Of a stretch of 53,186 bases of DNA, positions 1 to 53,186 are shown in pieces. A program made the position numbers and the translations under genes. The DNA comes from an uncultured Selenomonadaceae bacterium (GTDB lineage: Bacteria > Bacillota > Negativicutes > Selenomonadales > Selenomonadaceae). Under the pieces are notes generated by a model. The model saw only the letters and a program-made list of their open reading frames with translations. It did not search any database and was not told where the DNA came from. Position 1 is the stretch's first letter. The number at the start of each line of letters is the position of its first letter. Location of the stretch: positions 1-53,186 of the forward strand of contig CAJOMO010000004.1 in assembly GCA_905235685.1 (NCBI GenBank), read 5' to 3'.

Positions 1-77
1 CGCGCTTGTCACGTGATGTGACAATCCGCGCCGCCCTTTTCTTTGCTAGGCGTTTCTTTTCGTGAAAAGAAATGCCG
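1..77 (-). repeat. Structured 3'-end repeat, copy A (cut by window edge)
   Basis: On the minus strand this begins 4 nt after the dcuB-like stop codon. It aligns almost base for base with the first 70 nt of copy B at 7035-7173 and in structure with copy C at 41011-41125. Hairpin 1 pairs 53-61 with 64-72. A second copy of the hairpin arm lies at 36-44. Hairpin 2 pairs 6-12 with 18-24 (7 bp) around the minus-strand loop ATCAC. The third hairpin seen in B and C would lie beyond the window edge. Function is unknown; position suggests a role in the 3' untranslated region. Confidence 0.85.
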
Positions 78-81
78 ATAA

Positions 82-1422
82 TTACAGTACGATATGAGCC
101 ATAATGAAACCGACGCAACAGCCGCTTATGACGCCGATAAGTCCAGGTATCATAAAGCTGTGATTCAAAATATATTTGCCAATGCGAGTCGTGCCGGAGC
201 GGTCGAAACCGATACAAGCCAAATCGGACGGATAAGTCGGCAGGAAGAAATAACCGTAGCACGCGCTGATAAATGACATAACAATTACAGGATCCATTCC
301 AACGCTCAGCGCCATTGGAAAAACAATCGCGATAGCCGCCGCCTGCGAATTTACCAGCTTTGAAGTCAAAAACGCAATTACCGCAAAAGCCCACGGATAT
401 TCTTGAACAGCGCTGCCGAGAAATTCTTTCAAGAAATTCATATGCGCGCCAAAACAAGTATTCGCCATCCACGCAACGCCGTAAACCGACACCAGCGCCA
501 CGATACCCGATTTGAAAACTTGACTGTTACCGACGTCTTTGGCTTTGACTTTGCAGACGAACAAAATAACCGCCGCCACCAACAACATTACCATTTGAAT
601 TACCGCTGTCATTGATATTGCTTTCATTTCACCCTTAGCGTTCGGGAAGTGCGGCAACAAATCCGGAAAATTCCCCAGCGCCGCGATAACCAAAATTCCC
701 GCGAAGAAAATATACATTGCGTGATAAAAACTGGACGGCAATTCTTTTCCCTGCAATGATTCAGAATCGCCGTAAACGTACGCCTTGTTTTCGGGGTCTT
801 TGATAAATTCTTGAAAGCGTTCGTCTTTGTCTAAATCTTTGCCACGCCGGTAACTCCACAGCGCCGCGAAAAATACGCCCAAACCCGTTGCCGGAACTGA
901 TACCGCTAAAATTTGTAAAACCGTGTAATGATAGCCCGCCGCCGCCATAAATCCGACGATTGAAACAATCGCAACAGAAACCGGCGACGCGCAAATTCCC
1001 ATCTGCGACGCAACCGACGCTACCGCCATTGGGCGCTCCGGTCGAATGTTCTGCTTTATCGCTATGTCGTAGATTATCGGGAACATCGTATAAACTACGT
1101 GCCCCGTGCCGCACAGTACCGTTAAAAACCAGGTTGTCATGGGCGCTAAAATGGTTACGTGTTTTGGATTGTTGCGCAAAAATTTTTCCGCGTATTGCAG
1201 CATTACCGTTAAGCCGCCCGAAGTTTGCAAAAACCCCGCGCACGTTACCACGGCTAAAATCGTCAGCATTACGTCAATCGGCGGCGAACCTGGCTTATAA
1301 CCAAATACAAATACGAAAATTACAAGTCCTATGCCGCTTATCACGGCTAAGCCAATTCCGCCGTGCCGAACGCCAATTATCAAGCACGCCAGCAATACCA
1401 AAAATCCCGCAAGCATTTCCAT
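82..1422 (-). CDS. dcuB: Anaerobic C4-dicarboxylate transporter, DcuA/DcuB family
   Basis: A 446-residue polytopic inner-membrane protein made almost wholly of hydrophobic segments. The residues around GTGHVVYTMFPIIYDIA and RPMAVASVASQMGICASPV match the Dcu family, which exchanges fumarate, malate or aspartate for succinate during anaerobic fumarate respiration. The full length fits the family (about 440-450). An in-frame GTG lies 9 nt upstream, but the GAGGTG ribosome binding site is correctly spaced only for the ATG at 1422, so that start is chosen. It is transcribed away from the grpE operon and ends just before repeat copy A. Assignment to DcuB rather than DcuA is from overall resemblance and is less certain. 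Confidence 0.9.
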   Translation of the reverse strand: MEMLAGFLVLLACLIIGVRHGGIGLAVISGIGLVIFVFVFGYKPGSPPIDVMLTILAVVTCAGFLQTSGGLTVMLQYAEKFLRNNPKHVTILAPMTTWFLTVLCGTGHVVYTMFPIIYDIAIKQNIRPERPMAVASVASQMGICASPVSVAIVSIVGFMAAAGYHYTVLQILAVSVPATGLGVFFAALWSYRRGKDLDKDERFQEFIKDPENKAYVYGDSESLQGKELPSSFYHAMYIFFAGILVIAALGNFPDLLPHFPNAKGEMKAISMTAVIQMVMLLVAAVILFVCKVKAKDVGNSQVFKSGIVALVSVYGVAWMANTCFGAHMNFLKEFLGSAVQEYPWAFAVIAFLTSKLVNSQAAAIAIVFPMALSVGMDPVIVMSFISACYGYFFLPTYPSDLACIGFDRSGTTRIGKYILNHSFMIPGLIGVISGCCVGFIMAHIVL

Positions 1423-1517
1423 TAGTCTCACCTCTTCCTAAAAGTTTGCATATTTATTCTATTCGTGCAGTACTTTTCCTGCCGCTTTAGCAACTAAAAC
1501 TAATTTCAATTTGCCTA

Positions 1518-1546
1518 TTGACTTTTTGTCTAATTGGTGATAACCT
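1518..1546 (+). promoter_or_regulatory. Predicted sigma-70-type promoter of the grpE-dnaK-dnaJ operon
   Basis: TTGACT at 1518-1523 and TAACCT at 1541-1546 are separated by 17 nt. The -35 is strong and the -10 weak. No full CIRCE operator (TTAGCACTC-N9-GAGTGCTAA) is visible between 1423 and 1576, and hrcA is not in the window, so HrcA control is not supported here. Confidence 0.45.
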
Positions 1547-1576
1547 TACACCATCAAAACGAAAGGGGCTGGGGAA

Positions 1577-2146
1577 TTGGCGGACGACAAAAAAATTGTA
1601 GTTGAAAATGAGGACGGTGACAGCGCGGAGTTAAATGCAAATCTGGCATCTTCTCCGGAAGAAATAAACGCGGATAACAACGATTTAAATTTGCTGGCGG
1701 ATTTGGAAAAAGTTAAAACCGAACTCGCGGCGAAAAATGACAGACTTTTAAGGTTACAGGCGGATTTTGACAATTTCCGCAAGCGCGCGGCTAAAGACAA
1801 ATCCGAATTGGGCGCGTCGATTGAGCAAAATTTTTTGGCTGATTTATTGCCGGTGGTTGATAATTTCGGGCGGGCGCTTTCTCACAGCGAAACTTCGGAC
1901 GCCGAGACTTTGCGCAAAGGCATTACAATGATTTGGAATGAATTTGTCAAAGTCCTCACCAAACACGGGCTTGAAGCTATCGATACTGAAAATCAGAAAT
2001 TCGACCCGCATTATCATCAATCCGTCGGCAATGTCAAAGACGAAACTAAGGAAGACGATATGATTGCCGCCGAACTTCAGCGCGGTTATATGGCGCACGG
2101 CAAAGTCATTCGTGCAAGTATGGTTCAAGTTGTTAATAATGATTAA
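1577..2146 (+). CDS. grpE: Nucleotide exchange factor GrpE
   Basis: A 189-residue cytoplasmic co-chaperone that releases ADP from DnaK. The acidic N-terminus (about 1-45) is followed by a long coiled-coil helix ending in LRLQADFDNFRKRAAKDK, the helical bundle with LLPVVDNFGRALS, and the C-terminal beta domain with FDPHYHQSV and the GYMAHGKVIRASMVQV tail, all typical of GrpE. The start is TTG, placed 8 nt after GAAAGGGG. It is followed after 18 nt by dnaK. Two divergent GrpE-like proteins occur elsewhere in the window (11698-12273 and 24781-25851), each with its own Hsp70. Confidence 0.96.
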   Translation: MADDKKIVVENEDGDSAELNANLASSPEEINADNNDLNLLADLEKVKTELAAKNDRLLRLQADFDNFRKRAAKDKSELGASIEQNFLADLLPVVDNFGRALSHSETSDAETLRKGITMIWNEFVKVLTKHGLEAIDTENQKFDPHYHQSVGNVKDETKEDDMIAAELQRGYMAHGKVIRASMVQVVNND

Positions 2147-2164
2147 TTTTGGAGGCAAAAAATT

Positions 2165-4021
2165 ATGAGTAAAGTTATCGGTATAGATTTAGGTACTACA
2201 AACAGTGTTGTTAGCGTATTGGAAGGCGGCGAGCCTACGGTTATCACGAATCCGGAAGGCAGCAGAATCACGCCGTCGGTTGTCGGTTTTACGAAGGACG
2301 GGCAGCGCCTTGTTGGGCAGTTGGCGAAACGTCAAGCTGTTTCAAATCCGGACAGAACAATTTCGTCAATTAAGCGCCATATGGGCGAAAGTTATAAAGT
2401 TACGATTGACGGCAAAGATTATACGCCGCCGGAAATTTCCGCGATGATTTTGCAGAAACTCAAGGCTGACGCAGAAGCTTACCTCGGCGAAACCGTCACG
2501 CAGGCTGTTATCACCGTTCCGGCTTACTTCAACGACAGCCAACGTCAAGCTACCAAAGACGCCGGTAAAATCGCCGGTTTGGAAGTTTTGCGCATAATCA
2601 ACGAGCCCACGGCGGCGGCGCTTGCTTACGGGCTTGACAAAGACAACGACGAAACTATTTTGGTTTTCGACTTGGGCGGCGGTACTTTCGACGTTTCTAT
2701 TCTTGAATTGACTGAAGGCACTTTCGACGTTCAAGCCACCAATGGCGATACGCATTTGGGCGGCGACGATTTCGACAAAAAAGTTATGGACTGGATGGTT
2801 GGCGAATTTAAGAAAGAAAATGGCATTGATTTGTCGACTGATAAAATGGCGGCGCAACGTTTGATTGAGGCGGCTGAAAAGGCTAAAATCGAACTTAGCT
2901 CAATGACTTCGACGAATATTAATCTGCCGTTTGTAACAGCCGACGCGAGCGGTCCGAAACATTTGGATTTGACTTTGACGCGTGCCAAATTTGACGAACT
3001 CACGCGCGATTTGGTTCAGCGTACAATGGGTCCGACCAAAAAAGCTATGGCTGACGCGAAACTTGAGGGCAAAGATATCGACAAAATTATTCTGGTTGGC
3101 GGCTCGACGCGTATTCCGGCTGTGCAAAATGCTATTCGCGAAATTCTCGGCAAAGAACCTTCCAAAGGCATCAATCCGGACGAATGCGTTTCAGTTGGCG
3201 CGGCTATCCAGGGCGGCGTTTTGTCGGGCGAAGTCAAAGACGTGCTCCTGCTTGACGTTACGCCGTTGTCTTTGGGAATTGAAACTTTAGGCGGTGTTTG
3301 CACGAAAATTATTGAGCGCAATACAACCATTCCTACGCAAAAATCGCAAGTCTTTTCGACGGCGTCTGATAATCAGTCGAGCGTTGAGATTCACGTTTTG
3401 CAAGGCGAGCGCGAAATGGCTGCGGGCAATAAAACTTTGGGCAGATTCGTACTTAGCGATATTCCGCCCGCGCCGCGTGGCGTTCCGCAAATCGAAGTTA
3501 CTTTCGACATTGACGCAAACGGTATCGTCAACGTTTCCGCGAAAGACAAAGGTACTGGGCGCGAACAAAAAATTACAATCCAATCTTCAAGCGGCATGAG
3601 CAAAGAAGATATCGACCGCATGGTTAAGGAAGCGGCGGCGCACGAAGCTGAAGATAAAAAACAGCGCGAGGCGGCGGACGCTAAAAACGAAGCCGAGCAA
3701 ACCGTTTATCAGGCGGAAAAAACTTGCAAAGACTTCGAAGGCAAAGTTGACGCCAATTTGATTAAAGACGTTCAAACGGCGGCTGAATCTTTGAAATCCG
3801 ATTTGAATAATGCTGACGTCGAGACGCTCAAGAAAAAAACTGAAGCCGTTCGTCAAGCGCTGTACAAATTGAGTTCGGCGGCTTATCAGAGCGGCGCGGC
3901 GGGGCAGAATTACAGTCAACAAAGCGATAATTCTTCACAACAACAGGAAAATACTAAGGCTGAAAGTGACGACGGCACGATTGACGCCGAATATACCGAA
4001 ATGCGCAAGGACAAAAAATAA
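2165..4021 (+). CDS. dnaK: Molecular chaperone DnaK (Hsp70)
   Basis: A 618-residue canonical Hsp70. The ATPase domain (1 to about 365) shows [17 protein letters not shown], the [10 protein letters not shown] hinge, [14 protein letters not shown] and the adenosine motif [15 protein letters not shown]. The [11 protein letters not shown] linker leads into the substrate-binding beta domain and a helical lid with a Q/S/N-rich tail ending in the acidic [11 protein letters not shown]. Strong ribosome binding site GGAGGC. Works with GrpE upstream and DnaJ downstream. This is the only one of the three Hsp70s in the window with the complete standard architecture. Confidence 0.98.
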
Positions 4022-4053
4022 TCCGTAAACATTTTTCATAAGTAAAATCGACG

Positions 4054-4088
4054 CGGGGAGAGAGCTTAATACTCTCTTCCCGTTATTT
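4054..4088 (+). terminator. dnaK-dnaJ intergenic hairpin, attenuator-like
   Basis: An 11-bp stem with one G-U pair (4054-4064 with 4072-4082, loop of 7) is followed by TTATTT. The weak U tract and its position inside the operon suggest partial termination or mRNA processing that lowers dnaJ relative to dnaK, rather than a full stop. Confidence 0.6.
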
Positions 4089-4105
4089 GCGTAGAGGGTG
4101 AGATT

Positions 4106-5284
4106 ATGGCAGACAAACCTAAGGACTTGTACGAAATTCTCGGCGTTAATAAAAACGCCACCGACGACGAAATTAAGAAGGCTTACAAGAAACTGGCGAA
4201 ACAATATCATCCGGATTTAAACCGCGAAGATCCCAAAAAAGCCGAGGAAAAAATGAAGGAAATTAACGTCGCCTACGATATTTTGAAAGATCCGCAGAAA
4301 CGCGCGCAATACGACCAATTTGGACACGCGGCTTTTCAACCAGGCGGCGGCGGTGGCGGTGCTGGCGCTGGATTTGGCGGCTTTGACGGCTTTGATATGG
4401 GCGGTATGTTCAACGGCGGCACTTTCGATATGGGCGATATTTTCGAGCAATTTTTCGGCGGCGCACGGCGAAATTCAAATCGTCAGCCTGGACCGGAGCG
4501 CGGCGCTGATTTGCGTTACGATTTGACGATTAGCTTTGAAGACGCGGCTTTTGGCAAAGAAATGAATATCAAAGTTCCGCGAATGGAGCCTTGCGAAGAA
4601 TGCGACGGCACGGGCGCGGCTAAGGGAACTACGCCGGAAACTTGCCCCGATTGTAAAGGTACGGGCATGCGGCAAACTATGACGCGCACGGCTTTTGGCG
4701 TTATCTCAAATGCGCGCCCCTGCGAGCGCTGTCACGGCACAGGCAAAATTATAAAAAATCCTTGTCCGCACTGTCACGGCAACGGCAAAGTTCGCGTCGA
4801 GCGCGATATCAAAGTCAATATTCCAAAGGGCGTCGACAATGGCACGCGGCTTCGTATTCAAAACGGCGGGCAGGCGGGCACACGCGGCGGCTCGGCGGGC
4901 GATTTGTACGTTTACATAAATATCAAGCCGCATCAGACTTTCACGCGCGAAGGCGTTGACGTTTATTGCGAAGTGCCGATTAGTTTTGTCCAGGCAACTT
5001 TGGGCGCGACTGTCAAAGCGCCGACTCTTGACGGCTTGATTGAGCTGAAAATTCCCGAAGGTACGCAATCCGGCACTGTTTTAAGAATCCGCGGCAAAGG
5101 TATTCAGCAACTGCGCGGTGAAGGGCGCGGCGACGAATTTGTCAAGGTTAAAGTTTTGACGCCGAAAAATCTTTCCGCATATCAGCGAAAACTTTTGCAG
5201 GACTTTGAAAAAAGCGGTACTGACGCGACCAATAATCCGGAACAAAAATCTTTCCTCGACAAGCTGAAGGATTTGTTCAAATGA
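4106..5284 (+). CDS. dnaJ: Co-chaperone DnaJ (Hsp40)
   Basis: A 392-residue class A J-protein. The J domain (about 7-72) carries YHPD; a Gly/Phe-rich linker with a GGGGGGAGAG run follows (about 75-130). The zinc-binding region has four CxxCxGxG repeats: CEECDGTG, CPDCKGTG, CERCHGTG and CPHCHGNG. The C-terminal peptide-binding domain is complete. It stimulates DnaK ATPase and delivers clients. Ribosome binding site AGAGGGTGAG. It is the only J-domain gene in the window although three Hsp70s are present. Its stop overlaps the next start (ATGA). Confidence 0.98.
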   Translation: MADKPKDLYEILGVNKNATDDEIKKAYKKLAKQYHPDLNREDPKKAEEKMKEINVAYDILKDPQKRAQYDQFGHAAFQPGGGGGGAGAGFGGFDGFDMGGMFNGGTFDMGDIFEQFFGGARRNSNRQPGPERGADLRYDLTISFEDAAFGKEMNIKVPRMEPCEECDGTGAAKGTTPETCPDCKGTGMRQTMTRTAFGVISNARPCERCHGTGKIIKNPCPHCHGNGKVRVERDIKVNIPKGVDNGTRLRIQNGGQAGTRGGSAGDLYVYINIKPHQTFTREGVDVYCEVPISFVQATLGATVKAPTLDGLIELKIPEGTQSGTVLRIRGKGIQQLRGEGRGDEFVKVKVLTPKNLSAYQRKLLQDFEKSGTDATNNPEQKSFLDKLKDLFK

Positions 5285-5844
5285 TTTACCTGCAACTTTT
5301 CCTTGAATTTGCAAAAATCAGTCTGGTATGCGTGGGCGGCGGTTATGCGTCAATGCCGCTGATTCAAGCGGTAGTCGTCGACAATTACCATTGGCTGAGC
5401 ATGAGCGAATTTATTGACGTGTTTACAATTTCGCAAATGACGCCAGGACCGATAGGAATAAACGCAGCGACTTTTTCGGGAATGAAGACGGCGGGAATTT
5501 TCGGGGCAATCTGCGCGACGATGGGTTTTGTGACGCCGAGTATATTTCTGTGCATAATTTTGGCGAAGATAATTTTCAAGTACGGCGACCTCGGCGCAAT
5601 TCACGGGATTTTAAACGGCTTGAGACCGGCGGTAATGGCGTTAATCGCGGCGGCGTGCATAAGTTTCGTTTTAATGGCAGTTTGGAACGTTGAAGAAATG
5701 CCGGAAGATTTTTCGTCGACTTTCGACTTGAAGAGCGCAATAATTTTAATCGGCGCGTTAATTGCGGTGCGGCTGAAAATCGGCGTCATAAAAGTTTTAA
5801 TCGCGGCGGGCGTTGCGGGAATAATTTTAGGAAGGATTTTTTAA
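5281..5844 (+). CDS. Chromate transporter family protein, short (single-domain) form
   Basis: A 187-residue integral membrane protein. CVGGGYASMPLIQ near the N-terminus and ISQMTPGPIGINAATFSG match the CHR (ChrA) domain. Known short CHR proteins are usually encoded as adjacent pairs that form one transporter, whereas only one is present here; the next gene is too small and unlike it. It could act as a homodimer or move another anion. The ATGA overlap with dnaJ and zero spacing to the next gene indicate cotranscription with the chaperone operon, which is unusual. Confidence 0.85.
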   Translation: MIYLQLFLEFAKISLVCVGGGYASMPLIQAVVVDNYHWLSMSEFIDVFTISQMTPGPIGINAATFSGMKTAGIFGAICATMGFVTPSIFLCIILAKIIFKYGDLGAIHGILNGLRPAVMALIAAACISFVLMAVWNVEEMPEDFSSTFDLKSAIILIGALIAVRLKIGVIKVLIAAGVAGIILGRIF

Positions 5845-6078
5845 ATGTTTCTGACTTGGTTTAAAATTGTATGCGAAATAAACTTTTTCATATTTCCAAT
5901 AAGCGCGGGATTTTTGACGTACCGAAAAATTCACGGCAGACCGGCGGGGCGATATTTAACCATGACGATAATGAGCGGAATTGTGCTGATATTGTCGTGG
6001 ATTGGATTTTTGATAAACCACACGCCGGAGCAAAAGGCGGAAATGATTAAGCAAATCGAAGAATCTTTGAACGAGTGA
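5845..6078 (+). CDS. Small membrane protein of unknown function
   Basis: 77 residues with two predicted membrane segments (about 8-24 and 38-57) and a charged C-terminal tail EQKAEMIKQIEESLNE. It starts immediately after the chromate-family stop codon, with AGGAAGG upstream, so it is a genuine translated unit of the operon. I do not recognise the family. Its place between two carriers suggests a membrane accessory role, which is inference. Confidence 0.6.
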   Translation: MFLTWFKIVCEINFFIFPISAGFLTYRKIHGRPAGRYLTMTIMSGIVLILSWIGFLINHTPEQKAEMIKQIEESLNE

Positions 6079-6084
6079 TTGAAA

Positions 6085-7026
6085 ATGTTTAGCAATTTTA
6101 TAGTGGCGTTGAGCGCGGTATTGCCAATGTTTTGTTTGATGGCGGTCGGGGCGTTCGTGAAAATGAGCAAATTGCTCACGGACGAAGAACTTAACCACAT
6201 GAACAGAATGGTTTTCCGCGTGTTTTTTTTCTGTATGTTATTCTACAGCATTTACACGACGGATTTGTCGGCAACATTTCGCCCGAATTTAATGTTGTTC
6301 GGCGCGTGCAGTGTACTTTTGCTTTTCGTTTTGTTAATGATAATAATTCCGCGGATTGAGCCGGAAAATAAGCGGCGCGGCGTAATGGTGCAGGCGATTT
6401 TTCGTAGCAATTTTGTAATAATGGGCGTGCCGATAGTTGCGAATATTTTTGGCGATGAAAATATCGCTGTAACGACAATGATGATAGCCGTTATAATTCC
6501 GATGTACAATATTTTAGCGGTATTTGCGCTTGAAACGTTTCGCGGCGGGAAAATTGCAATTCTGCCGATTTTAGCGGGAATAATAAAAAATCCGCTGATA
6601 TTGGGCGCATTGGCGGGCGCGGTTTTTTTGAATTTGGGCATACATATTCCCGCGCCGATATTGAAACCGATTGGGCAAATTTCCGCGGCAACAACACCGG
6701 TCGCGTTAATAATTTTGGGCGCGTCGTTCAAATTTGGTAGCGTCCAGGCGCACGTCAAGCAATTAATCAAGTGCGTATTCAGCAGGTTAATTTTAGTGCC
6801 GGCGGTAGTTTTGGGCGTGGCGGTAATTTTGGGATTTCGCGGAATAGATTTCGTAACGTTGATAGCAATATTCTGTTCGCCCTGCGCGATAGTTTCTTTT
6901 GCAATGGCGCAACAAATGGGCGGCGACGCTGACCTTGCCGGAAATTGCGTAGTTTTTACTTCGGCGTTATCCTGCGTGACGATTTTTGGCTGGGTGCTTT
7001 TCTTCAAAACGCTCGGTATCTTTTAA
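6085..7026 (+). CDS. AEC-family (auxin efflux carrier/malonate-type) transporter
   Basis: A 313-residue protein with about ten hydrophobic segments in two halves. The N-terminal half includes GAFVKMSKLLTDEELNHMNRMVFRVFF and the C-terminal half includes PLILGALAGAVF, ISAATTPVALIILGASF and the re-entrant CSPCAIVSFAMAQQMGGD, all typical of bacterial AEC permeases (MleP/MdcF relatives). Substrate cannot be read from sequence; organic acids are common for the family. An in-frame TTG lies 6 nt upstream, but ATG at 6085 has the better-spaced GAGTGA. Last gene of the unit; repeat copy B follows 8 nt after its stop. Confidence 0.85.
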   Translation: MFSNFIVALSAVLPMFCLMAVGAFVKMSKLLTDEELNHMNRMVFRVFFFCMLFYSIYTTDLSATFRPNLMLFGACSVLLLFVLLMIIIPRIEPENKRRGVMVQAIFRSNFVIMGVPIVANIFGDENIAVTTMMIAVIIPMYNILAVFALETFRGGKIAILPILAGIIKNPLILGALAGAVFLNLGIHIPAPILKPIGQISAATTPVALIILGASFKFGSVQAHVKQLIKCVFSRLILVPAVVLGVAVILGFRGIDFVTLIAIFCSPCAIVSFAMAQQMGGDADLAGNCVVFTSALSCVTIFGWVLFFKTLGIF

Positions 7027-7034
7027 ACAGTATT

Positions 7035-7173
7035 CAGCATTTCTTTTCACGAAAAGAAACGCTGGCAAAGAAAAGGGCGGCGCGGATTGTCACATCACGT
7101 GATACTAAAGAGCATGCCTTGCTTACGCAAGCCACGCAAGCGCGCCGCGTGGGCCGCCATCCGGCGGCCTCTT
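7035..7173 (+). repeat. Structured 3'-end repeat, copy B (complete)
   Basis: Begins 8 nt after the AEC-carrier stop. Hairpin 1 pairs 7040-7048 with 7051-7059. A second partner arm AAAGAAAAG is at 7067-7075. Hairpin 2 is 7087-7093 with 7099-7105 around loop ATCAC, with its outer pairs decayed compared with copy A. A small extra stem CTTGC/GCAAG lies near 7118-7131. Hairpin 3 pairs GGCCGCC at 7152-7158 with GGCGGCC at 7163-7169 around ATCC. It lies between convergent genes and could also serve as a bidirectional end. No open reading frame of note and no transposase are in it. Confidence 0.88.
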
Positions 7174-7188
7174 ATTTTCGGTTGATTG

Positions 7189-7686
7189 TTAAAATAATGT
7201 CAGCTGTCCATATTCCGGTTCATCGTCAAGTTGCGGCGTTGATACCGGATTTTTTTGTGTCAAAGCGGCGTTTCGAGCAATTTTGTCGCAGCGCTCATTT
7301 AAACTATCGCCCGCGTGTCCTTTCACCCAATTAAATTTTATCTGCCGATTTTCAACAAGCCGATCCAATTTTTGCCACAAATCTTTATTCAAAACCGCGT
7401 CTTTGTTGGCAGTCTTCCAACCGTTTCGTTTCCAATTCGCCAGCCAGCCCTGAGTAAATGCATTTTTCAAATATGCGCTGTCAGTAAAAAGTTCGGCAAA
7501 ATCTTCAGCCGTAATTTTTTTCAAAGCCATAATCGCCGCCGTTAATTCCATTCGGTTATTCGTCGTGCGTGGCGCACTCCCAAAAATTTCTTCGCAATTG
7601 CCGTCCGCGTCAAAAATCAGCGCCGCATAACCGCCCGCGCCCGGGTTGCCCAAACATGAGCCGTCCGTGTAAATTCTGTAATCCAT
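7189..7686 (-). CDS. rnhA: Ribonuclease HI with a C-terminal clamp-binding-like tail
   Basis: A 165-residue type 1 RNase H that cuts the RNA strand of RNA-DNA hybrids. The catalytic set is present at the same numbering as in the E. coli enzyme or within one or two residues: D8 (YTDGS), E47 (NRMEL), D69 (FTDSAY), H124 (KGHAG) and D134 (ERCDKIA). A longer in-frame extension exists upstream, but ATG at 7686 has an ideal AAGGAGG 8 nt before it. The last five residues are QLTLF, a match to the bacterial sliding-clamp-binding consensus QL[SD]LF. Divergent from uvrC. Confidence 0.96.
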   Translation of the reverse strand: MDYRIYTDGSCLGNPGAGGYAALIFDADGNCEEIFGSAPRTTNNRMELTAAIMALKKITAEDFAELFTDSAYLKNAFTQGWLANWKRNGWKTANKDAVLNKDLWQKLDRLVENRQIKFNWVKGHAGDSLNERCDKIARNAALTQKNPVSTPQLDDEPEYGQLTLF

Positions 7687-7750
7687 AGCAAGGCCTCCTT
7701 GACGCGTATGATAAACTATTGCCAAAATAAAAGCTAGAGGTTGACGCGCT

Positions 7751-9526
7751 ATGAATTTGCTCGAAGAAAAATTGAAAACTTTGCCGGAATCGCCTGGCGT
7801 GTACATTATGAAGGACGCCGCGGGAAAAATTATTTACGTCGGCAAGGCTGTTGTGTTGAAAAATCGCGTGCGTCAATATTTTCATTCAAACAAAAATCAC
7901 ACTGCCAAAGTCAAAGCGATGGTTGCAAAAATTGTTGACTTCGAAACGATTATCACGGAGTCGGAAGTCGAGGCGCTGATTTTGGAATGCAACCTGATAA
8001 AAAAATATCGCCCGCGCTACAACATTTGCCTCAAGGACGACAAAACTTATCCATATTTAAAATTAACCAATGAAAAATTTCCGCGAATAATTTTGACGCG
8101 GCGGGTTGAAAAGGACGGCGCGCGGTATTTCGGACCGTACACAAGCGGCGGCGCTGTCAAAGAAACTCTTGAACTTTTGCGCAAATTGTTTCCGCTTCGG
8201 ACGTGCAGAAATTTTCCAAATCGCCCGTGCCTGCAATTTCATATCAAGCGGTGTTTAGCGCCGTGCGTGGATAAAATTTCGCGGGAAGATTATTTTCAAT
8301 TCGTGGTGGCGGTAGGGAAATTTTTGGACGGCAAAACTGCTGAAGTCGAGCGGGATTTGGAGAGCCGGATGTTGGCGGCGGCGGAAAATTTGAATTTCGA
8401 AATGGCGGCGCGGCTCAGAGATATTTTATTGGCGGTGCGGAAAATCAGCGAGCGTCAAAAAATCGTGACGGACGCGGGCAATGTTGATGCGATTGGATTG
8501 GCGCGGCTCAATTCCGAAGTTTGCGCGCAGATTTTTTTTGTTCGTGAAGGCAAAGTTATTGGGCGCGAAAGTTTTTTGCTCAATGGCGCGGCGGACGAAA
8601 CCGATTCGCAAGCGGTTTTAAATTTTATCAAGCAATATTACAGCCAGGCGAAAATCACGGCGGAAGAAATTTTGTTGCCGACGGAACTTGACGACGAAAA
8701 AATTTTAACCGAATGGCTCAAAGTCAAGTTGACAGTTCCAAAACGCGGTGTGAAAAATTCTCTGGTTGAAATGGCGAACGAAAATGCGAAAAAATTTTTG
8801 GAAGAGCGAATTGCGCGCGCGGAATTGGCAAACGCTCAAACAATCGGCGCGGTTTCGGATTTGCAGAAATATTTGAAGTTGGCGAAATTGCCGCGGCGAA
8901 TGGAATGCTTTGATATATCGCACTTCCAGGGCGCTGAAACGGTTGCGTCAATGGTCGTCTTTGAAAACGGCGCGCCCGACAAAAAAAGTTATCGGCGATT
9001 TAAAATCAATTCGACAGAGGGCAAGCCGGACGATTTCCTGTCTATGCGCGAAGTCACCGAGCGGCGTTACGGCAAATTGGCGGCTGAAGAATTGCCGGAC
9101 TTAATCGTTATCGACGGCGGCATTGGGCAATTAAATTCGGCGCTGGAAATTATCCGCCAATTTCATAAAGACGTGCCGGTCGTTGGTTTGGCGAAACAAT
9201 TTGAATTAATTTTCGTGGAAGGCGAATCCGAGCCGATGGAATTGCCGCGCGGCTCTCAAGCGTTGTACTTAATGCAAAGAATACGCGACGAAGCCCACCG
9301 ATTTGCGATAACGTATCATAGGAAATTGCGGCGGGCGCGGAATTTAAAATCGGAGCTTGACAACATTTCTGGAATTGGGGCGAAACGTCGCGCAGAACTT
9401 TTCAAAAAATTTGGCTCGTTGCAAAAAATAAAGTCCGCCACAATCGACGAACTTTTGGAAGTACCGAGTATGAATCGCGCGGCGGCTGAGGCGTTGCAAA
9501 GATTTTTCGCCACGGTGGAAAATTAA
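7751..9526 (+). CDS. uvrC: Excinuclease ABC subunit C (UvrC)
   Basis: A 591-residue nucleotide excision repair endonuclease making both incisions around a lesion bound by UvrAB. It has the GIY-YIG domain near the N-terminus (PGVYIMKDAAGKIIYVGKA), the Cys-rich patch ending in KRCLAPCVDK, a UVR motif (NFEMAARLRDILLAV), the RNase H-like domain with FDISHFQG and VIDGGIGQL, and tandem helix-hairpin-helix motifs at the end (ISGIGAKRRAELFKKFGS). Length fits the family. ATG with AGAGGT upstream. Only 64 nt separate it from the divergent rnhA start, so the two promoters share this gap. Its stop overlaps the convergent gene by 4 nt. Confidence 0.97.
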   Translation: MNLLEEKLKTLPESPGVYIMKDAAGKIIYVGKAVVLKNRVRQYFHSNKNHTAKVKAMVAKIVDFETIITESEVEALILECNLIKKYRPRYNICLKDDKTYPYLKLTNEKFPRIILTRRVEKDGARYFGPYTSGGAVKETLELLRKLFPLRTCRNFPNRPCLQFHIKRCLAPCVDKISREDYFQFVVAVGKFLDGKTAEVERDLESRMLAAAENLNFEMAARLRDILLAVRKISERQKIVTDAGNVDAIGLARLNSEVCAQIFFVREGKVIGRESFLLNGAADETDSQAVLNFIKQYYSQAKITAEEILLPTELDDEKILTEWLKVKLTVPKRGVKNSLVEMANENAKKFLEERIARAELANAQTIGAVSDLQKYLKLAKLPRRMECFDISHFQGAETVASMVVFENGAPDKKSYRRFKINSTEGKPDDFLSMREVTERRYGKLAAEELPDLIVIDGGIGQLNSALEIIRQFHKDVPVVGLAKQFELIFVEGESEPMELPRGSQALYLMQRIRDEAHRFAITYHRKLRRARNLKSELDNISGIGAKRRAELFKKFGSLQKIKSATIDELLEVPSMNRAAAEALQRFFATVEN

Positions 9527-10014
9527 TACTGCAATTTTATCGGCGCATGTTTGCGGCTGGATTTGATTATTCGCTTGCAAATTTTTTGCTGGTACGGATT
9601 TTCAACGGCAAATTGAGCGCCTTCCGGAAACCGCCAGCTGCGCGGATAGTACACGTAGTAAAAATTATTTTTTTCGTTATAGAGCAGGGCGTATTCGCCG
9701 TACAGATTATAGCTGCCGTCGTATGCCACTTCGTAGCCGTCAAAAACAATCAGCGCGTTGCCGTTTGAAAATTTATCTTCGGTTTGTCGCGCAGAATTTA
9801 AATTCACCGCCAACATCGAGCCATCGTCGCGCGCGGTGAAAATTGGGCAATTCAAATCGCCGTTCCAATATTCGATTTTAATTCCGTCAGCCTTTTCAAA
9901 ATAATCTTCGGGGCGGAAATTAAAATTTTGCCAATCCAAATTTTTATAGCAAAAAGACACCACGGAAAAAATTATCGCCAGGATAAACCAGTCCTTATTG
10001 CTAAGTGAGGGCAT
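9523..10014 (-). CDS. Membrane-anchored hypothetical protein
   Basis: 163 residues. One N-terminal hydrophobic segment (about 8-24, DWFILAIIFSVVSFCY) is followed by a soluble region rich in Tyr, Asn and Phe, so it is probably anchored and facing outside the cytoplasm. I do not recognise a family. No convincing ribosome binding site precedes the ATG at 10014; it lies 24 nt after the Hsp70 stop, so translation may depend on the upstream gene. Context, at the end of the pseudopilin-GrpE-like-Hsp70 run, suggests a link to envelope assembly, which is inference. Confidence 0.6.
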   Translation of the reverse strand: MPSLSNKDWFILAIIFSVVSFCYKNLDWQNFNFRPEDYFEKADGIKIEYWNGDLNCPIFTARDDGSMLAVNLNSARQTEDKFSNGNALIVFDGYEVAYDGSYNLYGEYALLYNEKNNFYYVYYPRSWRFPEGAQFAVENPYQQKICKRIIKSSRKHAPIKLQY

Positions 10015-10038
10015 AAACTTGTCAATATTCTGTGCGGA

Positions 10039-11676
10039 TTAATCGGCGGAAATGCGGAGCTGATGAACGGCGCTTTTTTCAACGTCGATATCGGATTCAG
10101 TTCTCAAGAAAGTTTCAAAAACCTCGTTAGTTTTGGTGTTGACGGCTTCGACATGCACGCCGGACGCGTCGACTTTAAAAGTGACTTTAATTGGCGTGGT
10201 GCGCGAAGTTTCGGGCGGCAAATTTACAATCAATTCGCCCAAAAGTTTTACGGCGTTAGCGGGGTCGGTGGTTTGCGGGTTGCCTTCTTCGTCGACGCAG
10301 GGGATAAGCGTATCTTCGAGCGACATATTTTCGAAGGCGCGCAGTCTTACGCGTTCCTGGTTATCTTCAAGCGGGTAATAAGTTTTGCTGAAAACGGCGG
10401 GCATTTTTTCGCCAATCTTGATAAAATTTTCGAGGACGTAAACTTGCTTGCTGCCTTTGGTATCCATAACGCCAGGACCGAATGAGCGGGGCGTCTGATC
10501 TTCCACGGTGAATTTAGCGGTGAGTTGTTCGACGGCGGGCGAAATTTTTTCGTCGGAAGTATCGCCGGAAGTTTCGCCGCTTTGAACGCCGCCTTCTTCA
10601 ACAACGAGCATACTTGCGTAAATCGCCGCGCCCTTTGCAACAGCCTGGTCGGGGTCGTGTTGCTGAACTTTGCCAAGGAATTTCGCTTCAACCGCATTTT
10701 GAATCATCGGCATGTAAGTTGAGCCGCCGACTAAAAGCACGGTGTCAATTTCAATTCCAGGAATTTTATCCAGCACGCGGTCAACCAACATCATTGTCGT
10801 ATTCACAAGGTCGGAAGTCATATTTTCGAAATCTGCGCGAGAAATTGTAATTTCGGTACGCGAGCCGTTGACGTCGATACGAACTTTGGAAGACTGCTTT
10901 TTACTAAGTTTGCGTTTGGCGTCTTCAACTTTGCTGCGAATATCCTGCCGCGTTTCAACTTCAATTTCTTCGGGCGTCAAGCCGTTTTCGTCACAGCACG
11001 CGCGCAAAACGTGATTGAAAAGTCTGTCGTCCCAGTCTTTGCCGCCGAGCGTATCTTCGCCGTCGCTGGCAAGGACATTTATTTTTTGGACGTCTTTACC
11101 TTGAGCGTTTCGCGCCATCGACATTTTTATAATCGTGACGTCGAAAGTGCCGCCGCCCAAATCATAAACCAAAATTGTTCTGTCTTCTTGAAATTGACGC
11201 GCGCAGTAACTCAAAGCTGCGGCGGTTGGCTCATTAATCAAACTCAAAACGTGCAAGCCCGCCAATTCGCCCGCCTGTTTGGTTGCGCTGCGCTCTTCAA
11301 GCCCGAAATACGCAGGAACGGTTATAACGACGTTTTCAATTTCGTTGCCCTGCGATTCGACAAGATTTTTAAGGCGCGTCAAAATCAGCGCGCTAATTTC
11401 TACCGGCGTATAAGTTTTGCCGTCAAATTCGTAAGTGCGCCCGTTGGGTTTGCCAATTTCGCGTTTGACGAATTGAACAACGCGGTCGCCGTCAGTTTCA
11501 ATATTTTCTTTCGCCGCCTGTCCGACGACAACGTTATGCTCATTTTCAAAAAAAACTACCGAGGCAACCATATTGGAATCGTCTTCGTTATTGCGAATGA
11601 CTTCGGGGTTGCCGTTCGAATCCAGCCGCGCAATGCAAGAATAAGTTGTTCCAAGGTCGATACCGTAAGTGCTCAT
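10039..11676 (-). CDS. Divergent Hsp70-family chaperone lacking the helical lid
   Basis: 545 residues. The ATPase domain is intact: [59 protein letters not shown] and LVGGSTYMPMIQNA. The linker region (about 350-385) is Gly/Ser/Thr-rich and lacks a DnaK-type DVTPLSLG. A beta-type substrate-binding domain follows (about 390-530). The protein then stops, so the C-terminal helical lid of DnaK is missing, which in other Hsp70s permits fast or large-client binding. It follows a GrpE-like gene after 21 nt. No J-protein adjoins it. It resembles HscC-like specialised Hsp70s; clients are unknown, and the upstream pseudopilins are candidates. Confidence 0.88.
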   Translation of the reverse strand: MSTYGIDLGTTYSCIARLDSNGNPEVIRNNEDDSNMVASVVFFENEHNVVVGQAAKENIETDGDRVVQFVKREIGKPNGRTYEFDGKTYTPVEISALILTRLKNLVESQGNEIENVVITVPAYFGLEERSATKQAGELAGLHVLSLINEPTAAALSYCARQFQEDRTILVYDLGGGTFDVTIIKMSMARNAQGKDVQKINVLASDGEDTLGGKDWDDRLFNHVLRACCDENGLTPEEIEVETRQDIRSKVEDAKRKLSKKQSSKVRIDVNGSRTEITISRADFENMTSDLVNTTMMLVDRVLDKIPGIEIDTVLLVGGSTYMPMIQNAVEAKFLGKVQQHDPDQAVAKGAAIYASMLVVEEGGVQSGETSGDTSDEKISPAVEQLTAKFTVEDQTPRSFGPGVMDTKGSKQVYVLENFIKIGEKMPAVFSKTYYPLEDNQERVRLRAFENMSLEDTLIPCVDEEGNPQTTDPANAVKLLGELIVNLPPETSRTTPIKVTFKVDASGVHVEAVNTKTNEVFETFLRTESDIDVEKSAVHQLRISAD

Positions 11677-11697
11677 TTATAAATTTCCCCCAATTAT

Positions 11698-12273
11698 TTA
11701 TTCGTTGTTAACAATTTCAGTTTCCGGCGCAGTTTCAATCGTCGAATCGAAAACGTAAACGTCAACAAATTCGCGATAAAGCGGGCGTCCATTGCGAACG
11801 ACTCCTGCGCGACGGCTTTTGGCGATAGTATTGTGCAAAACTCTATCGTTAGTCGAAATGGTGTTGATAATTTTGGTCAACAACGGACGCCGCGGCTCGC
11901 CGATTTTGGAATTAAAAATTTCCGCGCCGTAATCGGCAAGAATATCTTCAATTTCGTCAAACATCAGCTGCAAAGTTCGACGAGTATTTTGTGAAATAGT
12001 TTCGTCGGCAAGGAGCGTTCGATATTCCACGCAAATTGCCGCCAAAGACTTTAAAATCGGCGTGAATTGTTCGCCGCGCTGTTGTTTGCGCAAATCTTCC
12101 AAATCGTTGTACATGCCTTGCCGCACTTGATTTTGAAAATTTATATTCTCGCGCAGAACTTGATTCAGCAACCGCGAATTTTTGTCCTGCTGATTGAGAA
12201 TTTCGTTAATCATTTCCACCAATTTATTTAAATCAAACTGCGCCGCGTCGAAATCTTCATTATTAGAGTCCAT
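11698..12273 (-). CDS. GrpE-like nucleotide exchange factor paired with the lidless Hsp70
   Basis: 191 residues with very strong AAGGAGG ribosome binding site. The N-terminal half is a predicted coiled coil (about 10-75, many Asn/Gln/Leu), followed by a helical region, and the C-terminus has RRAGVVRNGRPLYREFVDVYVFD, which resembles the GrpE tail pattern G-x(3)-NG-x-x-x-RPA-x-V-x-V. Overall identity to the GrpE at 1577-2146 is low. Size, fold pattern and the adjacent Hsp70 support a dedicated exchange factor. An alternative is a general coiled-coil adaptor of the Hsp70. Confidence 0.68.
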   Translation of the reverse strand: MDSNNEDFDAAQFDLNKLVEMINEILNQQDKNSRLLNQVLRENINFQNQVRQGMYNDLEDLRKQQRGEQFTPILKSLAAICVEYRTLLADETISQNTRRTLQLMFDEIEDILADYGAEIFNSKIGEPRRPLLTKIINTISTNDRVLHNTIAKSRRAGVVRNGRPLYREFVDVYVFDSTIETAPETEIVNNE

Positions 12274-12336
12274 AAGCTCGCCTCCTTCGATTTATTTTCG
12301 CAAAAAAATTCGTCAAATCGCCGCAACTTTCCTGCC

Positions 12337-12759
12337 TTACAAATCATTGACAAAGTAAACAGTTTCTTCGCCGTCGAGAACGTAAGCCAGAGCCCGCCGA
12401 TAAATTTTGCCTTCAGTAAAAACGGCGTCGCAACTCGCCACCGCCATAAAAATTGTTCCAGGTTTAGGCTCTTCGTCAATTTCTCCCGAAAAGTAGCCGT
12501 CCGTTTTGAAACGAATAGCCTCTGTCTTGCTCACAATTTGAACGGTGATATTTCCGAAAGTCATGGAAGTTAAACTCGGATTTTTAACCGCCGCAAGCAA
12601 AGCACTTTCAGCGGCGTTTTGCAGTTCAAATTCCAACTCAGAATTTCTCACGCCGCGCGAATAATTTGCCTCGAACTCTTGTACGCCTTTAATTGAAAGA
12701 GCCGCTGCCAACAGCAAACATAATCCTATGACTGTAAAAAAGCCGCGTTCGTTTTTCAT
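12337..12759 (-). CDS. Minor pseudopilin, PilX/GspK-like position
   Basis: 140 residues. It starts with a short basic leader and a class III cleavage-like site MKNERG|FFTVIGLCLLLAAALSIKG, then one hydrophobic helix and a small soluble domain. The Glu normally at position +5 of mature pilins is absent (Val), as in GspK-type tip pilins. It begins inside the stop of the previous pilin gene (ATGA overlap) with GGAG 8 nt upstream. Fourth of four pilin-like genes. It would be processed by a prepilin peptidase encoded elsewhere. Confidence 0.72.
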   Translation of the reverse strand: MKNERGFFTVIGLCLLLAAALSIKGVQEFEANYSRGVRNSELEFELQNAAESALLAAVKNPSLTSMTFGNITVQIVSKTEAIRFKTDGYFSGEIDEEPKPGTIFMAVASCDAVFTEGKIYRRALAYVLDGEETVYFVNDL

Positions 12760-13328
12760 ATTTTAAACTCCTCGCAGGCGGGCATGTAAACCGCGGTGTT
12801 AAATTTGACGCTTTGTCCGGTAACCAAACTTTCAAGTTCGAGCGTGACGTGCAAAACTTTTTCCGCCGGCTTAGAAAATTTCAGCGTCCGAACAACGGTA
12901 TCGCCGTAAAAATTATCGCCGCTCAGCGGGTTATTATGAGCCTCGCCCATTTGCCGCTTAAAGTAAATGTGAAACGCTTTGCCCTCCGCGCTGTCCACGG
13001 TGTAAATTCTTTGGCAAAAGGTATCGTAAAAACCGGAGTCATTTTTTTTAACGCTGTTGGTGTGGCAAACGAAAATCACGGTTTGAAAATCGCCCAAACC
13101 GCTAGCTTTTTTCACTTCGACGGAATGGGCGGCGCGGGCGTCATTTGAAATTCTGTCGATAATTTCTTGCGCCTCGGTTTCCAAAACATAATCGGCGACT
13201 TGTTTTTTGGCAATATCCCAAATTTTTAAATTCACCGAGCCGAGCGCATACAACAGCAAAATTAAAAGCGGCAAAGCTATCGCAAATTCCATCAGCACAA
13301 AGCCGCGCTGATTCGATTTTAAATTCAT
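12756..13328 (-). CDS. Minor pseudopilin, PilW/GspJ-like
   Basis: 190 residues. Type IV prepilin leader SNQRG|FVLMEFAIALPLLILLLYA with Glu at mature position +5, then a coiled N-terminal helix and a beta-rich soluble domain with two Cys. Third gene of the pilin operon, overlapping the fourth. PilW/GspJ assignment rests on gene order and size rather than a diagnostic motif. Confidence 0.72.
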   Translation of the reverse strand: MNLKSNQRGFVLMEFAIALPLLILLLYALGSVNLKIWDIAKKQVADYVLETEAQEIIDRISNDARAAHSVEVKKASGLGDFQTVIFVCHTNSVKKNDSGFYDTFCQRIYTVDSAEGKAFHIYFKRQMGEAHNNPLSGDNFYGDTVVRTLKFSKPAEKVLHVTLELESLVTGQSVKFNTAVYMPACEEFKI

Positions 13329-13376
13329 TAGGCTATGCGCCCTTTCATTGCAAAAAAAATTCTGCTATACTAAAAG

Positions 13377-13733
13377 CTAGGGAATAATTTTCCGGAAAAT
13401 AATTTCTTGCGGCTGATTTCGGAAAGTCCACTTGACGGTCACGGTTGCCAAATTTTCGTTAAACGCGGTATGAACTTCGAAAGTAACCGTCGAAGAATCG
13501 TCTTTGCCGCCGTTCAAACTTTTCAAATCTTCCGCGGGGATTGAGGCGCCTGAATGACTTTCCAACAGCGCGAATTGTTCTTTCGCAAGATTTATCGCCG
13601 TCAATCGGAGCGTGGAATTTCTTTGCTGAACTTTCGCCTGCGTGTTCATCAAAATCATTGCCGCCAACGAAACTATCAGCGTTAAAAATACCGCGCTCAA
13701 CAGCATCAAGCCGCGCTCATTTAGGTTTTTCAT
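13377..13733 (-). CDS. Minor pseudopilin, PilV/GspI-like
   Basis: 118 residues. Leader MKNLNERG|LMLLSAVFLTLIVSLAAMIL followed by a helix and a short beta domain. Position +5 is Ser rather than Glu, which is unusual for a GspI-type pilin. An in-frame upstream extension of 18 residues has no pilin character, so the internal ATG is chosen; it overlaps the preceding gene by 17 nt, which fits translational coupling. Confidence 0.7.
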   Translation of the reverse strand: MKNLNERGLMLLSAVFLTLIVSLAAMILMNTQAKVQQRNSTLRLTAINLAKEQFALLESHSGASIPAEDLKSLNGGKDDSSTVTFEVHTAFNENLATVTVKWTFRNQPQEIIFRKIIP

Positions 13734-14232
13734 AACTTCCGCGGATTCGCCCGACGCTGTTAACGGTGATATAAGCTTTATCGCCAAATCGCGACGTCAA
13801 AGTAATTGTGCCGTCAGCCGCCCCATTGTTGGCGTTCAAGCCCTTCCCTTGACTGTCGAAAGCAATAATTTTCAATGCGGCAGGATAACTAAATTGGAAA
13901 CCGGACGCCCAAAAATGTTTGTCGATAAAATCTGTCAAGCTGTTGTTTTCGTGCTTAATCAAATAATTGGTTTTTTGAATATGCAGCCGAACTCGCCCCG
14001 CGCCGGTATCAAATACGTTGGTGAAAATCGAGACGTTGTACTTGGTTAATTTGTCGACAGAGCGCGTAAAATGCAAAGTGCTGTAGAGGCGTTTCATTTC
14101 GTAATTCAGAGAAATTTTGTCGAGGACGCGCGCCATTTTCGGAACGGTGACTGTTGCAAGAATCGCGATTATCGCCGTTGCCAAAATAATTTCGAGCGCC
14201 GCCAATCCGCGCTGATTTTTTAATTTATCCAT
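13717..14232 (-). CDS. Minor pseudopilin, FimT/GspH-like
   Basis: 171 residues. Leader KNQRG|LAALEIILATAIIAILATVTVP with Glu at +5 and the Pro near +22 of classical type IV pilins, then TLHFTRSVDKL and a beta-rich globular domain as in GspH/FimT. First gene of the leftward operon. No clear ribosome binding site precedes the ATG, and a -10-like element lies only 9 nt upstream, so its message may be leaderless. Such minor pilins prime assembly of a type IV pilus, a type II secretion pseudopilus or a DNA-uptake pilus; no assembly ATPase or platform gene is in the window. Confidence 0.78.
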   Translation of the reverse strand: MDKLKNQRGLAALEIILATAIIAILATVTVPKMARVLDKISLNYEMKRLYSTLHFTRSVDKLTKYNVSIFTNVFDTGAGRVRLHIQKTNYLIKHENNSLTDFIDKHFWASGFQFSYPAALKIIAFDSQGKGLNANNGAADGTITLTSRFGDKAYITVNSVGRIRGSYEKPK

Positions 14233-14241
14233 AACGACAAA

Positions 14242-14270
14242 AGTATATCAAATAATTTTCATTTCGTAAA
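14242..14270 (-). promoter_or_regulatory. Predicted promoter of the pseudopilin operon, near-leaderless
   Basis: On the minus strand TTTACG (14270-14265) and TATACT (14247-14242) are 17 nt apart. Transcription would begin at about 14235-14233, directly before the ATG at 14232, leaving almost no 5' leader. This agrees with the lack of a Shine-Dalgarno sequence. Confidence 0.45.
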
Positions 14271-14281
14271 GGAAGGTTTTT

Positions 14282-15052
14282 ATGCGAGACATTTTAGCGG
14301 AAATAGTTGCCGAGAAAAAATTAACAGTGGCGGCGGCGAAAATCTCAAAGCCGCTCGAACAAATTCTGCGCGAAATCCAAATCGGCAAATTCAGAATGGC
14401 GCAGGCAATTTCCAAAGGCGCGTGGTCGTTAATCGCCGAATGTAAATTGCAGTCGCCGGCGAAGGGCAGGCTCAATCAAACTCACAGCGTCCTTGAATTG
14501 GCGAAAATTTATTCGGCAAACGGCGCGGCGATGTTGTCCGTCCATACCGATAAACATTTCCTGGGCAGCAACGAAGATTTTATAAAAGTTCGCGCAGAAG
14601 TCGACCTGCCGCTCCTCCGAAAAGATTTTATTATCGACGAATACCAGATTTACGAGGCGCGGGCAATCGGCGCTGACGCCGTGCTTTTAATCGTTCGGAT
14701 TTTGACACCCGCCGAATTGAAAAAATTTTTGAGCGTAACCTGGAATTTGGGAATGAACGCGCTGATTGAAATTCACGACGAACAAGATTTGAAAATCGCG
14801 CAGGACACGGCGGCAAAATTTATCGGCATAAATAATCGTAACTTGAAAACTTTCACAACGACGATTGATAACACGCTGGAGATTTTTCCGCACGTCGACA
14901 AAAACCGCGTCATTATCAGCGAGAGCGGCGTTATGAATATTTCTGACGTTCGAAAACTGCGCGAAATTGGCTGTGACGGAATTTTGGTTGGCGAAGGGCT
15001 TGTGCGGGCTGAAAATATCGGCGAGCAGACGAAACTTTTTGCCGGAGGTTGA
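14282..15052 (+). CDS. trpC: Indole-3-glycerol phosphate synthase
   Basis: A 256-residue TIM-barrel enzyme of tryptophan synthesis, closing the indole ring of CdRP. Active-site segments are present: SLIAECKLQSPAKG (Glu and Lys, with Ala replacing the usual Ser in SPSKG), LLRKDFIID, ALIEIHDE, FIGINNRNLKTF, ISESGV and GILVGEGLV. ATG with AAAGGAAGG upstream. No other trp gene is in the window; here trpC leads an operon with glycerate kinase, galE and DUF441. Confidence 0.95.
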   Translation: MRDILAEIVAEKKLTVAAAKISKPLEQILREIQIGKFRMAQAISKGAWSLIAECKLQSPAKGRLNQTHSVLELAKIYSANGAAMLSVHTDKHFLGSNEDFIKVRAEVDLPLLRKDFIIDEYQIYEARAIGADAVLLIVRILTPAELKKFLSVTWNLGMNALIEIHDEQDLKIAQDTAAKFIGINNRNLKTFTTTIDNTLEIFPHVDKNRVIISESGVMNISDVRKLREIGCDGILVGEGLVRAENIGEQTKLFAGG

Positions 15053-15055
15053 GCG

Positions 15056-16138
15056 ATGAAAATTGTTGTGGCGATTGACAGTTTCAAGGGCTGTTTGACG
15101 AGTTTGGAGGCGGGGCGCGCGGCTGAAATTGGTATTCGAAATGCTGACGAAAATATTTGCGTGAAAGTTTATCCGTTGGCGGACGGCGGCGAGGGCACGT
15201 GCAAAACTCTGACTGACGGCTTGAGCGGCGAAATTAAAACTGTTGAAGTTACCGGCGCACTCGGCGAAAAAATTTCCGCTGAATACGGCAAGATTGGAGA
15301 TTTGGCGGTAATGGAAATGGCGTCGGCAGCGGGGCTTGCGCTCGTTCCCGAAAATCTTAGAAACCCGCTAAATACAACAACTTTTGGCGTGGGCGAAATG
15401 ATTCTTCGCGCAGTGCAGGACGGTTGCAAAAATTTTATCATTGGGATTGGCGGCAGTGCGACGAATGACTGTGGGCTGGGAATGTTGACGGCACTGGGCT
15501 TTGATTTTGGCACTGGAATTTTCGGGCGCGATTTGGCGAATGTGAAAAAAATTCAGCGCACTGATAAATTTCGCGGCTGTAAATTTCGTATTGCCTGCGA
15601 TGTGAAAAATCCGTTGACGGGCGAAAATGGCTGCAGTGCTGTTTACGCTCCGCAAAAGGGCGCGGATTCTGAAACTGTCAAACTTATGGACGGCTGGATA
15701 AAAAATTTTGCCGAACTTAGCGCGCCGGAAAAAATTTCTGTGGCGGGCGACGGCGCGGCGGGCGGTTTAGGTTTTGCGTTCAGAGTTTTTTTGAATGGGG
15801 AACTTGTGCCAGGCGTTGATTTGATTTTGGACGTGCTGAAAATTTCTGACGACCTGCGCGACGCTGATATTTTGATAACGGGCGAAGGTAAAATTGACGC
15901 TCAAACATTGCAGGGAAAAGCACCGGCGGGCGTGGCGAAATTGGCTAAATCGCTCAATCCGAAAATAAAAGTTGTGGCGATAGGCGGCGGCGTGAAAAAA
16001 TTTAATGGCGGTGCGGGAATTGACGCGGCATTTTCAATTCTGCGCGAGCCAATGGATTTAGCGGCGGCAATGCGGAAATCAACGACGCAGGAAAATATTT
16101 CGGCAACAGTCGAACAAATAATTCGGTTAATGATTTAG
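15056..16138 (+). CDS. Glycerate 2-kinase (GlxK/GarK family)
   Basis: A 360-residue kinase converting glycerate to phosphoglycerate. The family start KIVVAIDSFKGCLTSLEAG, the GGEGT motif in LADGGEGTCKTL, GIGGSATNDCG and the C-terminal ITGEGKIDAQTLQGKAP are all present. Only 3 nt separate it from trpC, with GGAGGTTGAG as the ribosome binding site inside the trpC end. The family includes 2-glycerate-forming and 3-glycerate-forming enzymes; most bacterial members of this fold make 2-phosphoglycerate. Confidence 0.94.
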   Translation: MKIVVAIDSFKGCLTSLEAGRAAEIGIRNADENICVKVYPLADGGEGTCKTLTDGLSGEIKTVEVTGALGEKISAEYGKIGDLAVMEMASAAGLALVPENLRNPLNTTTFGVGEMILRAVQDGCKNFIIGIGGSATNDCGLGMLTALGFDFGTGIFGRDLANVKKIQRTDKFRGCKFRIACDVKNPLTGENGCSAVYAPQKGADSETVKLMDGWIKNFAELSAPEKISVAGDGAAGGLGFAFRVFLNGELVPGVDLILDVLKISDDLRDADILITGEGKIDAQTLQGKAPAGVAKLAKSLNPKIKVVAIGGGVKKFNGGAGIDAAFSILREPMDLAAAMRKSTTQENISATVEQIIRLMI

Positions 16139-16149
16139 GGGGAAAATTT

Positions 16150-17127
16150 ATGGCAATTTTGGTATGTGGCGGCGCGGGCTATATCGGCGCGCATACGGTT
16201 TTTGAATTGATTGGGCGCGGCGAGGAAGTTGTGATTGTTGATAATTTGCAGACGGGACATCGCGGCGCTTTGAATCCTGCGGCGAAATTTTATGAGGGCG
16301 ATATTCGCAACGCCGATATTCTCGAAAAAATTTTTCGCGAAAACAAGATTGAAGCGGTGATACATTTTGCGGCAAATTCGCTTGTCGGTGAGAGCGTGCA
16401 AAATCCGCTGAAATATTTCAACAACAACGTCGGCGGTATGCAGATTTTGTTGGAGGCAATGACGAAATTTGACGTTGATAAAATCGTGTTCAGTTCGACG
16501 GCGGCGGTTTATGGCGAGCCGGAAAAAATTCCGATTGAAGAAACTGATAAAACTTTGCCGACAAATCCCTACGGCGAATCTAAGCTGATTATGGAGCGGA
16601 TGATTCGCTGGGTAAAAAATCTGCGCTTCGTGAGCCTGCGATATTTTAATGCGGCGGGCGCGATTTTAAGCGGCGAAATTGGCGAAGATCACAGCCCCGA
16701 AACTCATTTGATACCGCTGATTTTACAAGTTCCATTGGGCAAACGCGATCACATTACGATTTTTGGCGCGGATTATCCCACGCACGACGGAACTTGCCTG
16801 CGCGATTATATTCACGTTTTGGATTTGGCGGACGCTCATATTTTGGCGCTGAATTATCTTCGCGGCGGCGGCGATTCTGACATTTTCAATTTGGGTAACG
16901 GGCGCGGTTTTTCCGTCAAGGAAATTATTTCGGCGGCGGAAAAAGTTACCGGTCAAAAAATCAAGACTGAAATTGGCGCTCGGCGCGCAGGTGACCCCGC
17001 GAAATTAATTGCCTCAAGCGATAAGGCGAAAAATATTTTGCACTGGACGCCGCGCTTTTCTGACGTGGAAAAAATTATCGCCACTGCCTGGAATTGGCAC
17101 AAAAATAATCCGGACGGCTACAAATGA
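16150..17127 (+). CDS. galE: UDP-glucose 4-epimerase
   Basis: A 325-residue short-chain dehydrogenase/reductase of the extended type. It has the NAD-binding GGAGYIGAHT, VDNLQTGH, HFAANSLVGES, the catalytic Ser region SSTAAVYGEP and YGESK, and the C-terminal RRAGDPAKLIASSDKAK. It interconverts UDP-glucose and UDP-galactose and would supply sugars for the glycosyltransferases at 20286, 34864 and 36744. It follows the kinase after 11 nt with AGGGGGAAAA, and its stop overlaps the next start. Confidence 0.95.
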   Translation: MAILVCGGAGYIGAHTVFELIGRGEEVVIVDNLQTGHRGALNPAAKFYEGDIRNADILEKIFRENKIEAVIHFAANSLVGESVQNPLKYFNNNVGGMQILLEAMTKFDVDKIVFSSTAAVYGEPEKIPIEETDKTLPTNPYGESKLIMERMIRWVKNLRFVSLRYFNAAGAILSGEIGEDHSPETHLIPLILQVPLGKRDHITIFGADYPTHDGTCLRDYIHVLDLADAHILALNYLRGGGDSDIFNLGNGRGFSVKEIISAAEKVTGQKIKTEIGARRAGDPAKLIASSDKAKNILHWTPRFSDVEKIIATAWNWHKNNPDGYK

Positions 17128-17579
17128 GCGGCGAATATTTAACGCTGCTGGCGGTTTTAATTTTGAGCGTCGTTGGTCACAATATGACGGTGGTTTACGC
17201 GGCGCTGATAGTTTTGGCGGTAAAATTTTTCTTACCGGCGGAAATGCTGAATTATTTGGGCAGCCACGGTTTGAATTTCGGAATAATAATTTTGACGGCA
17301 GCAGTTTTAGTTCCAATCGCCAACGGCACAGTCACAATTTCGACAATGATAAATTCGTTCAAATCAGTGATAGGAATTGTGGCGGTAACTGCGGGACTTT
17401 TGGCGGCAATGGCAGGCGGCGTGGGCGTTCCCTTAATGCAGTCGAACCCGAATGTAATTCCGGCGCTGATTGTCGGGACGATGGCGGGCGTATTTTTTTT
17501 CAAGGGAATTGCCGTCGGTCCATTAATCGCGGCGGGGTTTACGTATTTTGTTATGGCGATTCTCGAATATTTCAAGTAG
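17124..17579 (+). CDS. DUF441 family membrane protein (YeaL-like)
   Basis: 151 residues with four hydrophobic segments. LAVLILSVVGHNMTVVYAA, GIIILTAAVLVPIANGTV and the Gly-rich AMAGGVGVPLMQSNPNVIPALIVGT match the DUF441/UPF0756 family of inner-membrane proteins found in Firmicutes and enterobacteria. Function is unknown. Translationally coupled to galE by an ATGA overlap. Confidence 0.9.
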   Translation: MSGEYLTLLAVLILSVVGHNMTVVYAALIVLAVKFFLPAEMLNYLGSHGLNFGIIILTAAVLVPIANGTVTISTMINSFKSVIGIVAVTAGLLAAMAGGVGVPLMQSNPNVIPALIVGTMAGVFFFKGIAVGPLIAAGFTYFVMAILEYFK

Positions 17580-17584
17580 CCGCG

Positions 17585-17614
17585 TTGTCAAAACAAATCG
17601 AAAAGTGATACAAT
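17585..17614 (+). promoter_or_regulatory. Predicted promoter for the NYN-thyX-rpe operon
   Basis: TTGTCA at 17585-17590 and TACAAT at 17609-17614 are spaced 18 nt, 25 nt before the TTG start of the NYN gene. It lies directly after the DUF441 stop and would begin a new transcription unit. Confidence 0.6.
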
Positions 17615-17639
17615 GCAATAAAAACGGTTGGGAGATTAA

Positions 17640-18938
17640 TTGAGCGCACAAATTTTTATCGACGCAGAAAATGTTAAGCCGGAAATTGGACTTCAAGCGG
17701 TCAAAAAATTCAGCGGCGAATATTCCATAAACAGCGTTAACATTATCGGCAAAGAGGACGCCATTTCTAACAAGTACAGGGAAGTTGGCGAACTTTACAA
17801 TTTCCAGAATTGTTATTACGGGAAAAATTCCGCCGATACCTGGCTCTGTACGGAAATTGCCAAAACGATTTTTGCCGAGCCGGAAGTCGAAGTCATAATT
17901 TTGGTTTCGAGCGACAGGGATTTTTTACCGGCGATTAAACTTGCCACTGACAAGCAGAAAAAAGTTATCCTGGTTTCGGACGGCAACGGTCACAAAAATT
18001 TAAAGGCTTTGCTGTACGATTTGCGGATTAATCCCGATTTGGTTGAACTGGTCGATTTTCGCAGTAATTTATCTGCGCCCGTTAATCACTCTGCTAAAAA
18101 GAAAGGTATCGAGGAACCTATGGAAAATCCGCCGCCCGCCGCTCACGTGAATAAAATTCAAAAAATCTGCGCGAACTTGCCGCTGAATACCAAAAATTTT
18201 TTCGTAAACCGCGCGGCTCAAGTCAAATTTATTTTCGTCAAGCAGGCTGATAAACTTTTCGAAATTCCGTTTATCGACGGTATCAACGCCACGACTTTTG
18301 CAAATGTCCTGCGCGATTTTAAAATTATTGACAAAAAGGATTCGCCCGATAAAGTCATTGCCGACAGTTTCTTGAAAGAGGTTGACGAGCAAATTTTTCT
18401 GCGCGACGAAGAAGAAATTTTTCAAACGGATTCGTCCGACGCGGTGATCGATTATTTTGTCGAACGCGCCGCCGATACAAGGACGATTTTTATTAAACAC
18501 GGAAATGATTTGCGCGAAATTCCCTTCGTCAACGGTATGCCGTTTGAGATTTTTTCAAAGCTGCTGGTTAGTTACGGAATTTCCGGCAACAATATCGATT
18601 CGCGAAAAATTATTACCGACAGCTTTTTAGATTTTCGCGCAGACAAAGTTTATTTCCGCGACGAGGAAGATTTTTCCGGCAGCGATATCGATTTGGACAA
18701 AATTTCCGAACAGGCACGCGAATTTATTAAGGCGAATGAAACCCGCCTTGAATTTATTTTAGTCACGCACGGAAACACCAGTTACGAAATGCCGTTCGTT
18801 GACGGTATCGCGGTAAATATTTTGTCTACGATATTGCGCGATTTGAAAATCCTCGGCAAGAACGCGAAAGTCCAAAAATTTTTGACGAATAACAATTTCA
18901 CCGTCAAAGACAACCTTGTTTACAAAAATAAAAAGTGA
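17640..18938 (+). CDS. NYN-domain (PIN-like) ribonuclease with three tandem C-terminal repeats
   Basis: 432 residues. The N-terminal 140 residues are a LabA-type NYN domain: FIDAENV, NSADTWLCTEI and VSSDRDFLPAIKLA supply the acidic metal-binding residues of a predicted RNA nuclease. A Pro-rich linker (about 150-170) is followed by three copies of a domain of about 75 residues at about 185-260, 268-345 and 358-430. Each has the core pattern F-I-x-V/K-x-G-x(3)-EIPFVDG, then LRDFKI and DSFL...VYFRDEE. I do not recognise the repeat; NYN proteins often carry OST-HTH/LOTUS-type RNA-binding domains there, and these could be a remote version. TTG start with GGGAGA. First gene of an operon with thyX. 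Confidence 0.85.
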   Translation: MSAQIFIDAENVKPEIGLQAVKKFSGEYSINSVNIIGKEDAISNKYREVGELYNFQNCYYGKNSADTWLCTEIAKTIFAEPEVEVIILVSSDRDFLPAIKLATDKQKKVILVSDGNGHKNLKALLYDLRINPDLVELVDFRSNLSAPVNHSAKKKGIEEPMENPPPAAHVNKIQKICANLPLNTKNFFVNRAAQVKFIFVKQADKLFEIPFIDGINATTFANVLRDFKIIDKKDSPDKVIADSFLKEVDEQIFLRDEEEIFQTDSSDAVIDYFVERAADTRTIFIKHGNDLREIPFVNGMPFEIFSKLLVSYGISGNNIDSRKIITDSFLDFRADKVYFRDEEDFSGSDIDLDKISEQAREFIKANETRLEFILVTHGNTSYEMPFVDGIAVNILSTILRDLKILGKNAKVQKFLTNNNFTVKDNLVYKNKK

Positions 18939-18950
18939 GGCGAAACCGAT

Positions 18951-19574
18951 TTGAAAATTATTGAGCCTTCAGTCGAACTCGCGCAGGATTTAGACGCGGC
19001 TGAAATTATGCGGCACATTGAGCGCGCCGGTCGTGTCTGCTACAAATCCGAATCGAATATTTCAGATACCAGCGCCGAAAAATTTATCGCGAATATCATT
19101 AAGAGCGGGCACGAATCGGTGATTGAACACGTCAGCATTACTTTTAAAATTATTTGCGACCGCGGTGTCAGTCACGAAATTGTCCGGCATAGATTAGCAA
19201 GTTATTCGCAGGAAAGTTCTCGCTATTGCGATTACAGCGGCGATAAATTCGGCGGCGAATTGACTTTCATTAAGCCGTGTTTTTGGAATGACGACGACGA
19301 AAATTTTTTGCTGTGGCGTGAAACTATGCAGCGGCTTGAAGAAACATATCTTTCAATGCGTAAAAACGGCGCAAAGCCCGAAGAAGCGCGTTCGATTTTG
19401 CCAAATTCGCTGAAGACGGAAATTTTTATGACGGCAAATCTGCGCGAGTGGCGGCATTTTTTGAAACTTAGGACGTCGAAGCGCGCTCACCCGCAAATGC
19501 GCCAAATTGCAATTCAAATTTACCAAATCTTAAATTCAAAACTGCCGATAATCTTTTCAGATATTGTAATATAA
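18951..19574 (+). CDS. thyX: Flavin-dependent thymidylate synthase
   Basis: A 207-residue FAD enzyme making dTMP from dUMP with methylene-tetrahydrofolate. The signature RHRLASYSQESSRY (RHRx7S) and the downstream ESSRYCDYS are clear, and the C-terminal NLREWRHFLKLR is present. TTG start 12 nt after the NYN gene, with GAGGCG. ThyX is the alternative to ThyA and is common in anaerobes. Confidence 0.96.
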   Translation: MKIIEPSVELAQDLDAAEIMRHIERAGRVCYKSESNISDTSAEKFIANIIKSGHESVIEHVSITFKIICDRGVSHEIVRHRLASYSQESSRYCDYSGDKFGGELTFIKPCFWNDDDENFLLWRETMQRLEETYLSMRKNGAKPEEARSILPNSLKTEIFMTANLREWRHFLKLRTSKRAHPQMRQIAIQIYQILNSKLPIIFSDIVI

Positions 19575-19604
19575 TTTTCGATAATAATTTTAGGGGGAAT
19601 TTTT

Positions 19605-20282
19605 ATGGCTACGATAATTGCGCCTTCGATACTTTCAGCGGACTTTTCGCATTTGGCGGACGAAATCCAAAAAGTTGCCGCGGCGGGCGCTGAGTACATT
19701 CACATCGACGTTATGGACGGGACTTTTGTACCGGAAATTACGATTGGCGCGCCGGTCGTTAAGAGCCTGCGCAAAGTTTCTGACATTGTTTTTGACGTGC
19801 ATTTAATGGTTGAACATCCAGAGACGCAGATTAAATCTTTCGCCGACGCGGGCGCTGACATTATCACTTTCCACGTCGAAACTACGCGCCACCCGCACAG
19901 AGTTATTCAGCAAATCCACGCGCTGAATTGTAAAGCCGGCGTTGCGCTCAATCCTGGTACTTCGCTTTCAGCTGTCGAAGAATTGATTGAAGACGCAGAT
20001 ATGGCGCTGGTTATGACGGTTAATCCTGGTTACGCCGGACAAAGTTTCATTGAGTCAATGCTCGGCAAAATCCACATGCTTTATCATATGGTTCAGGAAA
20101 TGGAAACCGAATGCGATATTCAAGTTGACGGCGGCATTAACGCGGAAATTTCGGTTTTGGCACGCGAGGCGGGCGCAAATATTTTAGTTGCGGGCAGTGC
20201 AATTTTCGGCGCGGCTGACGTTGCTAAGGCGATTAAAGACATTCGCGGCAAGGAAATTCACCATCACCACCACGAGGATTAA
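19605..20282 (+). CDS. rpe: Ribulose-phosphate 3-epimerase
   Basis: A 225-residue TIM-barrel enzyme of the pentose phosphate pathway. It has APSILSADFSHL, the metal-binding HIDVMDGTFVP and FDVHLMVEHPE, MTVNPGYAGQSF and the phosphate-binding VDGGIN and VAGSAIFG. The strong AGGGGG ribosome binding site suggests high expression. The last residues are EIHHHHHED: five consecutive His not found in the core fold, perhaps a metal-binding tail. Confidence 0.96.
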   Translation: MATIIAPSILSADFSHLADEIQKVAAAGAEYIHIDVMDGTFVPEITIGAPVVKSLRKVSDIVFDVHLMVEHPETQIKSFADAGADIITFHVETTRHPHRVIQQIHALNCKAGVALNPGTSLSAVEELIEDADMALVMTVNPGYAGQSFIESMLGKIHMLYHMVQEMETECDIQVDGGINAEISVLAREAGANILVAGSAIFGAADVAKAIKDIRGKEIHHHHHED

Positions 20283-20285
20283 ACT

Positions 20286-21619
20286 ATGAAAAATCTCATA
20301 ATGAGCGTCGCCAAAGGTTACGGCTGGTATGACCTTGAGCCGTTCATAATTTCCTATAAAAAAAAATTGTCCGGACGCCGATTTGGTTTTGTTTGTTGAC
20401 GATTTATCAGAATTTACTTTGCAGTGCTTAAATTCGGCGGGGGGGCATTAATTTAATTCAAATACCAGATAAATTCAAAGACAAACTCGTGATAAATATT
20501 CGCTGGGAAATGTACACAAATTTTCTGGACGTTCATTCTGAATACGATAAAATTTTTGTTACGGATATTCGCGACGTGATTTTTCAGGGCAATGTATTTG
20601 AAAATTATATCGGGTATCAAAATTTTCTGGTTTATGGCTCGACCAAATATAAATATCAAACTAGCGGGTACGATTCGCAATGGTTCAGAAATATTTTCAG
20701 CGAGGACGATTATCAGCAAATCAAAGACAAATTAGTTATTTGTTGCGGAATGGTTCTCGGTTCGCGCGTGGAAATGATAAATTTTTTTAAGAAAATGACC
20801 GAGTTGCTCAAAAACAGCGATACTTGGGGCGACGAACAGGCGGCGATGAATTATCTGATTTACAATAAGCAGCTGCCGATTGAAAATTTAATTGAGAGCA
20901 ATGTTGAAACCGGCGCGTTTATAAATCTGGGCGTGATTGGAACACCGCACGTGGGCTTTGTCAAAGGCGATAAAATTCTGCGCGAAGATGGCGGTATGCC
21001 GGCGGTTGTTCACCAATGGACGGGCTACGATTACGGAATAAATTTTGTCAATGAATTTTACCGTGCGAAAGAATTTCAGCCGGACGAAAAATTCACCGAT
21101 ACCAGATGCGCCCTTGAGCAAGTTTTTTGTCTGATTCAAATTAAAAATTGGAGAGCGGCGACGAAATTTTTTATAGGCAGTGTGCTCTATGCTGAAGATT
21201 TGAAAACTTATGATAAGAAACTCATTGAGCTCTTGAAATTAATTTTGGGCGGCGAAAATTTTTTCCTGGATTCGGAAATTTTGAGCGTGGCTGTACAAAA
21301 GGCTATAACGCGCGCTTTTCCGACCATGGGCGATGCTGAAATCGATAAGGTGTACAATTTGTTTCTACAGGCTGAAGGGAATCACAGCGCTGTGCATTTG
21401 TCGTTCCGGCGATTCCTGAAAAATGTTTTGTTTAGTCTGGCGAAATATTGTAGCGAAAACGACCTGCGCGATATCGCTTTGAACTGCATTGATCGAATTT
21501 CTAATATTGATTTGCCGATTGGCGCTGATATTTATCTTTTGCAGGCTGAAATTTATCGAGCCGCCGGTAAAAAAGATGAGGCATTGGCGGCTTATAAAAA
21601 AGCCATTGACGCCACTTGA
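20286..21619 (+). pseudogene. Glycosyltransferase-like gene split by two homopolymer frameshifts
   Basis: ATG at 20286 follows rpe with GAGG. Frame 1 begins MKNLIMSVAKGYGWYDLEPF and stops at 20397-20399. Removing one A from the A9 run at 20358-20366 continues into CPDADLVLFVDDLSEFTL, which stops at 20449-20451. Removing one G from the G7 run at 20439-20445 joins it to the long open frame ending at 21619. The rebuilt protein is about 444 residues: a nucleotide-sugar-transferase-like region with DADLVLFVDD and FVTDIRDVIFQG, then a TPR-like end (YLLQAEIYRAAGKKDEAL). A shortened product could start at GTG 20489. It may be phase-variable, decayed or misread; family assignment is moderate. Confidence 0.75.
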
Positions 21620-21631
21620 AGGAGTGATTTA

Positions 21632-22396
21632 ATGATTTTTGATTGTCACAGCCACACAAAATTTTCCGCCGATTCCAAAATGCTCGCGCAGGACGCCATT
21701 GTCCGCGCAGAGGCTTTGAATATCGGAATTATTTTTACTGAGCATTACGATTACAATTTACCTGGCGACGTGGATTTTACTTTCGACGCAGCGGCTTACA
21801 TGGCTGAATATAAAAATCTCCGCAGCGACAAAGTTAAACTCGGCGTTGAAATTGGTTTGTGGAAATCTGCGCGAGAGCTGAATGAAAATTTTATCGCGCA
21901 GGCGAATTTCGATTTGGTTATCGGCTCAATTCACGTTGTCGACGATACCGACCTTTACAACACCGCTTTTTACGCCGATAAAGACAAAATGACGGCTTAC
22001 CGGAAATATTTTGCCGCGATGGTTGAAGAAATTTCCACCGCCGATTTTGACGTGCTCGGGCATATCGATTATATTTGCCGCGCCGCCACTTATGAAAACC
22101 CCGAAATTGACTACGCAACTTTCAAACCCGAAATTGACGCCGTGCTGAAAATTCTCGTTGAACGCGGGAAAATTCTTGAGCTGAACACCCGCCGCCTTGA
22201 TACGATTCGCGGCTTGAAGGAGCTCGTTCCGGTTTATTCGCAGTACAAAAATTTCGGCGGAAAATTTATCACAATCGGCTCGGACGCTCACCGAACAGAG
22301 GCTATCGGCGCGTATTTCGATAAGGCGCTGGATTTCGCCAAAGAAATTGGATTGGTGCCGGTACATTTTAATCAGCGGAAAATTGAGTTCGATTGA
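21632..22396 (+). CDS. PHP-domain phosphatase, HisJ-type histidinol-phosphatase family
   Basis: 254 residues. FDCHSHTKFSADSKM supplies the first metal-binding His pair of the PHP fold; FTEHYDYN, GVEIGLWK, GSIHVVDD, GHIDYICR and IGSDAHRTE supply the rest. HisJ-type members dephosphorylate histidinol phosphate in histidine synthesis. No other his gene is near, so another sugar-phosphate or nucleotide substrate is possible. GGAGTGA ribosome binding site. It follows the broken glycosyltransferase after 12 nt. Confidence 0.88.
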   Translation: MIFDCHSHTKFSADSKMLAQDAIVRAEALNIGIIFTEHYDYNLPGDVDFTFDAAAYMAEYKNLRSDKVKLGVEIGLWKSARELNENFIAQANFDLVIGSIHVVDDTDLYNTAFYADKDKMTAYRKYFAAMVEEISTADFDVLGHIDYICRAATYENPEIDYATFKPEIDAVLKILVERGKILELNTRRLDTIRGLKELVPVYSQYKNFGGKFITIGSDAHRTEAIGAYFDKALDFAKEIGLVPVHFNQRKIEFD

Positions 22397-22448
22397 TACT
22401 ATTCTCTTTCGCGTTAATGTGATAAAATTCAGCTGAGGAGGTGTCCCC

Positions 22449-23417
22449 GTGGATTATTTACTGGTAATTTTGTCGACGGTCGCGGTAATATTCGGCGGCA
22501 AGGCGTTTTGGGATTGGAAAAAAAATCGGACGCCGCAACTGGATTTAGAGGAACTCGAAGAGGATAGGGCTGAATATTTGCAGGAAAACTTCGATAAGGC
22601 GATGGCTGATTTTAAATATTTGGAAGAGGCGCGCCACGAAATTACAGACCGCGAATTGGCGGCGCAACTTGCCCGTATGCAACGCATTGCCAAAAAGTTG
22701 CTGGCTAACCTTGAAAAAAATCCCGACCGAATCCCGCTGGCTTATAAATTTATCGATTATTATCAAGATCGCGCAGTTAAAATCGTCAAGCAGTATCAAG
22801 ATTTGGAGGAAACCGAACTTTCGACTGATCGCGTCCGCGATTTGAAGGCGCGAATGAAATTGACACTCGCCGCCCTTGACGACGCCTATGAAGACCAATT
22901 TGAACACGTGCTTAACGACCAAATGATTTCCGCCGAGGCTGAATTGAAAGTTATGGAACAGCAGCTTGACGCGGAAGGTATTAAGCGAAAAACTGTCGAC
23001 ATCGGGCAGATTGACGAATTTGGAAACGTGCGAATTGATACGGATTTGTTGAATCAACCGCTGGGCGGAATTGAGCGCCGAAATTTGCCCATTCAGCCGC
23101 GCCGCCGCCGCATTTACGATGACGACGACGACGATTTGATTGAGTTTCCGGAAAATGAGCGTCCGGAGATTATTCAGAAAAAGTTAGTTCAATCGGCGCT
23201 GGCGTTATTTTTGGGCTCAATCGGCGCGCACAAATTTTATCAAGGTAAAACTTTTCAAGGCATTTTGTACCTTTTGTTTTGCTGGACATTTGTTCCTGGT
23301 TTTATCAGTTTCATTGAAGGCGTGCGGTATTTATTTATGCCGGTTGAAGATTTTTACGAACAGTACATCAAAAAGCCTAAGGACAAAAACAAAAACGGAC
23401 GCAACAAACGCCGGTAA
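22449..23417 (+). CDS. XpaC-like coiled-coil protein fused to a TM2 domain
   Basis: 322 residues, GTG start after GAGGAGGTG. One N-terminal membrane helix (about 2-18) is followed by a long charged helical region (about 30-190). LLANLEKNPDRIPLAYKFIDYY and IVKQYQDLEE there follow the pattern of the XpaC family, the partner of TelA-type toxic-anion-resistance proteins. A linker with five consecutive Asp (about 221-230) leads to a TM2 domain: ALFLGSIGAHKFYQGKTF, two hydrophobic segments and a Lys/Arg-rich tail. The fusion of these two parts is unusual. Cellular role is unknown; envelope stress is a guess. A terminator follows. Confidence 0.75.
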   Translation: MDYLLVILSTVAVIFGGKAFWDWKKNRTPQLDLEELEEDRAEYLQENFDKAMADFKYLEEARHEITDRELAAQLARMQRIAKKLLANLEKNPDRIPLAYKFIDYYQDRAVKIVKQYQDLEETELSTDRVRDLKARMKLTLAALDDAYEDQFEHVLNDQMISAEAELKVMEQQLDAEGIKRKTVDIGQIDEFGNVRIDTDLLNQPLGGIERRNLPIQPRRRRIYDDDDDDLIEFPENERPEIIQKKLVQSALALFLGSIGAHKFYQGKTFQGILYLLFCWTFVPGFISFIEGVRYLFMPVEDFYEQYIKKPKDKNKNGRNKRR

Positions 23418-23433
23418 TTCAAGCACGAAAAAA

Positions 23434-23462
23434 GCCCCGATAAATTTCGGGGCGATTTTTTT
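23434..23462 (+). terminator. Rho-independent terminator after the XpaC-TM2 gene
   Basis: Stem GCCCCGA (23434-23440) with TCGGGGC (23447-23453), loop of 6, followed by GATTTTTTTATT. It also has an A run on the left side and so could end transcription of the minus-strand tRNA-Thr gene. Confidence 0.92.
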
Positions 23463-23468
23463 ATTCAG

Positions 23469-23541
23469 AGCTGGCTAAGGGACTTGAACCTTCGACCTGC
23501 GCATTACGAATGCGCTGCTCTACCAACTGAGCTAAGCCAGC
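23469..23541 (-). tRNA. tRNA-Thr (anticodon CGT)
   Basis: A 73-nt cloverleaf. Acceptor GCTGGCT pairs with AGCCAGC. The D arm is GCTCAGTTGGTAGAGC. The anticodon stem GCGCA/TGCGC holds loop TTCGTAA with anticodon CGT, reading ACG. The T arm loop is TTCAAGT, but its stem GAAGG/CCCTT has an A-C mismatch in the middle and an outer G-U pair. CCA is not encoded. Confidence 0.94.
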
Positions 23542-23665
23542 ATTTTTCACAACGCGGCAATTCTAACACCGAAAATTTATTTTGTCAAGCCCGCACATTT
23601 CAAATTTACATTTACAAATTTCTAATTGGCTGTTAGAATAATTTCAAATTTAAGGTGGTGAGAAT

Positions 23666-24766
23666 TTGGCTACGAGCGGGAAGATAATTTTCATGGCGAT
23701 AGGCGGCGCGCAGGAAGTCGGCGCGAGCTGTTATTATCTGAATCTGGGCGGCGAAAATTTTTTGCTGGATTGTGGCTACGGGCGAAACGAAGGAATTTAT
23801 TTCGCGCCTAAATTTAATGAGCTGCTTTACGCGCCTTTCATTCAAGATTTCCATCAAATTTCTCACGTCTTCATTTCGCACGCGCATATGGATCACATTG
23901 GCGCTTTGCCGGATTTTTTGCAGCTCAATGAACGCGCTAATGTTTACATGACTAATTTCACTTGGCAGATAATGAATCTTCAGCTCGGCGACAGATTGTC
24001 GCGGCGCGCGCAGGACAATATTTCGCGCGTGTCTTTTTTGCAGGAAATTCCGCTTGAAAATATTTCGGCGTCATTTCACCAGGCGGGGCATATTCCAGGC
24101 GCAATGATGGTACTTTTCAAATTCGGCGGCAAAAATATTCTTTACACGGGCGATTATTCAACCTTCGCAACGCCGCTTGTCAACGCCGCCATTTTACCGA
24201 AAGTTAAAATTGACGTGCTGATTCTTTGCGGACTCCACGCGCGCCATTATTTTTATCGGACAAATGACGCCGCTTTTCAAAAAATCCTCCGGCAAATTCG
24301 CTACAGCTTGAGTTGCGGCAGAATCGCCTGCTGTCAAGTAAATCAGATTAGCAAAGGCATCGAACTTTTGAGTTTGCTGAATAAATTTTTGCCGGACGTA
24401 GAAATTTTTTTGAGCGACAAGGTTATGGATATGGTTTATTGCTTTGAAAATCTGAATTTGAAAATTATGCAGGAGCGCGCCCATCCGCTGAAAAAATTTC
24501 CGGCTAAACCGAGTGTGATTATTTCCGCTGAATCGGCGCGTTTTTGGAACTGCGAAATTATTAATTGCGATTTTTCCTTGCACGACGATTTTTCTGCCGT
24601 TGTGAATTTTGTTCGGAAAATTAATCCGGAAATTTGCCTTGTCGTCCACAGCCCGCCGGATAAAATTTTCCATTCCGATATAACAATTGAGCAAATTTTA
24701 ATCAAAGAGCCGGATTCGCGCACGAATTTTATTTTTCCGGAACTTTATCAGCCGCTTGAAATTTGA
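23666..24766 (+). CDS. Metallo-beta-lactamase fold hydrolase, beta-CASP-like
   Basis: 366 residues, TTG start after AAGGTGGTGAG. The metal site is intact: HAHMDHIGALP, then HIPGAMMV and YTGDYS. The following region resembles the beta-CASP cap of RNase J/CPSF-type RNA nucleases (NQISKGIELLSLLNKFLP), but the usual E-S-T-Y-G-x-R-x-H motif appears as CGLHARH, so the acidic residue of motif A is lost. No KH-type C-terminal extension is present. It probably acts on RNA or DNA or is an inactive relative. It precedes a GrpE-like and a long Hsp70 gene; its stop lies just before the next ribosome binding site, so the three are likely cotranscribed. Confidence 0.78.
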   Translation: MATSGKIIFMAIGGAQEVGASCYYLNLGGENFLLDCGYGRNEGIYFAPKFNELLYAPFIQDFHQISHVFISHAHMDHIGALPDFLQLNERANVYMTNFTWQIMNLQLGDRLSRRAQDNISRVSFLQEIPLENISASFHQAGHIPGAMMVLFKFGGKNILYTGDYSTFATPLVNAAILPKVKIDVLILCGLHARHYFYRTNDAAFQKILRQIRYSLSCGRIACCQVNQISKGIELLSLLNKFLPDVEIFLSDKVMDMVYCFENLNLKIMQERAHPLKKFPAKPSVIISAESARFWNCEIINCDFSLHDDFSAVVNFVRKINPEICLVVHSPPDKIFHSDITIEQILIKEPDSRTNFIFPELYQPLEI

Positions 24767-24780
24767 GGAGGGTTACCGCT

Positions 24781-25851
24781 TTGAAAAAAAATACCGTCAA
24801 ATTGGATGCCAAAGAGCCGATTATCAAAAAATTTATCGACACTGTTCACAACGGGATTAACAGGCGATTAAAAAATTTGTCAAGCCATTCGGAAGTCGAT
24901 TATGTTTTCGAGAGCCGCGTTTTCAAATTGCTCTGCGAAGACAGACACCTCAGCGCTAAACATTGCGTTGAAAAATTGAATGACAAATACAATTACAACA
25001 CCGACGAGGAGGCTGTGATTCGCGTTTTCCGCTCCAATTCAATTACAACTATGGATAGCCGCGACGAACTTGTCAATTGGGCTATTTCGGCTGTCGACGC
25101 GTTTGTTCAAGCTTTAATTTCGCGCAATGAGCAGGACAGCGAAAAATATTTCAAACTTCAAGGCAGTTACGATTATTGGCGGATTAAGAGCAAAGTTTTT
25201 TGCCTTATGTTTTATCAAATGCACCCCGAGATTAATATCGGCGACGATTTGATTAATTTTGAAAAGTTCGGCAGAATTTACGCCCAATACATTCGCTACG
25301 ATATGAATGATTTTCTGCGTGATATTTGCGGCGTCCAAAATCGCGGCAAAAATAAAAATCCCAAACGCACCGAGAGCGAGCGCCTCAAAGACGAACTCGC
25401 GCGAAACGAAATGCTTGTTAAGGATCTGCAGGAAGATTTTGACGCACGCCTTGAAGAAAATCACCAAAATGAAATTGCTGATTTTTTTGCGCGGTTAAAT
25501 TCCGAAAGGTACGGTTGCATTTTGGACGCGGTGATAAATGTTCGCGGCGGTATTCAAAAACTCCGCAAGCAAAATGTGGAATTGCCGCCGGAAATTAGCG
25601 GGCTTTTTATCTTGATTGACAATCTCGTTAAATTTGTGCGCGACAATGAAATTAATCCGATTATGAAACTCGGTTCAGTTCATTCGATGAAAGCCGGCGA
25701 TATCGAAAATTATTCCGGCGATTACGAAGGCTCACCCTACGCCGACGCGGAAGAAATTAAAAAGCTGAAAGTTCTTTCGCCTGGCTGGTACTACAAAAGC
25801 AAGGATATTCAAATTTCCCGTCCGCGGCTCAAAGAGTACGCTGACAAATAG
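24781..25851 (+). CDS. Large GrpE-like protein paired with the 929-residue Hsp70
   Basis: 356 residues from a TTG start with an ideal GGAGGG 8 nt upstream. The first 200 residues are helical and unlike anything I recognise. From about 205 a coiled coil (RLKDELARNEMLVKDLQEDF) leads to a helical bundle with LFILIDNLVKFVRDNEINPI and a small C-terminal domain ending in PGWYYKSKDIQISRPRLKEY. This order, and motifs like the GrpE pattern L-x-x-x-DN-L followed by a V/I-x-R-P-x-V tail, suggest a GrpE module at the C-terminus. It lies 18 nt before the Hsp70. Function as its exchange factor is inference from sequence pattern and position. Confidence 0.6.
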   Translation: MKKNTVKLDAKEPIIKKFIDTVHNGINRRLKNLSSHSEVDYVFESRVFKLLCEDRHLSAKHCVEKLNDKYNYNTDEEAVIRVFRSNSITTMDSRDELVNWAISAVDAFVQALISRNEQDSEKYFKLQGSYDYWRIKSKVFCLMFYQMHPEINIGDDLINFEKFGRIYAQYIRYDMNDFLRDICGVQNRGKNKNPKRTESERLKDELARNEMLVKDLQEDFDARLEENHQNEIADFFARLNSERYGCILDAVINVRGGIQKLRKQNVELPPEISGLFILIDNLVKFVRDNEINPIMKLGSVHSMKAGDIENYSGDYEGSPYADAEEIKKLKVLSPGWYYKSKDIQISRPRLKEYADK

Positions 25852-25869
25852 TCGATTGGAGGCGATTTT

Positions 25870-28659
25870 ATGGTTATCAATATTGGCAACGAACAGCACA
25901 ATGATTTGTGCGTTGGAATTGATTTGGGAACGACCAATTCCGTTTTGGCGACAATAAATGTTAAACTGAATGGTGATATTGTCAGCAAAGTTGTTGGAAT
26001 TGATCGCGCAATTGACATGTTCGGGCGCGATTTCAAATTCACGACAAGGAGAGATTTGACTTTGCCGAGTTGTGTTTATTACAACGAGGAGAAAAATTTT
26101 GCGCCGATTGTGGGCAATTTTGCGAAAAGCAGATATTCAATTCGCCCGCATTTGGTTGCAAAATCCATTAAAAGCCAAATGGGTAACGTCAAAGCCGATG
26201 GACTTGACCCGAATATTCCCGATAAAACGCCGGCGGCAATTTCTGCGCGAATTTTGAGGCATATGCTTCAAAGCGCGGCAAAAACTAGTCGACAAGACAG
26301 CATTACCGACGCGGTGATAACTGTTCCCGCAAGTTTCGACAGCGTTATGTGCCAGGCAACTTTGGAGGCGGCGCGCCTCGCCGGAATTAATATTTACAAC
26401 CGCGACGGCTCACTGCGCGAAATTCTTTTGCCCGAACCGCAAGCTGTCATTTACGATTTTGTTAATCAAGTTCACAACGGCGAAATTTCAACCAACATTT
26501 TGGATTTGAGCGCCGAAAGAAATGTTATGGTATTCGATTTGGGCGGCGGAACGCTCGATATCACTTTGCATAAAATTTCACGCCGCGAAGATGCGCCGGA
26601 AATTTTGAACGTCGAAGATTTAGCTATCAATCGCTATACACTTTTGGGCGGCGACGATTTTGATTTGCTCCTGGCAAATGCAATGTTCATGAGGTATTTG
26701 GATCAGTACCACACGCACGCTGATATTGTTCAATTGATTCGGCGCGAAGAATCCGCCGTCAAACCGCAACTTTTGAGTCACGCCGAGGAACTGAAAATTC
26801 AAGTTAGCGAGGATAAAAGCGGCAACTCCGGCGAAAACGCTGACGCCTGGGGCGACGACGAAGATAATTATCCCGTCGGCGGAAATATCAACGCGACCGG
26901 TTACGCCTATGACGACAGCTTTACAACCCAGGAACTTGAAAAAATTTGGCGCGTATTTATGGGCGAAGAATTTAAATTCGCCGATTTTAAAAATCTTGAC
27001 GCCGTTGCAAAAAATTACGGCACGCAAAATATTATTTTCCCGATTCTCGATGTGCTGAAAAAATGTGCCGATAAACTCGGAACTGACGATTTTAAAATTG
27101 ACGCGGTGATTATGAATGGCGGTATGTCACGCTTTTATATGGTCGTCGACAGGCTAAGGAGATTTTTCGGATTTGAGCCGATTGTAGCTCTTGACCCCGA
27201 TCAAGCAGTGGCGCGCGGCGCGGCGGTTTACCATTATTTTCGCCACAAATACGAAGAAAAAATTGCCGCGAATAATTTTTCTCAAGTTGAAATCGCGCCT
27301 GTTCAAACGCCGTACATTAACACCGTCCAAACAATTTTGCCGGACAGCCTGTACCTTGTCACGCAGGGCAACCGCTATGAAGAAATTATTCCAACCGGCA
27401 CGAAACTTCCCTATGAATCGGGAATTTTCACCGGATTTAAACTTCCCGCCAAAACAAATAAAATCAGCATACCTATCGCCCGCAAAAATAATGACGGTGA
27501 TTATATCGTCATCGCCAAAGGAAATCTCAACTTTCCCGAAAAATATTCCAGTTACGAAACTGAAACTTTCGTTGTTTTTACCGTGAATATGAATGAACAA
27601 AAAATTCTCCGCATTAATACCCATACCTGCAAAAATGTTGACGGCTCAGAAATTCTTGACGAAGGCACAACCGAAATTGCCATCGCAGACAAACATTCTC
27701 CGTCTCCAATTTCCAAACCCCAAATTGAAACAACGCGAATAAAATTGAAAGCTAACGAAGTCATTAATAATATTCTTGGCAACTGCAAAAAAATCGCGAG
27801 CGCCCAAAAACGCGGTTCGCCTATCAGCAACTATTCAAAAAATATTCGCTATGAGAAAAATCAAATTTTCAACGCCGCCAATCCCGAAGATTTTGCCGAG
27901 CCGCTCCTTCAAATGTTCCGCGACAATGGAAGCAATGAGATTTTTAAAATGCATTGTGAAATTATTGGGCGAAAAATCTGCGCGAAATGGACGGACGCGC
28001 AAAGACGCCGCCTTGCGAATCTGTGTATGGATCAACTTGAATACGCAATGACTTTTCACGGCGCTTTATTAACAGGAGCCGCCGTCAACACGAAAATTCA
28101 GGCGATTTATACTTTGTCAATGTGCGGGAGCGACGAAGATTTAGACAGGCTCAGAAGTTTGCACGATTATAAACAATTTAAATTGGCGAATCTTTATACG
28201 CACGCCATAACCAAAACCTGCGTTGAATGGATCTACGAAGAATTTCAGCAGGACAGCCACCTTGCACTGAAAAATATTAAAAATCACCTGCAACAATCGG
28301 CTCATGCATTGGGGACGGCTTTTCGACTTAATGACGAGCGCCCGAATTATTCTTCAATCAACAAGGGAAAAATCGTCACGGAACTTTTAAAACTTCTTCG
28401 TTCGAAAAAATTGCTGATATCCGAATTTATCAGCTGCGTTTTGGCGATAGGTTTGCTTTGCGACCGGCGCTATCCGAATCCGCTTGAGCAAAAATATATT
28501 GACAACGCGCAACAAACGTTTAATGAATTGGGCGTTATGTACGATAAGAATTTTATAGGAAAAGCGGATAAATTTAAGCTTACCGTCCAAAAAATGATGG
28601 AAGGTGTGCAACTCAGCGTTGAGGAAGAGGAATTTTTGCTGATTAAATTGGACGATTGA
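25870..28659 (+). CDS. Long Hsp70-family protein with a helical C-terminal extension
   Basis: 929 residues, GGAGGCG ribosome binding site. The ATPase domain (about 10-460) has [55 protein letters not shown] and [15 protein letters not shown], so nucleotide binding looks intact. An acidic insertion (about 313-350, with [10 protein letters not shown]) interrupts the lobe between the usual ELKIQ and ELEKIW segments. A beta-rich region follows (about 475-600), then about 320 mostly helical residues, far longer than the DnaK lid and reminiscent of helical-repeat proteins. No J-protein adjoins it. Role unknown; it belongs to the loosely defined long Hsp70s of bacteria. Confidence 0.88.
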
Positions 28660-28682
28660 CCACCAAATTTTTAACGGCGGCG

Positions 28683-28711
28683 TTGACGTTAAACAAACTA
28701 AGTGGTACAAT
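28683..28711 (+). promoter_or_regulatory. Predicted strong promoter of rpsU
   Basis: TTGACG at 28683-28688 and TACAAT at 28706-28711 with a 17-nt spacer, about 50 nt upstream of the GTG start. It is the best consensus match in the window, as expected for a ribosomal protein gene. Confidence 0.8.
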
Positions 28712-28759
28712 AGCGCGGTAATGAGCTTTAGTTTTGAAGCGGGAGGAGGGAAGATAACC

Positions 28760-28939
28760 GTGGCTAATGAAGTTAAAGTTGGAAAAAACGAATCCATTGA
28801 CAGTGCTCTCCGTCGTTTCAAGCGTACTTGTCAAAAGGCAGGCACGCTCGCTGAAGTTCGTAAACGTGAACATTACGAAAAACCAAGTGTCCGCCGGAAG
28901 AAAAAATCAGAGGCGGCTCGTAAGCGCAAATTCCGTTGA
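28760..28939 (+). CDS. rpsU: 30S ribosomal protein S21
   Basis: 59 residues. [29 protein letters not shown] and the basic end [15 protein letters not shown] match S21. GTG start after AGGAGGGAAG; an in-frame ATG 39 nt upstream lacks S21 homology. It is a single-gene unit with its own promoter and terminator. Confidence 0.97.
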
Positions 28940-28964
28940 GCTTTAATCTCAAATTAAAAAATAG

Positions 28965-29001
28965 CCGCTGTCTTTCTTTTTGGATTGACGGCGGTTTTTT
29001 T
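28965..29001 (+). terminator. Rho-independent terminator of rpsU
   Basis: Stem CCGCTGTC (28965-28972) with GACGGCGG (28987-28994), one G-U pair, loop of 14, then seven T. Confidence 0.9.
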
Positions 29002-29039
29002 ACATTGCAAATTCCACGAAGGGAGCATCATATAGAAAT

Positions 29040-31175
29040 ATGCCTGAAAATCAATCCTCGGTTGCAAATCGAACAGGGATTATCTCGGTTTTAAAAGTTC
29101 TGCAACATTTTGGCGTCAAAGATTTGGAAAAAATTTACAACGAAAACCCCGATACTGACGATAAACTGGATTGGGAAAAACTTCAAAAATTCGCCAGCAA
29201 GTACAATATTCGGAGCACGCTTATTCGCCCGACTGTTGACGAACTGCGCGAAATTGAATACCCCGCCGTTGCGAAAATGAACGACGGCGCGTATATCGCA
29301 ATCGGCAGCGCAAACGACGAAGTTTTGCTGATTATCGATCCGCGGCAAAATAAGCCAATTGCGATGAAAACTAAGGAATTTTTAGAGAGCTGGTCAAATG
29401 AACTTTTAATTTTTTCTGCGGCATTCAGTTGGACTTATTTTAAAAAGCGTTTCAATGTCGATTGGTTTATGAAAGTTATGAAACGCTATAAGCGACCGCT
29501 CAGCGAAGTTTTAATTGCGTCATTTTTCCTGCAATTAATGGGCATAGCTTTTCCGCTCATTACGCAGGTTATCATAGATAAAGTTATCGGCAACGCCGGC
29601 TATTCGACGCTGACGGTAATTGGTACGGCAATGGTGCTGTTTTTCTTCATGCAATCGCTACTTACGCTGGTTAAACAGTACGTAATGAATCACACGACGA
29701 ACAAACTGGACGCGATTTTGGGAACGCGATTATTCCGACACTTAATCGCCCTGCCGTTGCCGTATTACGAAAGACGCCGCGTCGGCGATACGTTAATGCG
29801 CGTGGGAGCGTTGCAGCAAATCCGCGAATTTTTAACAGGCACGGGCTTGCTGACAATCCTTGACGTATTTTTTTCGGTGGTATTTATCGCGTTTATGTTT
29901 TGGTATTCAGTGCCGCTTACATTGATAGCGCTGTGCACAATTCCGGTTTACCTTGTACAAAATATTTGGGCAGTGCCGATTATCAAGAAAAAAATTGAGG
30001 CAGTCTGGCGTACCGGCGCGATGAATAACGCGTTTATGGTTGAGGCCATTTCAAATATCGAAACGATTAAAGCGCTGGCGATTGAGCCGCAATTCGTCAA
30101 CAAATGGGAAAATCTTTTGGCGCGCTACGTCCGCACGACTTTTGAAAATGTCAAATTCAACCTGTTTATCAATGGATTCAGCGGAATGGTGCAGGTTGTA
30201 ATTTCAATGGCAATTCTGTGGTACGGCGGGCATATGGTTATGGACGGCTACTTTACGCTCGGTCAATTAATCGCCTTCCAAATGTTGTCAAGACAGGCGA
30301 TAGCGCCAATGACGAAACTTTTAACAATGTGGCCGAAAGTTCAACAGGTCGGTTTGGCGCTCGAACGTATTGGAGATATTTTGAATACGCCAATGGAGCC
30401 GATTGTTCGGGATATGGGCAAACGCGGCGCGGACAGAATCGACGGCGCTATCGAATTTCAAGATGTTTCGTTCAGATACCGCGTAGATTTGCCGCTGGTT
30501 TTGGAAGGTATTAATTTGAAAGTTGCGCCTGGTGAAAAAATCGGCATTGTCGGGCGCTCCGGCTCTGGAAAATCCACTTTGACAAATCTTGTACAAAATC
30601 TTTACATTCCCGAAATGGGGAATATCACGGTTGGCGGCGTCAATACGCGCGAGGCAAATTTGGGCTGGCTGCGCGAACAAATCGGCGTTGTTATGCAGGA
30701 AAATTATCTGTTCAATTCCAGCGTCCGCGATAATATTGCCGTGAGTCGTCCGACTGCAACTATGGATGAAATTATTCGCGCGGCGCGGCTTGCGGGTGCT
30801 CATGATTTTATTTTGGAACTTAAGGAGGGCTACGATACTAAGGTTGGTGAGCGCGGCGACAGCCTAAGCGGCGGTCAACGTCAGCGTGTAGCTATTGCGC
30901 GTGCTTTGTTAGCCAACCCGCCAATTTTAATTTTCGACGAAGCTACCAGTGCGCTTGACTACGAATCTGAGCGTATCATTTTTAACAATATGGGAGCTAT
31001 CGGCGCGCAAAGGACGATGTTAATCATTGCCCACAGATTGAGCGCGGTTCGTCGTTGCGATAAGATTATTGTTGTTGATAAAGGTCATATCGTTGAAAGC
31101 GGCTCGCACGAGCAATTAATGGCAATGGGCGGGCTGTATAAATATCTTCACGATCAACAGGAAGGCAGAGGATAA
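29040..31175 (+). CDS. HlyB-type ABC exporter, first copy, with inactive C39-like domain
   Basis: 711 residues. The N-terminal 130 residues form a peptidase-C39-like domain without catalytic Cys (NRTGIISVLKVLQHFG), as in HlyB-type exporters that bind rather than cut their substrate. Six membrane helices follow (about 155-440), then the nucleotide-binding domain: Walker A GRSGSGKST, signature [16 protein letters not shown], Walker B ILIFDEATSALD, switch AHRLS. All ATPase motifs look functional. ATG with a rather distant AAGGGAG. It is followed directly by HlyD and a second ABC gene. It would export an unidentified protein or peptide across both membranes together with a TolC-like protein not seen here. 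Confidence 0.92.
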   Translation: MPENQSSVANRTGIISVLKVLQHFGVKDLEKIYNENPDTDDKLDWEKLQKFASKYNIRSTLIRPTVDELREIEYPAVAKMNDGAYIAIGSANDEVLLIIDPRQNKPIAMKTKEFLESWSNELLIFSAAFSWTYFKKRFNVDWFMKVMKRYKRPLSEVLIASFFLQLMGIAFPLITQVIIDKVIGNAGYSTLTVIGTAMVLFFFMQSLLTLVKQYVMNHTTNKLDAILGTRLFRHLIALPLPYYERRRVGDTLMRVGALQQIREFLTGTGLLTILDVFFSVVFIAFMFWYSVPLTLIALCTIPVYLVQNIWAVPIIKKKIEAVWRTGAMNNAFMVEAISNIETIKALAIEPQFVNKWENLLARYVRTTFENVKFNLFINGFSGMVQVVISMAILWYGGHMVMDGYFTLGQLIAFQMLSRQAIAPMTKLLTMWPKVQQVGLALERIGDILNTPMEPIVRDMGKRGADRIDGAIEFQDVSFRYRVDLPLVLEGINLKVAPGEKIGIVGRSGSGKSTLTNLVQNLYIPEMGNITVGGVNTREANLGWLREQIGVVMQENYLFNSSVRDNIAVSRPTATMDEIIRAARLAGAHDFILELKEGYDTKVGERGDSLSGGQRQRVAIARALLANPPILIFDEATSALDYESERIIFNNMGAIGAQRTMLIIAHRLSAVRRCDKIIVVDKGHIVESGSHEQLMAMGGLYKYLHDQQEGRG

Positions 31176-32531
31176 ATGAAATTTTGGAATTGGCTTATAC
31201 ACGGCGAGGAAAAGGAAAAGGAAACTGAATTTTTGCCGGCGATATTGGAAGTGACGGAAACGCCGCCTTCACCGACGGGGCGAATCGTCATGTGGTCGAT
31301 AATGCTGTTGCTGGTTGTTGGCTTAGCGTGGGGCTTTTTGGGGCACATAAATGAAGTTGCGGTTGCGCCTGGCAAAGTTATTCCTTCGGGGCAGGCTAAG
31401 ACAGTTCAAGTCAAAAACAAGGGCATTGTGCAAGAAATTCGCGTTGAGGAAGGCGACACTGTCCAAGAAGGCGACGTTTTGGTTGTGCTTGACCCAACGA
31501 CGACTTCAGCGGATTATGACAGCTTGAAAAAACGCGCGGCTTATTACAAATTGGATATTCAGCGTTTGACTGCGGAATTGACGGGCGACCCTTTTATACC
31601 GGAGGAAGATCCGGATTTGGAGGCTCACGATTTAGCGGCTGAATTGGCGCTTTATCAAAGCCGTACAAGTGATTATCAGACCCAACGCCAAAGCCGCCAA
31701 GACGTTATCGCGCAGAAAGAGGCGCGTTTGCGTGCGACACAGGCAACTTACGAACGCTACAATGAAGGATTGAAAATCGCGCAGGAAAAGGAACGCCGCT
31801 TGACTGATTTATTTCATCAAAGCGCAGTTTCAGAGTTCCAGCTCCTTGAACAGCAAAATCAGACAATCGAATATGCGAAAAGCGCGCAGGCTCAGTTGGA
31901 CGAAATTTCCAGCATTCAAGCGGAAATTGCCGAGGCTGAACAAAATTTAGCAAACGTCGACGCCTCATATCGCAAGGATATTATGACGGCGCTTGTTGAC
32001 TCTAAAAAAGAATATTACGCAATCACCGAATCAATCAAAAAAGCTGAAGAAGATTCGCGTATGGCTACGATAGTTGCGCCGATTAGCGGCAGGGTTTACA
32101 ATTTGGCGGTGCATACGGTTGGCGGTATCGTCACCGACGCGCAGGCTTTAATGCAAATTATTCCGGAAGATGTTTCGCTCGAATTTGAAGTTTACGCCGA
32201 TAACAAAGACATTGGCTTTATTCGTGTTGGGCAAATTGCCGAAGTCAAGGTTGAAACTTTTAACTTTCAAAAATTCGGTATGGTAGACGCGAAAGTTACT
32301 GAAGTTAGCGCGGACGCCGTTAATGACGCCAGCGACGTTGAGCGCAATAAAAAATTCAAGCTGATTCTTGAGCCGATTGGCGCGCCGGTTATGGATGTTT
32401 TTGGTGAAGATGTGCCGCTCAGTGTTGGTATGAATGTTAGCGCGGAAATTAAAATTAAGGAAAAGCGCATTATCGACTTCTTCCTTGATCCGTTCCGCCG
32501 TTACACTTCCGAAGCTTTGAGGGAGCGTTGA
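31176..32531 (+). CDS. HlyD-family membrane fusion protein
   Basis: 451 residues. One membrane helix after a cytoplasmic tail of about 35 residues (RIVMWSIMLLLVVGLAWGFL), a biotinyl-lipoyl half (VQVKNKGIVQEIRVEEGDTV, EGDVLVVLDP), a long Gln/Glu-rich coiled-coil hairpin (about 110-285), the second lipoyl half (TIVAPISGRVYNLAVHTVGG) and a beta-barrel domain. It bridges the ABC exporters to an outer-membrane channel, which implies a diderm envelope. Start abuts the previous stop codon. Confidence 0.94.
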   Translation: MKFWNWLIHGEEKEKETEFLPAILEVTETPPSPTGRIVMWSIMLLLVVGLAWGFLGHINEVAVAPGKVIPSGQAKTVQVKNKGIVQEIRVEEGDTVQEGDVLVVLDPTTTSADYDSLKKRAAYYKLDIQRLTAELTGDPFIPEEDPDLEAHDLAAELALYQSRTSDYQTQRQSRQDVIAQKEARLRATQATYERYNEGLKIAQEKERRLTDLFHQSAVSEFQLLEQQNQTIEYAKSAQAQLDEISSIQAEIAEAEQNLANVDASYRKDIMTALVDSKKEYYAITESIKKAEEDSRMATIVAPISGRVYNLAVHTVGGIVTDAQALMQIIPEDVSLEFEVYADNKDIGFIRVGQIAEVKVETFNFQKFGMVDAKVTEVSADAVNDASDVERNKKFKLILEPIGAPVMDVFGEDVPLSVGMNVSAEIKIKEKRIIDFFLDPFRRYTSEALRER

Positions 32532-32534
32532 TAA

Positions 32535-34832
32535 ATGGCTGATAACGACAATAAAAATTTAGTGCCGAGCGGCGGCAATTCTCCGCAAAAACCCGACGAT
32601 AAGCAGGGCGGCGGCAAACAGGCATTGGCGAAAATTGACGTTGCGAAAGTTCCTGCCAGTCAAGCGAAAACCGGCGGCGTCAGTACCGACGTTAAATCTG
32701 AAGACGGCGGGCGCGTCAATGGAATTGATACCGGCTTAGCGTGCCTTATCGCCATTGCCAAATTTTATAACATTCCGGCGGATTATCGGCAGCTTGAACG
32801 CGCTTATGTTTTGGACGAAGGCAGCGTTGATTTTGTGACGATCGTTCGCGCTGCGCGAGATTTGAAATTGAAGGCGCGCAGTTACAGCGGCTTGACTGAG
32901 GCTGATTTAGAAAAGCTTGTTTATCCGGCGCTGATTCAAATGAAGTCCGGCAGAAAAATTGTTATCACGACAATTCGCGACGGCGATATTTACATAATGG
33001 ACCCCGTTTTTTCGCAGAGACCGGTTAAAGCCGAGCGGTATAAATTACTGCTTGACTGGACGGGCGACGCAATTTTATTCACGCGCCGCTACGAACTTGA
33101 CGAAAAAAAATCTAAATTCGGTTTCAAATGGTTTTTGCCGGTTGTTTCGAAATACGCGCCGTTTTTGCGCAGTGTCTTATGGATGTCGCTGATTCTGCAG
33201 TTAATCGGCTTAGCCTCGCCTTTCTTCGTGCAAAATATCATCGACAAAGTTTTGGTGCACCGTTCGTCCGAGGCGCTCGACATTTTAGTTTTGGGCATGA
33301 TAATCTGCACGCTGTTTCAAAACTGGATAATGGCGTTGCGCGCGTACCTTTTTACAAATATCTGCTCAAAAATGGACGTGGCGCTGTCTTCGCGGCTGTT
33401 CAAAAATATCACGGCGCTGCCGATGAGTTATTTCCAAAAATGGCAGGTCGGCGACGTGGTTTCGCGTTTGGGCGAATTGCAGACTTTGCGCTCCTTCATA
33501 ACCGGTTCAAGCTTAACAATAGTTTTGGATATGGTTTTCGCGGTCGTGTACTTCGGGGTAATGTTCCTGTACAGCCGCGTTTTGAGCGTCGTAGTTTTGG
33601 TAATGATACCGCTTTTCGTGATTTTGAATTTGGTAGTCGCGCCGATTTTTAAGCGCATGATTAACGAAAGATTTTTAATCGCCAGCGAAAACCGCTCATT
33701 TCTGATTGAAACGATAACCGGCATTCACACGGTTAAATCTTCCAGCGTTGAAAATAATTTTATTCGCCGCTATGAAGAAATGCTCGCGCGCCTGGTTAAA
33801 TCCAGTTTCAACGTCATTAACCTTGCGAATATCGCCAATTCGATTGGTACATTTTTGTTCAGTATGTTCAACCTGGCAATTCTGTGGATTGGCAGCTACT
33901 ACGTTATGGAAGGCGAAATTTCGGTTGGTGAATTAATCGCGTTCCAAATGATTGCCGGACAATTAATCGCGCCGGTTATGCGCCTTATCAATCAGTGGCA
34001 ATATTTCCAACAGATTCGCGTTTCAATGGACAGGCTCGGCGATATTATGAATGAAGAAACTGAACCGGCTTTTAATCCTTCGCGTACGACTTTACCCAGC
34101 CTGCGCGGCGATATTGCGCTTGAGAAACTTGCTTTCAGTTACACGCCCGAAGGCGGCAAAGTTCTTGACAATATCAACGTGAGAATCCCCGCCGGTATGA
34201 AAGTTGGTATCGTTGGGCGCTCCGGCTCCGGTAAATCTACTTTGACTAAATTAATTCAGCGTTTGTTCCTGCCGGATAACGGGCGCATTTTGATTGATGG
34301 AGTTGATATCGCGCAGGTTGAACCGGCGTGGCTGCGTCGTCAAATCGGCGTTGTTTTGCAGGACAGCAAACTTTTCAGCGGAACTGTCGAAGAAAATATC
34401 AAAATCGCTTGTCCAAATGCAAGTCACGCGGACGTTGTGAAGGCGGCAAAATTGGCGGGCGCGGACGAATTTATCAGCAACTTTCAAAATGGCTATGATA
34501 CTTTCGTTGGCGAACGCGGCAGTTTGTTAAGCGGCGGGCAGCGTCAAAGAATTGCTATTGCCCGCGCGTTGATTTCCGACCCGCGCATTTTGATTTTCGA
34601 CGAGGCGACTTCCGCGCTGGATTATGAATCTGAAAATATTATCATGCAAAATATTGAGCCGATTGCTGAAGGGCGAACTATGGTTATGATTGCGCACAGA
34701 CTTTCTACGGTTAGAAATTGCGACGCCATTATTGTTATTGAGAAGGGCAAAATTGTCGAAGCCGGCACGCACGACGAACTTTTGAAACGAAATGGCATGT
34801 ACGCGAAACTTTATAATTCACAGATGGGTTAA
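32535..34832 (+). CDS. HlyB-type ABC exporter, second copy, with inactive C39-like domain
   Basis: 765 residues. A disordered, Lys/Gly/Gln-rich N-terminus of about 60 residues precedes a C39-like domain in which the catalytic Cys position is Thr (GIDTGLACLIAIAKFY). Six membrane helices follow, then a complete nucleotide-binding domain ([45 protein letters not shown]). It is clearly related to the first ABC gene but far from identical. The pair flanks HlyD, so a heterodimer or two alternative exporters sharing one fusion protein are both possible. Confidence 0.92.
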   Translation: MADNDNKNLVPSGGNSPQKPDDKQGGGKQALAKIDVAKVPASQAKTGGVSTDVKSEDGGRVNGIDTGLACLIAIAKFYNIPADYRQLERAYVLDEGSVDFVTIVRAARDLKLKARSYSGLTEADLEKLVYPALIQMKSGRKIVITTIRDGDIYIMDPVFSQRPVKAERYKLLLDWTGDAILFTRRYELDEKKSKFGFKWFLPVVSKYAPFLRSVLWMSLILQLIGLASPFFVQNIIDKVLVHRSSEALDILVLGMIICTLFQNWIMALRAYLFTNICSKMDVALSSRLFKNITALPMSYFQKWQVGDVVSRLGELQTLRSFITGSSLTIVLDMVFAVVYFGVMFLYSRVLSVVVLVMIPLFVILNLVVAPIFKRMINERFLIASENRSFLIETITGIHTVKSSSVENNFIRRYEEMLARLVKSSFNVINLANIANSIGTFLFSMFNLAILWIGSYYVMEGEISVGELIAFQMIAGQLIAPVMRLINQWQYFQQIRVSMDRLGDIMNEETEPAFNPSRTTLPSLRGDIALEKLAFSYTPEGGKVLDNINVRIPAGMKVGIVGRSGSGKSTLTKLIQRLFLPDNGRILIDGVDIAQVEPAWLRRQIGVVLQDSKLFSGTVEENIKIACPNASHADVVKAAKLAGADEFISNFQNGYDTFVGERGSLLSGGQRQRIAIARALISDPRILIFDEATSALDYESENIIMQNIEPIAEGRTMVMIAHRLSTVRNCDAIIVIEKGKIVEAGTHDELLKRNGMYAKLYNSQMG

Positions 34833-34863
34833 AATTTTTTGATTAACGAGAGGAGCGTTTATT

Positions 34864-36102
34864 TTGTTGAACATACTGCTTTTACATCCGTCGTTTCCGG
34901 CGCAATGGAGTCACTTAGCCCCGTACTTGGCGCGGAATCCGGAAAACACCGTACTTTTCGCCAGCAAGGAAAATTCAATCAATAGCCAATTGCCAGGCGT
35001 GACTTTGGCACTGTACGCGAAACCTACCGAGGCTGAAACAAAGTACATTGAAGGTTGCGGACCTTTGCGCCCCGCCGCCGAGGCAGTTATCGAAGGGCAA
35101 GCGGTTGTTCGGGCAATGCAGTGGTTAGCTAAGGAGCGGAATTTTAAGCCGGACGTTATCATTGCGCATACCGGTTGGGGCTCGACGCTTTATTGTAAAG
35201 ATTTGTACCCGAAAGTTCCGATTATCGGCTATTTTGAATGGTACTATCTTGCTGACGACAGCGATTGTTATTGGTGGCCGGACGAAATTCCGCAAATGAA
35301 TAACCGCATTTCAATTCGCACGAGAAACGCGCATCATCTTTTGAATTTGGAATTGTGCGAGGCGGGCTTGACGCCGACCAAGTGGCAGTATTCGCAATTT
35401 CCGGAAGAATACAAGCCGAAACTTCACATAATCCACGAAGGCATTGATACGCAATTTTGTTCGCCCGACCCCAGCGGCAAACGTCCCGGGCTGGTGCTTG
35501 ACGATATTCAGCTGAATTTGCCCGAAGGCACGGAAATTATTACCTACGTTTCGCGCGGCTTTGAAATTTACCGCGGCTTCCCGTACTTTATGGACGCGAT
35601 AAGACTTGTACTTCAGCGTCGCCCGAAGGCTCACGTTATCGTCGTTGGCAAGGACAGAATTTGTTACGGCGCGCAGCTCAAAGATACCACCTACCTCAAG
35701 GAAGAAGAGAAAAAGGGCGGCTATGACACTGAGCGCGTGCATTTTGTTGGCTTGAGAAACCGCGGCGATTTCAGAAAAATTTTGCGTTCGTCCAGTTGCC
35801 ACATTTATTTGACGCGCCCGTTTGTTTTGAGCTGGTCGTTTTTGGAGGCAATGAGTTTCGGCTGCCCGATTGTCGGCTCGAAGACTCCGCCGGTTCAAGA
35901 GGTTATGGAAGATGAAGTTAACGGCAAATTGGCTGAATTTCGCTCGCCGTATCACATCGCCCGAAAAATTGAAGAAATGCTTGACGACCCCGAACGCGCC
36001 CGTCAACTCGGGCAACGCGCCCGTGAAACTATTCTTGAGCGTTTTGAACTCGGTAAATGTTTGCGCGCGCAGGAAGATTTAATGTATAGTTTAGTGAGGT
36101 AA
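34864..36102 (+). CDS. Glycosyltransferase, GT4-like (GT-B fold)
   Basis: 412 residues, TTG start 8 nt after AGGAG. N-terminal Rossmann-like domain begins LNILLLHPSFPAQWSHLAPYL; the C-terminal domain has ITYVSRGFEIYRGFPYFMDAI, AHVIVVGKDR, VHFVGLRNRGDFRKIL and the sugar-nucleotide region SWSFLEAMSFGCPIVGS, with VMEDEVNGKL, typical of GT4. It lies in the exporter operon, so it may glycosylate the exported protein or build a linked surface glycan. Donor and acceptor cannot be told. Confidence 0.88.
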   Translation: MLNILLLHPSFPAQWSHLAPYLARNPENTVLFASKENSINSQLPGVTLALYAKPTEAETKYIEGCGPLRPAAEAVIEGQAVVRAMQWLAKERNFKPDVIIAHTGWGSTLYCKDLYPKVPIIGYFEWYYLADDSDCYWWPDEIPQMNNRISIRTRNAHHLLNLELCEAGLTPTKWQYSQFPEEYKPKLHIIHEGIDTQFCSPDPSGKRPGLVLDDIQLNLPEGTEIITYVSRGFEIYRGFPYFMDAIRLVLQRRPKAHVIVVGKDRICYGAQLKDTTYLKEEEKKGGYDTERVHFVGLRNRGDFRKILRSSSCHIYLTRPFVLSWSFLEAMSFGCPIVGSKTPPVQEVMEDEVNGKLAEFRSPYHIARKIEEMLDDPERARQLGQRARETILERFELGKCLRAQEDLMYSLVR

Positions 36103-36104
36103 TT

Positions 36105-36728
36105 ATGATGAGAAACTTTAAGCTTTTAGCGGCACTTTTGGTATTGATAGCAATGTTAACTTCGGCTTGCGGCGACAATGCTGCACAGTCGGAAAAACCT
36201 TCACCGGCGGCGGATATTAAAACTTTTACTGAAGCGGTTTTGCACGAAGATGAGGCGGCTCTTAAAAGAATAAATATGTCAAAAGAAACACTCCATCAGC
36301 AAATTTCTTCGGCATTTAAAAAATCGTTTGCTGAAGCGACAAACGGCGTTGACTTTACCGACGAACAATTAAATCGAATTTGCGAAACGTTTATCAACAC
36401 TTTGAAAAAATCTAACATTACCACCCAGGACGTATCCGAAAATGACGGCAAGGCAACGGTCGCTGTTACTCTCGGCGTGTTTGAAGAACTCAACGAAGAA
36501 AAGTTAACTTCCTACCTTCCGGCTGATTTTGCGGCGCAGTCTTCAATGGACGAGGCTATGAATCTCATTGTACAGGCAATTGTTGACGCCGTTAACGATT
36601 TGCAGGTGACGGGCGAATCTACTTTCAATGTGGAATGCGAATACAACGACGAAGGCAAAATGTGGGTACCGGTTGACGCCGAAAGTTTTGGTGCGAAGGC
36701 TATGGAAACAATGTTTAAAATGGAATAA
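36105..36728 (+). CDS. Predicted lipoprotein of the exporter operon
   Basis: 207 residues. Signal peptide MMRNFKLLAALLVLIAMLTSAC with lipobox LTSAC, so it should be lipidated on Cys22 or Cys21 depending on which of two adjacent ATGs is used. The mature part is acidic and helical with a C-terminal region like DUF4878/DUF5105-type lipoproteins (VTLGVFEELNEEKL, VECEYNDEGKMWVPV). Function unknown. It lies 2 nt after the glycosyltransferase stop, with GAGG. Confidence 0.8.
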   Translation: MMRNFKLLAALLVLIAMLTSACGDNAAQSEKPSPAADIKTFTEAVLHEDEAALKRINMSKETLHQQISSAFKKSFAEATNGVDFTDEQLNRICETFINTLKKSNITTQDVSENDGKATVAVTLGVFEELNEEKLTSYLPADFAAQSSMDEAMNLIVQAIVDAVNDLQVTGESTFNVECEYNDEGKMWVPVDAESFGAKAMETMFKME

Positions 36729-36743
36729 TATTCGGAGGGCGTT

Positions 36744-38411
36744 ATGACATTTGAAAATTTTATACCGCCGCGCTCCAAAACCGTACTTGAAGTTACCGGC
36801 GAAGTTGCGGCTGATTTTGAAACTACCAGAAATAAATTTTTGGAAATTCAGCCCGCCTGCGATTATTCCGTGGCGAAAAATTTTGCGAAAGTCAAGGGCA
36901 AATTCGACACGATTTTAATCCAAAGCGCGCTTATCGGAAATATGGCGAAAGACGAACTCGTCAAGCTGATTAAAGACGCCGCCGCTAAATTGAAGGCGCG
37001 TGGGACTTTGATTTTTTCGCTGGAAAATATCGGCTTTATCGAAAACGTGATGGCGATTTTGGAAGGGCAGCCGCTTAAATTCAAAGTAACCTTAACCAGA
37101 GTTGAACTTGAAAATGCGATAGCCGACGCTGGAATAAATTTGCTGCGTTCACTTCACGCCGCCCGCAGAATTGAAATTTCCCAAAACATTAAGGATTTGG
37201 CGAAAATCGACACGGCGGTTTTCACGTACATTATTTCAGCGACGCCGGACGAATTGCCGCCAAAAACTGTGATTCAAGCTGTTATCGGTGAAAAATTAGT
37301 TTGCGCGCCGATTCGTATTCACACACCAAATTCTTTTATGGTTACCGAGCCGAATATTACAACCATTTCCACTGAGCCGCGCGACGCTTACCGGCTTTTC
37401 AGCGCCGAAAAGTACACCGACAGAATTTTTATCAATCAGCGCATTTCGTTTCCGAGTTTCACCAACGGCAAACTTTTTTTCGAGCAGCTCAAAGAGTTGG
37501 GATATCTTTTCATTGAAGAAATTGACGACAATCCGGTTTTGTGGCGCGAAAAGTACGAGCAAATCGGCTGGATAAATTTTATTGGCGTGCATGGCATTCA
37601 GACTTCGACGGAATATCTTGCTGATTTTCTGCGCGAATACAACCCGAACATCAAAGTTTTTCATAATCAGCTTAGGCGGATTTTGCCGCTGCGCGATTTT
37701 GCGAAAAATGAAACCGTGACGATATTTTTTGGCGCGCTCAACCGCGATAAAGATTTCAATGAGATTCTGCCGGTTATCAACGACTTCGCGCAGGAGTACG
37801 GCGATAAGCTTGCTTTTAAAATCATTGCCAATACTGAACTTTTCGAGTCGATTCAAAGCACGAATAAAACTTTGGTCGGCAATCCGAATTATTACAACGG
37901 GCAATTCGCGCCGTACGAAGTTTACGAAAAAACTCTGCGCGAAAGTGATATTGCGCTGTTGCCGCTGCTTGACAATGAATTTAACCGTTCGAAATCCGAT
38001 TTGAAATTTATCGAATGCGCCGGTAATGGCTGCGTGGCGTTGGCGTCGCCGGTGGTTTACGCGCAAACCGTCAAGGACGGCGAAACCGGATTTATTTTCA
38101 ACAACAATCAAGAATTTGCCGAGAAATTGCGGGCGCTGATTGACAAGCCGAATAAGCGCCGCGAAATTGCAACCGCCGCTTATGAGTACGTCAAGCACAA
38201 TCGCCTTTTGAGCCAGCATTACGAAGAGCGGCTTGATTGGTATCGTGAACTTTTGAAAAAACTTCCGGAACTCAACGCGGAAACTCAAGCGCGCCTCGAT
38301 AAAGTTGCTCCGAGATTTGCAAACGAATTGGCGTCAATCGAAAATGAAAAATCGCAGGTTGAAGGAATTTCTAAGCCCAATGCAGAAATAATTATACCCA
38401 GTGAATGGTGA
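36744..38411 (+). CDS. Two-domain glycosyltransferase with methyltransferase-like N-terminus
   Basis: 555 residues, GGAGGGC ribosome binding site. Residues 1-150 resemble a trimmed Rossmann methyltransferase (KTVLEVTGEVAADF, FDTILIQSALIG, LKARGTLIFSLENIGF), without a clear SAM-binding Gly loop. Residues about 215-510 resemble a GT-B glycosyltransferase: VFHNQLRRILPL, VTIFFGALNRDKDF, LKFIECAGNGCVALASPV and VKDGETGFIFNNN. Such fusions occur in protein O-glycosylation and surface glycan loci. It follows the lipoprotein and probably ends the exporter operon. Confidence 0.78.
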   Translation: MTFENFIPPRSKTVLEVTGEVAADFETTRNKFLEIQPACDYSVAKNFAKVKGKFDTILIQSALIGNMAKDELVKLIKDAAAKLKARGTLIFSLENIGFIENVMAILEGQPLKFKVTLTRVELENAIADAGINLLRSLHAARRIEISQNIKDLAKIDTAVFTYIISATPDELPPKTVIQAVIGEKLVCAPIRIHTPNSFMVTEPNITTISTEPRDAYRLFSAEKYTDRIFINQRISFPSFTNGKLFFEQLKELGYLFIEEIDDNPVLWREKYEQIGWINFIGVHGIQTSTEYLADFLREYNPNIKVFHNQLRRILPLRDFAKNETVTIFFGALNRDKDFNEILPVINDFAQEYGDKLAFKIIANTELFESIQSTNKTLVGNPNYYNGQFAPYEVYEKTLRESDIALLPLLDNEFNRSKSDLKFIECAGNGCVALASPVVYAQTVKDGETGFIFNNNQEFAEKLRALIDKPNKRREIATAAYEYVKHNRLLSQHYEERLDWYRELLKKLPELNAETQARLDKVAPRFANELASIENEKSQVEGISKPNAEIIIPSEW

Positions 38412-38442
38412 TTATTTTTCCGTGAGGAAGGGAGTGACAGCA

Positions 38443-38805
38443 ATGGTAGGTCTTCAACTTTTTTCCGCGTCGCTGATATTTTATGCGGCGTTTGCTTGCG
38501 CGGTGCTGGGTATTTCAATTTTGGTTTACGTTAGCAGTCGCAATCCGACGAAAAATACCACAGTGCTTGACGATTTAGTTTTGGGCGAACGTCAGAAAAA
38601 CAGCAAAGGTTACACGAGCGTTATCGACAAGCGGAAATTTCTCGGCGCAATAGGCGTTTGCGCCACGGACTTGCGCCCCGCCGGTACGGTTACTGTCGAA
38701 GGTGAACCGCTGGACGTTGTTACCGAAGGCGCTTTTGTCAAGCAGGGTAATATCGTCAAAATAATCAACGTTGACGGCTCGCGCGTGCTTGTTCGTCAAA
38801 TCTGA
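38443..38805 (+). CDS. NfeD-like protein, short form
   Basis: 120 residues. One membrane helix (about 8-28) and a C-terminal OB-fold domain with GAIGVCATDLRPAGTVTVEGEPLDVV and RVLVRQI, as in short NfeD proteins. ATG at 38443 with GGAAGGGAG is preferred to an upstream ATG lying inside the previous gene. Short NfeD proteins accompany flotillin-type scaffold proteins; floA follows. Confidence 0.88.
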   Translation: MVGLQLFSASLIFYAAFACAVLGISILVYVSSRNPTKNTTVLDDLVLGERQKNSKGYTSVIDKRKFLGAIGVCATDLRPAGTVTVEGEPLDVVTEGAFVKQGNIVKIINVDGSRVLVRQI

Positions 38806-38872
38806 AATTGGGGAGTAGGGAGTGAAAATAATTGCCCCTGCTCCTTTCTTGCCATTAAAGGAGGTTTTTAGT

Positions 38873-39865
38873 ATGGAACTTTTATTAGGCTCAGGATTTT
38901 TCCTAGTGTTGGCAATAGTCGTCATAGCAGTCTTCCTTCATTTCGTGCCAATTGGGCTGTGGATATCGGCGTTGGCGGCGGACGTACACGTAGGAATTTT
39001 CACGTTAATTGGAATGAGGATGCGCCGCGTTCCTCCGGCAAAAATCGTAATGCCGCTTATCAAAGCAAACAAAGCCGGTCTCGACGTCAATGTCAATCAG
39101 CTTGAAGCGCATTATTTAGCGGGCGGAAATGTCGATAAAGTTGTCGACGCACTTATCGCAAGTCAGCGCGCTCAAATTGTTTTGCCGTTCGAGCGTTCGG
39201 CGGCGATTGACTTAGCCGGTCGCGATGTTTTGGAGGCAGTTCAAATGAGCGTCAACCCGAAAGTCATTGAGACGCCGGTTGTCAGCGCGGTTGCGAAAAA
39301 TGGTATTGAATTGAAAATCAAGGCGCGGGTTACTGTTCGCGCGAATATTGATCGGTTAGTTGGCGGCGCGGGCGAGCCTACGATTATTGCGCGCGTCGGC
39401 GAAGGTATCGTTACGACTGTTGGCAGTTCCGAAAATCATACTGATGTTCTTGAAAGTCCGGACGAAATTTCTAAGACTGTTTTGGGCAAAGGTTTGGACG
39501 CAGGCACGGCGTTTGAAATTTTGTCTATTGACATTGCCGATGTTGACGTCGGACGCAATATTGGCGCGCAACTTCAAACAGATCAAGCTGAGGCTGATAA
39601 ACGTATCGCGCAGGCGAAGGCTGAAGAGCGCCGCGCAATGGCTGTTGCACGCGAACAGGAAATGAAGGCTTACACTCAAGAAATGGAAGCTAAGGTTGTT
39701 GAGGCGCAGGCTGAAGTTCCGCACGCCATGGCTGAGGCTTTCAAAAACGGCAAACTCGGCGTTATGGATTATTACAACATGCAAAATATTCAAGCCGATA
39801 CTGAAATGCGTACTGCCATTAGCAAATCCGGCGTAAAGGCGAAAACTCAAACCGTTGCCAAGTGA
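38873..39865 (+). CDS. floA: Flotillin-like protein FloA (YqfA family)
   Basis: 330 residues from ATG 38873 with an ideal AAGGAGG. One N-terminal membrane segment, then the conserved YqfA core with [65 protein letters not shown] (region) and [15 protein letters not shown], and an Ala/Glu-rich coiled coil. FloA organises membrane microdomains in Bacillus. It is paired with nfeD as in many Firmicutes. Confidence 0.95.
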
Positions 39866-39875
39866 GTGATACGCT

Positions 39876-40229
39876 ATGGAAATATCTTTTATTGTAGTGC
39901 TGTGGATAATTGTTACGATAATTGAAGCGGTCTCTGAAAGTAAGCGCCGCGCAAATTTACCCCCGCCGCAAGGTTCAGAATTTGAACTTCCTACATTGGC
40001 GAATGCTCCAAATCAATCGGCGGAAATTCGCGATTTTAATTTTGTTGAATTTTATCAGCAAAAAAAGCAGGCCGAACTTCAAAATTCCGCGACAAAAACT
40101 CAGCCGGAAATTCAATCCGTTGCTGAAGAAAAAAATTCTGATTTGGAAATAACGCCCGCCGCCGCAATGAATGCGATTATCCTTAGCGAAATTCTTGACA
40201 AACCAAAGGCACTGCGTAAGCGCAGGTAA
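39876..40229 (+). CDS. Small membrane-anchored hypothetical protein
   Basis: 117 residues. One N-terminal helix (about 4-20, SFIVVLWIIVTIIEAV), a Pro/Gln-rich middle and a basic end KPKALRKRR. GAGTGA ribosome binding site 10 nt after floA, so it belongs to the nfeD-floA unit. Family not recognised. Confidence 0.65.
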   Translation: MEISFIVVLWIIVTIIEAVSESKRRANLPPPQGSEFELPTLANAPNQSAEIRDFNFVEFYQQKKQAELQNSATKTQPEIQSVAEEKNSDLEITPAAAMNAIILSEILDKPKALRKRR

Positions 40230-40236
40230 ATTTAAA

Positions 40237-40272
40237 GGGACGGTCGAAATTACGGCGCGTCCCAATTTTTTT
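40237..40272 (+). terminator. Terminator after the nfeD-floA unit
   Basis: Stem GGGACG (40237-40242) with CGTCCC (40258-40263), followed by AATTTTTTT. It lies 8 nt after the stop, immediately before the next ribosome binding site. Confidence 0.82.
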
Positions 40273-40283
40273 GGAGTGATTTT

Positions 40284-41003
40284 GTGATTGACATTAAGAA
40301 TCTGAAAAAATCTTTCGGCGATTTGCATGTTTTGAAGGGAATTGATTTGCACATTGACGAGCGCGAAGTTGTCGTTATAATCGGACCTTCGGGCAGTGGT
40401 AAATCGACGCTTTTAAGGTGCATGAATTTTTTGGAAGAGCCGACTGACGGCACAATCACGGTTGACGGGATACCTCTTGACAGCGAAGAAAATGTTAACA
40501 AAGTCCGCGAAGAAGTTGGTATGGTTTTTCAGCGGTTTAATCTTTTCCCGCATATGACGGTTATTGACAATATCACGCTTGCGCCGATTCACGTTCGGAA
40601 AATGGAACGTGCGCGCGCAGAAATGATTGGGCAGGAATTGTTAGACCGCGTCGGTTTGGGCGATAAGGCGAATGCGTATCCTAACCAATTGAGCGGCGGG
40701 CAGCAACAACGCGTAGCCATTGCGCGGGCTTTGGCTATGAAACCGAAAGTTATGCTCTTTGACGAGCCGACTTCGGCGCTTGACCCCGAAATGGTTGGTG
40801 AAGTCCTTGACGTTATGCAAAAATTAGCCGAAACCGGAATGACGATGGTTATTGTTACGCACGAAATGGGCTTTGCGCGCGAAGTTGGAACGCGGCTTTT
40901 ATTCGTTGACGGCGGATATATTGTCGAGGACGGCGTTCCCAAAAAAGTTTTTGAAAATCCTCAATCCGAACGCACGAAATTATTTTTGTCGAAAATTTTA
41001 TAG
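40284..41003 (+). CDS. Amino-acid-type ABC transporter ATP-binding protein (GlnQ-like), orphan
   Basis: 239 residues, GTG start after GGAGTGA. Walker [11 protein letters not shown]-loop [13 protein letters not shown], signature [15 protein letters not shown], Walker [16 protein letters not shown] and [10 protein letters not shown] are typical of polar amino acid importers. No permease or binding protein gene adjoins it, so its partners are encoded elsewhere or it is a leftover. Repeat copy C begins 7 nt after its stop. Confidence 0.92.
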
Positions 41004-41010
41004 ATTGTAT

Positions 41011-41125
41011 CAGCATTTCTTTCTTTTCGGAAAGAAAGAAACGCTTAGCAAAGAAAGAAAACTTCCGCGCATTAGTCGCATCACGCGACTAGGCGCGGGC
41101 GTGGCGCGCGTCCGTGCGCGCCTCT
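41011..41125 (+). repeat. Structured 3'-end repeat, copy C (diverged)
   Basis: Same layout as copies A and B with different stem bases. Hairpin 1 pairs TTTCTTTCTTT (41016-41026) with 41031-41041. An identical second partner arm AAAGAAAGAAA lies at 41050-41060. Hairpin 2 pairs TAGTCGC (41073-41079) with GCGACTA (41085-41091) around the invariant loop ATCAC. Hairpin 3 pairs GGCGCGC (41103-41109) with GCGCGCC (41116-41122). It fills the gap between the GlnQ-like gene and bioY, both rightward, so it is also the bioY leader. Confidence 0.86.
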
Positions 41126-41146
41126 CTAACACTTGGAGAATTTGTA

Positions 41147-41668
41147 ATGCAAACAAAAATTTTAACCAAAATGGCGCTGTGCGTGGCACTCTGCTGCATT
41201 TCAGCAAATTTTGTATTTCCGCTGCCATTTACGCCTGGCATGGTAACCGCATTGACAATATTTTTAAGTTTGACAGCTTACATTCTGCCACCTAAACAAA
41301 CATTTTTGGTCGTGTTGGCGTATTTGCTGTTGGGAGCGGCGGGCTTGCCGGTATTCGCGGGCACGGGCGGTATCGGACGCCTAGTCAGTCCGGCGGGCGG
41401 ATTTTATTTCGCATGGTTAATCGCTTATCCACTTTTGAGCGCCTTCAAAGGCAACGTAAATTTCCGCCGCTACGTCTTAATGAACATTTTAATCGCAATG
41501 CCCGTAACCTATTTGGGCGGTTTAATCTCAATGGTTTTAATTTTGAATATAAGCCCCCTGGAAGCCGCTACAATGGCCGTTTTGCCCTTCGTGGTAGGTG
41601 ATATACTAAAAGCGTGCGCGGCGGCGTTTATGGGCGTTAGAATCAATTTGGCGCTGAAGTGGGAATGA
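41147..41668 (+). CDS. bioY: Biotin transporter substrate-binding subunit BioY
   Basis: 173 residues with six hydrophobic segments. KMALCVALCCISANFVFPLPF, PGMVTALTIFLSLTAYILPPK, GLPVFAGTGGIGRLVSPAGGF and GDILKACAAAFMG match BioY, the S component of ECF-type biotin importers. Start ATG 41147 with GGAG is preferred over an upstream in-frame start that lies in the repeat. No BirA operator is evident. Its end overlaps the convergent ATPase gene by 26 nt. Confidence 0.95.
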   Translation: MQTKILTKMALCVALCCISANFVFPLPFTPGMVTALTIFLSLTAYILPPKQTFLVVLAYLLLGAAGLPVFAGTGGIGRLVSPAGGFYFAWLIAYPLLSAFKGNVNFRRYVLMNILIAMPVTYLGGLISMVLILNISPLEAATMAVLPFVVGDILKACAAAFMGVRINLALKWE

Positions 41669-42422
41669 TTACACTGTCGCCCGCCGAATTAAAAAATGTA
41701 TCAGCCTTGACGTTAAAAATCTTAGCAACAGATTCAGCGTCGAGGATTTTTTTTGGCGCGCCCGCCGCATAAATCCCGTGATTTTTGATAACAATCACTT
41801 CGTCCATATACCGCCGCACGTGATTAATATCGTGCAAAACAGCAATAATCGTGACGCCGAAATTTTTATTGACGCCGCTGATAATGTCCATAACGTCAAG
41901 CTGATGTGCAATGTCAAGGTAAGTCGTCGGCTCGTCCAAAAGCAAAATCTGCGGTTTCTGCGCGAGAGTCATAGCCAGCCAGGCGCGTTGCCTTTCGCCG
42001 CCCGATAAAGTTTTGACTTGGCGATTTTCAAAATCGGTGAGCCGCGTAATTTTCAGCGCCCAATCGACAGCCGCCGAATCTTCAGCCGCATTACCGCCGA
42101 AAATTTTTCTGTGCGGAAATCTGCCAAATTCAGCCAGCTGTCGAACCGTGGTATCTTGCGGCACGTCGCGCTCTTGCGGCAAAATCGCCATTACCTGCGC
42201 GAGTTTTTTTCTGCCGAGATTTTTAATGTCAACGCCGTCAATTTTCACAGCGCCAGTAAATTTTTCGTTCAAAAGACAAAGCGCCTTCAGCAAAGTTGAC
42301 TTTCCCGCGCCGTTCGGACCGATTATCGCCGTGCGTTTGCCTGCCGCGAATGTGTAATTTATTTCGCGCAGAATTTCTTTGCCGCCGATTTTCACGCCGA
42401 GATTTTCAGCCGTCAAATTCAT
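41643..42422 (-). CDS. FecE/FepC-type ABC transporter ATP-binding protein, orphan
   Basis: 259 residues. Walker A GPNGAGKSTLLKAL, Q-loop LPQERDVPQDTTV, signature LSGGERQRAWLAMTLAQ, Walker B ILLLDEPTTYLDIAHQL and LHDINHVRRYMD mark the siderophore, heme or cobalamin importer subfamily. The chosen ATG overlaps the stop of the CAP-domain gene (ATGA), implying coupled translation. No permease or binding protein is adjacent. Confidence 0.92.
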   Translation of the reverse strand: MNLTAENLGVKIGGKEILREINYTFAAGKRTAIIGPNGAGKSTLLKALCLLNEKFTGAVKIDGVDIKNLGRKKLAQVMAILPQERDVPQDTTVRQLAEFGRFPHRKIFGGNAAEDSAAVDWALKITRLTDFENRQVKTLSGGERQRAWLAMTLAQKPQILLLDEPTTYLDIAHQLDVMDIISGVNKNFGVTIIAVLHDINHVRRYMDEVIVIKNHGIYAAGAPKKILDAESVAKIFNVKADTFFNSAGDSVIIPTSAPN

Positions 42423-42889
42423 TTCTGCCGAAAAAATTGCGCCCAAAAATATTTGTACTTCGAACTTTCAACGTAAACACAGCCAACGCCCATTTCCTTG
42501 AAGCGCGGATTCATAATATTTTCGCGGTGAGTGGGCGACTTCATCCACGCGTCGACAACGGCTTTGGCGGAACGTTGACCGGCGGCAATATTTTCGCCCA
42601 AAAATTTATAAGAGCCGCGGACGGCGGTAAAACAATCGCTGCCGTTCGGGCGCATGTGCGAAAATTTTTTAGTAATTTCTTTGGCGCGGATTTGGGCGTA
42701 TTTATTCAAATCGTAGGCAAGTTTCAGCTGTTGCAAATTGCCTTTCGCGCGCTCGACGTTGACGTAGTATAAAACTTCCCGCGCAAAATCGGTTGAGACG
42801 CTTGGACTTTCGCGCCATTGTGCGGCGGCAAAGGCGTTCGACGCGGTTAAAATCAAAATCAGAGCCGCGCCCAAAAATATTTCCCGCAA
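42419..42889 (-). CDS. Secreted CAP/SCP-domain protein
   Basis: 156 residues from TTG at 42889, chosen because GGAG lies 9 nt upstream and the result is a clean signal peptide MREIFLGAALILILTASNAF with an A-x-A-like cleavage site. An ATG at 42904 lacks a ribosome binding site. The CAP domain has the conserved His and Glu set: FSHMRPNG, LGENIAAG and SPTHRENIMNPRFKEMGVG. Bacterial CAP proteins (YkwD type) are exported; roles are mostly unknown. It is coupled to an importer ATPase gene. Confidence 0.88.
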   Translation of the reverse strand: MREIFLGAALILILTASNAFAAAQWRESPSVSTDFAREVLYYVNVERAKGNLQQLKLAYDLNKYAQIRAKEITKKFSHMRPNGSDCFTAVRGSYKFLGENIAAGQRSAKAVVDAWMKSPTHRENIMNPRFKEMGVGCVYVESSKYKYFWAQFFRQK

Positions 42890-42908
42890 AAAAATCAACT
42901 CCATTAGC

Positions 42909-42935
42909 AAAAAAACCGTCGCATTTCTACGACAG
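42909..42935 (-). terminator. Terminator after tRNA-Arg
   Basis: On the minus strand, stem CTGTCG (42935-42930) with CGACGG (42921-42916), one G-U pair, loop of 8, then seven T. It ends the tRNA transcript before the CAP-domain gene. Confidence 0.78.
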
Positions 42936-42950
42936 TTGAAAATTTCAAGT

Positions 42951-43027
42951 TGGTGCGATTGGCGCGATTCGAACGCGCGACCTACTGCTTAGGAGGCAGT
43001 TGCTCTATCCTGCTGAGCTACAACCGC
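42951..43027 (-). tRNA. tRNA-Arg (anticodon CCT)
   Basis: 77 nt including an encoded CCA at 42951-42953. Acceptor GCGGTTG pairs with CAATCGC with one G-U. D arm GCTCAGCAGGATAGAGC. The anticodon stem ACTGC/GCAGT holds loop CTCCTAA with anticodon CCT, reading AGG. T arm GCGCG-TTCGAAT-CGCGC is perfect. In contrast to the tRNA-Thr gene, CCA is encoded. Confidence 0.97.
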
Positions 43028-43082
43028 TTTTCCTGCAGTTTAGCACGTTTAGAATTTATTTGCAAGCGCTAAATCTTTTGAT

Positions 43083-43111
43083 TTGCTTTTATTCAAGGTT
43101 TAATGTATAAT
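43083..43111 (+). promoter_or_regulatory. Predicted promoter of the DeoR-family gene
   Basis: TTGCTT at 43083-43088 and a perfect TATAAT at 43106-43111 with a 17-nt spacer, 35 nt upstream of the ATG. Confidence 0.72.
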
Positions 43112-43145
43112 TCAAATTCATTTAAAAATCGAAGGATGGACGAAT

Positions 43146-43907
43146 ATGCTGCCCAGAGAAAGACAGAATATGATTGTGCAAATGGTAAACGAAATTGGCT
43201 CGGTGAATGTCAAGGAACTCAGCGTTCGATTCGCCGTCACGCCGGACAGTATCCGCAAGGATTTAACTTCGCTGCAAAGAAAGGGTTTACTTCGCAAAAC
43301 TTACGGCGGCGCGCTGAAAATTGAAGATAATTTCCAGGAGCGTTACGTTGACCAGCGTAAAGGTAAATACGTGCTTGACAAGCAAAAAATTGCAAAAAAA
43401 ATTATCCATATGCTGAAGGATGGCGAAGTGATTTTCCTCGACATTTCCACAACGAATATTGAAGTGGCGAAATTTTTAAAAACCGCCGGACGCTCCTTGA
43501 CGATTGTAACCAACATGATTGACGTTATGAATATAATGCGCGGCGACGAACATAACGATTTGATTTTTATTGGCGGCACTTTCACCGAGGGGCGAGACGG
43601 ATTTGTGGGGACAATCGCCAATCGGGAAATTTCAAAATATCATTTCGACAAAGCCTTTCTCGGCGTCGTCGGCGTCAACGCAGAAAAAAATACCGTGTCC
43701 ACTTACACACTCGAAGACGCGGCAACTAAAGAAATTATTTTAAAATGCTCAAAGCAAGCTTATATGATATTGGAGACGCGCAAACTTTCCAAAGACGGAA
43801 ATTTTGTCTACGCCGCCATTGAAGATTTCGTTGGGGCGATAACCGAAAAGCCGCTCGAAGATTGGCAGCAAGAAAAATTGTCCCCTTACGAATTGGAAAT
43901 TATTTGA
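43146..43907 (+). CDS. DeoR/GlpR-family transcriptional regulator
   Basis: 253 residues. The N-terminal winged helix-turn-helix matches DeoR: LPRERQNMIVQMVNEIGSV, VKELSVRFAVTPDSIRKDL and RKGLLRKTYGGAL. The C-terminal sugar-phosphate sensor domain has GEVIFLDISTTNIEVAKFL, TIVTNMIDVMNIM, IGGTF and FVGTIANREI. Such regulators usually repress adjacent sugar-phosphate genes. It converges, 2 nt apart, on the fructose-6-phosphate aldolase remnant, suggesting that the locus was its target. Confidence 0.9.
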   Translation: MLPRERQNMIVQMVNEIGSVNVKELSVRFAVTPDSIRKDLTSLQRKGLLRKTYGGALKIEDNFQERYVDQRKGKYVLDKQKIAKKIIHMLKDGEVIFLDISTTNIEVAKFLKTAGRSLTIVTNMIDVMNIMRGDEHNDLIFIGGTFTEGRDGFVGTIANREISKYHFDKAFLGVVGVNAEKNTVSTYTLEDAATKEIILKCSKQAYMILETRKLSKDGNFVYAAIEDFVGAITEKPLEDWQQEKLSPYELEII

Positions 43908-43909
43908 CG

Positions 43910-44588
43910 TCAAGCGTCCTTCATAGTGACGCCCGCGCCGCAAATTTTTTCAAAATCTCTGATGAAAGTATCGATAGCGGAAGTTATCGCCTCATTTTTA
44001 ACCAGCGCAAAAATTACGTCCGGTGAAGCGGTCGCCGCGCCGATTCCGTATTCGGCAAGATCTAACATTTGCTGAGAATTTTTGAAACTCGCCGCCAAAA
44101 CATTTGCGTTCAAATCGTTATTTTTAAAAATGTCGTGAATGTGCTGGGCAATTGAAACGCCGTCGTAGCCCATATTATCAATCCGGTTAATATAGGGCGC
44201 GGCGTAACTTGCACCGGCTTTTGCCGCCAAAAATGCCTACATCGGCGTATAAATTGCAGTCGCCGTAATATTCGCGTTTTCTGCTTTGAGAAGTCTCATT
44301 GCCTTGAAACCTTCGGCGATTGACGGAATTTTGACGTAAGTATTTTTGCCGAGTTCCTGCTGGATACGGCGAGCGTCTTCAACCATGCCTTCAGCCGTGC
44401 GGGCGACAACTTGAACGTGGAGTTCAGCGTCAGCGCCGATAAATTCGCGAATTTCCTTCAAAACGTCGTAGGGCTTGCGTCCACTCTGCGCCAAAATCGT
44501 CGGGTTTGTCGTTACGCCGTCCACAGGATAAAATTCGTAGATTTTTTTTGATTTGCTCAATGTGAGCGTCGTCAATAATCAGTTTCAT
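43910..44588 (-). pseudogene. Fructose-6-phosphate aldolase (FSA/TalC) gene with frameshift and in-frame stop
   Basis: ATG at 44588 with GGGAG begins MKLIIDDAHIEQIKK, the FSA N-terminus. The T8 run at 44542-44549 (A8 in the message) shifts the frame; with seven A it would read on into IYEFYPVDGVTTNPTILAQ. The schiff-base Lys region TYVKIPSIAEG is intact. Then a TAG at 44237-44239 interrupts TPM-AFLAAKAG in the same frame where family members read Gln (CAG). The rest to the stop is well preserved. Rebuilt length is about 225 residues, normal for the family. Two independent lesions argue for a dead gene. Confidence 0.85.
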
Positions 44589-44600
44589 TTAAAACACTCC

Positions 44601-45338
44601 CTATTCGTCGATAGAAATATTTTTTACACCGTTGGAGCGGGCAATTTCGGCAAAATGATTCATTTGCTCCTTAGTGAAACGTTTAGGATTTTCCTTGAAG
44701 CAAAATTCGCGCCCGACCAGGTGATATTTCGCGGAAGCCAGCGGATTATAATTCAGAATTTCGTAATTGACTTCGGGAAAAATTTCAGAGATAAATTTAG
44801 CAATGGCGGCAACGTTTTTATCCGTCGCCGTGTATTCGGGAATCATCGGGGTGCGGATTGTAACGCACTCCTTTTTATTTGAAGTCAGCAATTCGCGCAG
44901 ATTTTTTTTAATCAGCTTGTTTGAAACTTTCGTCGCGCGTATGTGTTCGGTTTCGTCAAAAATTTTGCAGTCAGCAAAAATATGGCTCAAATGCGGCAAA
45001 ACTTTTTTCAAATTTTCCACCGGCACAAGCAATGCAGTTTCAATCGCCGTGTGAAGCCCGCGCTCATTTAAAAGTTTCAATAGCGCCGCCGCAAAATCCG
45101 GCTGAAGTAAAGGCTCGCCGCCAGACAAAGTCACTCCGCCGCATTTGGAAGTTTTAAAGCAACTGCCGCAGTGGATACATTTTTTCTCGAAATAAAGCGG
45201 ACGCCGTTTCGTCGAAATGCCTTCGGGATTATGACACCACGCGCAAAGCAACGGACAGCCTTTGAAAAAAACCGTCGTTCGTATGCCGTCTCCGTCGTGA
45301 GTCGCGAATCTGCGCACGTCAAAAATTGTACCTTCCAT
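44601..45338 (-). CDS. Glycyl-radical enzyme activase (radical SAM), shortened
   Basis: 245 residues. The radical SAM cluster motif is GCPLLCAWCHNPE and the SAM-binding SGGEPLLQPDF is present. Family members of the PflC/PflE type are about 290-310 residues and carry two further ferredoxin-like clusters between these points. Here only one CIHCGSCFKTSKC remains and it runs straight into GGVTLSGGEP, so about 45-60 residues appear missing in frame. The enzyme would install the glycyl radical on the neighbouring enzyme. It may be inactive. Confidence 0.82.
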   Translation of the reverse strand: MEGTIFDVRRFATHDGDGIRTTVFFKGCPLLCAWCHNPEGISTKRRPLYFEKKCIHCGSCFKTSKCGGVTLSGGEPLLQPDFAAALLKLLNERGLHTAIETALLVPVENLKKVLPHLSHIFADCKIFDETEHIRATKVSNKLIKKNLRELLTSNKKECVTIRTPMIPEYTATDKNVAAIAKFISEIFPEVNYEILNYNPLASAKYHLVGREFCFKENPKRFTKEQMNHFAEIARSNGVKNISIDE

Positions 45339-45350
45339 AATTCTTACCCG

Positions 45351-47397
45351 TCAAATATCGTCGTATGCCGTACGGGCAATAATTTCGTCCTGCAATTCTT
45401 CAGCCAGCTCAGTAAAATAAGCCGTGTACCCCGCCACGCGAACAGTCAAGCTGCGATATTCTTCGGGGTGGACTTTCGCCGCCAAAAGATTTTCCTTGCG
45501 AACAACATTAAATTGAATGTGCGGAATTTCCAAATCGACAAAAGTCCGCAAAAATCTTGCAAATTTATCAATGCCGGTTTCAGTCTTAAAAAATTCCGGC
45601 AGAAATTTCATATTGAGCAAGCCGCCGTTGGTCGTCAATTCTTTGTCGAGTTTCGAAACGGATTTTAAAACCGCGGTAGGACCGGTAACGTCACGCCCGT
45701 AAACCGGCGACATACCGCCATCAGCCAAAGGTTGACCGGCGAGCCTGCCGTCCGGCGAAGCGCCAACATTTTCGCCCATAGGCACGTGCGCTGAAACCGT
45801 GTACATTCCGGTATGATACCTGCCGCCGCGATAATTCGTATAAGTACCAATTCTTTCGCAAAAATACCGCGCCCACTTCACGCCGATTGCGTCAACCCAC
45901 TCAACGTCATTGCCGTATTTCGGAACTTTATTCAAAAGGCGCGCCCGCAAAATTTCATAGCCCTCAAAATTTTTCCGCAGAGCGTCAAGCAATTCTGCGC
46001 GACTAACAATTTTTTCGTCATAAACCATTTGCCGAATCGCGGCGAGACTGTCAGCCAGATTTGCAACTTGAATCATCTGCACGCCGGAAAGATTGTACTT
46101 CGCGCCGCCCGTCGTCACGTCAATTCCGTTTTCCATACAGTTATCAATCACCGCGGAAAGAAACGGCGTCGGCAATAAATCAATGTGCGCCTTCTCAACT
46201 TCCTCACAAGCCCGAATCATTTTGTCCATAAATTCGTCAATGTACCGACGCAAAACTTTTTCAAGGTCGGAATATTTTTCATAAGTGGTTAAATCGCCAT
46301 AATTCGGCGCAAGCTGTTTGCCGGTCAAAAGACATTTGCCGCCATTCAAAGCAAGTTCCAGCGCCTTGTTTAGGTTGAACATAGCCGCGTCGCTCCAACC
46401 GAGATTGTTGCCCTGCGTCGTAAGTTCAACGCAACCGACGATAGCATAATCGTGCGCGTCGTGCGTTTCAATTCCAAGTTCCTCCAGCGCGGGGATTATC
46501 GCCTTGTCGTTGAAAAATTGCGGCATACCGCTACCTTTCGCCACAACTTTAATGGCTTCCTTCAAAAGTTTATCGCCGGTTTTTTCGTGAAGTCTGACGG
46601 ACAAATTCGGCTGCGGCAAAAGTAAATGTTCCTGCGCCTTCAAGCAAAGAAAAGAAATTTCGTTAGCATAATCATTGCCTTCGGAATCCTGCCCGCCTAT
46701 CGCAATGTTAAAGCCAATCGGAAATCCCGCGAAAAATTTTGCGCTGTTGCGGTTGCGCATATAAACTATCTGATTAAATTTCAGCCAAAGACATTCGAGA
46801 ATTTCAAGCGCGGTTTCCTGCGTCAAAGTTTTGTTTTCAATATCTCTGCGGTAAAAATCAATCAAAAATTCGTCCATTCTGCCTGGCGAAAATGAAGAGG
46901 CGTTTGACTCCATTTGCAAAACCACGAACAAAAACCAAATTGCTTGAACAGCTTCCCAGAAAGTTTTTGGCGGGCGTTCGGCAAGCGCGCTACAATTCTC
47001 AGCGATTTTGTCAAGTTCAAATTTGCCCGTCGGTTCGGAAGTTTCGGCGGACATTTTTTTTTGCCAATGCGGCGTAGCGTTTCATGAAATTTTGCACACC
47101 TCCCATTACGATTGAAACGCCCTCGTAGAAAATTTTTTTATCGCCACTTGAAGTTTTAATTTTTTCGTCAGCTTGAGCCTTCAAACCCGCCGGTTCCATT
47201 CTCAGCCAAAGTTTACAATCTGGGCAAATATGACCTTGTGCGTGATCCGTCTGATTGATTTTCGCCACTTTGGAAATCTCGGAAATTTCTTTGCCGTAAC
47301 GTTTTTTGAGAACGTCCTCAAGCGATTTTCCTTCCCAATACGGCTTAATCTCTTCGCGCAGAATTTTTACACGCCTGGACATTTTCCAATTTTCCAT
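45351..47397 (-). pseudogene. Glycyl radical enzyme (PflD/YbiW-like) gene, 5'-truncated and frameshifted
   Basis: The main frame (47054 to 45351) keeps the active-site Cys in AIVGCVELTTQG, the SAM-activated Gly loop RVAGYTAYF and most of the barrel. The start of the message lies in another frame (47397 to about 47060: SRRVKILREEIKPYWEGKSL, CPDCKLW). One base removed from the T9 run at 47054-47062 (A9 in the message) joins them. The first residues align to the IIPYWKGKT region, about 130 residues inside normal family members, so the N-terminal part is also missing. An intact relative would use the activase and aldolase beside it. Confidence 0.82.
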
Positions 47398-47459
47398 TTG
47401 TATCACTTATTCAATAGTTATTTCTATTATTTTTATTACTTCATTCTGTTTTGGTGTAG

Positions 47460-47487
47460 ACTATCACATTTAAATTTTTTTTGTCAA
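47460..47487 (-). promoter_or_regulatory. Predicted promoter upstream of the glycyl radical enzyme remnant
   Basis: On the minus strand a perfect TTGACA (47487-47482) and GATAGT (47465-47460) are 16 nt apart. The surrounding 47407-47511 is AT-rich without coding signal. The promoter looks preserved although the gene behind it is damaged. Confidence 0.5.
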
Positions 47488-47511
47488 TACCGCCGGATTA
47501 AATTTTTGCAC

Positions 47512-47541
47512 AAAAAAAAACCGTCGCGCAGATTTGCACGG
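47512..47541 (-). terminator. Terminator after the EF-G-like gene
   Basis: On the minus strand CCGTGC (47541-47536) pairs with GC(G)ACGG ending at 47521, with one bulged base, followed by nine T (47520-47512). Downstream of the EF-G-like stop at 47573. Confidence 0.7.
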
Positions 47542-47572
47542 CGGCAATTTTTTTGTAGGTGATAATCAGAAA

Positions 47573-49633
47573 TTATTTATCGGCGTCAGCCTTTTTGTTT
47601 TCGTCAATGATTTTCTTAGCAAGATTTTCGGGCATCGGGTCGTAGTGAGAGAATTTCAAGCTGTAAGAGCCGCGCCCTTGCGTTTGCGAACGTAAATCAG
47701 TGGCGTATTTGTAAAGTTCGGACGCCGGAATCAGCGCCTTAATTTCGGTTTGTCCTTTGCCCTTGGGGTCCATACCGAGAATTTTACCGCGCTTTGAATT
47801 GAGTTTGCCGATAATATCGCCCATGTATTCGCTCGGAACAAGTACGGTAATTTCGTCAATCGGCTCAAGCAAAATCGGCTCTGCCATCAATACGCCTTTC
47901 TTAATCGCAATAGCCGTAGCCATTTTGAAGGCGGCTTCGGAAGAATCGACAGGGTGATAGCTGCCGTCATAAAGATTTACGCTGACGTTGACAACCGGAT
48001 AACCGGCGATAATACCTTCGGCAAGAGTTTCGTACGTGCCTTTTTCGACAGCGGGGAAGAAATTGCGCGGGACGCTGCCGCCGAAAATACTTTCACTGAA
48101 TACGACGTTGAAGGGCTTATCGGTTTGTTCCTTATTCGGACCGATTTTCAGCCAAACATCGCCGTATTGTCCGTGACCGCCGGATTGTTTTTTGTGCTTT
48201 CCTTGAACTTCGACGGATTTTCTGATAGTTTCGCGATAATCGACGCGCGGCTCACCCAAAACCATTTGCACGCCAAATTTACGCTGAATTTTATCACCGA
48301 GAATATCAAGGTGAACTTCGCCAATACCGCTGAGAATCGTTTGACGCGTGGCGGGGTCTTTGACAAGTTTAATTGTCGGATCTTCGTCCTGCTGGCGGGT
48401 GATAGCGCCGATAACTTTATCTTCCTCGCCTTTTTTGACGGAACTAACCGCCATTGCCAACATCGGCTCGGGATAATTTATGCGCTCATATTTAATCGCC
48501 GCGCCCTTTTCGCAAAGAGTATCGCAAGTTTTAGCGTTTGAAAGTTTCGCCGTGATAACAATATCGCCCGCGTGCGCAACTTCGACGTTGATTTGCGTTT
48601 TGCCCTGCATTGTGAAAAGCCCGTTAATGCGTTCCGTGCCTTCGGAATTTTCGCCGATAAGCTGATAATTGCCGTCGGACTTCATATCGCCGGAGAATAC
48701 GCGAATGTAAGACATACGCCCGACGAACGGGTCAACCAGCGTTTTCCAAATTTGCCCGCTGAATGCGTCATTGATTTTGCGCTCAATTTGGTCGCCGCTG
48801 TTCGGATTTGTGCCGACGCGAACTTTATAATCCGGCGCGGGCAGATATTCAACAACATTATTCAACAAATTTTCAACGCCGATATTTTGAAGAGCCGAGC
48901 CCACGAATACCGGAAAAACTTTCGCTTGACGCACGCCTTCAGCCAAAGCCGCGGCGATTTGGTTTTCGTCAAGATTATCAGTTTCGCCCTCAAGATATTT
49001 TTCCATGAGCTCGTCGTTGTATTCGGCGATAATGTCAAGCATTTCAAGGCGCTCATTTTCAACTTCGTCAGCCAAATCAGCGGGAACGTCGCCGGATTTA
49101 ATTAATTCGATAACGCCCTTGAAAGAATCTTCCTTGCCGATAGGAATTTGCACGGGAACAGCGCTGTTGCCGAATTTCGCGCGGATATCGTCAAGAGTTT
49201 TCCGAAAATCGGCGTGTTCACGATCCATTTTGTTGATAAAAAATGCGCGCGGCAAATTGAGATTTTCAGCAAGCGCCCAGGCTTTTTCGGTTTCGACTTC
49301 GACGCCGGCATTCGCAGCAACGATAATCAGCGCGGCGTCCGCGGCAACCATTGCGCCCATAACTTCACCGACAAAATCCGGATAACCAGGCGTATCAATG
49401 AAATTCAGCTTGTGATTTTTCCACTCGGTGACGGCGAGCGAATCGCCAATCGTCATTTTGCGCTTAGTTTCTTCGGCTTCGTAGTCAAGAACGCTGGTGC
49501 CGTTGTCGACTTTGCCGATACGTTTAACCGCGCCGCTATTATACAGGCAGGCGTCGAGCAAACTGGTTTTGCCGGTTTTGCCGTGCCCCGCAACTGCCAC
49601 ATTTCTGATAAATTCGCTGGTATAGTCTTTCAT
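47573..49633 (-). CDS. Elongation factor G-like GTPase (EF-G2/FusA2 type)
   Basis: 686 residues with the five EF-G domains. G1 is GHGKTGKTSL, unlike the AHIDAGKTT of canonical EF-G; G3 is DTPGYPDF and G4 NKMD. Domain IV has GGHGQYGDVWLKI and domain V EITVLVPSEYMGDIIGKLNSKRG. This pattern fits the EF-G paralogue found beside the main FusA in many bacteria, of unsettled role in translation or ribosome recycling. ATG with GGAGG. No str operon genes are around it, which supports the paralogue reading. Confidence 0.92.
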   Translation of the reverse strand: MKDYTSEFIRNVAVAGHGKTGKTSLLDACLYNSGAVKRIGKVDNGTSVLDYEAEETKRKMTIGDSLAVTEWKNHKLNFIDTPGYPDFVGEVMGAMVAADAALIIVAANAGVEVETEKAWALAENLNLPRAFFINKMDREHADFRKTLDDIRAKFGNSAVPVQIPIGKEDSFKGVIELIKSGDVPADLADEVENERLEMLDIIAEYNDELMEKYLEGETDNLDENQIAAALAEGVRQAKVFPVFVGSALQNIGVENLLNNVVEYLPAPDYKVRVGTNPNSGDQIERKINDAFSGQIWKTLVDPFVGRMSYIRVFSGDMKSDGNYQLIGENSEGTERINGLFTMQGKTQINVEVAHAGDIVITAKLSNAKTCDTLCEKGAAIKYERINYPEPMLAMAVSSVKKGEEDKVIGAITRQQDEDPTIKLVKDPATRQTILSGIGEVHLDILGDKIQRKFGVQMVLGEPRVDYRETIRKSVEVQGKHKKQSGGHGQYGDVWLKIGPNKEQTDKPFNVVFSESIFGGSVPRNFFPAVEKGTYETLAEGIIAGYPVVNVSVNLYDGSYHPVDSSEAAFKMATAIAIKKGVLMAEPILLEPIDEITVLVPSEYMGDIIGKLNSKRGKILGMDPKGKGQTEIKALIPASELYKYATDLRSQTQGRGSYSLKFSHYDPMPENLAKKIIDENKKADADK

Positions 49634-49705
49634 TCAAATAAACCTCCAATAATTTTTCTAAGTAATATTTCTAGCAAATTTGCGTTTATCCTGCCTTGCC
49701 GCAAA

Positions 49706-51397
49706 TTAAAGCGTAAACTTAGCAACGTCATTTTGCATATCGGTTGCCAATTCGGCAAGAGAGCGGCTGGCTTCGGAAATTTCGTGCATAGTGGCGGCCT
49801 GTTCCTGCGTATTGGCGCTTACGGAAGTTGCAAGGTCGCTGGATTTGCGCGTCGTATCTTGAACATTTTCAACCGCGCTCAAAATTTCGTGGCTGATTGT
49901 GTTAACTTCGTCAATCTGCTGCATACTTTGCCGGACGCTGGCTGTCAATTTTTCAACTTGATTTTCGATACTTTTAAAAGCCTCGCCGGTTTCCAAAACA
50001 AAATTCATACCTTCCTTGACGCTGGTATTGCCTTTCTCGATTGAATCAACCGCCGAAACGGTATCGTGTTGAATTGTGTTTATCAGCTGAGAAATATTTG
50101 ACGCCGCCGAGCCGGACTGTTCCGCCAATTTCCGAACTTCATCTGCAACGACAGCGAAACCTTTGCCGTGTTCACCTGCGCGAGCGGCTTCGATAGCGGC
50201 GTTAAGCGCCAATAAATTTGTCTGTTCTGCAATTTCGGAAATAGTACCAACGATTTTACCAATTTCATCAGAGCGCTTGCCCAAATTTCCAACGACCTGC
50301 GCGGAATTATTTACCTGCGCGGCAACATTTTTCATCATATTGATAGCCACGTTAACTTTTTCCATACCCGCCGCGGCGTTTTGGGCGCTGTGAGTGGCGG
50401 CGTTACCCATAACATCGGCTTCGGCGTGAAGGACGTGCATTTTCGCCCGCATTGCGTCAATCGTATCTTGCAATTTGTTTACCGTGTCAGATTGATTATT
50501 GGCGGCCTCGGTCATTTCGGTTGTGATATCGGCAACCATATTAATCGACTCCGCGCCCTGCTGTGAACTGGCGGTTAATTCTTCGGAAGACGCCGCAACT
50601 TTTTCGGAACTGCGCGCAATTCCCAACAGCAAAGTTTTCAATTTCTGCCGCATTTCGTTAATGCCGTGCGCCAAAATTCCAATTTCGTCCGAACTGCGAA
50701 TTTCCAAATCAGCAATGCGCAAATCGCCGCCCGCAATTTTTTCAACCGCATTTACAACTTCATCGAGCATATTGATAATTTTGCCGATAATGTAACTGAG
50801 CGCGCCCGCGCAAATCACAACGATAATTGCAATAGCCGCCACCGTCGAAAATATAAAGCTGTTGATAACGCTGTCCATTTCGTTTTTCTGCGTGCTGACG
50901 CCGACGAACAGCATACCAATAATCTGCCCCGACGCACTTTTAAGCGGGTGATAAGCCGCGTGGTGCAATTCGCCCATAACATTTGCTTCGCCAACAAAAT
51001 TTTCGCCGCGTTTCAAAACAGCGTCTATAACCGTATCCGACGCCTTAGTCCCAACTGAGCGTTTGCCTTCCGCATTCGTCACCGTCGTAGCAACTCTGGT
51101 ATCGCCTTGAAAAATCGTAACTTTTCCGTCGCAAACCTGGCTCAGCGCGTCCACAATCGAATTGTCGTCATTAATTTTCTTGTCGCCCTTGTAAAGAGCG
51201 TTGCCGTCAATCCGCCAATCGCCCGCGTACCGATAATTCAAAATTTCATTCAGCGCTTTAACGTCCGATTCAGCCTTCATTTGCAGCGCCTGATTAAAGC
51301 CGTCCTTGGCGCTTATGTAGCCCAAAATCCCCATTAACACGCACGCAAAAATAATCGCCAAATTCACCGCAACCATCGATTTCTTCTTCAAGCCCAT
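49706..51397 (-). CDS. Methyl-accepting chemotaxis protein with Cache-type sensor
   Basis: 563 residues from ATG 51397 (AGAGG upstream); a much longer upstream extension is out of character. First membrane helix about 8-25, a periplasmic single-Cache-like domain ([41 protein letters not shown]), second helix about 185-210, HAMP, then the coiled-coil signalling domain with the hairpin tip [24 protein letters not shown] and [14 protein letters not shown]. It would signal through CheW/CheA. Ligand unknown; small carboxylates are common for this sensor class. No other chemotaxis gene is near. Confidence 0.93.
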
Positions 51398-51465
51398 GTT
51401 AACAATCCTCTCAACTTTTTGGATAATAATATCACGCGTTGCGGAAAAAGTAAAAAAATTTCGGC

Positions 51466-51493
51466 TTGCCTTTCGCAAAATTTGTTGTAAAAT
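51466..51493 (+). promoter_or_regulatory. Predicted promoter of ald
   Basis: TTGCCT at 51466-51471 and TAAAAT at 51488-51493, 16-nt spacer, 31 nt upstream of the ATG. Confidence 0.5.
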
Positions 51494-51523
51494 ATTGGCG
51501 ATTTTTAATCTGGAGGTTTTGAA

Positions 51524-52645
51524 ATGATTATAGGCGTGTCTAGGGAAATCAAGAATAACGAAAACCGTGTAGGCTTGACGCCGGCGGGCGCTGAAGCTTT
51601 GATTAAAGCCGGTCACAGCGTTTTGATTGAGCAAAGCGGCGGCGTTGGCAGCGGATTTTCTGACGGCGATTATCAAGCCGTGGGCGCACAAATTTTGGCT
51701 GATAAAGCTGAAATTTTCAATCGCGCAGAGATGATTATCAAAGTCAAAGAGCCGCTTGAATCCGAGTATGAACTTTTTCACGAAGGACAAATTTTGTTTA
51801 CGTACTTGCACCTTGCGCCCGAGCCCGCGCTTACTAAGGCTTTGCTTGACAAAAAAGTTACGGGCATTGCGTACGAAACGGTTGTTGGACGCGACGGAAA
51901 AAGTTTGCCGCTGTTAGCGCCGATGAGCGAAATTGCGGGCAGAATGTCAATTCAAATTGGCGCGCATTTTCTTGAAAGTAGATACGGCGGGCGCGGAGTT
52001 TTATTGGGCGGCGTAAGTGGCGTTGCGGCGGGGCAAGTTGTAATTGTCGGCGGCGGAATTGTCGGCACGAATGCGGCGAAAATTGCCATTGGAATGGGCG
52101 CGCGCGTCACGATTATTGATTTGTCGATTGACAGGCTGCGTTATCTCGACGACATTTTTAACGGCAGAGTTTCAACGGTTATGTCGAACAGCTACAATAT
52201 CGCGCAGTGGGTGAAACAGGCTGATTTGCTGATTGGTGCGGTTTTAATTCCAGGCGCGAAAACTCCTAAGCTGGTTACCGCCGATATGGTTAAGCAAATG
52301 CGCAAAGGCTCGGTGATTGTGGACGTGGCGATTGACCAGGGCGGCTCTGTCGAAACCTGCGACAAAGTTACCACGCACGATAACCCGACTTTTGAAAAAT
52401 TCGGCGTGATTCATTATTCGGTTGCGAATATTCCTGGCGCGGTTGCCCGTACTTCGACGCTGGCTTTGACGAATGCAACTTTGCCCTACGCGCTGAAAAT
52501 TGCCAATGAAGGCTGGAAGGTTGCCTGCGCGAAAGATTCCGGACTTGCTAAGGGCTTGAATACGATTGGCGGCAAATTGACGAACAAAGCCGTTGCTGAC
52601 GCGCTCAATCTCGACTTCACCGATTATAACGATTTTCTGAAATAA
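51524..52645 (+). CDS. ald: Alanine dehydrogenase
   Basis: 373 residues. [22 protein letters not shown] contains the substrate-binding Arg and start typical of Ald; [12 protein letters not shown] and FTYLHLAP supply the Lys and His region; [21 protein letters not shown] binds [19 protein letters not shown] is the family signature. It reversibly deaminates L-alanine to pyruvate and ammonia. GGAGG ribosome binding site. Single-gene unit. Confidence 0.97.
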
Positions 52646-52663
52646 AATATTTCCGGACAAAAT

Positions 52664-52707
52664 AAAAAAACCTTGAGGAAAATTTTTCTCCCCAAGGTTC
52701 AATTTTT
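52664..52707. terminator. Bidirectional terminator between ald and the TM2 gene
   Basis: AACCTTG (52669-52675) pairs with CAAGGTT (52693-52699), with further A/T pairing inside, flanked by seven A on the left and five T on the right. It serves both convergent genes. Confidence 0.9.
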
Positions 52708-52720
52708 AATGTTTGCCTGT

Positions 52721-53155
52721 CTAAACTCTGACGTAATAAGGATTCGGCTTGAAAAGCAACGAAATGAAATCTGCCGCCCAACCTATGACAAATAATCCGA
52801 CGGTGAAAATATACAGCACGCCTAGAAAAGTTTTGCCCTCGTAAAATTTGTGAGCGCCCAACCAACCAAAGAAAAAGCAAAGCACCAATGCAACATATTT
52901 GTTTCGCTCGTATGTGCCGCCGCTCACAGTGTTTGTATTCGTGTTCGTGTTGGTGTTGGTAATCGTTATGTTCGGCGCGGAATTTTGCCCCTTCATCTCT
53001 TCGACTTGACAGCCGCACGCCGGACAAACAATCGCCGCCGCTGCAATTTTCTTGCCGCAGTGTTTACAAAATTTAGTGTTGTTCGTTTGCAAGGAATTAT
53101 CCGCTGTAGTCTCAGTTATGGCTTGAGTGTCATCGCGCGTTTGAATATCTGCCAC
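52721..53155 (-). CDS. Zinc-ribbon TM2-domain membrane protein
   Basis: 144 residues from a GTG at 53155, about 9 nt after AGGAG; ATG at 53164 is too close to that site and a TTG at 53158 is an alternative. A zinc ribbon (FCKHCGKKIAAAAIVCPACG) follows a Thr/Asp/Gln-rich start; then a linker of five Thr-Asn pairs, and a C-terminal TM2 domain (FFGWLGAHKFYEGKTF, two helices). The TM2 motif is close to that of the protein at 22449. Function unknown. Confidence 0.85.
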   Translation of the reverse strand: MADIQTRDDTQAITETTADNSLQTNNTKFCKHCGKKIAAAAIVCPACGCQVEEMKGQNSAPNITITNTNTNTNTNTVSGGTYERNKYVALVLCFFFGWLGAHKFYEGKTFLGVLYIFTVGLFVIGWAADFISLLFKPNPYYVRV

Positions 53156-53186
53156 CAATATCATCTCCTATTCAAACGCTATTATA

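Follow-up and report, generated by a model that had tools for sequence, protein, structure and literature searches.

A J-protein is a requirement of the textbook Hsp70s. Among the specialised bacterial Hsp70s that exist alongside DnaK, HscA-HscB and HscC-DjlB/DjlC keep the J-protein and have lost the GrpE signature, according to the part of the source used here (PMC8215388). The genome of Myxococcus xanthus encodes 15 Hsp70s, one of them of 925 aa, and two GrpE homologs; the portions of the two accounts used here describe no GrpE-like gene belonging to each Hsp70 (PMC8265645, PMC11019930). The third comparison is provided by the GTPase-centred conflict systems, which include an Hsp70 + GrpE theme: a subset carries a second Hsp70 without a peptide-binding domain, and in the same GAP1-N2 theme an FNIII protein carries a fused DnaJ or TPR region (Kaur et al. 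2020, PMC7159879).

The DNA analysed here (53,186 nucleotides from an uncultured Selenomonadaceae bacterium of the rumen, probably Quinella or closely related to it; hereafter, the window) carries a canonical grpE-dnaK-dnaJ set and two extra Hsp70 genes, each with a partner of predicted GrpE fold. As compared with the HscA and HscC systems (PMC8215388), the situation would be inverted: the predicted GrpE-fold partner is kept, while the J-docking arginine is lost. In the open-access literature searched, no description of pairs of the geB-HspB or geC-HspC type was found. Our main reading, to which we assign a probability of roughly one half, is that each extra pair works as an autonomous Hsp70 switch: a dedicated exchange factor resets it, and DnaJ has become dispensable.

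Gene arrangement and linkage

The features of the window are as follows.

1577..2146, + strand: canonical grpE, 189 aa (Pfam GrpE, 152.4 bits)
2165..4021, + strand: canonical dnaK, 618 aa (best PF00012 match of the genome; J-docking Arg and LLLD linker read)
4106..5284, + strand: dnaJ (no other gene of the genome matches the J-domain profile PF00226)
10039..11676, − strand: HspB, 545-aa Hsp70 with a beta substrate-binding domain and no lid (Pfam; J-docking Arg replaced by Ser)
11698..12273, − strand: geB, which pairs with HspB; 191 aa, GrpE fold predicted (AF2, Foldseek, Pfam on aligned relatives)
23666..24766, + strand: protein of MBL fold, with profile matches of RNase J/CPSF type that stay under the NCBIfam cut-offs; its gene opens the MBL-geC-HspC trio (Pfam Lactamase_B, 44.5 bits)
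24781..25851, + strand: geC, which pairs with HspC; 356 aa, with a helical domain at the N-terminus and a C-terminal half of predicted GrpE fold (AF2, VIA-align)
24817..25326, + strand: N-terminal helical domain of geC, amino acids 19-188 when geC is read from 24763 (362 aa; AF2)
25342..25848, + strand: the half of geC that is GrpE-like, amino acids 194-362 when geC is again read from 24763 (362 aa; AF2, VIA-align, motif)
25870..28659, + strand: HspC, 929-aa Hsp70 (Pfam; J-docking Arg absent)

The coordinates of the three pairs in the original prediction were all correct, and the spacing of 18-21 nt given there was reproduced by measurement: 18 nt for grpE-dnaK, 21 nt for geB-HspB and 18 nt for geC-HspC. 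A purine-rich ribosome-binding site precedes the start of each of the three Hsp70 genes. The length of 356 aa for geC also holds, the start being most likely the TTG at 24781 with GGAGG ahead of it. HspB is indeed lidless: its best Pfam HSP70 stretch stops at position 495 of the 599 profile positions. In HspC, the nucleotide-binding domain is followed by a long C-terminal region that begins at about residue 456 and has no Pfam match. The MBL-fold gene lies upstream of geC in all 20 loci, that of the window included; its product scored 91 bits against NCBIfam aCPSF1, for which the cut-off is 580.

Across relatives, an Hsp70 neighbour is nearly invariant for the GrpE-like genes, and the pairs stay together as predicted. 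This linkage is too strong for chance adjacency. Decaying gene copies were likewise ruled out, since the ATPase residues are kept in HspB, HspC, HspD and HspF where covered: the catalytic Asp8, Lys70, Glu171, Asp194, Thr199 and Asp201 are each present in 19 of 19 aligned HspB sequences, and in HspC the first three are found in 20 of 20 and the last three in 19 of 20 (one gap). Some of these residues are lost in some HspE sequences.

Evidence for the GrpE fold

The GrpE-like calls had previously rested on sequence pattern. Because neither Pfam GrpE (PF01025) nor a PDB sequence search gave a match for geB or geC of the window, the sequences of relatives and the predicted folds were examined instead, and these now back the calls. 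At E up to 0.1, PF01025 matches 18 of the 36 aligned geB sequences (best E 2.3e-8) and 7 of the 40 geC sequences (best E 0.0015). The AF2 model of geB (pLDDT 70, pTM 0.31) consists of helices at residues 4-67, 72-88 and 95-114 followed by strands at 134-175; in Foldseek, GrpE occupies ranks 1 and 2 (E 0.012 and 0.016), and VIA-align was non-discriminating for this model, GrpE not being separated from hairpins. For geC (pLDDT 81.1), GrpE and GrpEL1 fill all of the top six VIA-align entries, and GrpE appears in Foldseek only at rank 46. The GrpE long-helix motif, LQ-x-[DE]-F (compare LQADF), is present in 40 of 40 geC sequences; geB has a different conserved motif (36 of 36).

Overall sequence similarity to GrpE is low. 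Profile-profile comparison with GrpE gave E values of 0.02-0.07, and in the shuffle controls only geC stood out: geD, described below, was marginal, and the score of geB did not exceed that of its best shuffle. Taken at the level of the models, geB and geC are predicted to share the GrpE fold, namely a long helix, a short helix bundle and a C-terminal beta domain; both the helix pair and the beta domain, on which the prediction had been made to depend, are present in the two models. The helical N-terminal domain of geC recurs with another tail in short paralogs of the two relatives that were read.

Another contig of the same genome carries three further Hsp70s around one further GrpE-like gene, geD, whose family has long coiled coils. 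The evidence that geD is GrpE-like is weak: when its alignment was compared with Pfam, GrpE was absent from the best 25 of the 191 matched families, which were mostly coiled coil. In some relatives, a gene for a VgrG-type spike lies beside this cluster.

Probable loss of the J-protein connection

A PF00226 profile search found a single J-domain in the whole genome, that of dnaJ, which adjoins dnaK; the claim that DnaJ is confined to the dnaK set is thus upheld, and no J-domain gene lies within the B and C pairs. The J-docking Arg167 is present in 0 of 19 HspB and 0 of 20 HspC sequences. None of the five extra Hsp70 families retains the LLLD linker. The extra pairs resemble the DnaK-DnaJ-GrpE system in the placement of the Hsp70 right after the GrpE-fold gene and in the ATPase residues, and differ from it in that dnaJ, the J-docking Arg and the LLLD linker are missing, as is the lid in HspB.

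These data bear on a conventional explanation, which we consider unlikely: the extra Hsp70s are ordinary specialised chaperones that have the GrpE-like proteins for exchange factors and are still served by the one DnaJ or by a J-protein that escaped recognition. The lysine that occupies the Arg167 site in most HspC and all HspD sequences might remain able to pair with the aspartate of HPD, D393 is retained in 17 of 19 HspB sequences, and some relatives have a second J-domain gene. However, most HspB, HspE and HspF sequences have Ser, Ala, Gly or Trp at the Arg167 site, the linker is lost in all five families, and the window pairs have no J-domain gene. The view that the pairs work without J-proteins is strengthened by the single genomic J-domain and the lost arginine, with the reservation of the lysine in HspC and HspD and of the arginine retained in 2 of 8 HspF sequences.

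Relation to known systems

The B pair is related to the Hsp70 + GrpE theme of the GTPase-centred conflict systems (PMC7159879). At L242/L243, in a related genus, one run contains DO-GTPase2, GrpE, Hsp70, Hsp70-vWA, a protein of 776 aa, another GTPase slightly below the cut-off, and GAP1-N2; the GrpE matches the geB profile (E 1.7e-10) and the first Hsp70 lies closest to HspB. In L242, the J-like beginning of the 776-aa protein gave P 0.09 against J-domains and 0.004 against the Quinella-type protein, which is weak by itself. In 12 of 51 named loci, a J-like protein (zinc ribbon below cut-off, FNIII repeats by eye only) lies behind HspB, and in three relatives it is followed by a GTPase-like gene.

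The pairs might belong to NTP-dependent systems of GAP1-N2 type, with a role in conflict or regulation, in which Hsp70 and GrpE set the threshold of an effector, the window holding stripped-down forms. The Hsp70 beside GrpE, the extra Hsp70s, and the J-like and GTPase-like genes of relatives are all shared, yet we regard this explanation as improbable. Neither GTPase, GAP1 nor J-like neighbour was seen adjoining the window pair among the genes scanned, and the GTPase matches of the three relatives fall below the cut-off. PF19993 had no match in the genome of the window, which is weak evidence because 31 of 47 candidates were scored and the search also missed a relative's weak GTPase-like gene. 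Section 29 of PMC7159879 contains neither the MBL-geC-HspC trio nor the geD triple-Hsp70 cluster, nor does it treat J-docking residues or fusions of GrpE with other domains. In PADLOC, the Hsp70s match PDC-M61B only, and weakly, and at E 0.01 there was no match for geB, geC or the MBL-fold protein. The B pair was not assigned to a GAP1-N2 system, as neither GTPase nor GAP1 was seen next to it among the genes scanned and in a limited genome-wide GTPase search. The extra Hsp70s fall far below the NCBIfam HscA cut-offs, and PHROGs gave nothing useful.

Discussion

That the GrpE-fold proteins are not exchange factors, and that a dimeric fold now serves to scaffold or inhibit the adjacent Hsp70, would suit the shortened GrpE-signature loop of HspB and the low similarity to GrpE, but is very unlikely given the near-invariant pairing and the prediction of both the helices and the cleft-opening beta domain.

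Under the reading of self-contained switches, the GrpE-like protein would open the nucleotide cleft of no Hsp70 but its neighbour. The part of it that varies, a helical N-domain in geC or long coiled coils in the geD family, may recruit the partner otherwise brought by a J-protein. The likely partners would be encoded in the operon itself: the MBL-fold protein for the C pair and, in some relatives, the J-like protein without HPD and the GTPase-like protein for the B pair and the VgrG-type spike for the D cluster. The ATP cycle might then keep the operon partner in an inactive state or serve to assemble it. The earlier interpretation is supported in part, since the predicted GrpE folds and the linkage did not refute it; the parallel chaperone machines, each serving its own clients, remain a proposal. 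It is no less likely that the pairs regulate operon partners than that they fold clients in general, because the B pair is related to the conflict-system theme and, in relatives, the D cluster adjoins a VgrG-type spike gene and the C pair an MBL-fold gene.

A broader and tentative proposal, against which we would place the odds, is that this rumen lineage turned the Hsp70 system round: targeting shifted from J-proteins to GrpE-fold proteins with fused adaptors, and a family of J-free motors, each with a private exchange factor, acts as switches on products of their operons, for instance a nuclease of MBL fold or an effector of contractile-spike type.

If the pairs work as self-contained switches, they would run opposite to what is customary among specialised bacterial Hsp70s, the GrpE-fold partner multiplying here and the J-docking site decaying. 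Target specificity could then reside in exchange factors, small natural proteins would allow tests of Hsp70 allostery without a J-domain, and Hsp70 cycles would be tied to effector and nuclease operons.

Arrangement of the Hsp70 and GrpE-like genes

The source genome of the window (1.96 Mb, 99.8% complete) carries the window on contig 4. The following Hsp70 loci were found in it:

1577-5284: grpE-dnaK-dnaJ set
12273-10039, minus strand: geB-HspB (the B pair)
24781-28659, plus strand: geC-HspC
contig 15, L053:5236-10677: HspD, geD, HspE and HspF in succession (the D cluster)

In the window, Hsp70 genes are paired with GrpE-like genes, with intergenic gaps of 18 nt (grpE-dnaK), 21 nt (geB-HspB) and 18 nt (geC-HspC). 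HspB and HspC are 34% and 28% identical to DnaK, respectively, the three Hsp70s of the window being far apart in sequence. Structure modeling predicts GrpE folds in geB and geC, with fair support. Relatives with a name are metagenome genomes of Selenomonadaceae or Selenomonadales; most come from the rumen and other ruminant gut, and Quinella sp. 1Q5 and 1Q7 are among them; the source of the window is probably Quinella or a near relative.

Linkage and spread of the pairs

HspB follows geB in 20 of 20 loci (own locus counted), once across about 1.4 kb. Of 54 named loci, 51 show this order, with gaps of 0-397 nt plus one of 1345 nt; one of the three loci lacking HspB behind geB has just 52 nt of room. 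A search for the geB family found it in 57/66 genomes of the genus versus 1/123 others. Just upstream of geB (12337-14232) lie genes that appear pilin-like by eye; several relatives have members of these gene families upstream of geB as well.

Likewise, an MBL-fold gene, geC and HspC stand in this order in 20/20 loci (own counted), and the geC family was found in 40/66 genomes of the genus versus 6/123 others. Four of these six other-genus genomes show the full order, one has geC-HspC with no MBL gene in the 2.3 kb upstream, and in one the contig stops after the MBL gene and part of geC. In two regions (L051 and L041), a short geC paralog, sharing the helical N-domain but having a different tail without the GrpE-like half, sits between the MBL gene and geC. 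Directly 3′ of HspC (29040-34832) are two C39-peptidase ABC transporters and an HlyD protein, an order repeated in one relative (L126).

In the D cluster, the sequence weakly suggests that geD may be GrpE-like: its score against the GrpE profile is marginal, and Pfam GrpE is absent among the families listed for it. A search of 80 genomes found the geD family in 19 (own counted), all within the genus; in relatives its members bear long coiled-coil N-termini or are present twice. In the own genome HspD appears as a 424-aa ORF overlapping one of 125 aa, and in relatives it is a single ORF of about 520-540 aa. A VgrG-like gene family lies upstream in 6 of the 12 geD regions examined; the sole such gene run with Pfam matched PF04717 (44.9 bits; cut-off, 23.8). 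Further upstream in one VgrG-bearing relative are an Imm11 gene just over the cut-off and a gene with an AHH nuclease match just under it, the start of which looks PAAR-like by eye. Regions L153, L145 and similar ones carry the VgrG-type spike gene upstream of HspD-geD-HspE-HspF, together with two further proteins of ~1000 aa, Hsp70/actin-like by eye. Another pair, distinct from B, C and D, places a GrpE gene (over the Pfam cut-off) beside an Hsp70 gene in two relatives (L160:12709-15399 and L157:8471-11253).

J-docking site and catalytic residues

PF00226 detects a single J-domain in the own genome; among 49 genus genomes, 13 give at least two matches and the other 36 at most one. Hsp70 rows were aligned with E. 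coli DnaK, HscA and HscC, and the residues at the J-docking site (Arg167 of DnaK) and the LLLD linker, whose roles are treated in parts of PMC8215388 and PMC7289447, were read. At the Arg167 site, the 19 HspB rows carry Ser or Asn, the 20 HspC rows Lys or Asn, the 10 HspD rows Lys and the 2 HspF rows Trp; the 19 HspE rows vary. Arg is kept in 0/70 rows of this first set, in which overlapping loci may give the same gene more than once. In a second set, Arg is absent from five more HspC rows, from other genera, and present in 2/8 HspF rows. None of the five families retains the linker. The Hsp70s of the pairs are putatively J-independent, a reading that is moderately supported.

The catalytic residues are intact, where covered, in HspB, HspC, HspD and HspF. 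Because Thr11 is replaced by Ala in HspE of the own genome and relatives, and Lys70 or Glu171 is lost in some rows (4/19 each), HspE is possibly a non-hydrolysing partner.

Probable relation of the B pair to the GAP1-N2 theme

According to the portion of Kaur et al. (2020; PMC7159879) devoted to it, an Hsp70 + GrpE theme makes up about 14% of GAP1-N2 neighbourhoods, a subset having a second Hsp70 without the peptide-binding domain, and includes fusions of an FNIII protein with DnaJ or TPR. A similar layout was found in one related-genus genome: DO-GTPase2 (over the cut-off), GrpE, Hsp70, Hsp70-vWA, a 776-aa protein, DO-GTPase2 (just under it) and GAP1-N2. Its GrpE is the one matched by the geB profile. 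In Quinella-like genomes, a large protein with a J-like start is encoded within 1.8 kb behind HspB in 12 of 51 loci, 43 of which have 700 nt or more of room downstream; HPD is absent in the 18 rows examined (12 genomes), and at three loci a GTPase-like gene, under the cut-off, comes next. Beside HspB in the window, no J-like protein or GTPase-like gene was seen, and a search of the own genome for PF19993, which scored 31 of 47 candidates, gave no match. The B pair is therefore likely a descendant of the theme. Section 29 of PMC7159879, on this theme, contains neither the MBL-geC-HspC trio nor the D cluster. The J-like protein in six regions (L127, L130, L131, L132, L138 and L139) is ~1075 aa long and has a weak zinc-ribbon match.

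Possible role of the pairs

The specialised bacterial Hsp70s HscA and HscC, as described in part of PMC8215388, have kept their J-proteins and lost the GrpE signature; the present pairs show the reverse pattern. The pairs may act as J-free Hsp70 switches, each with a private GrpE-fold partner, whose variable regions would recruit an operon product as the putative partner of the pair.
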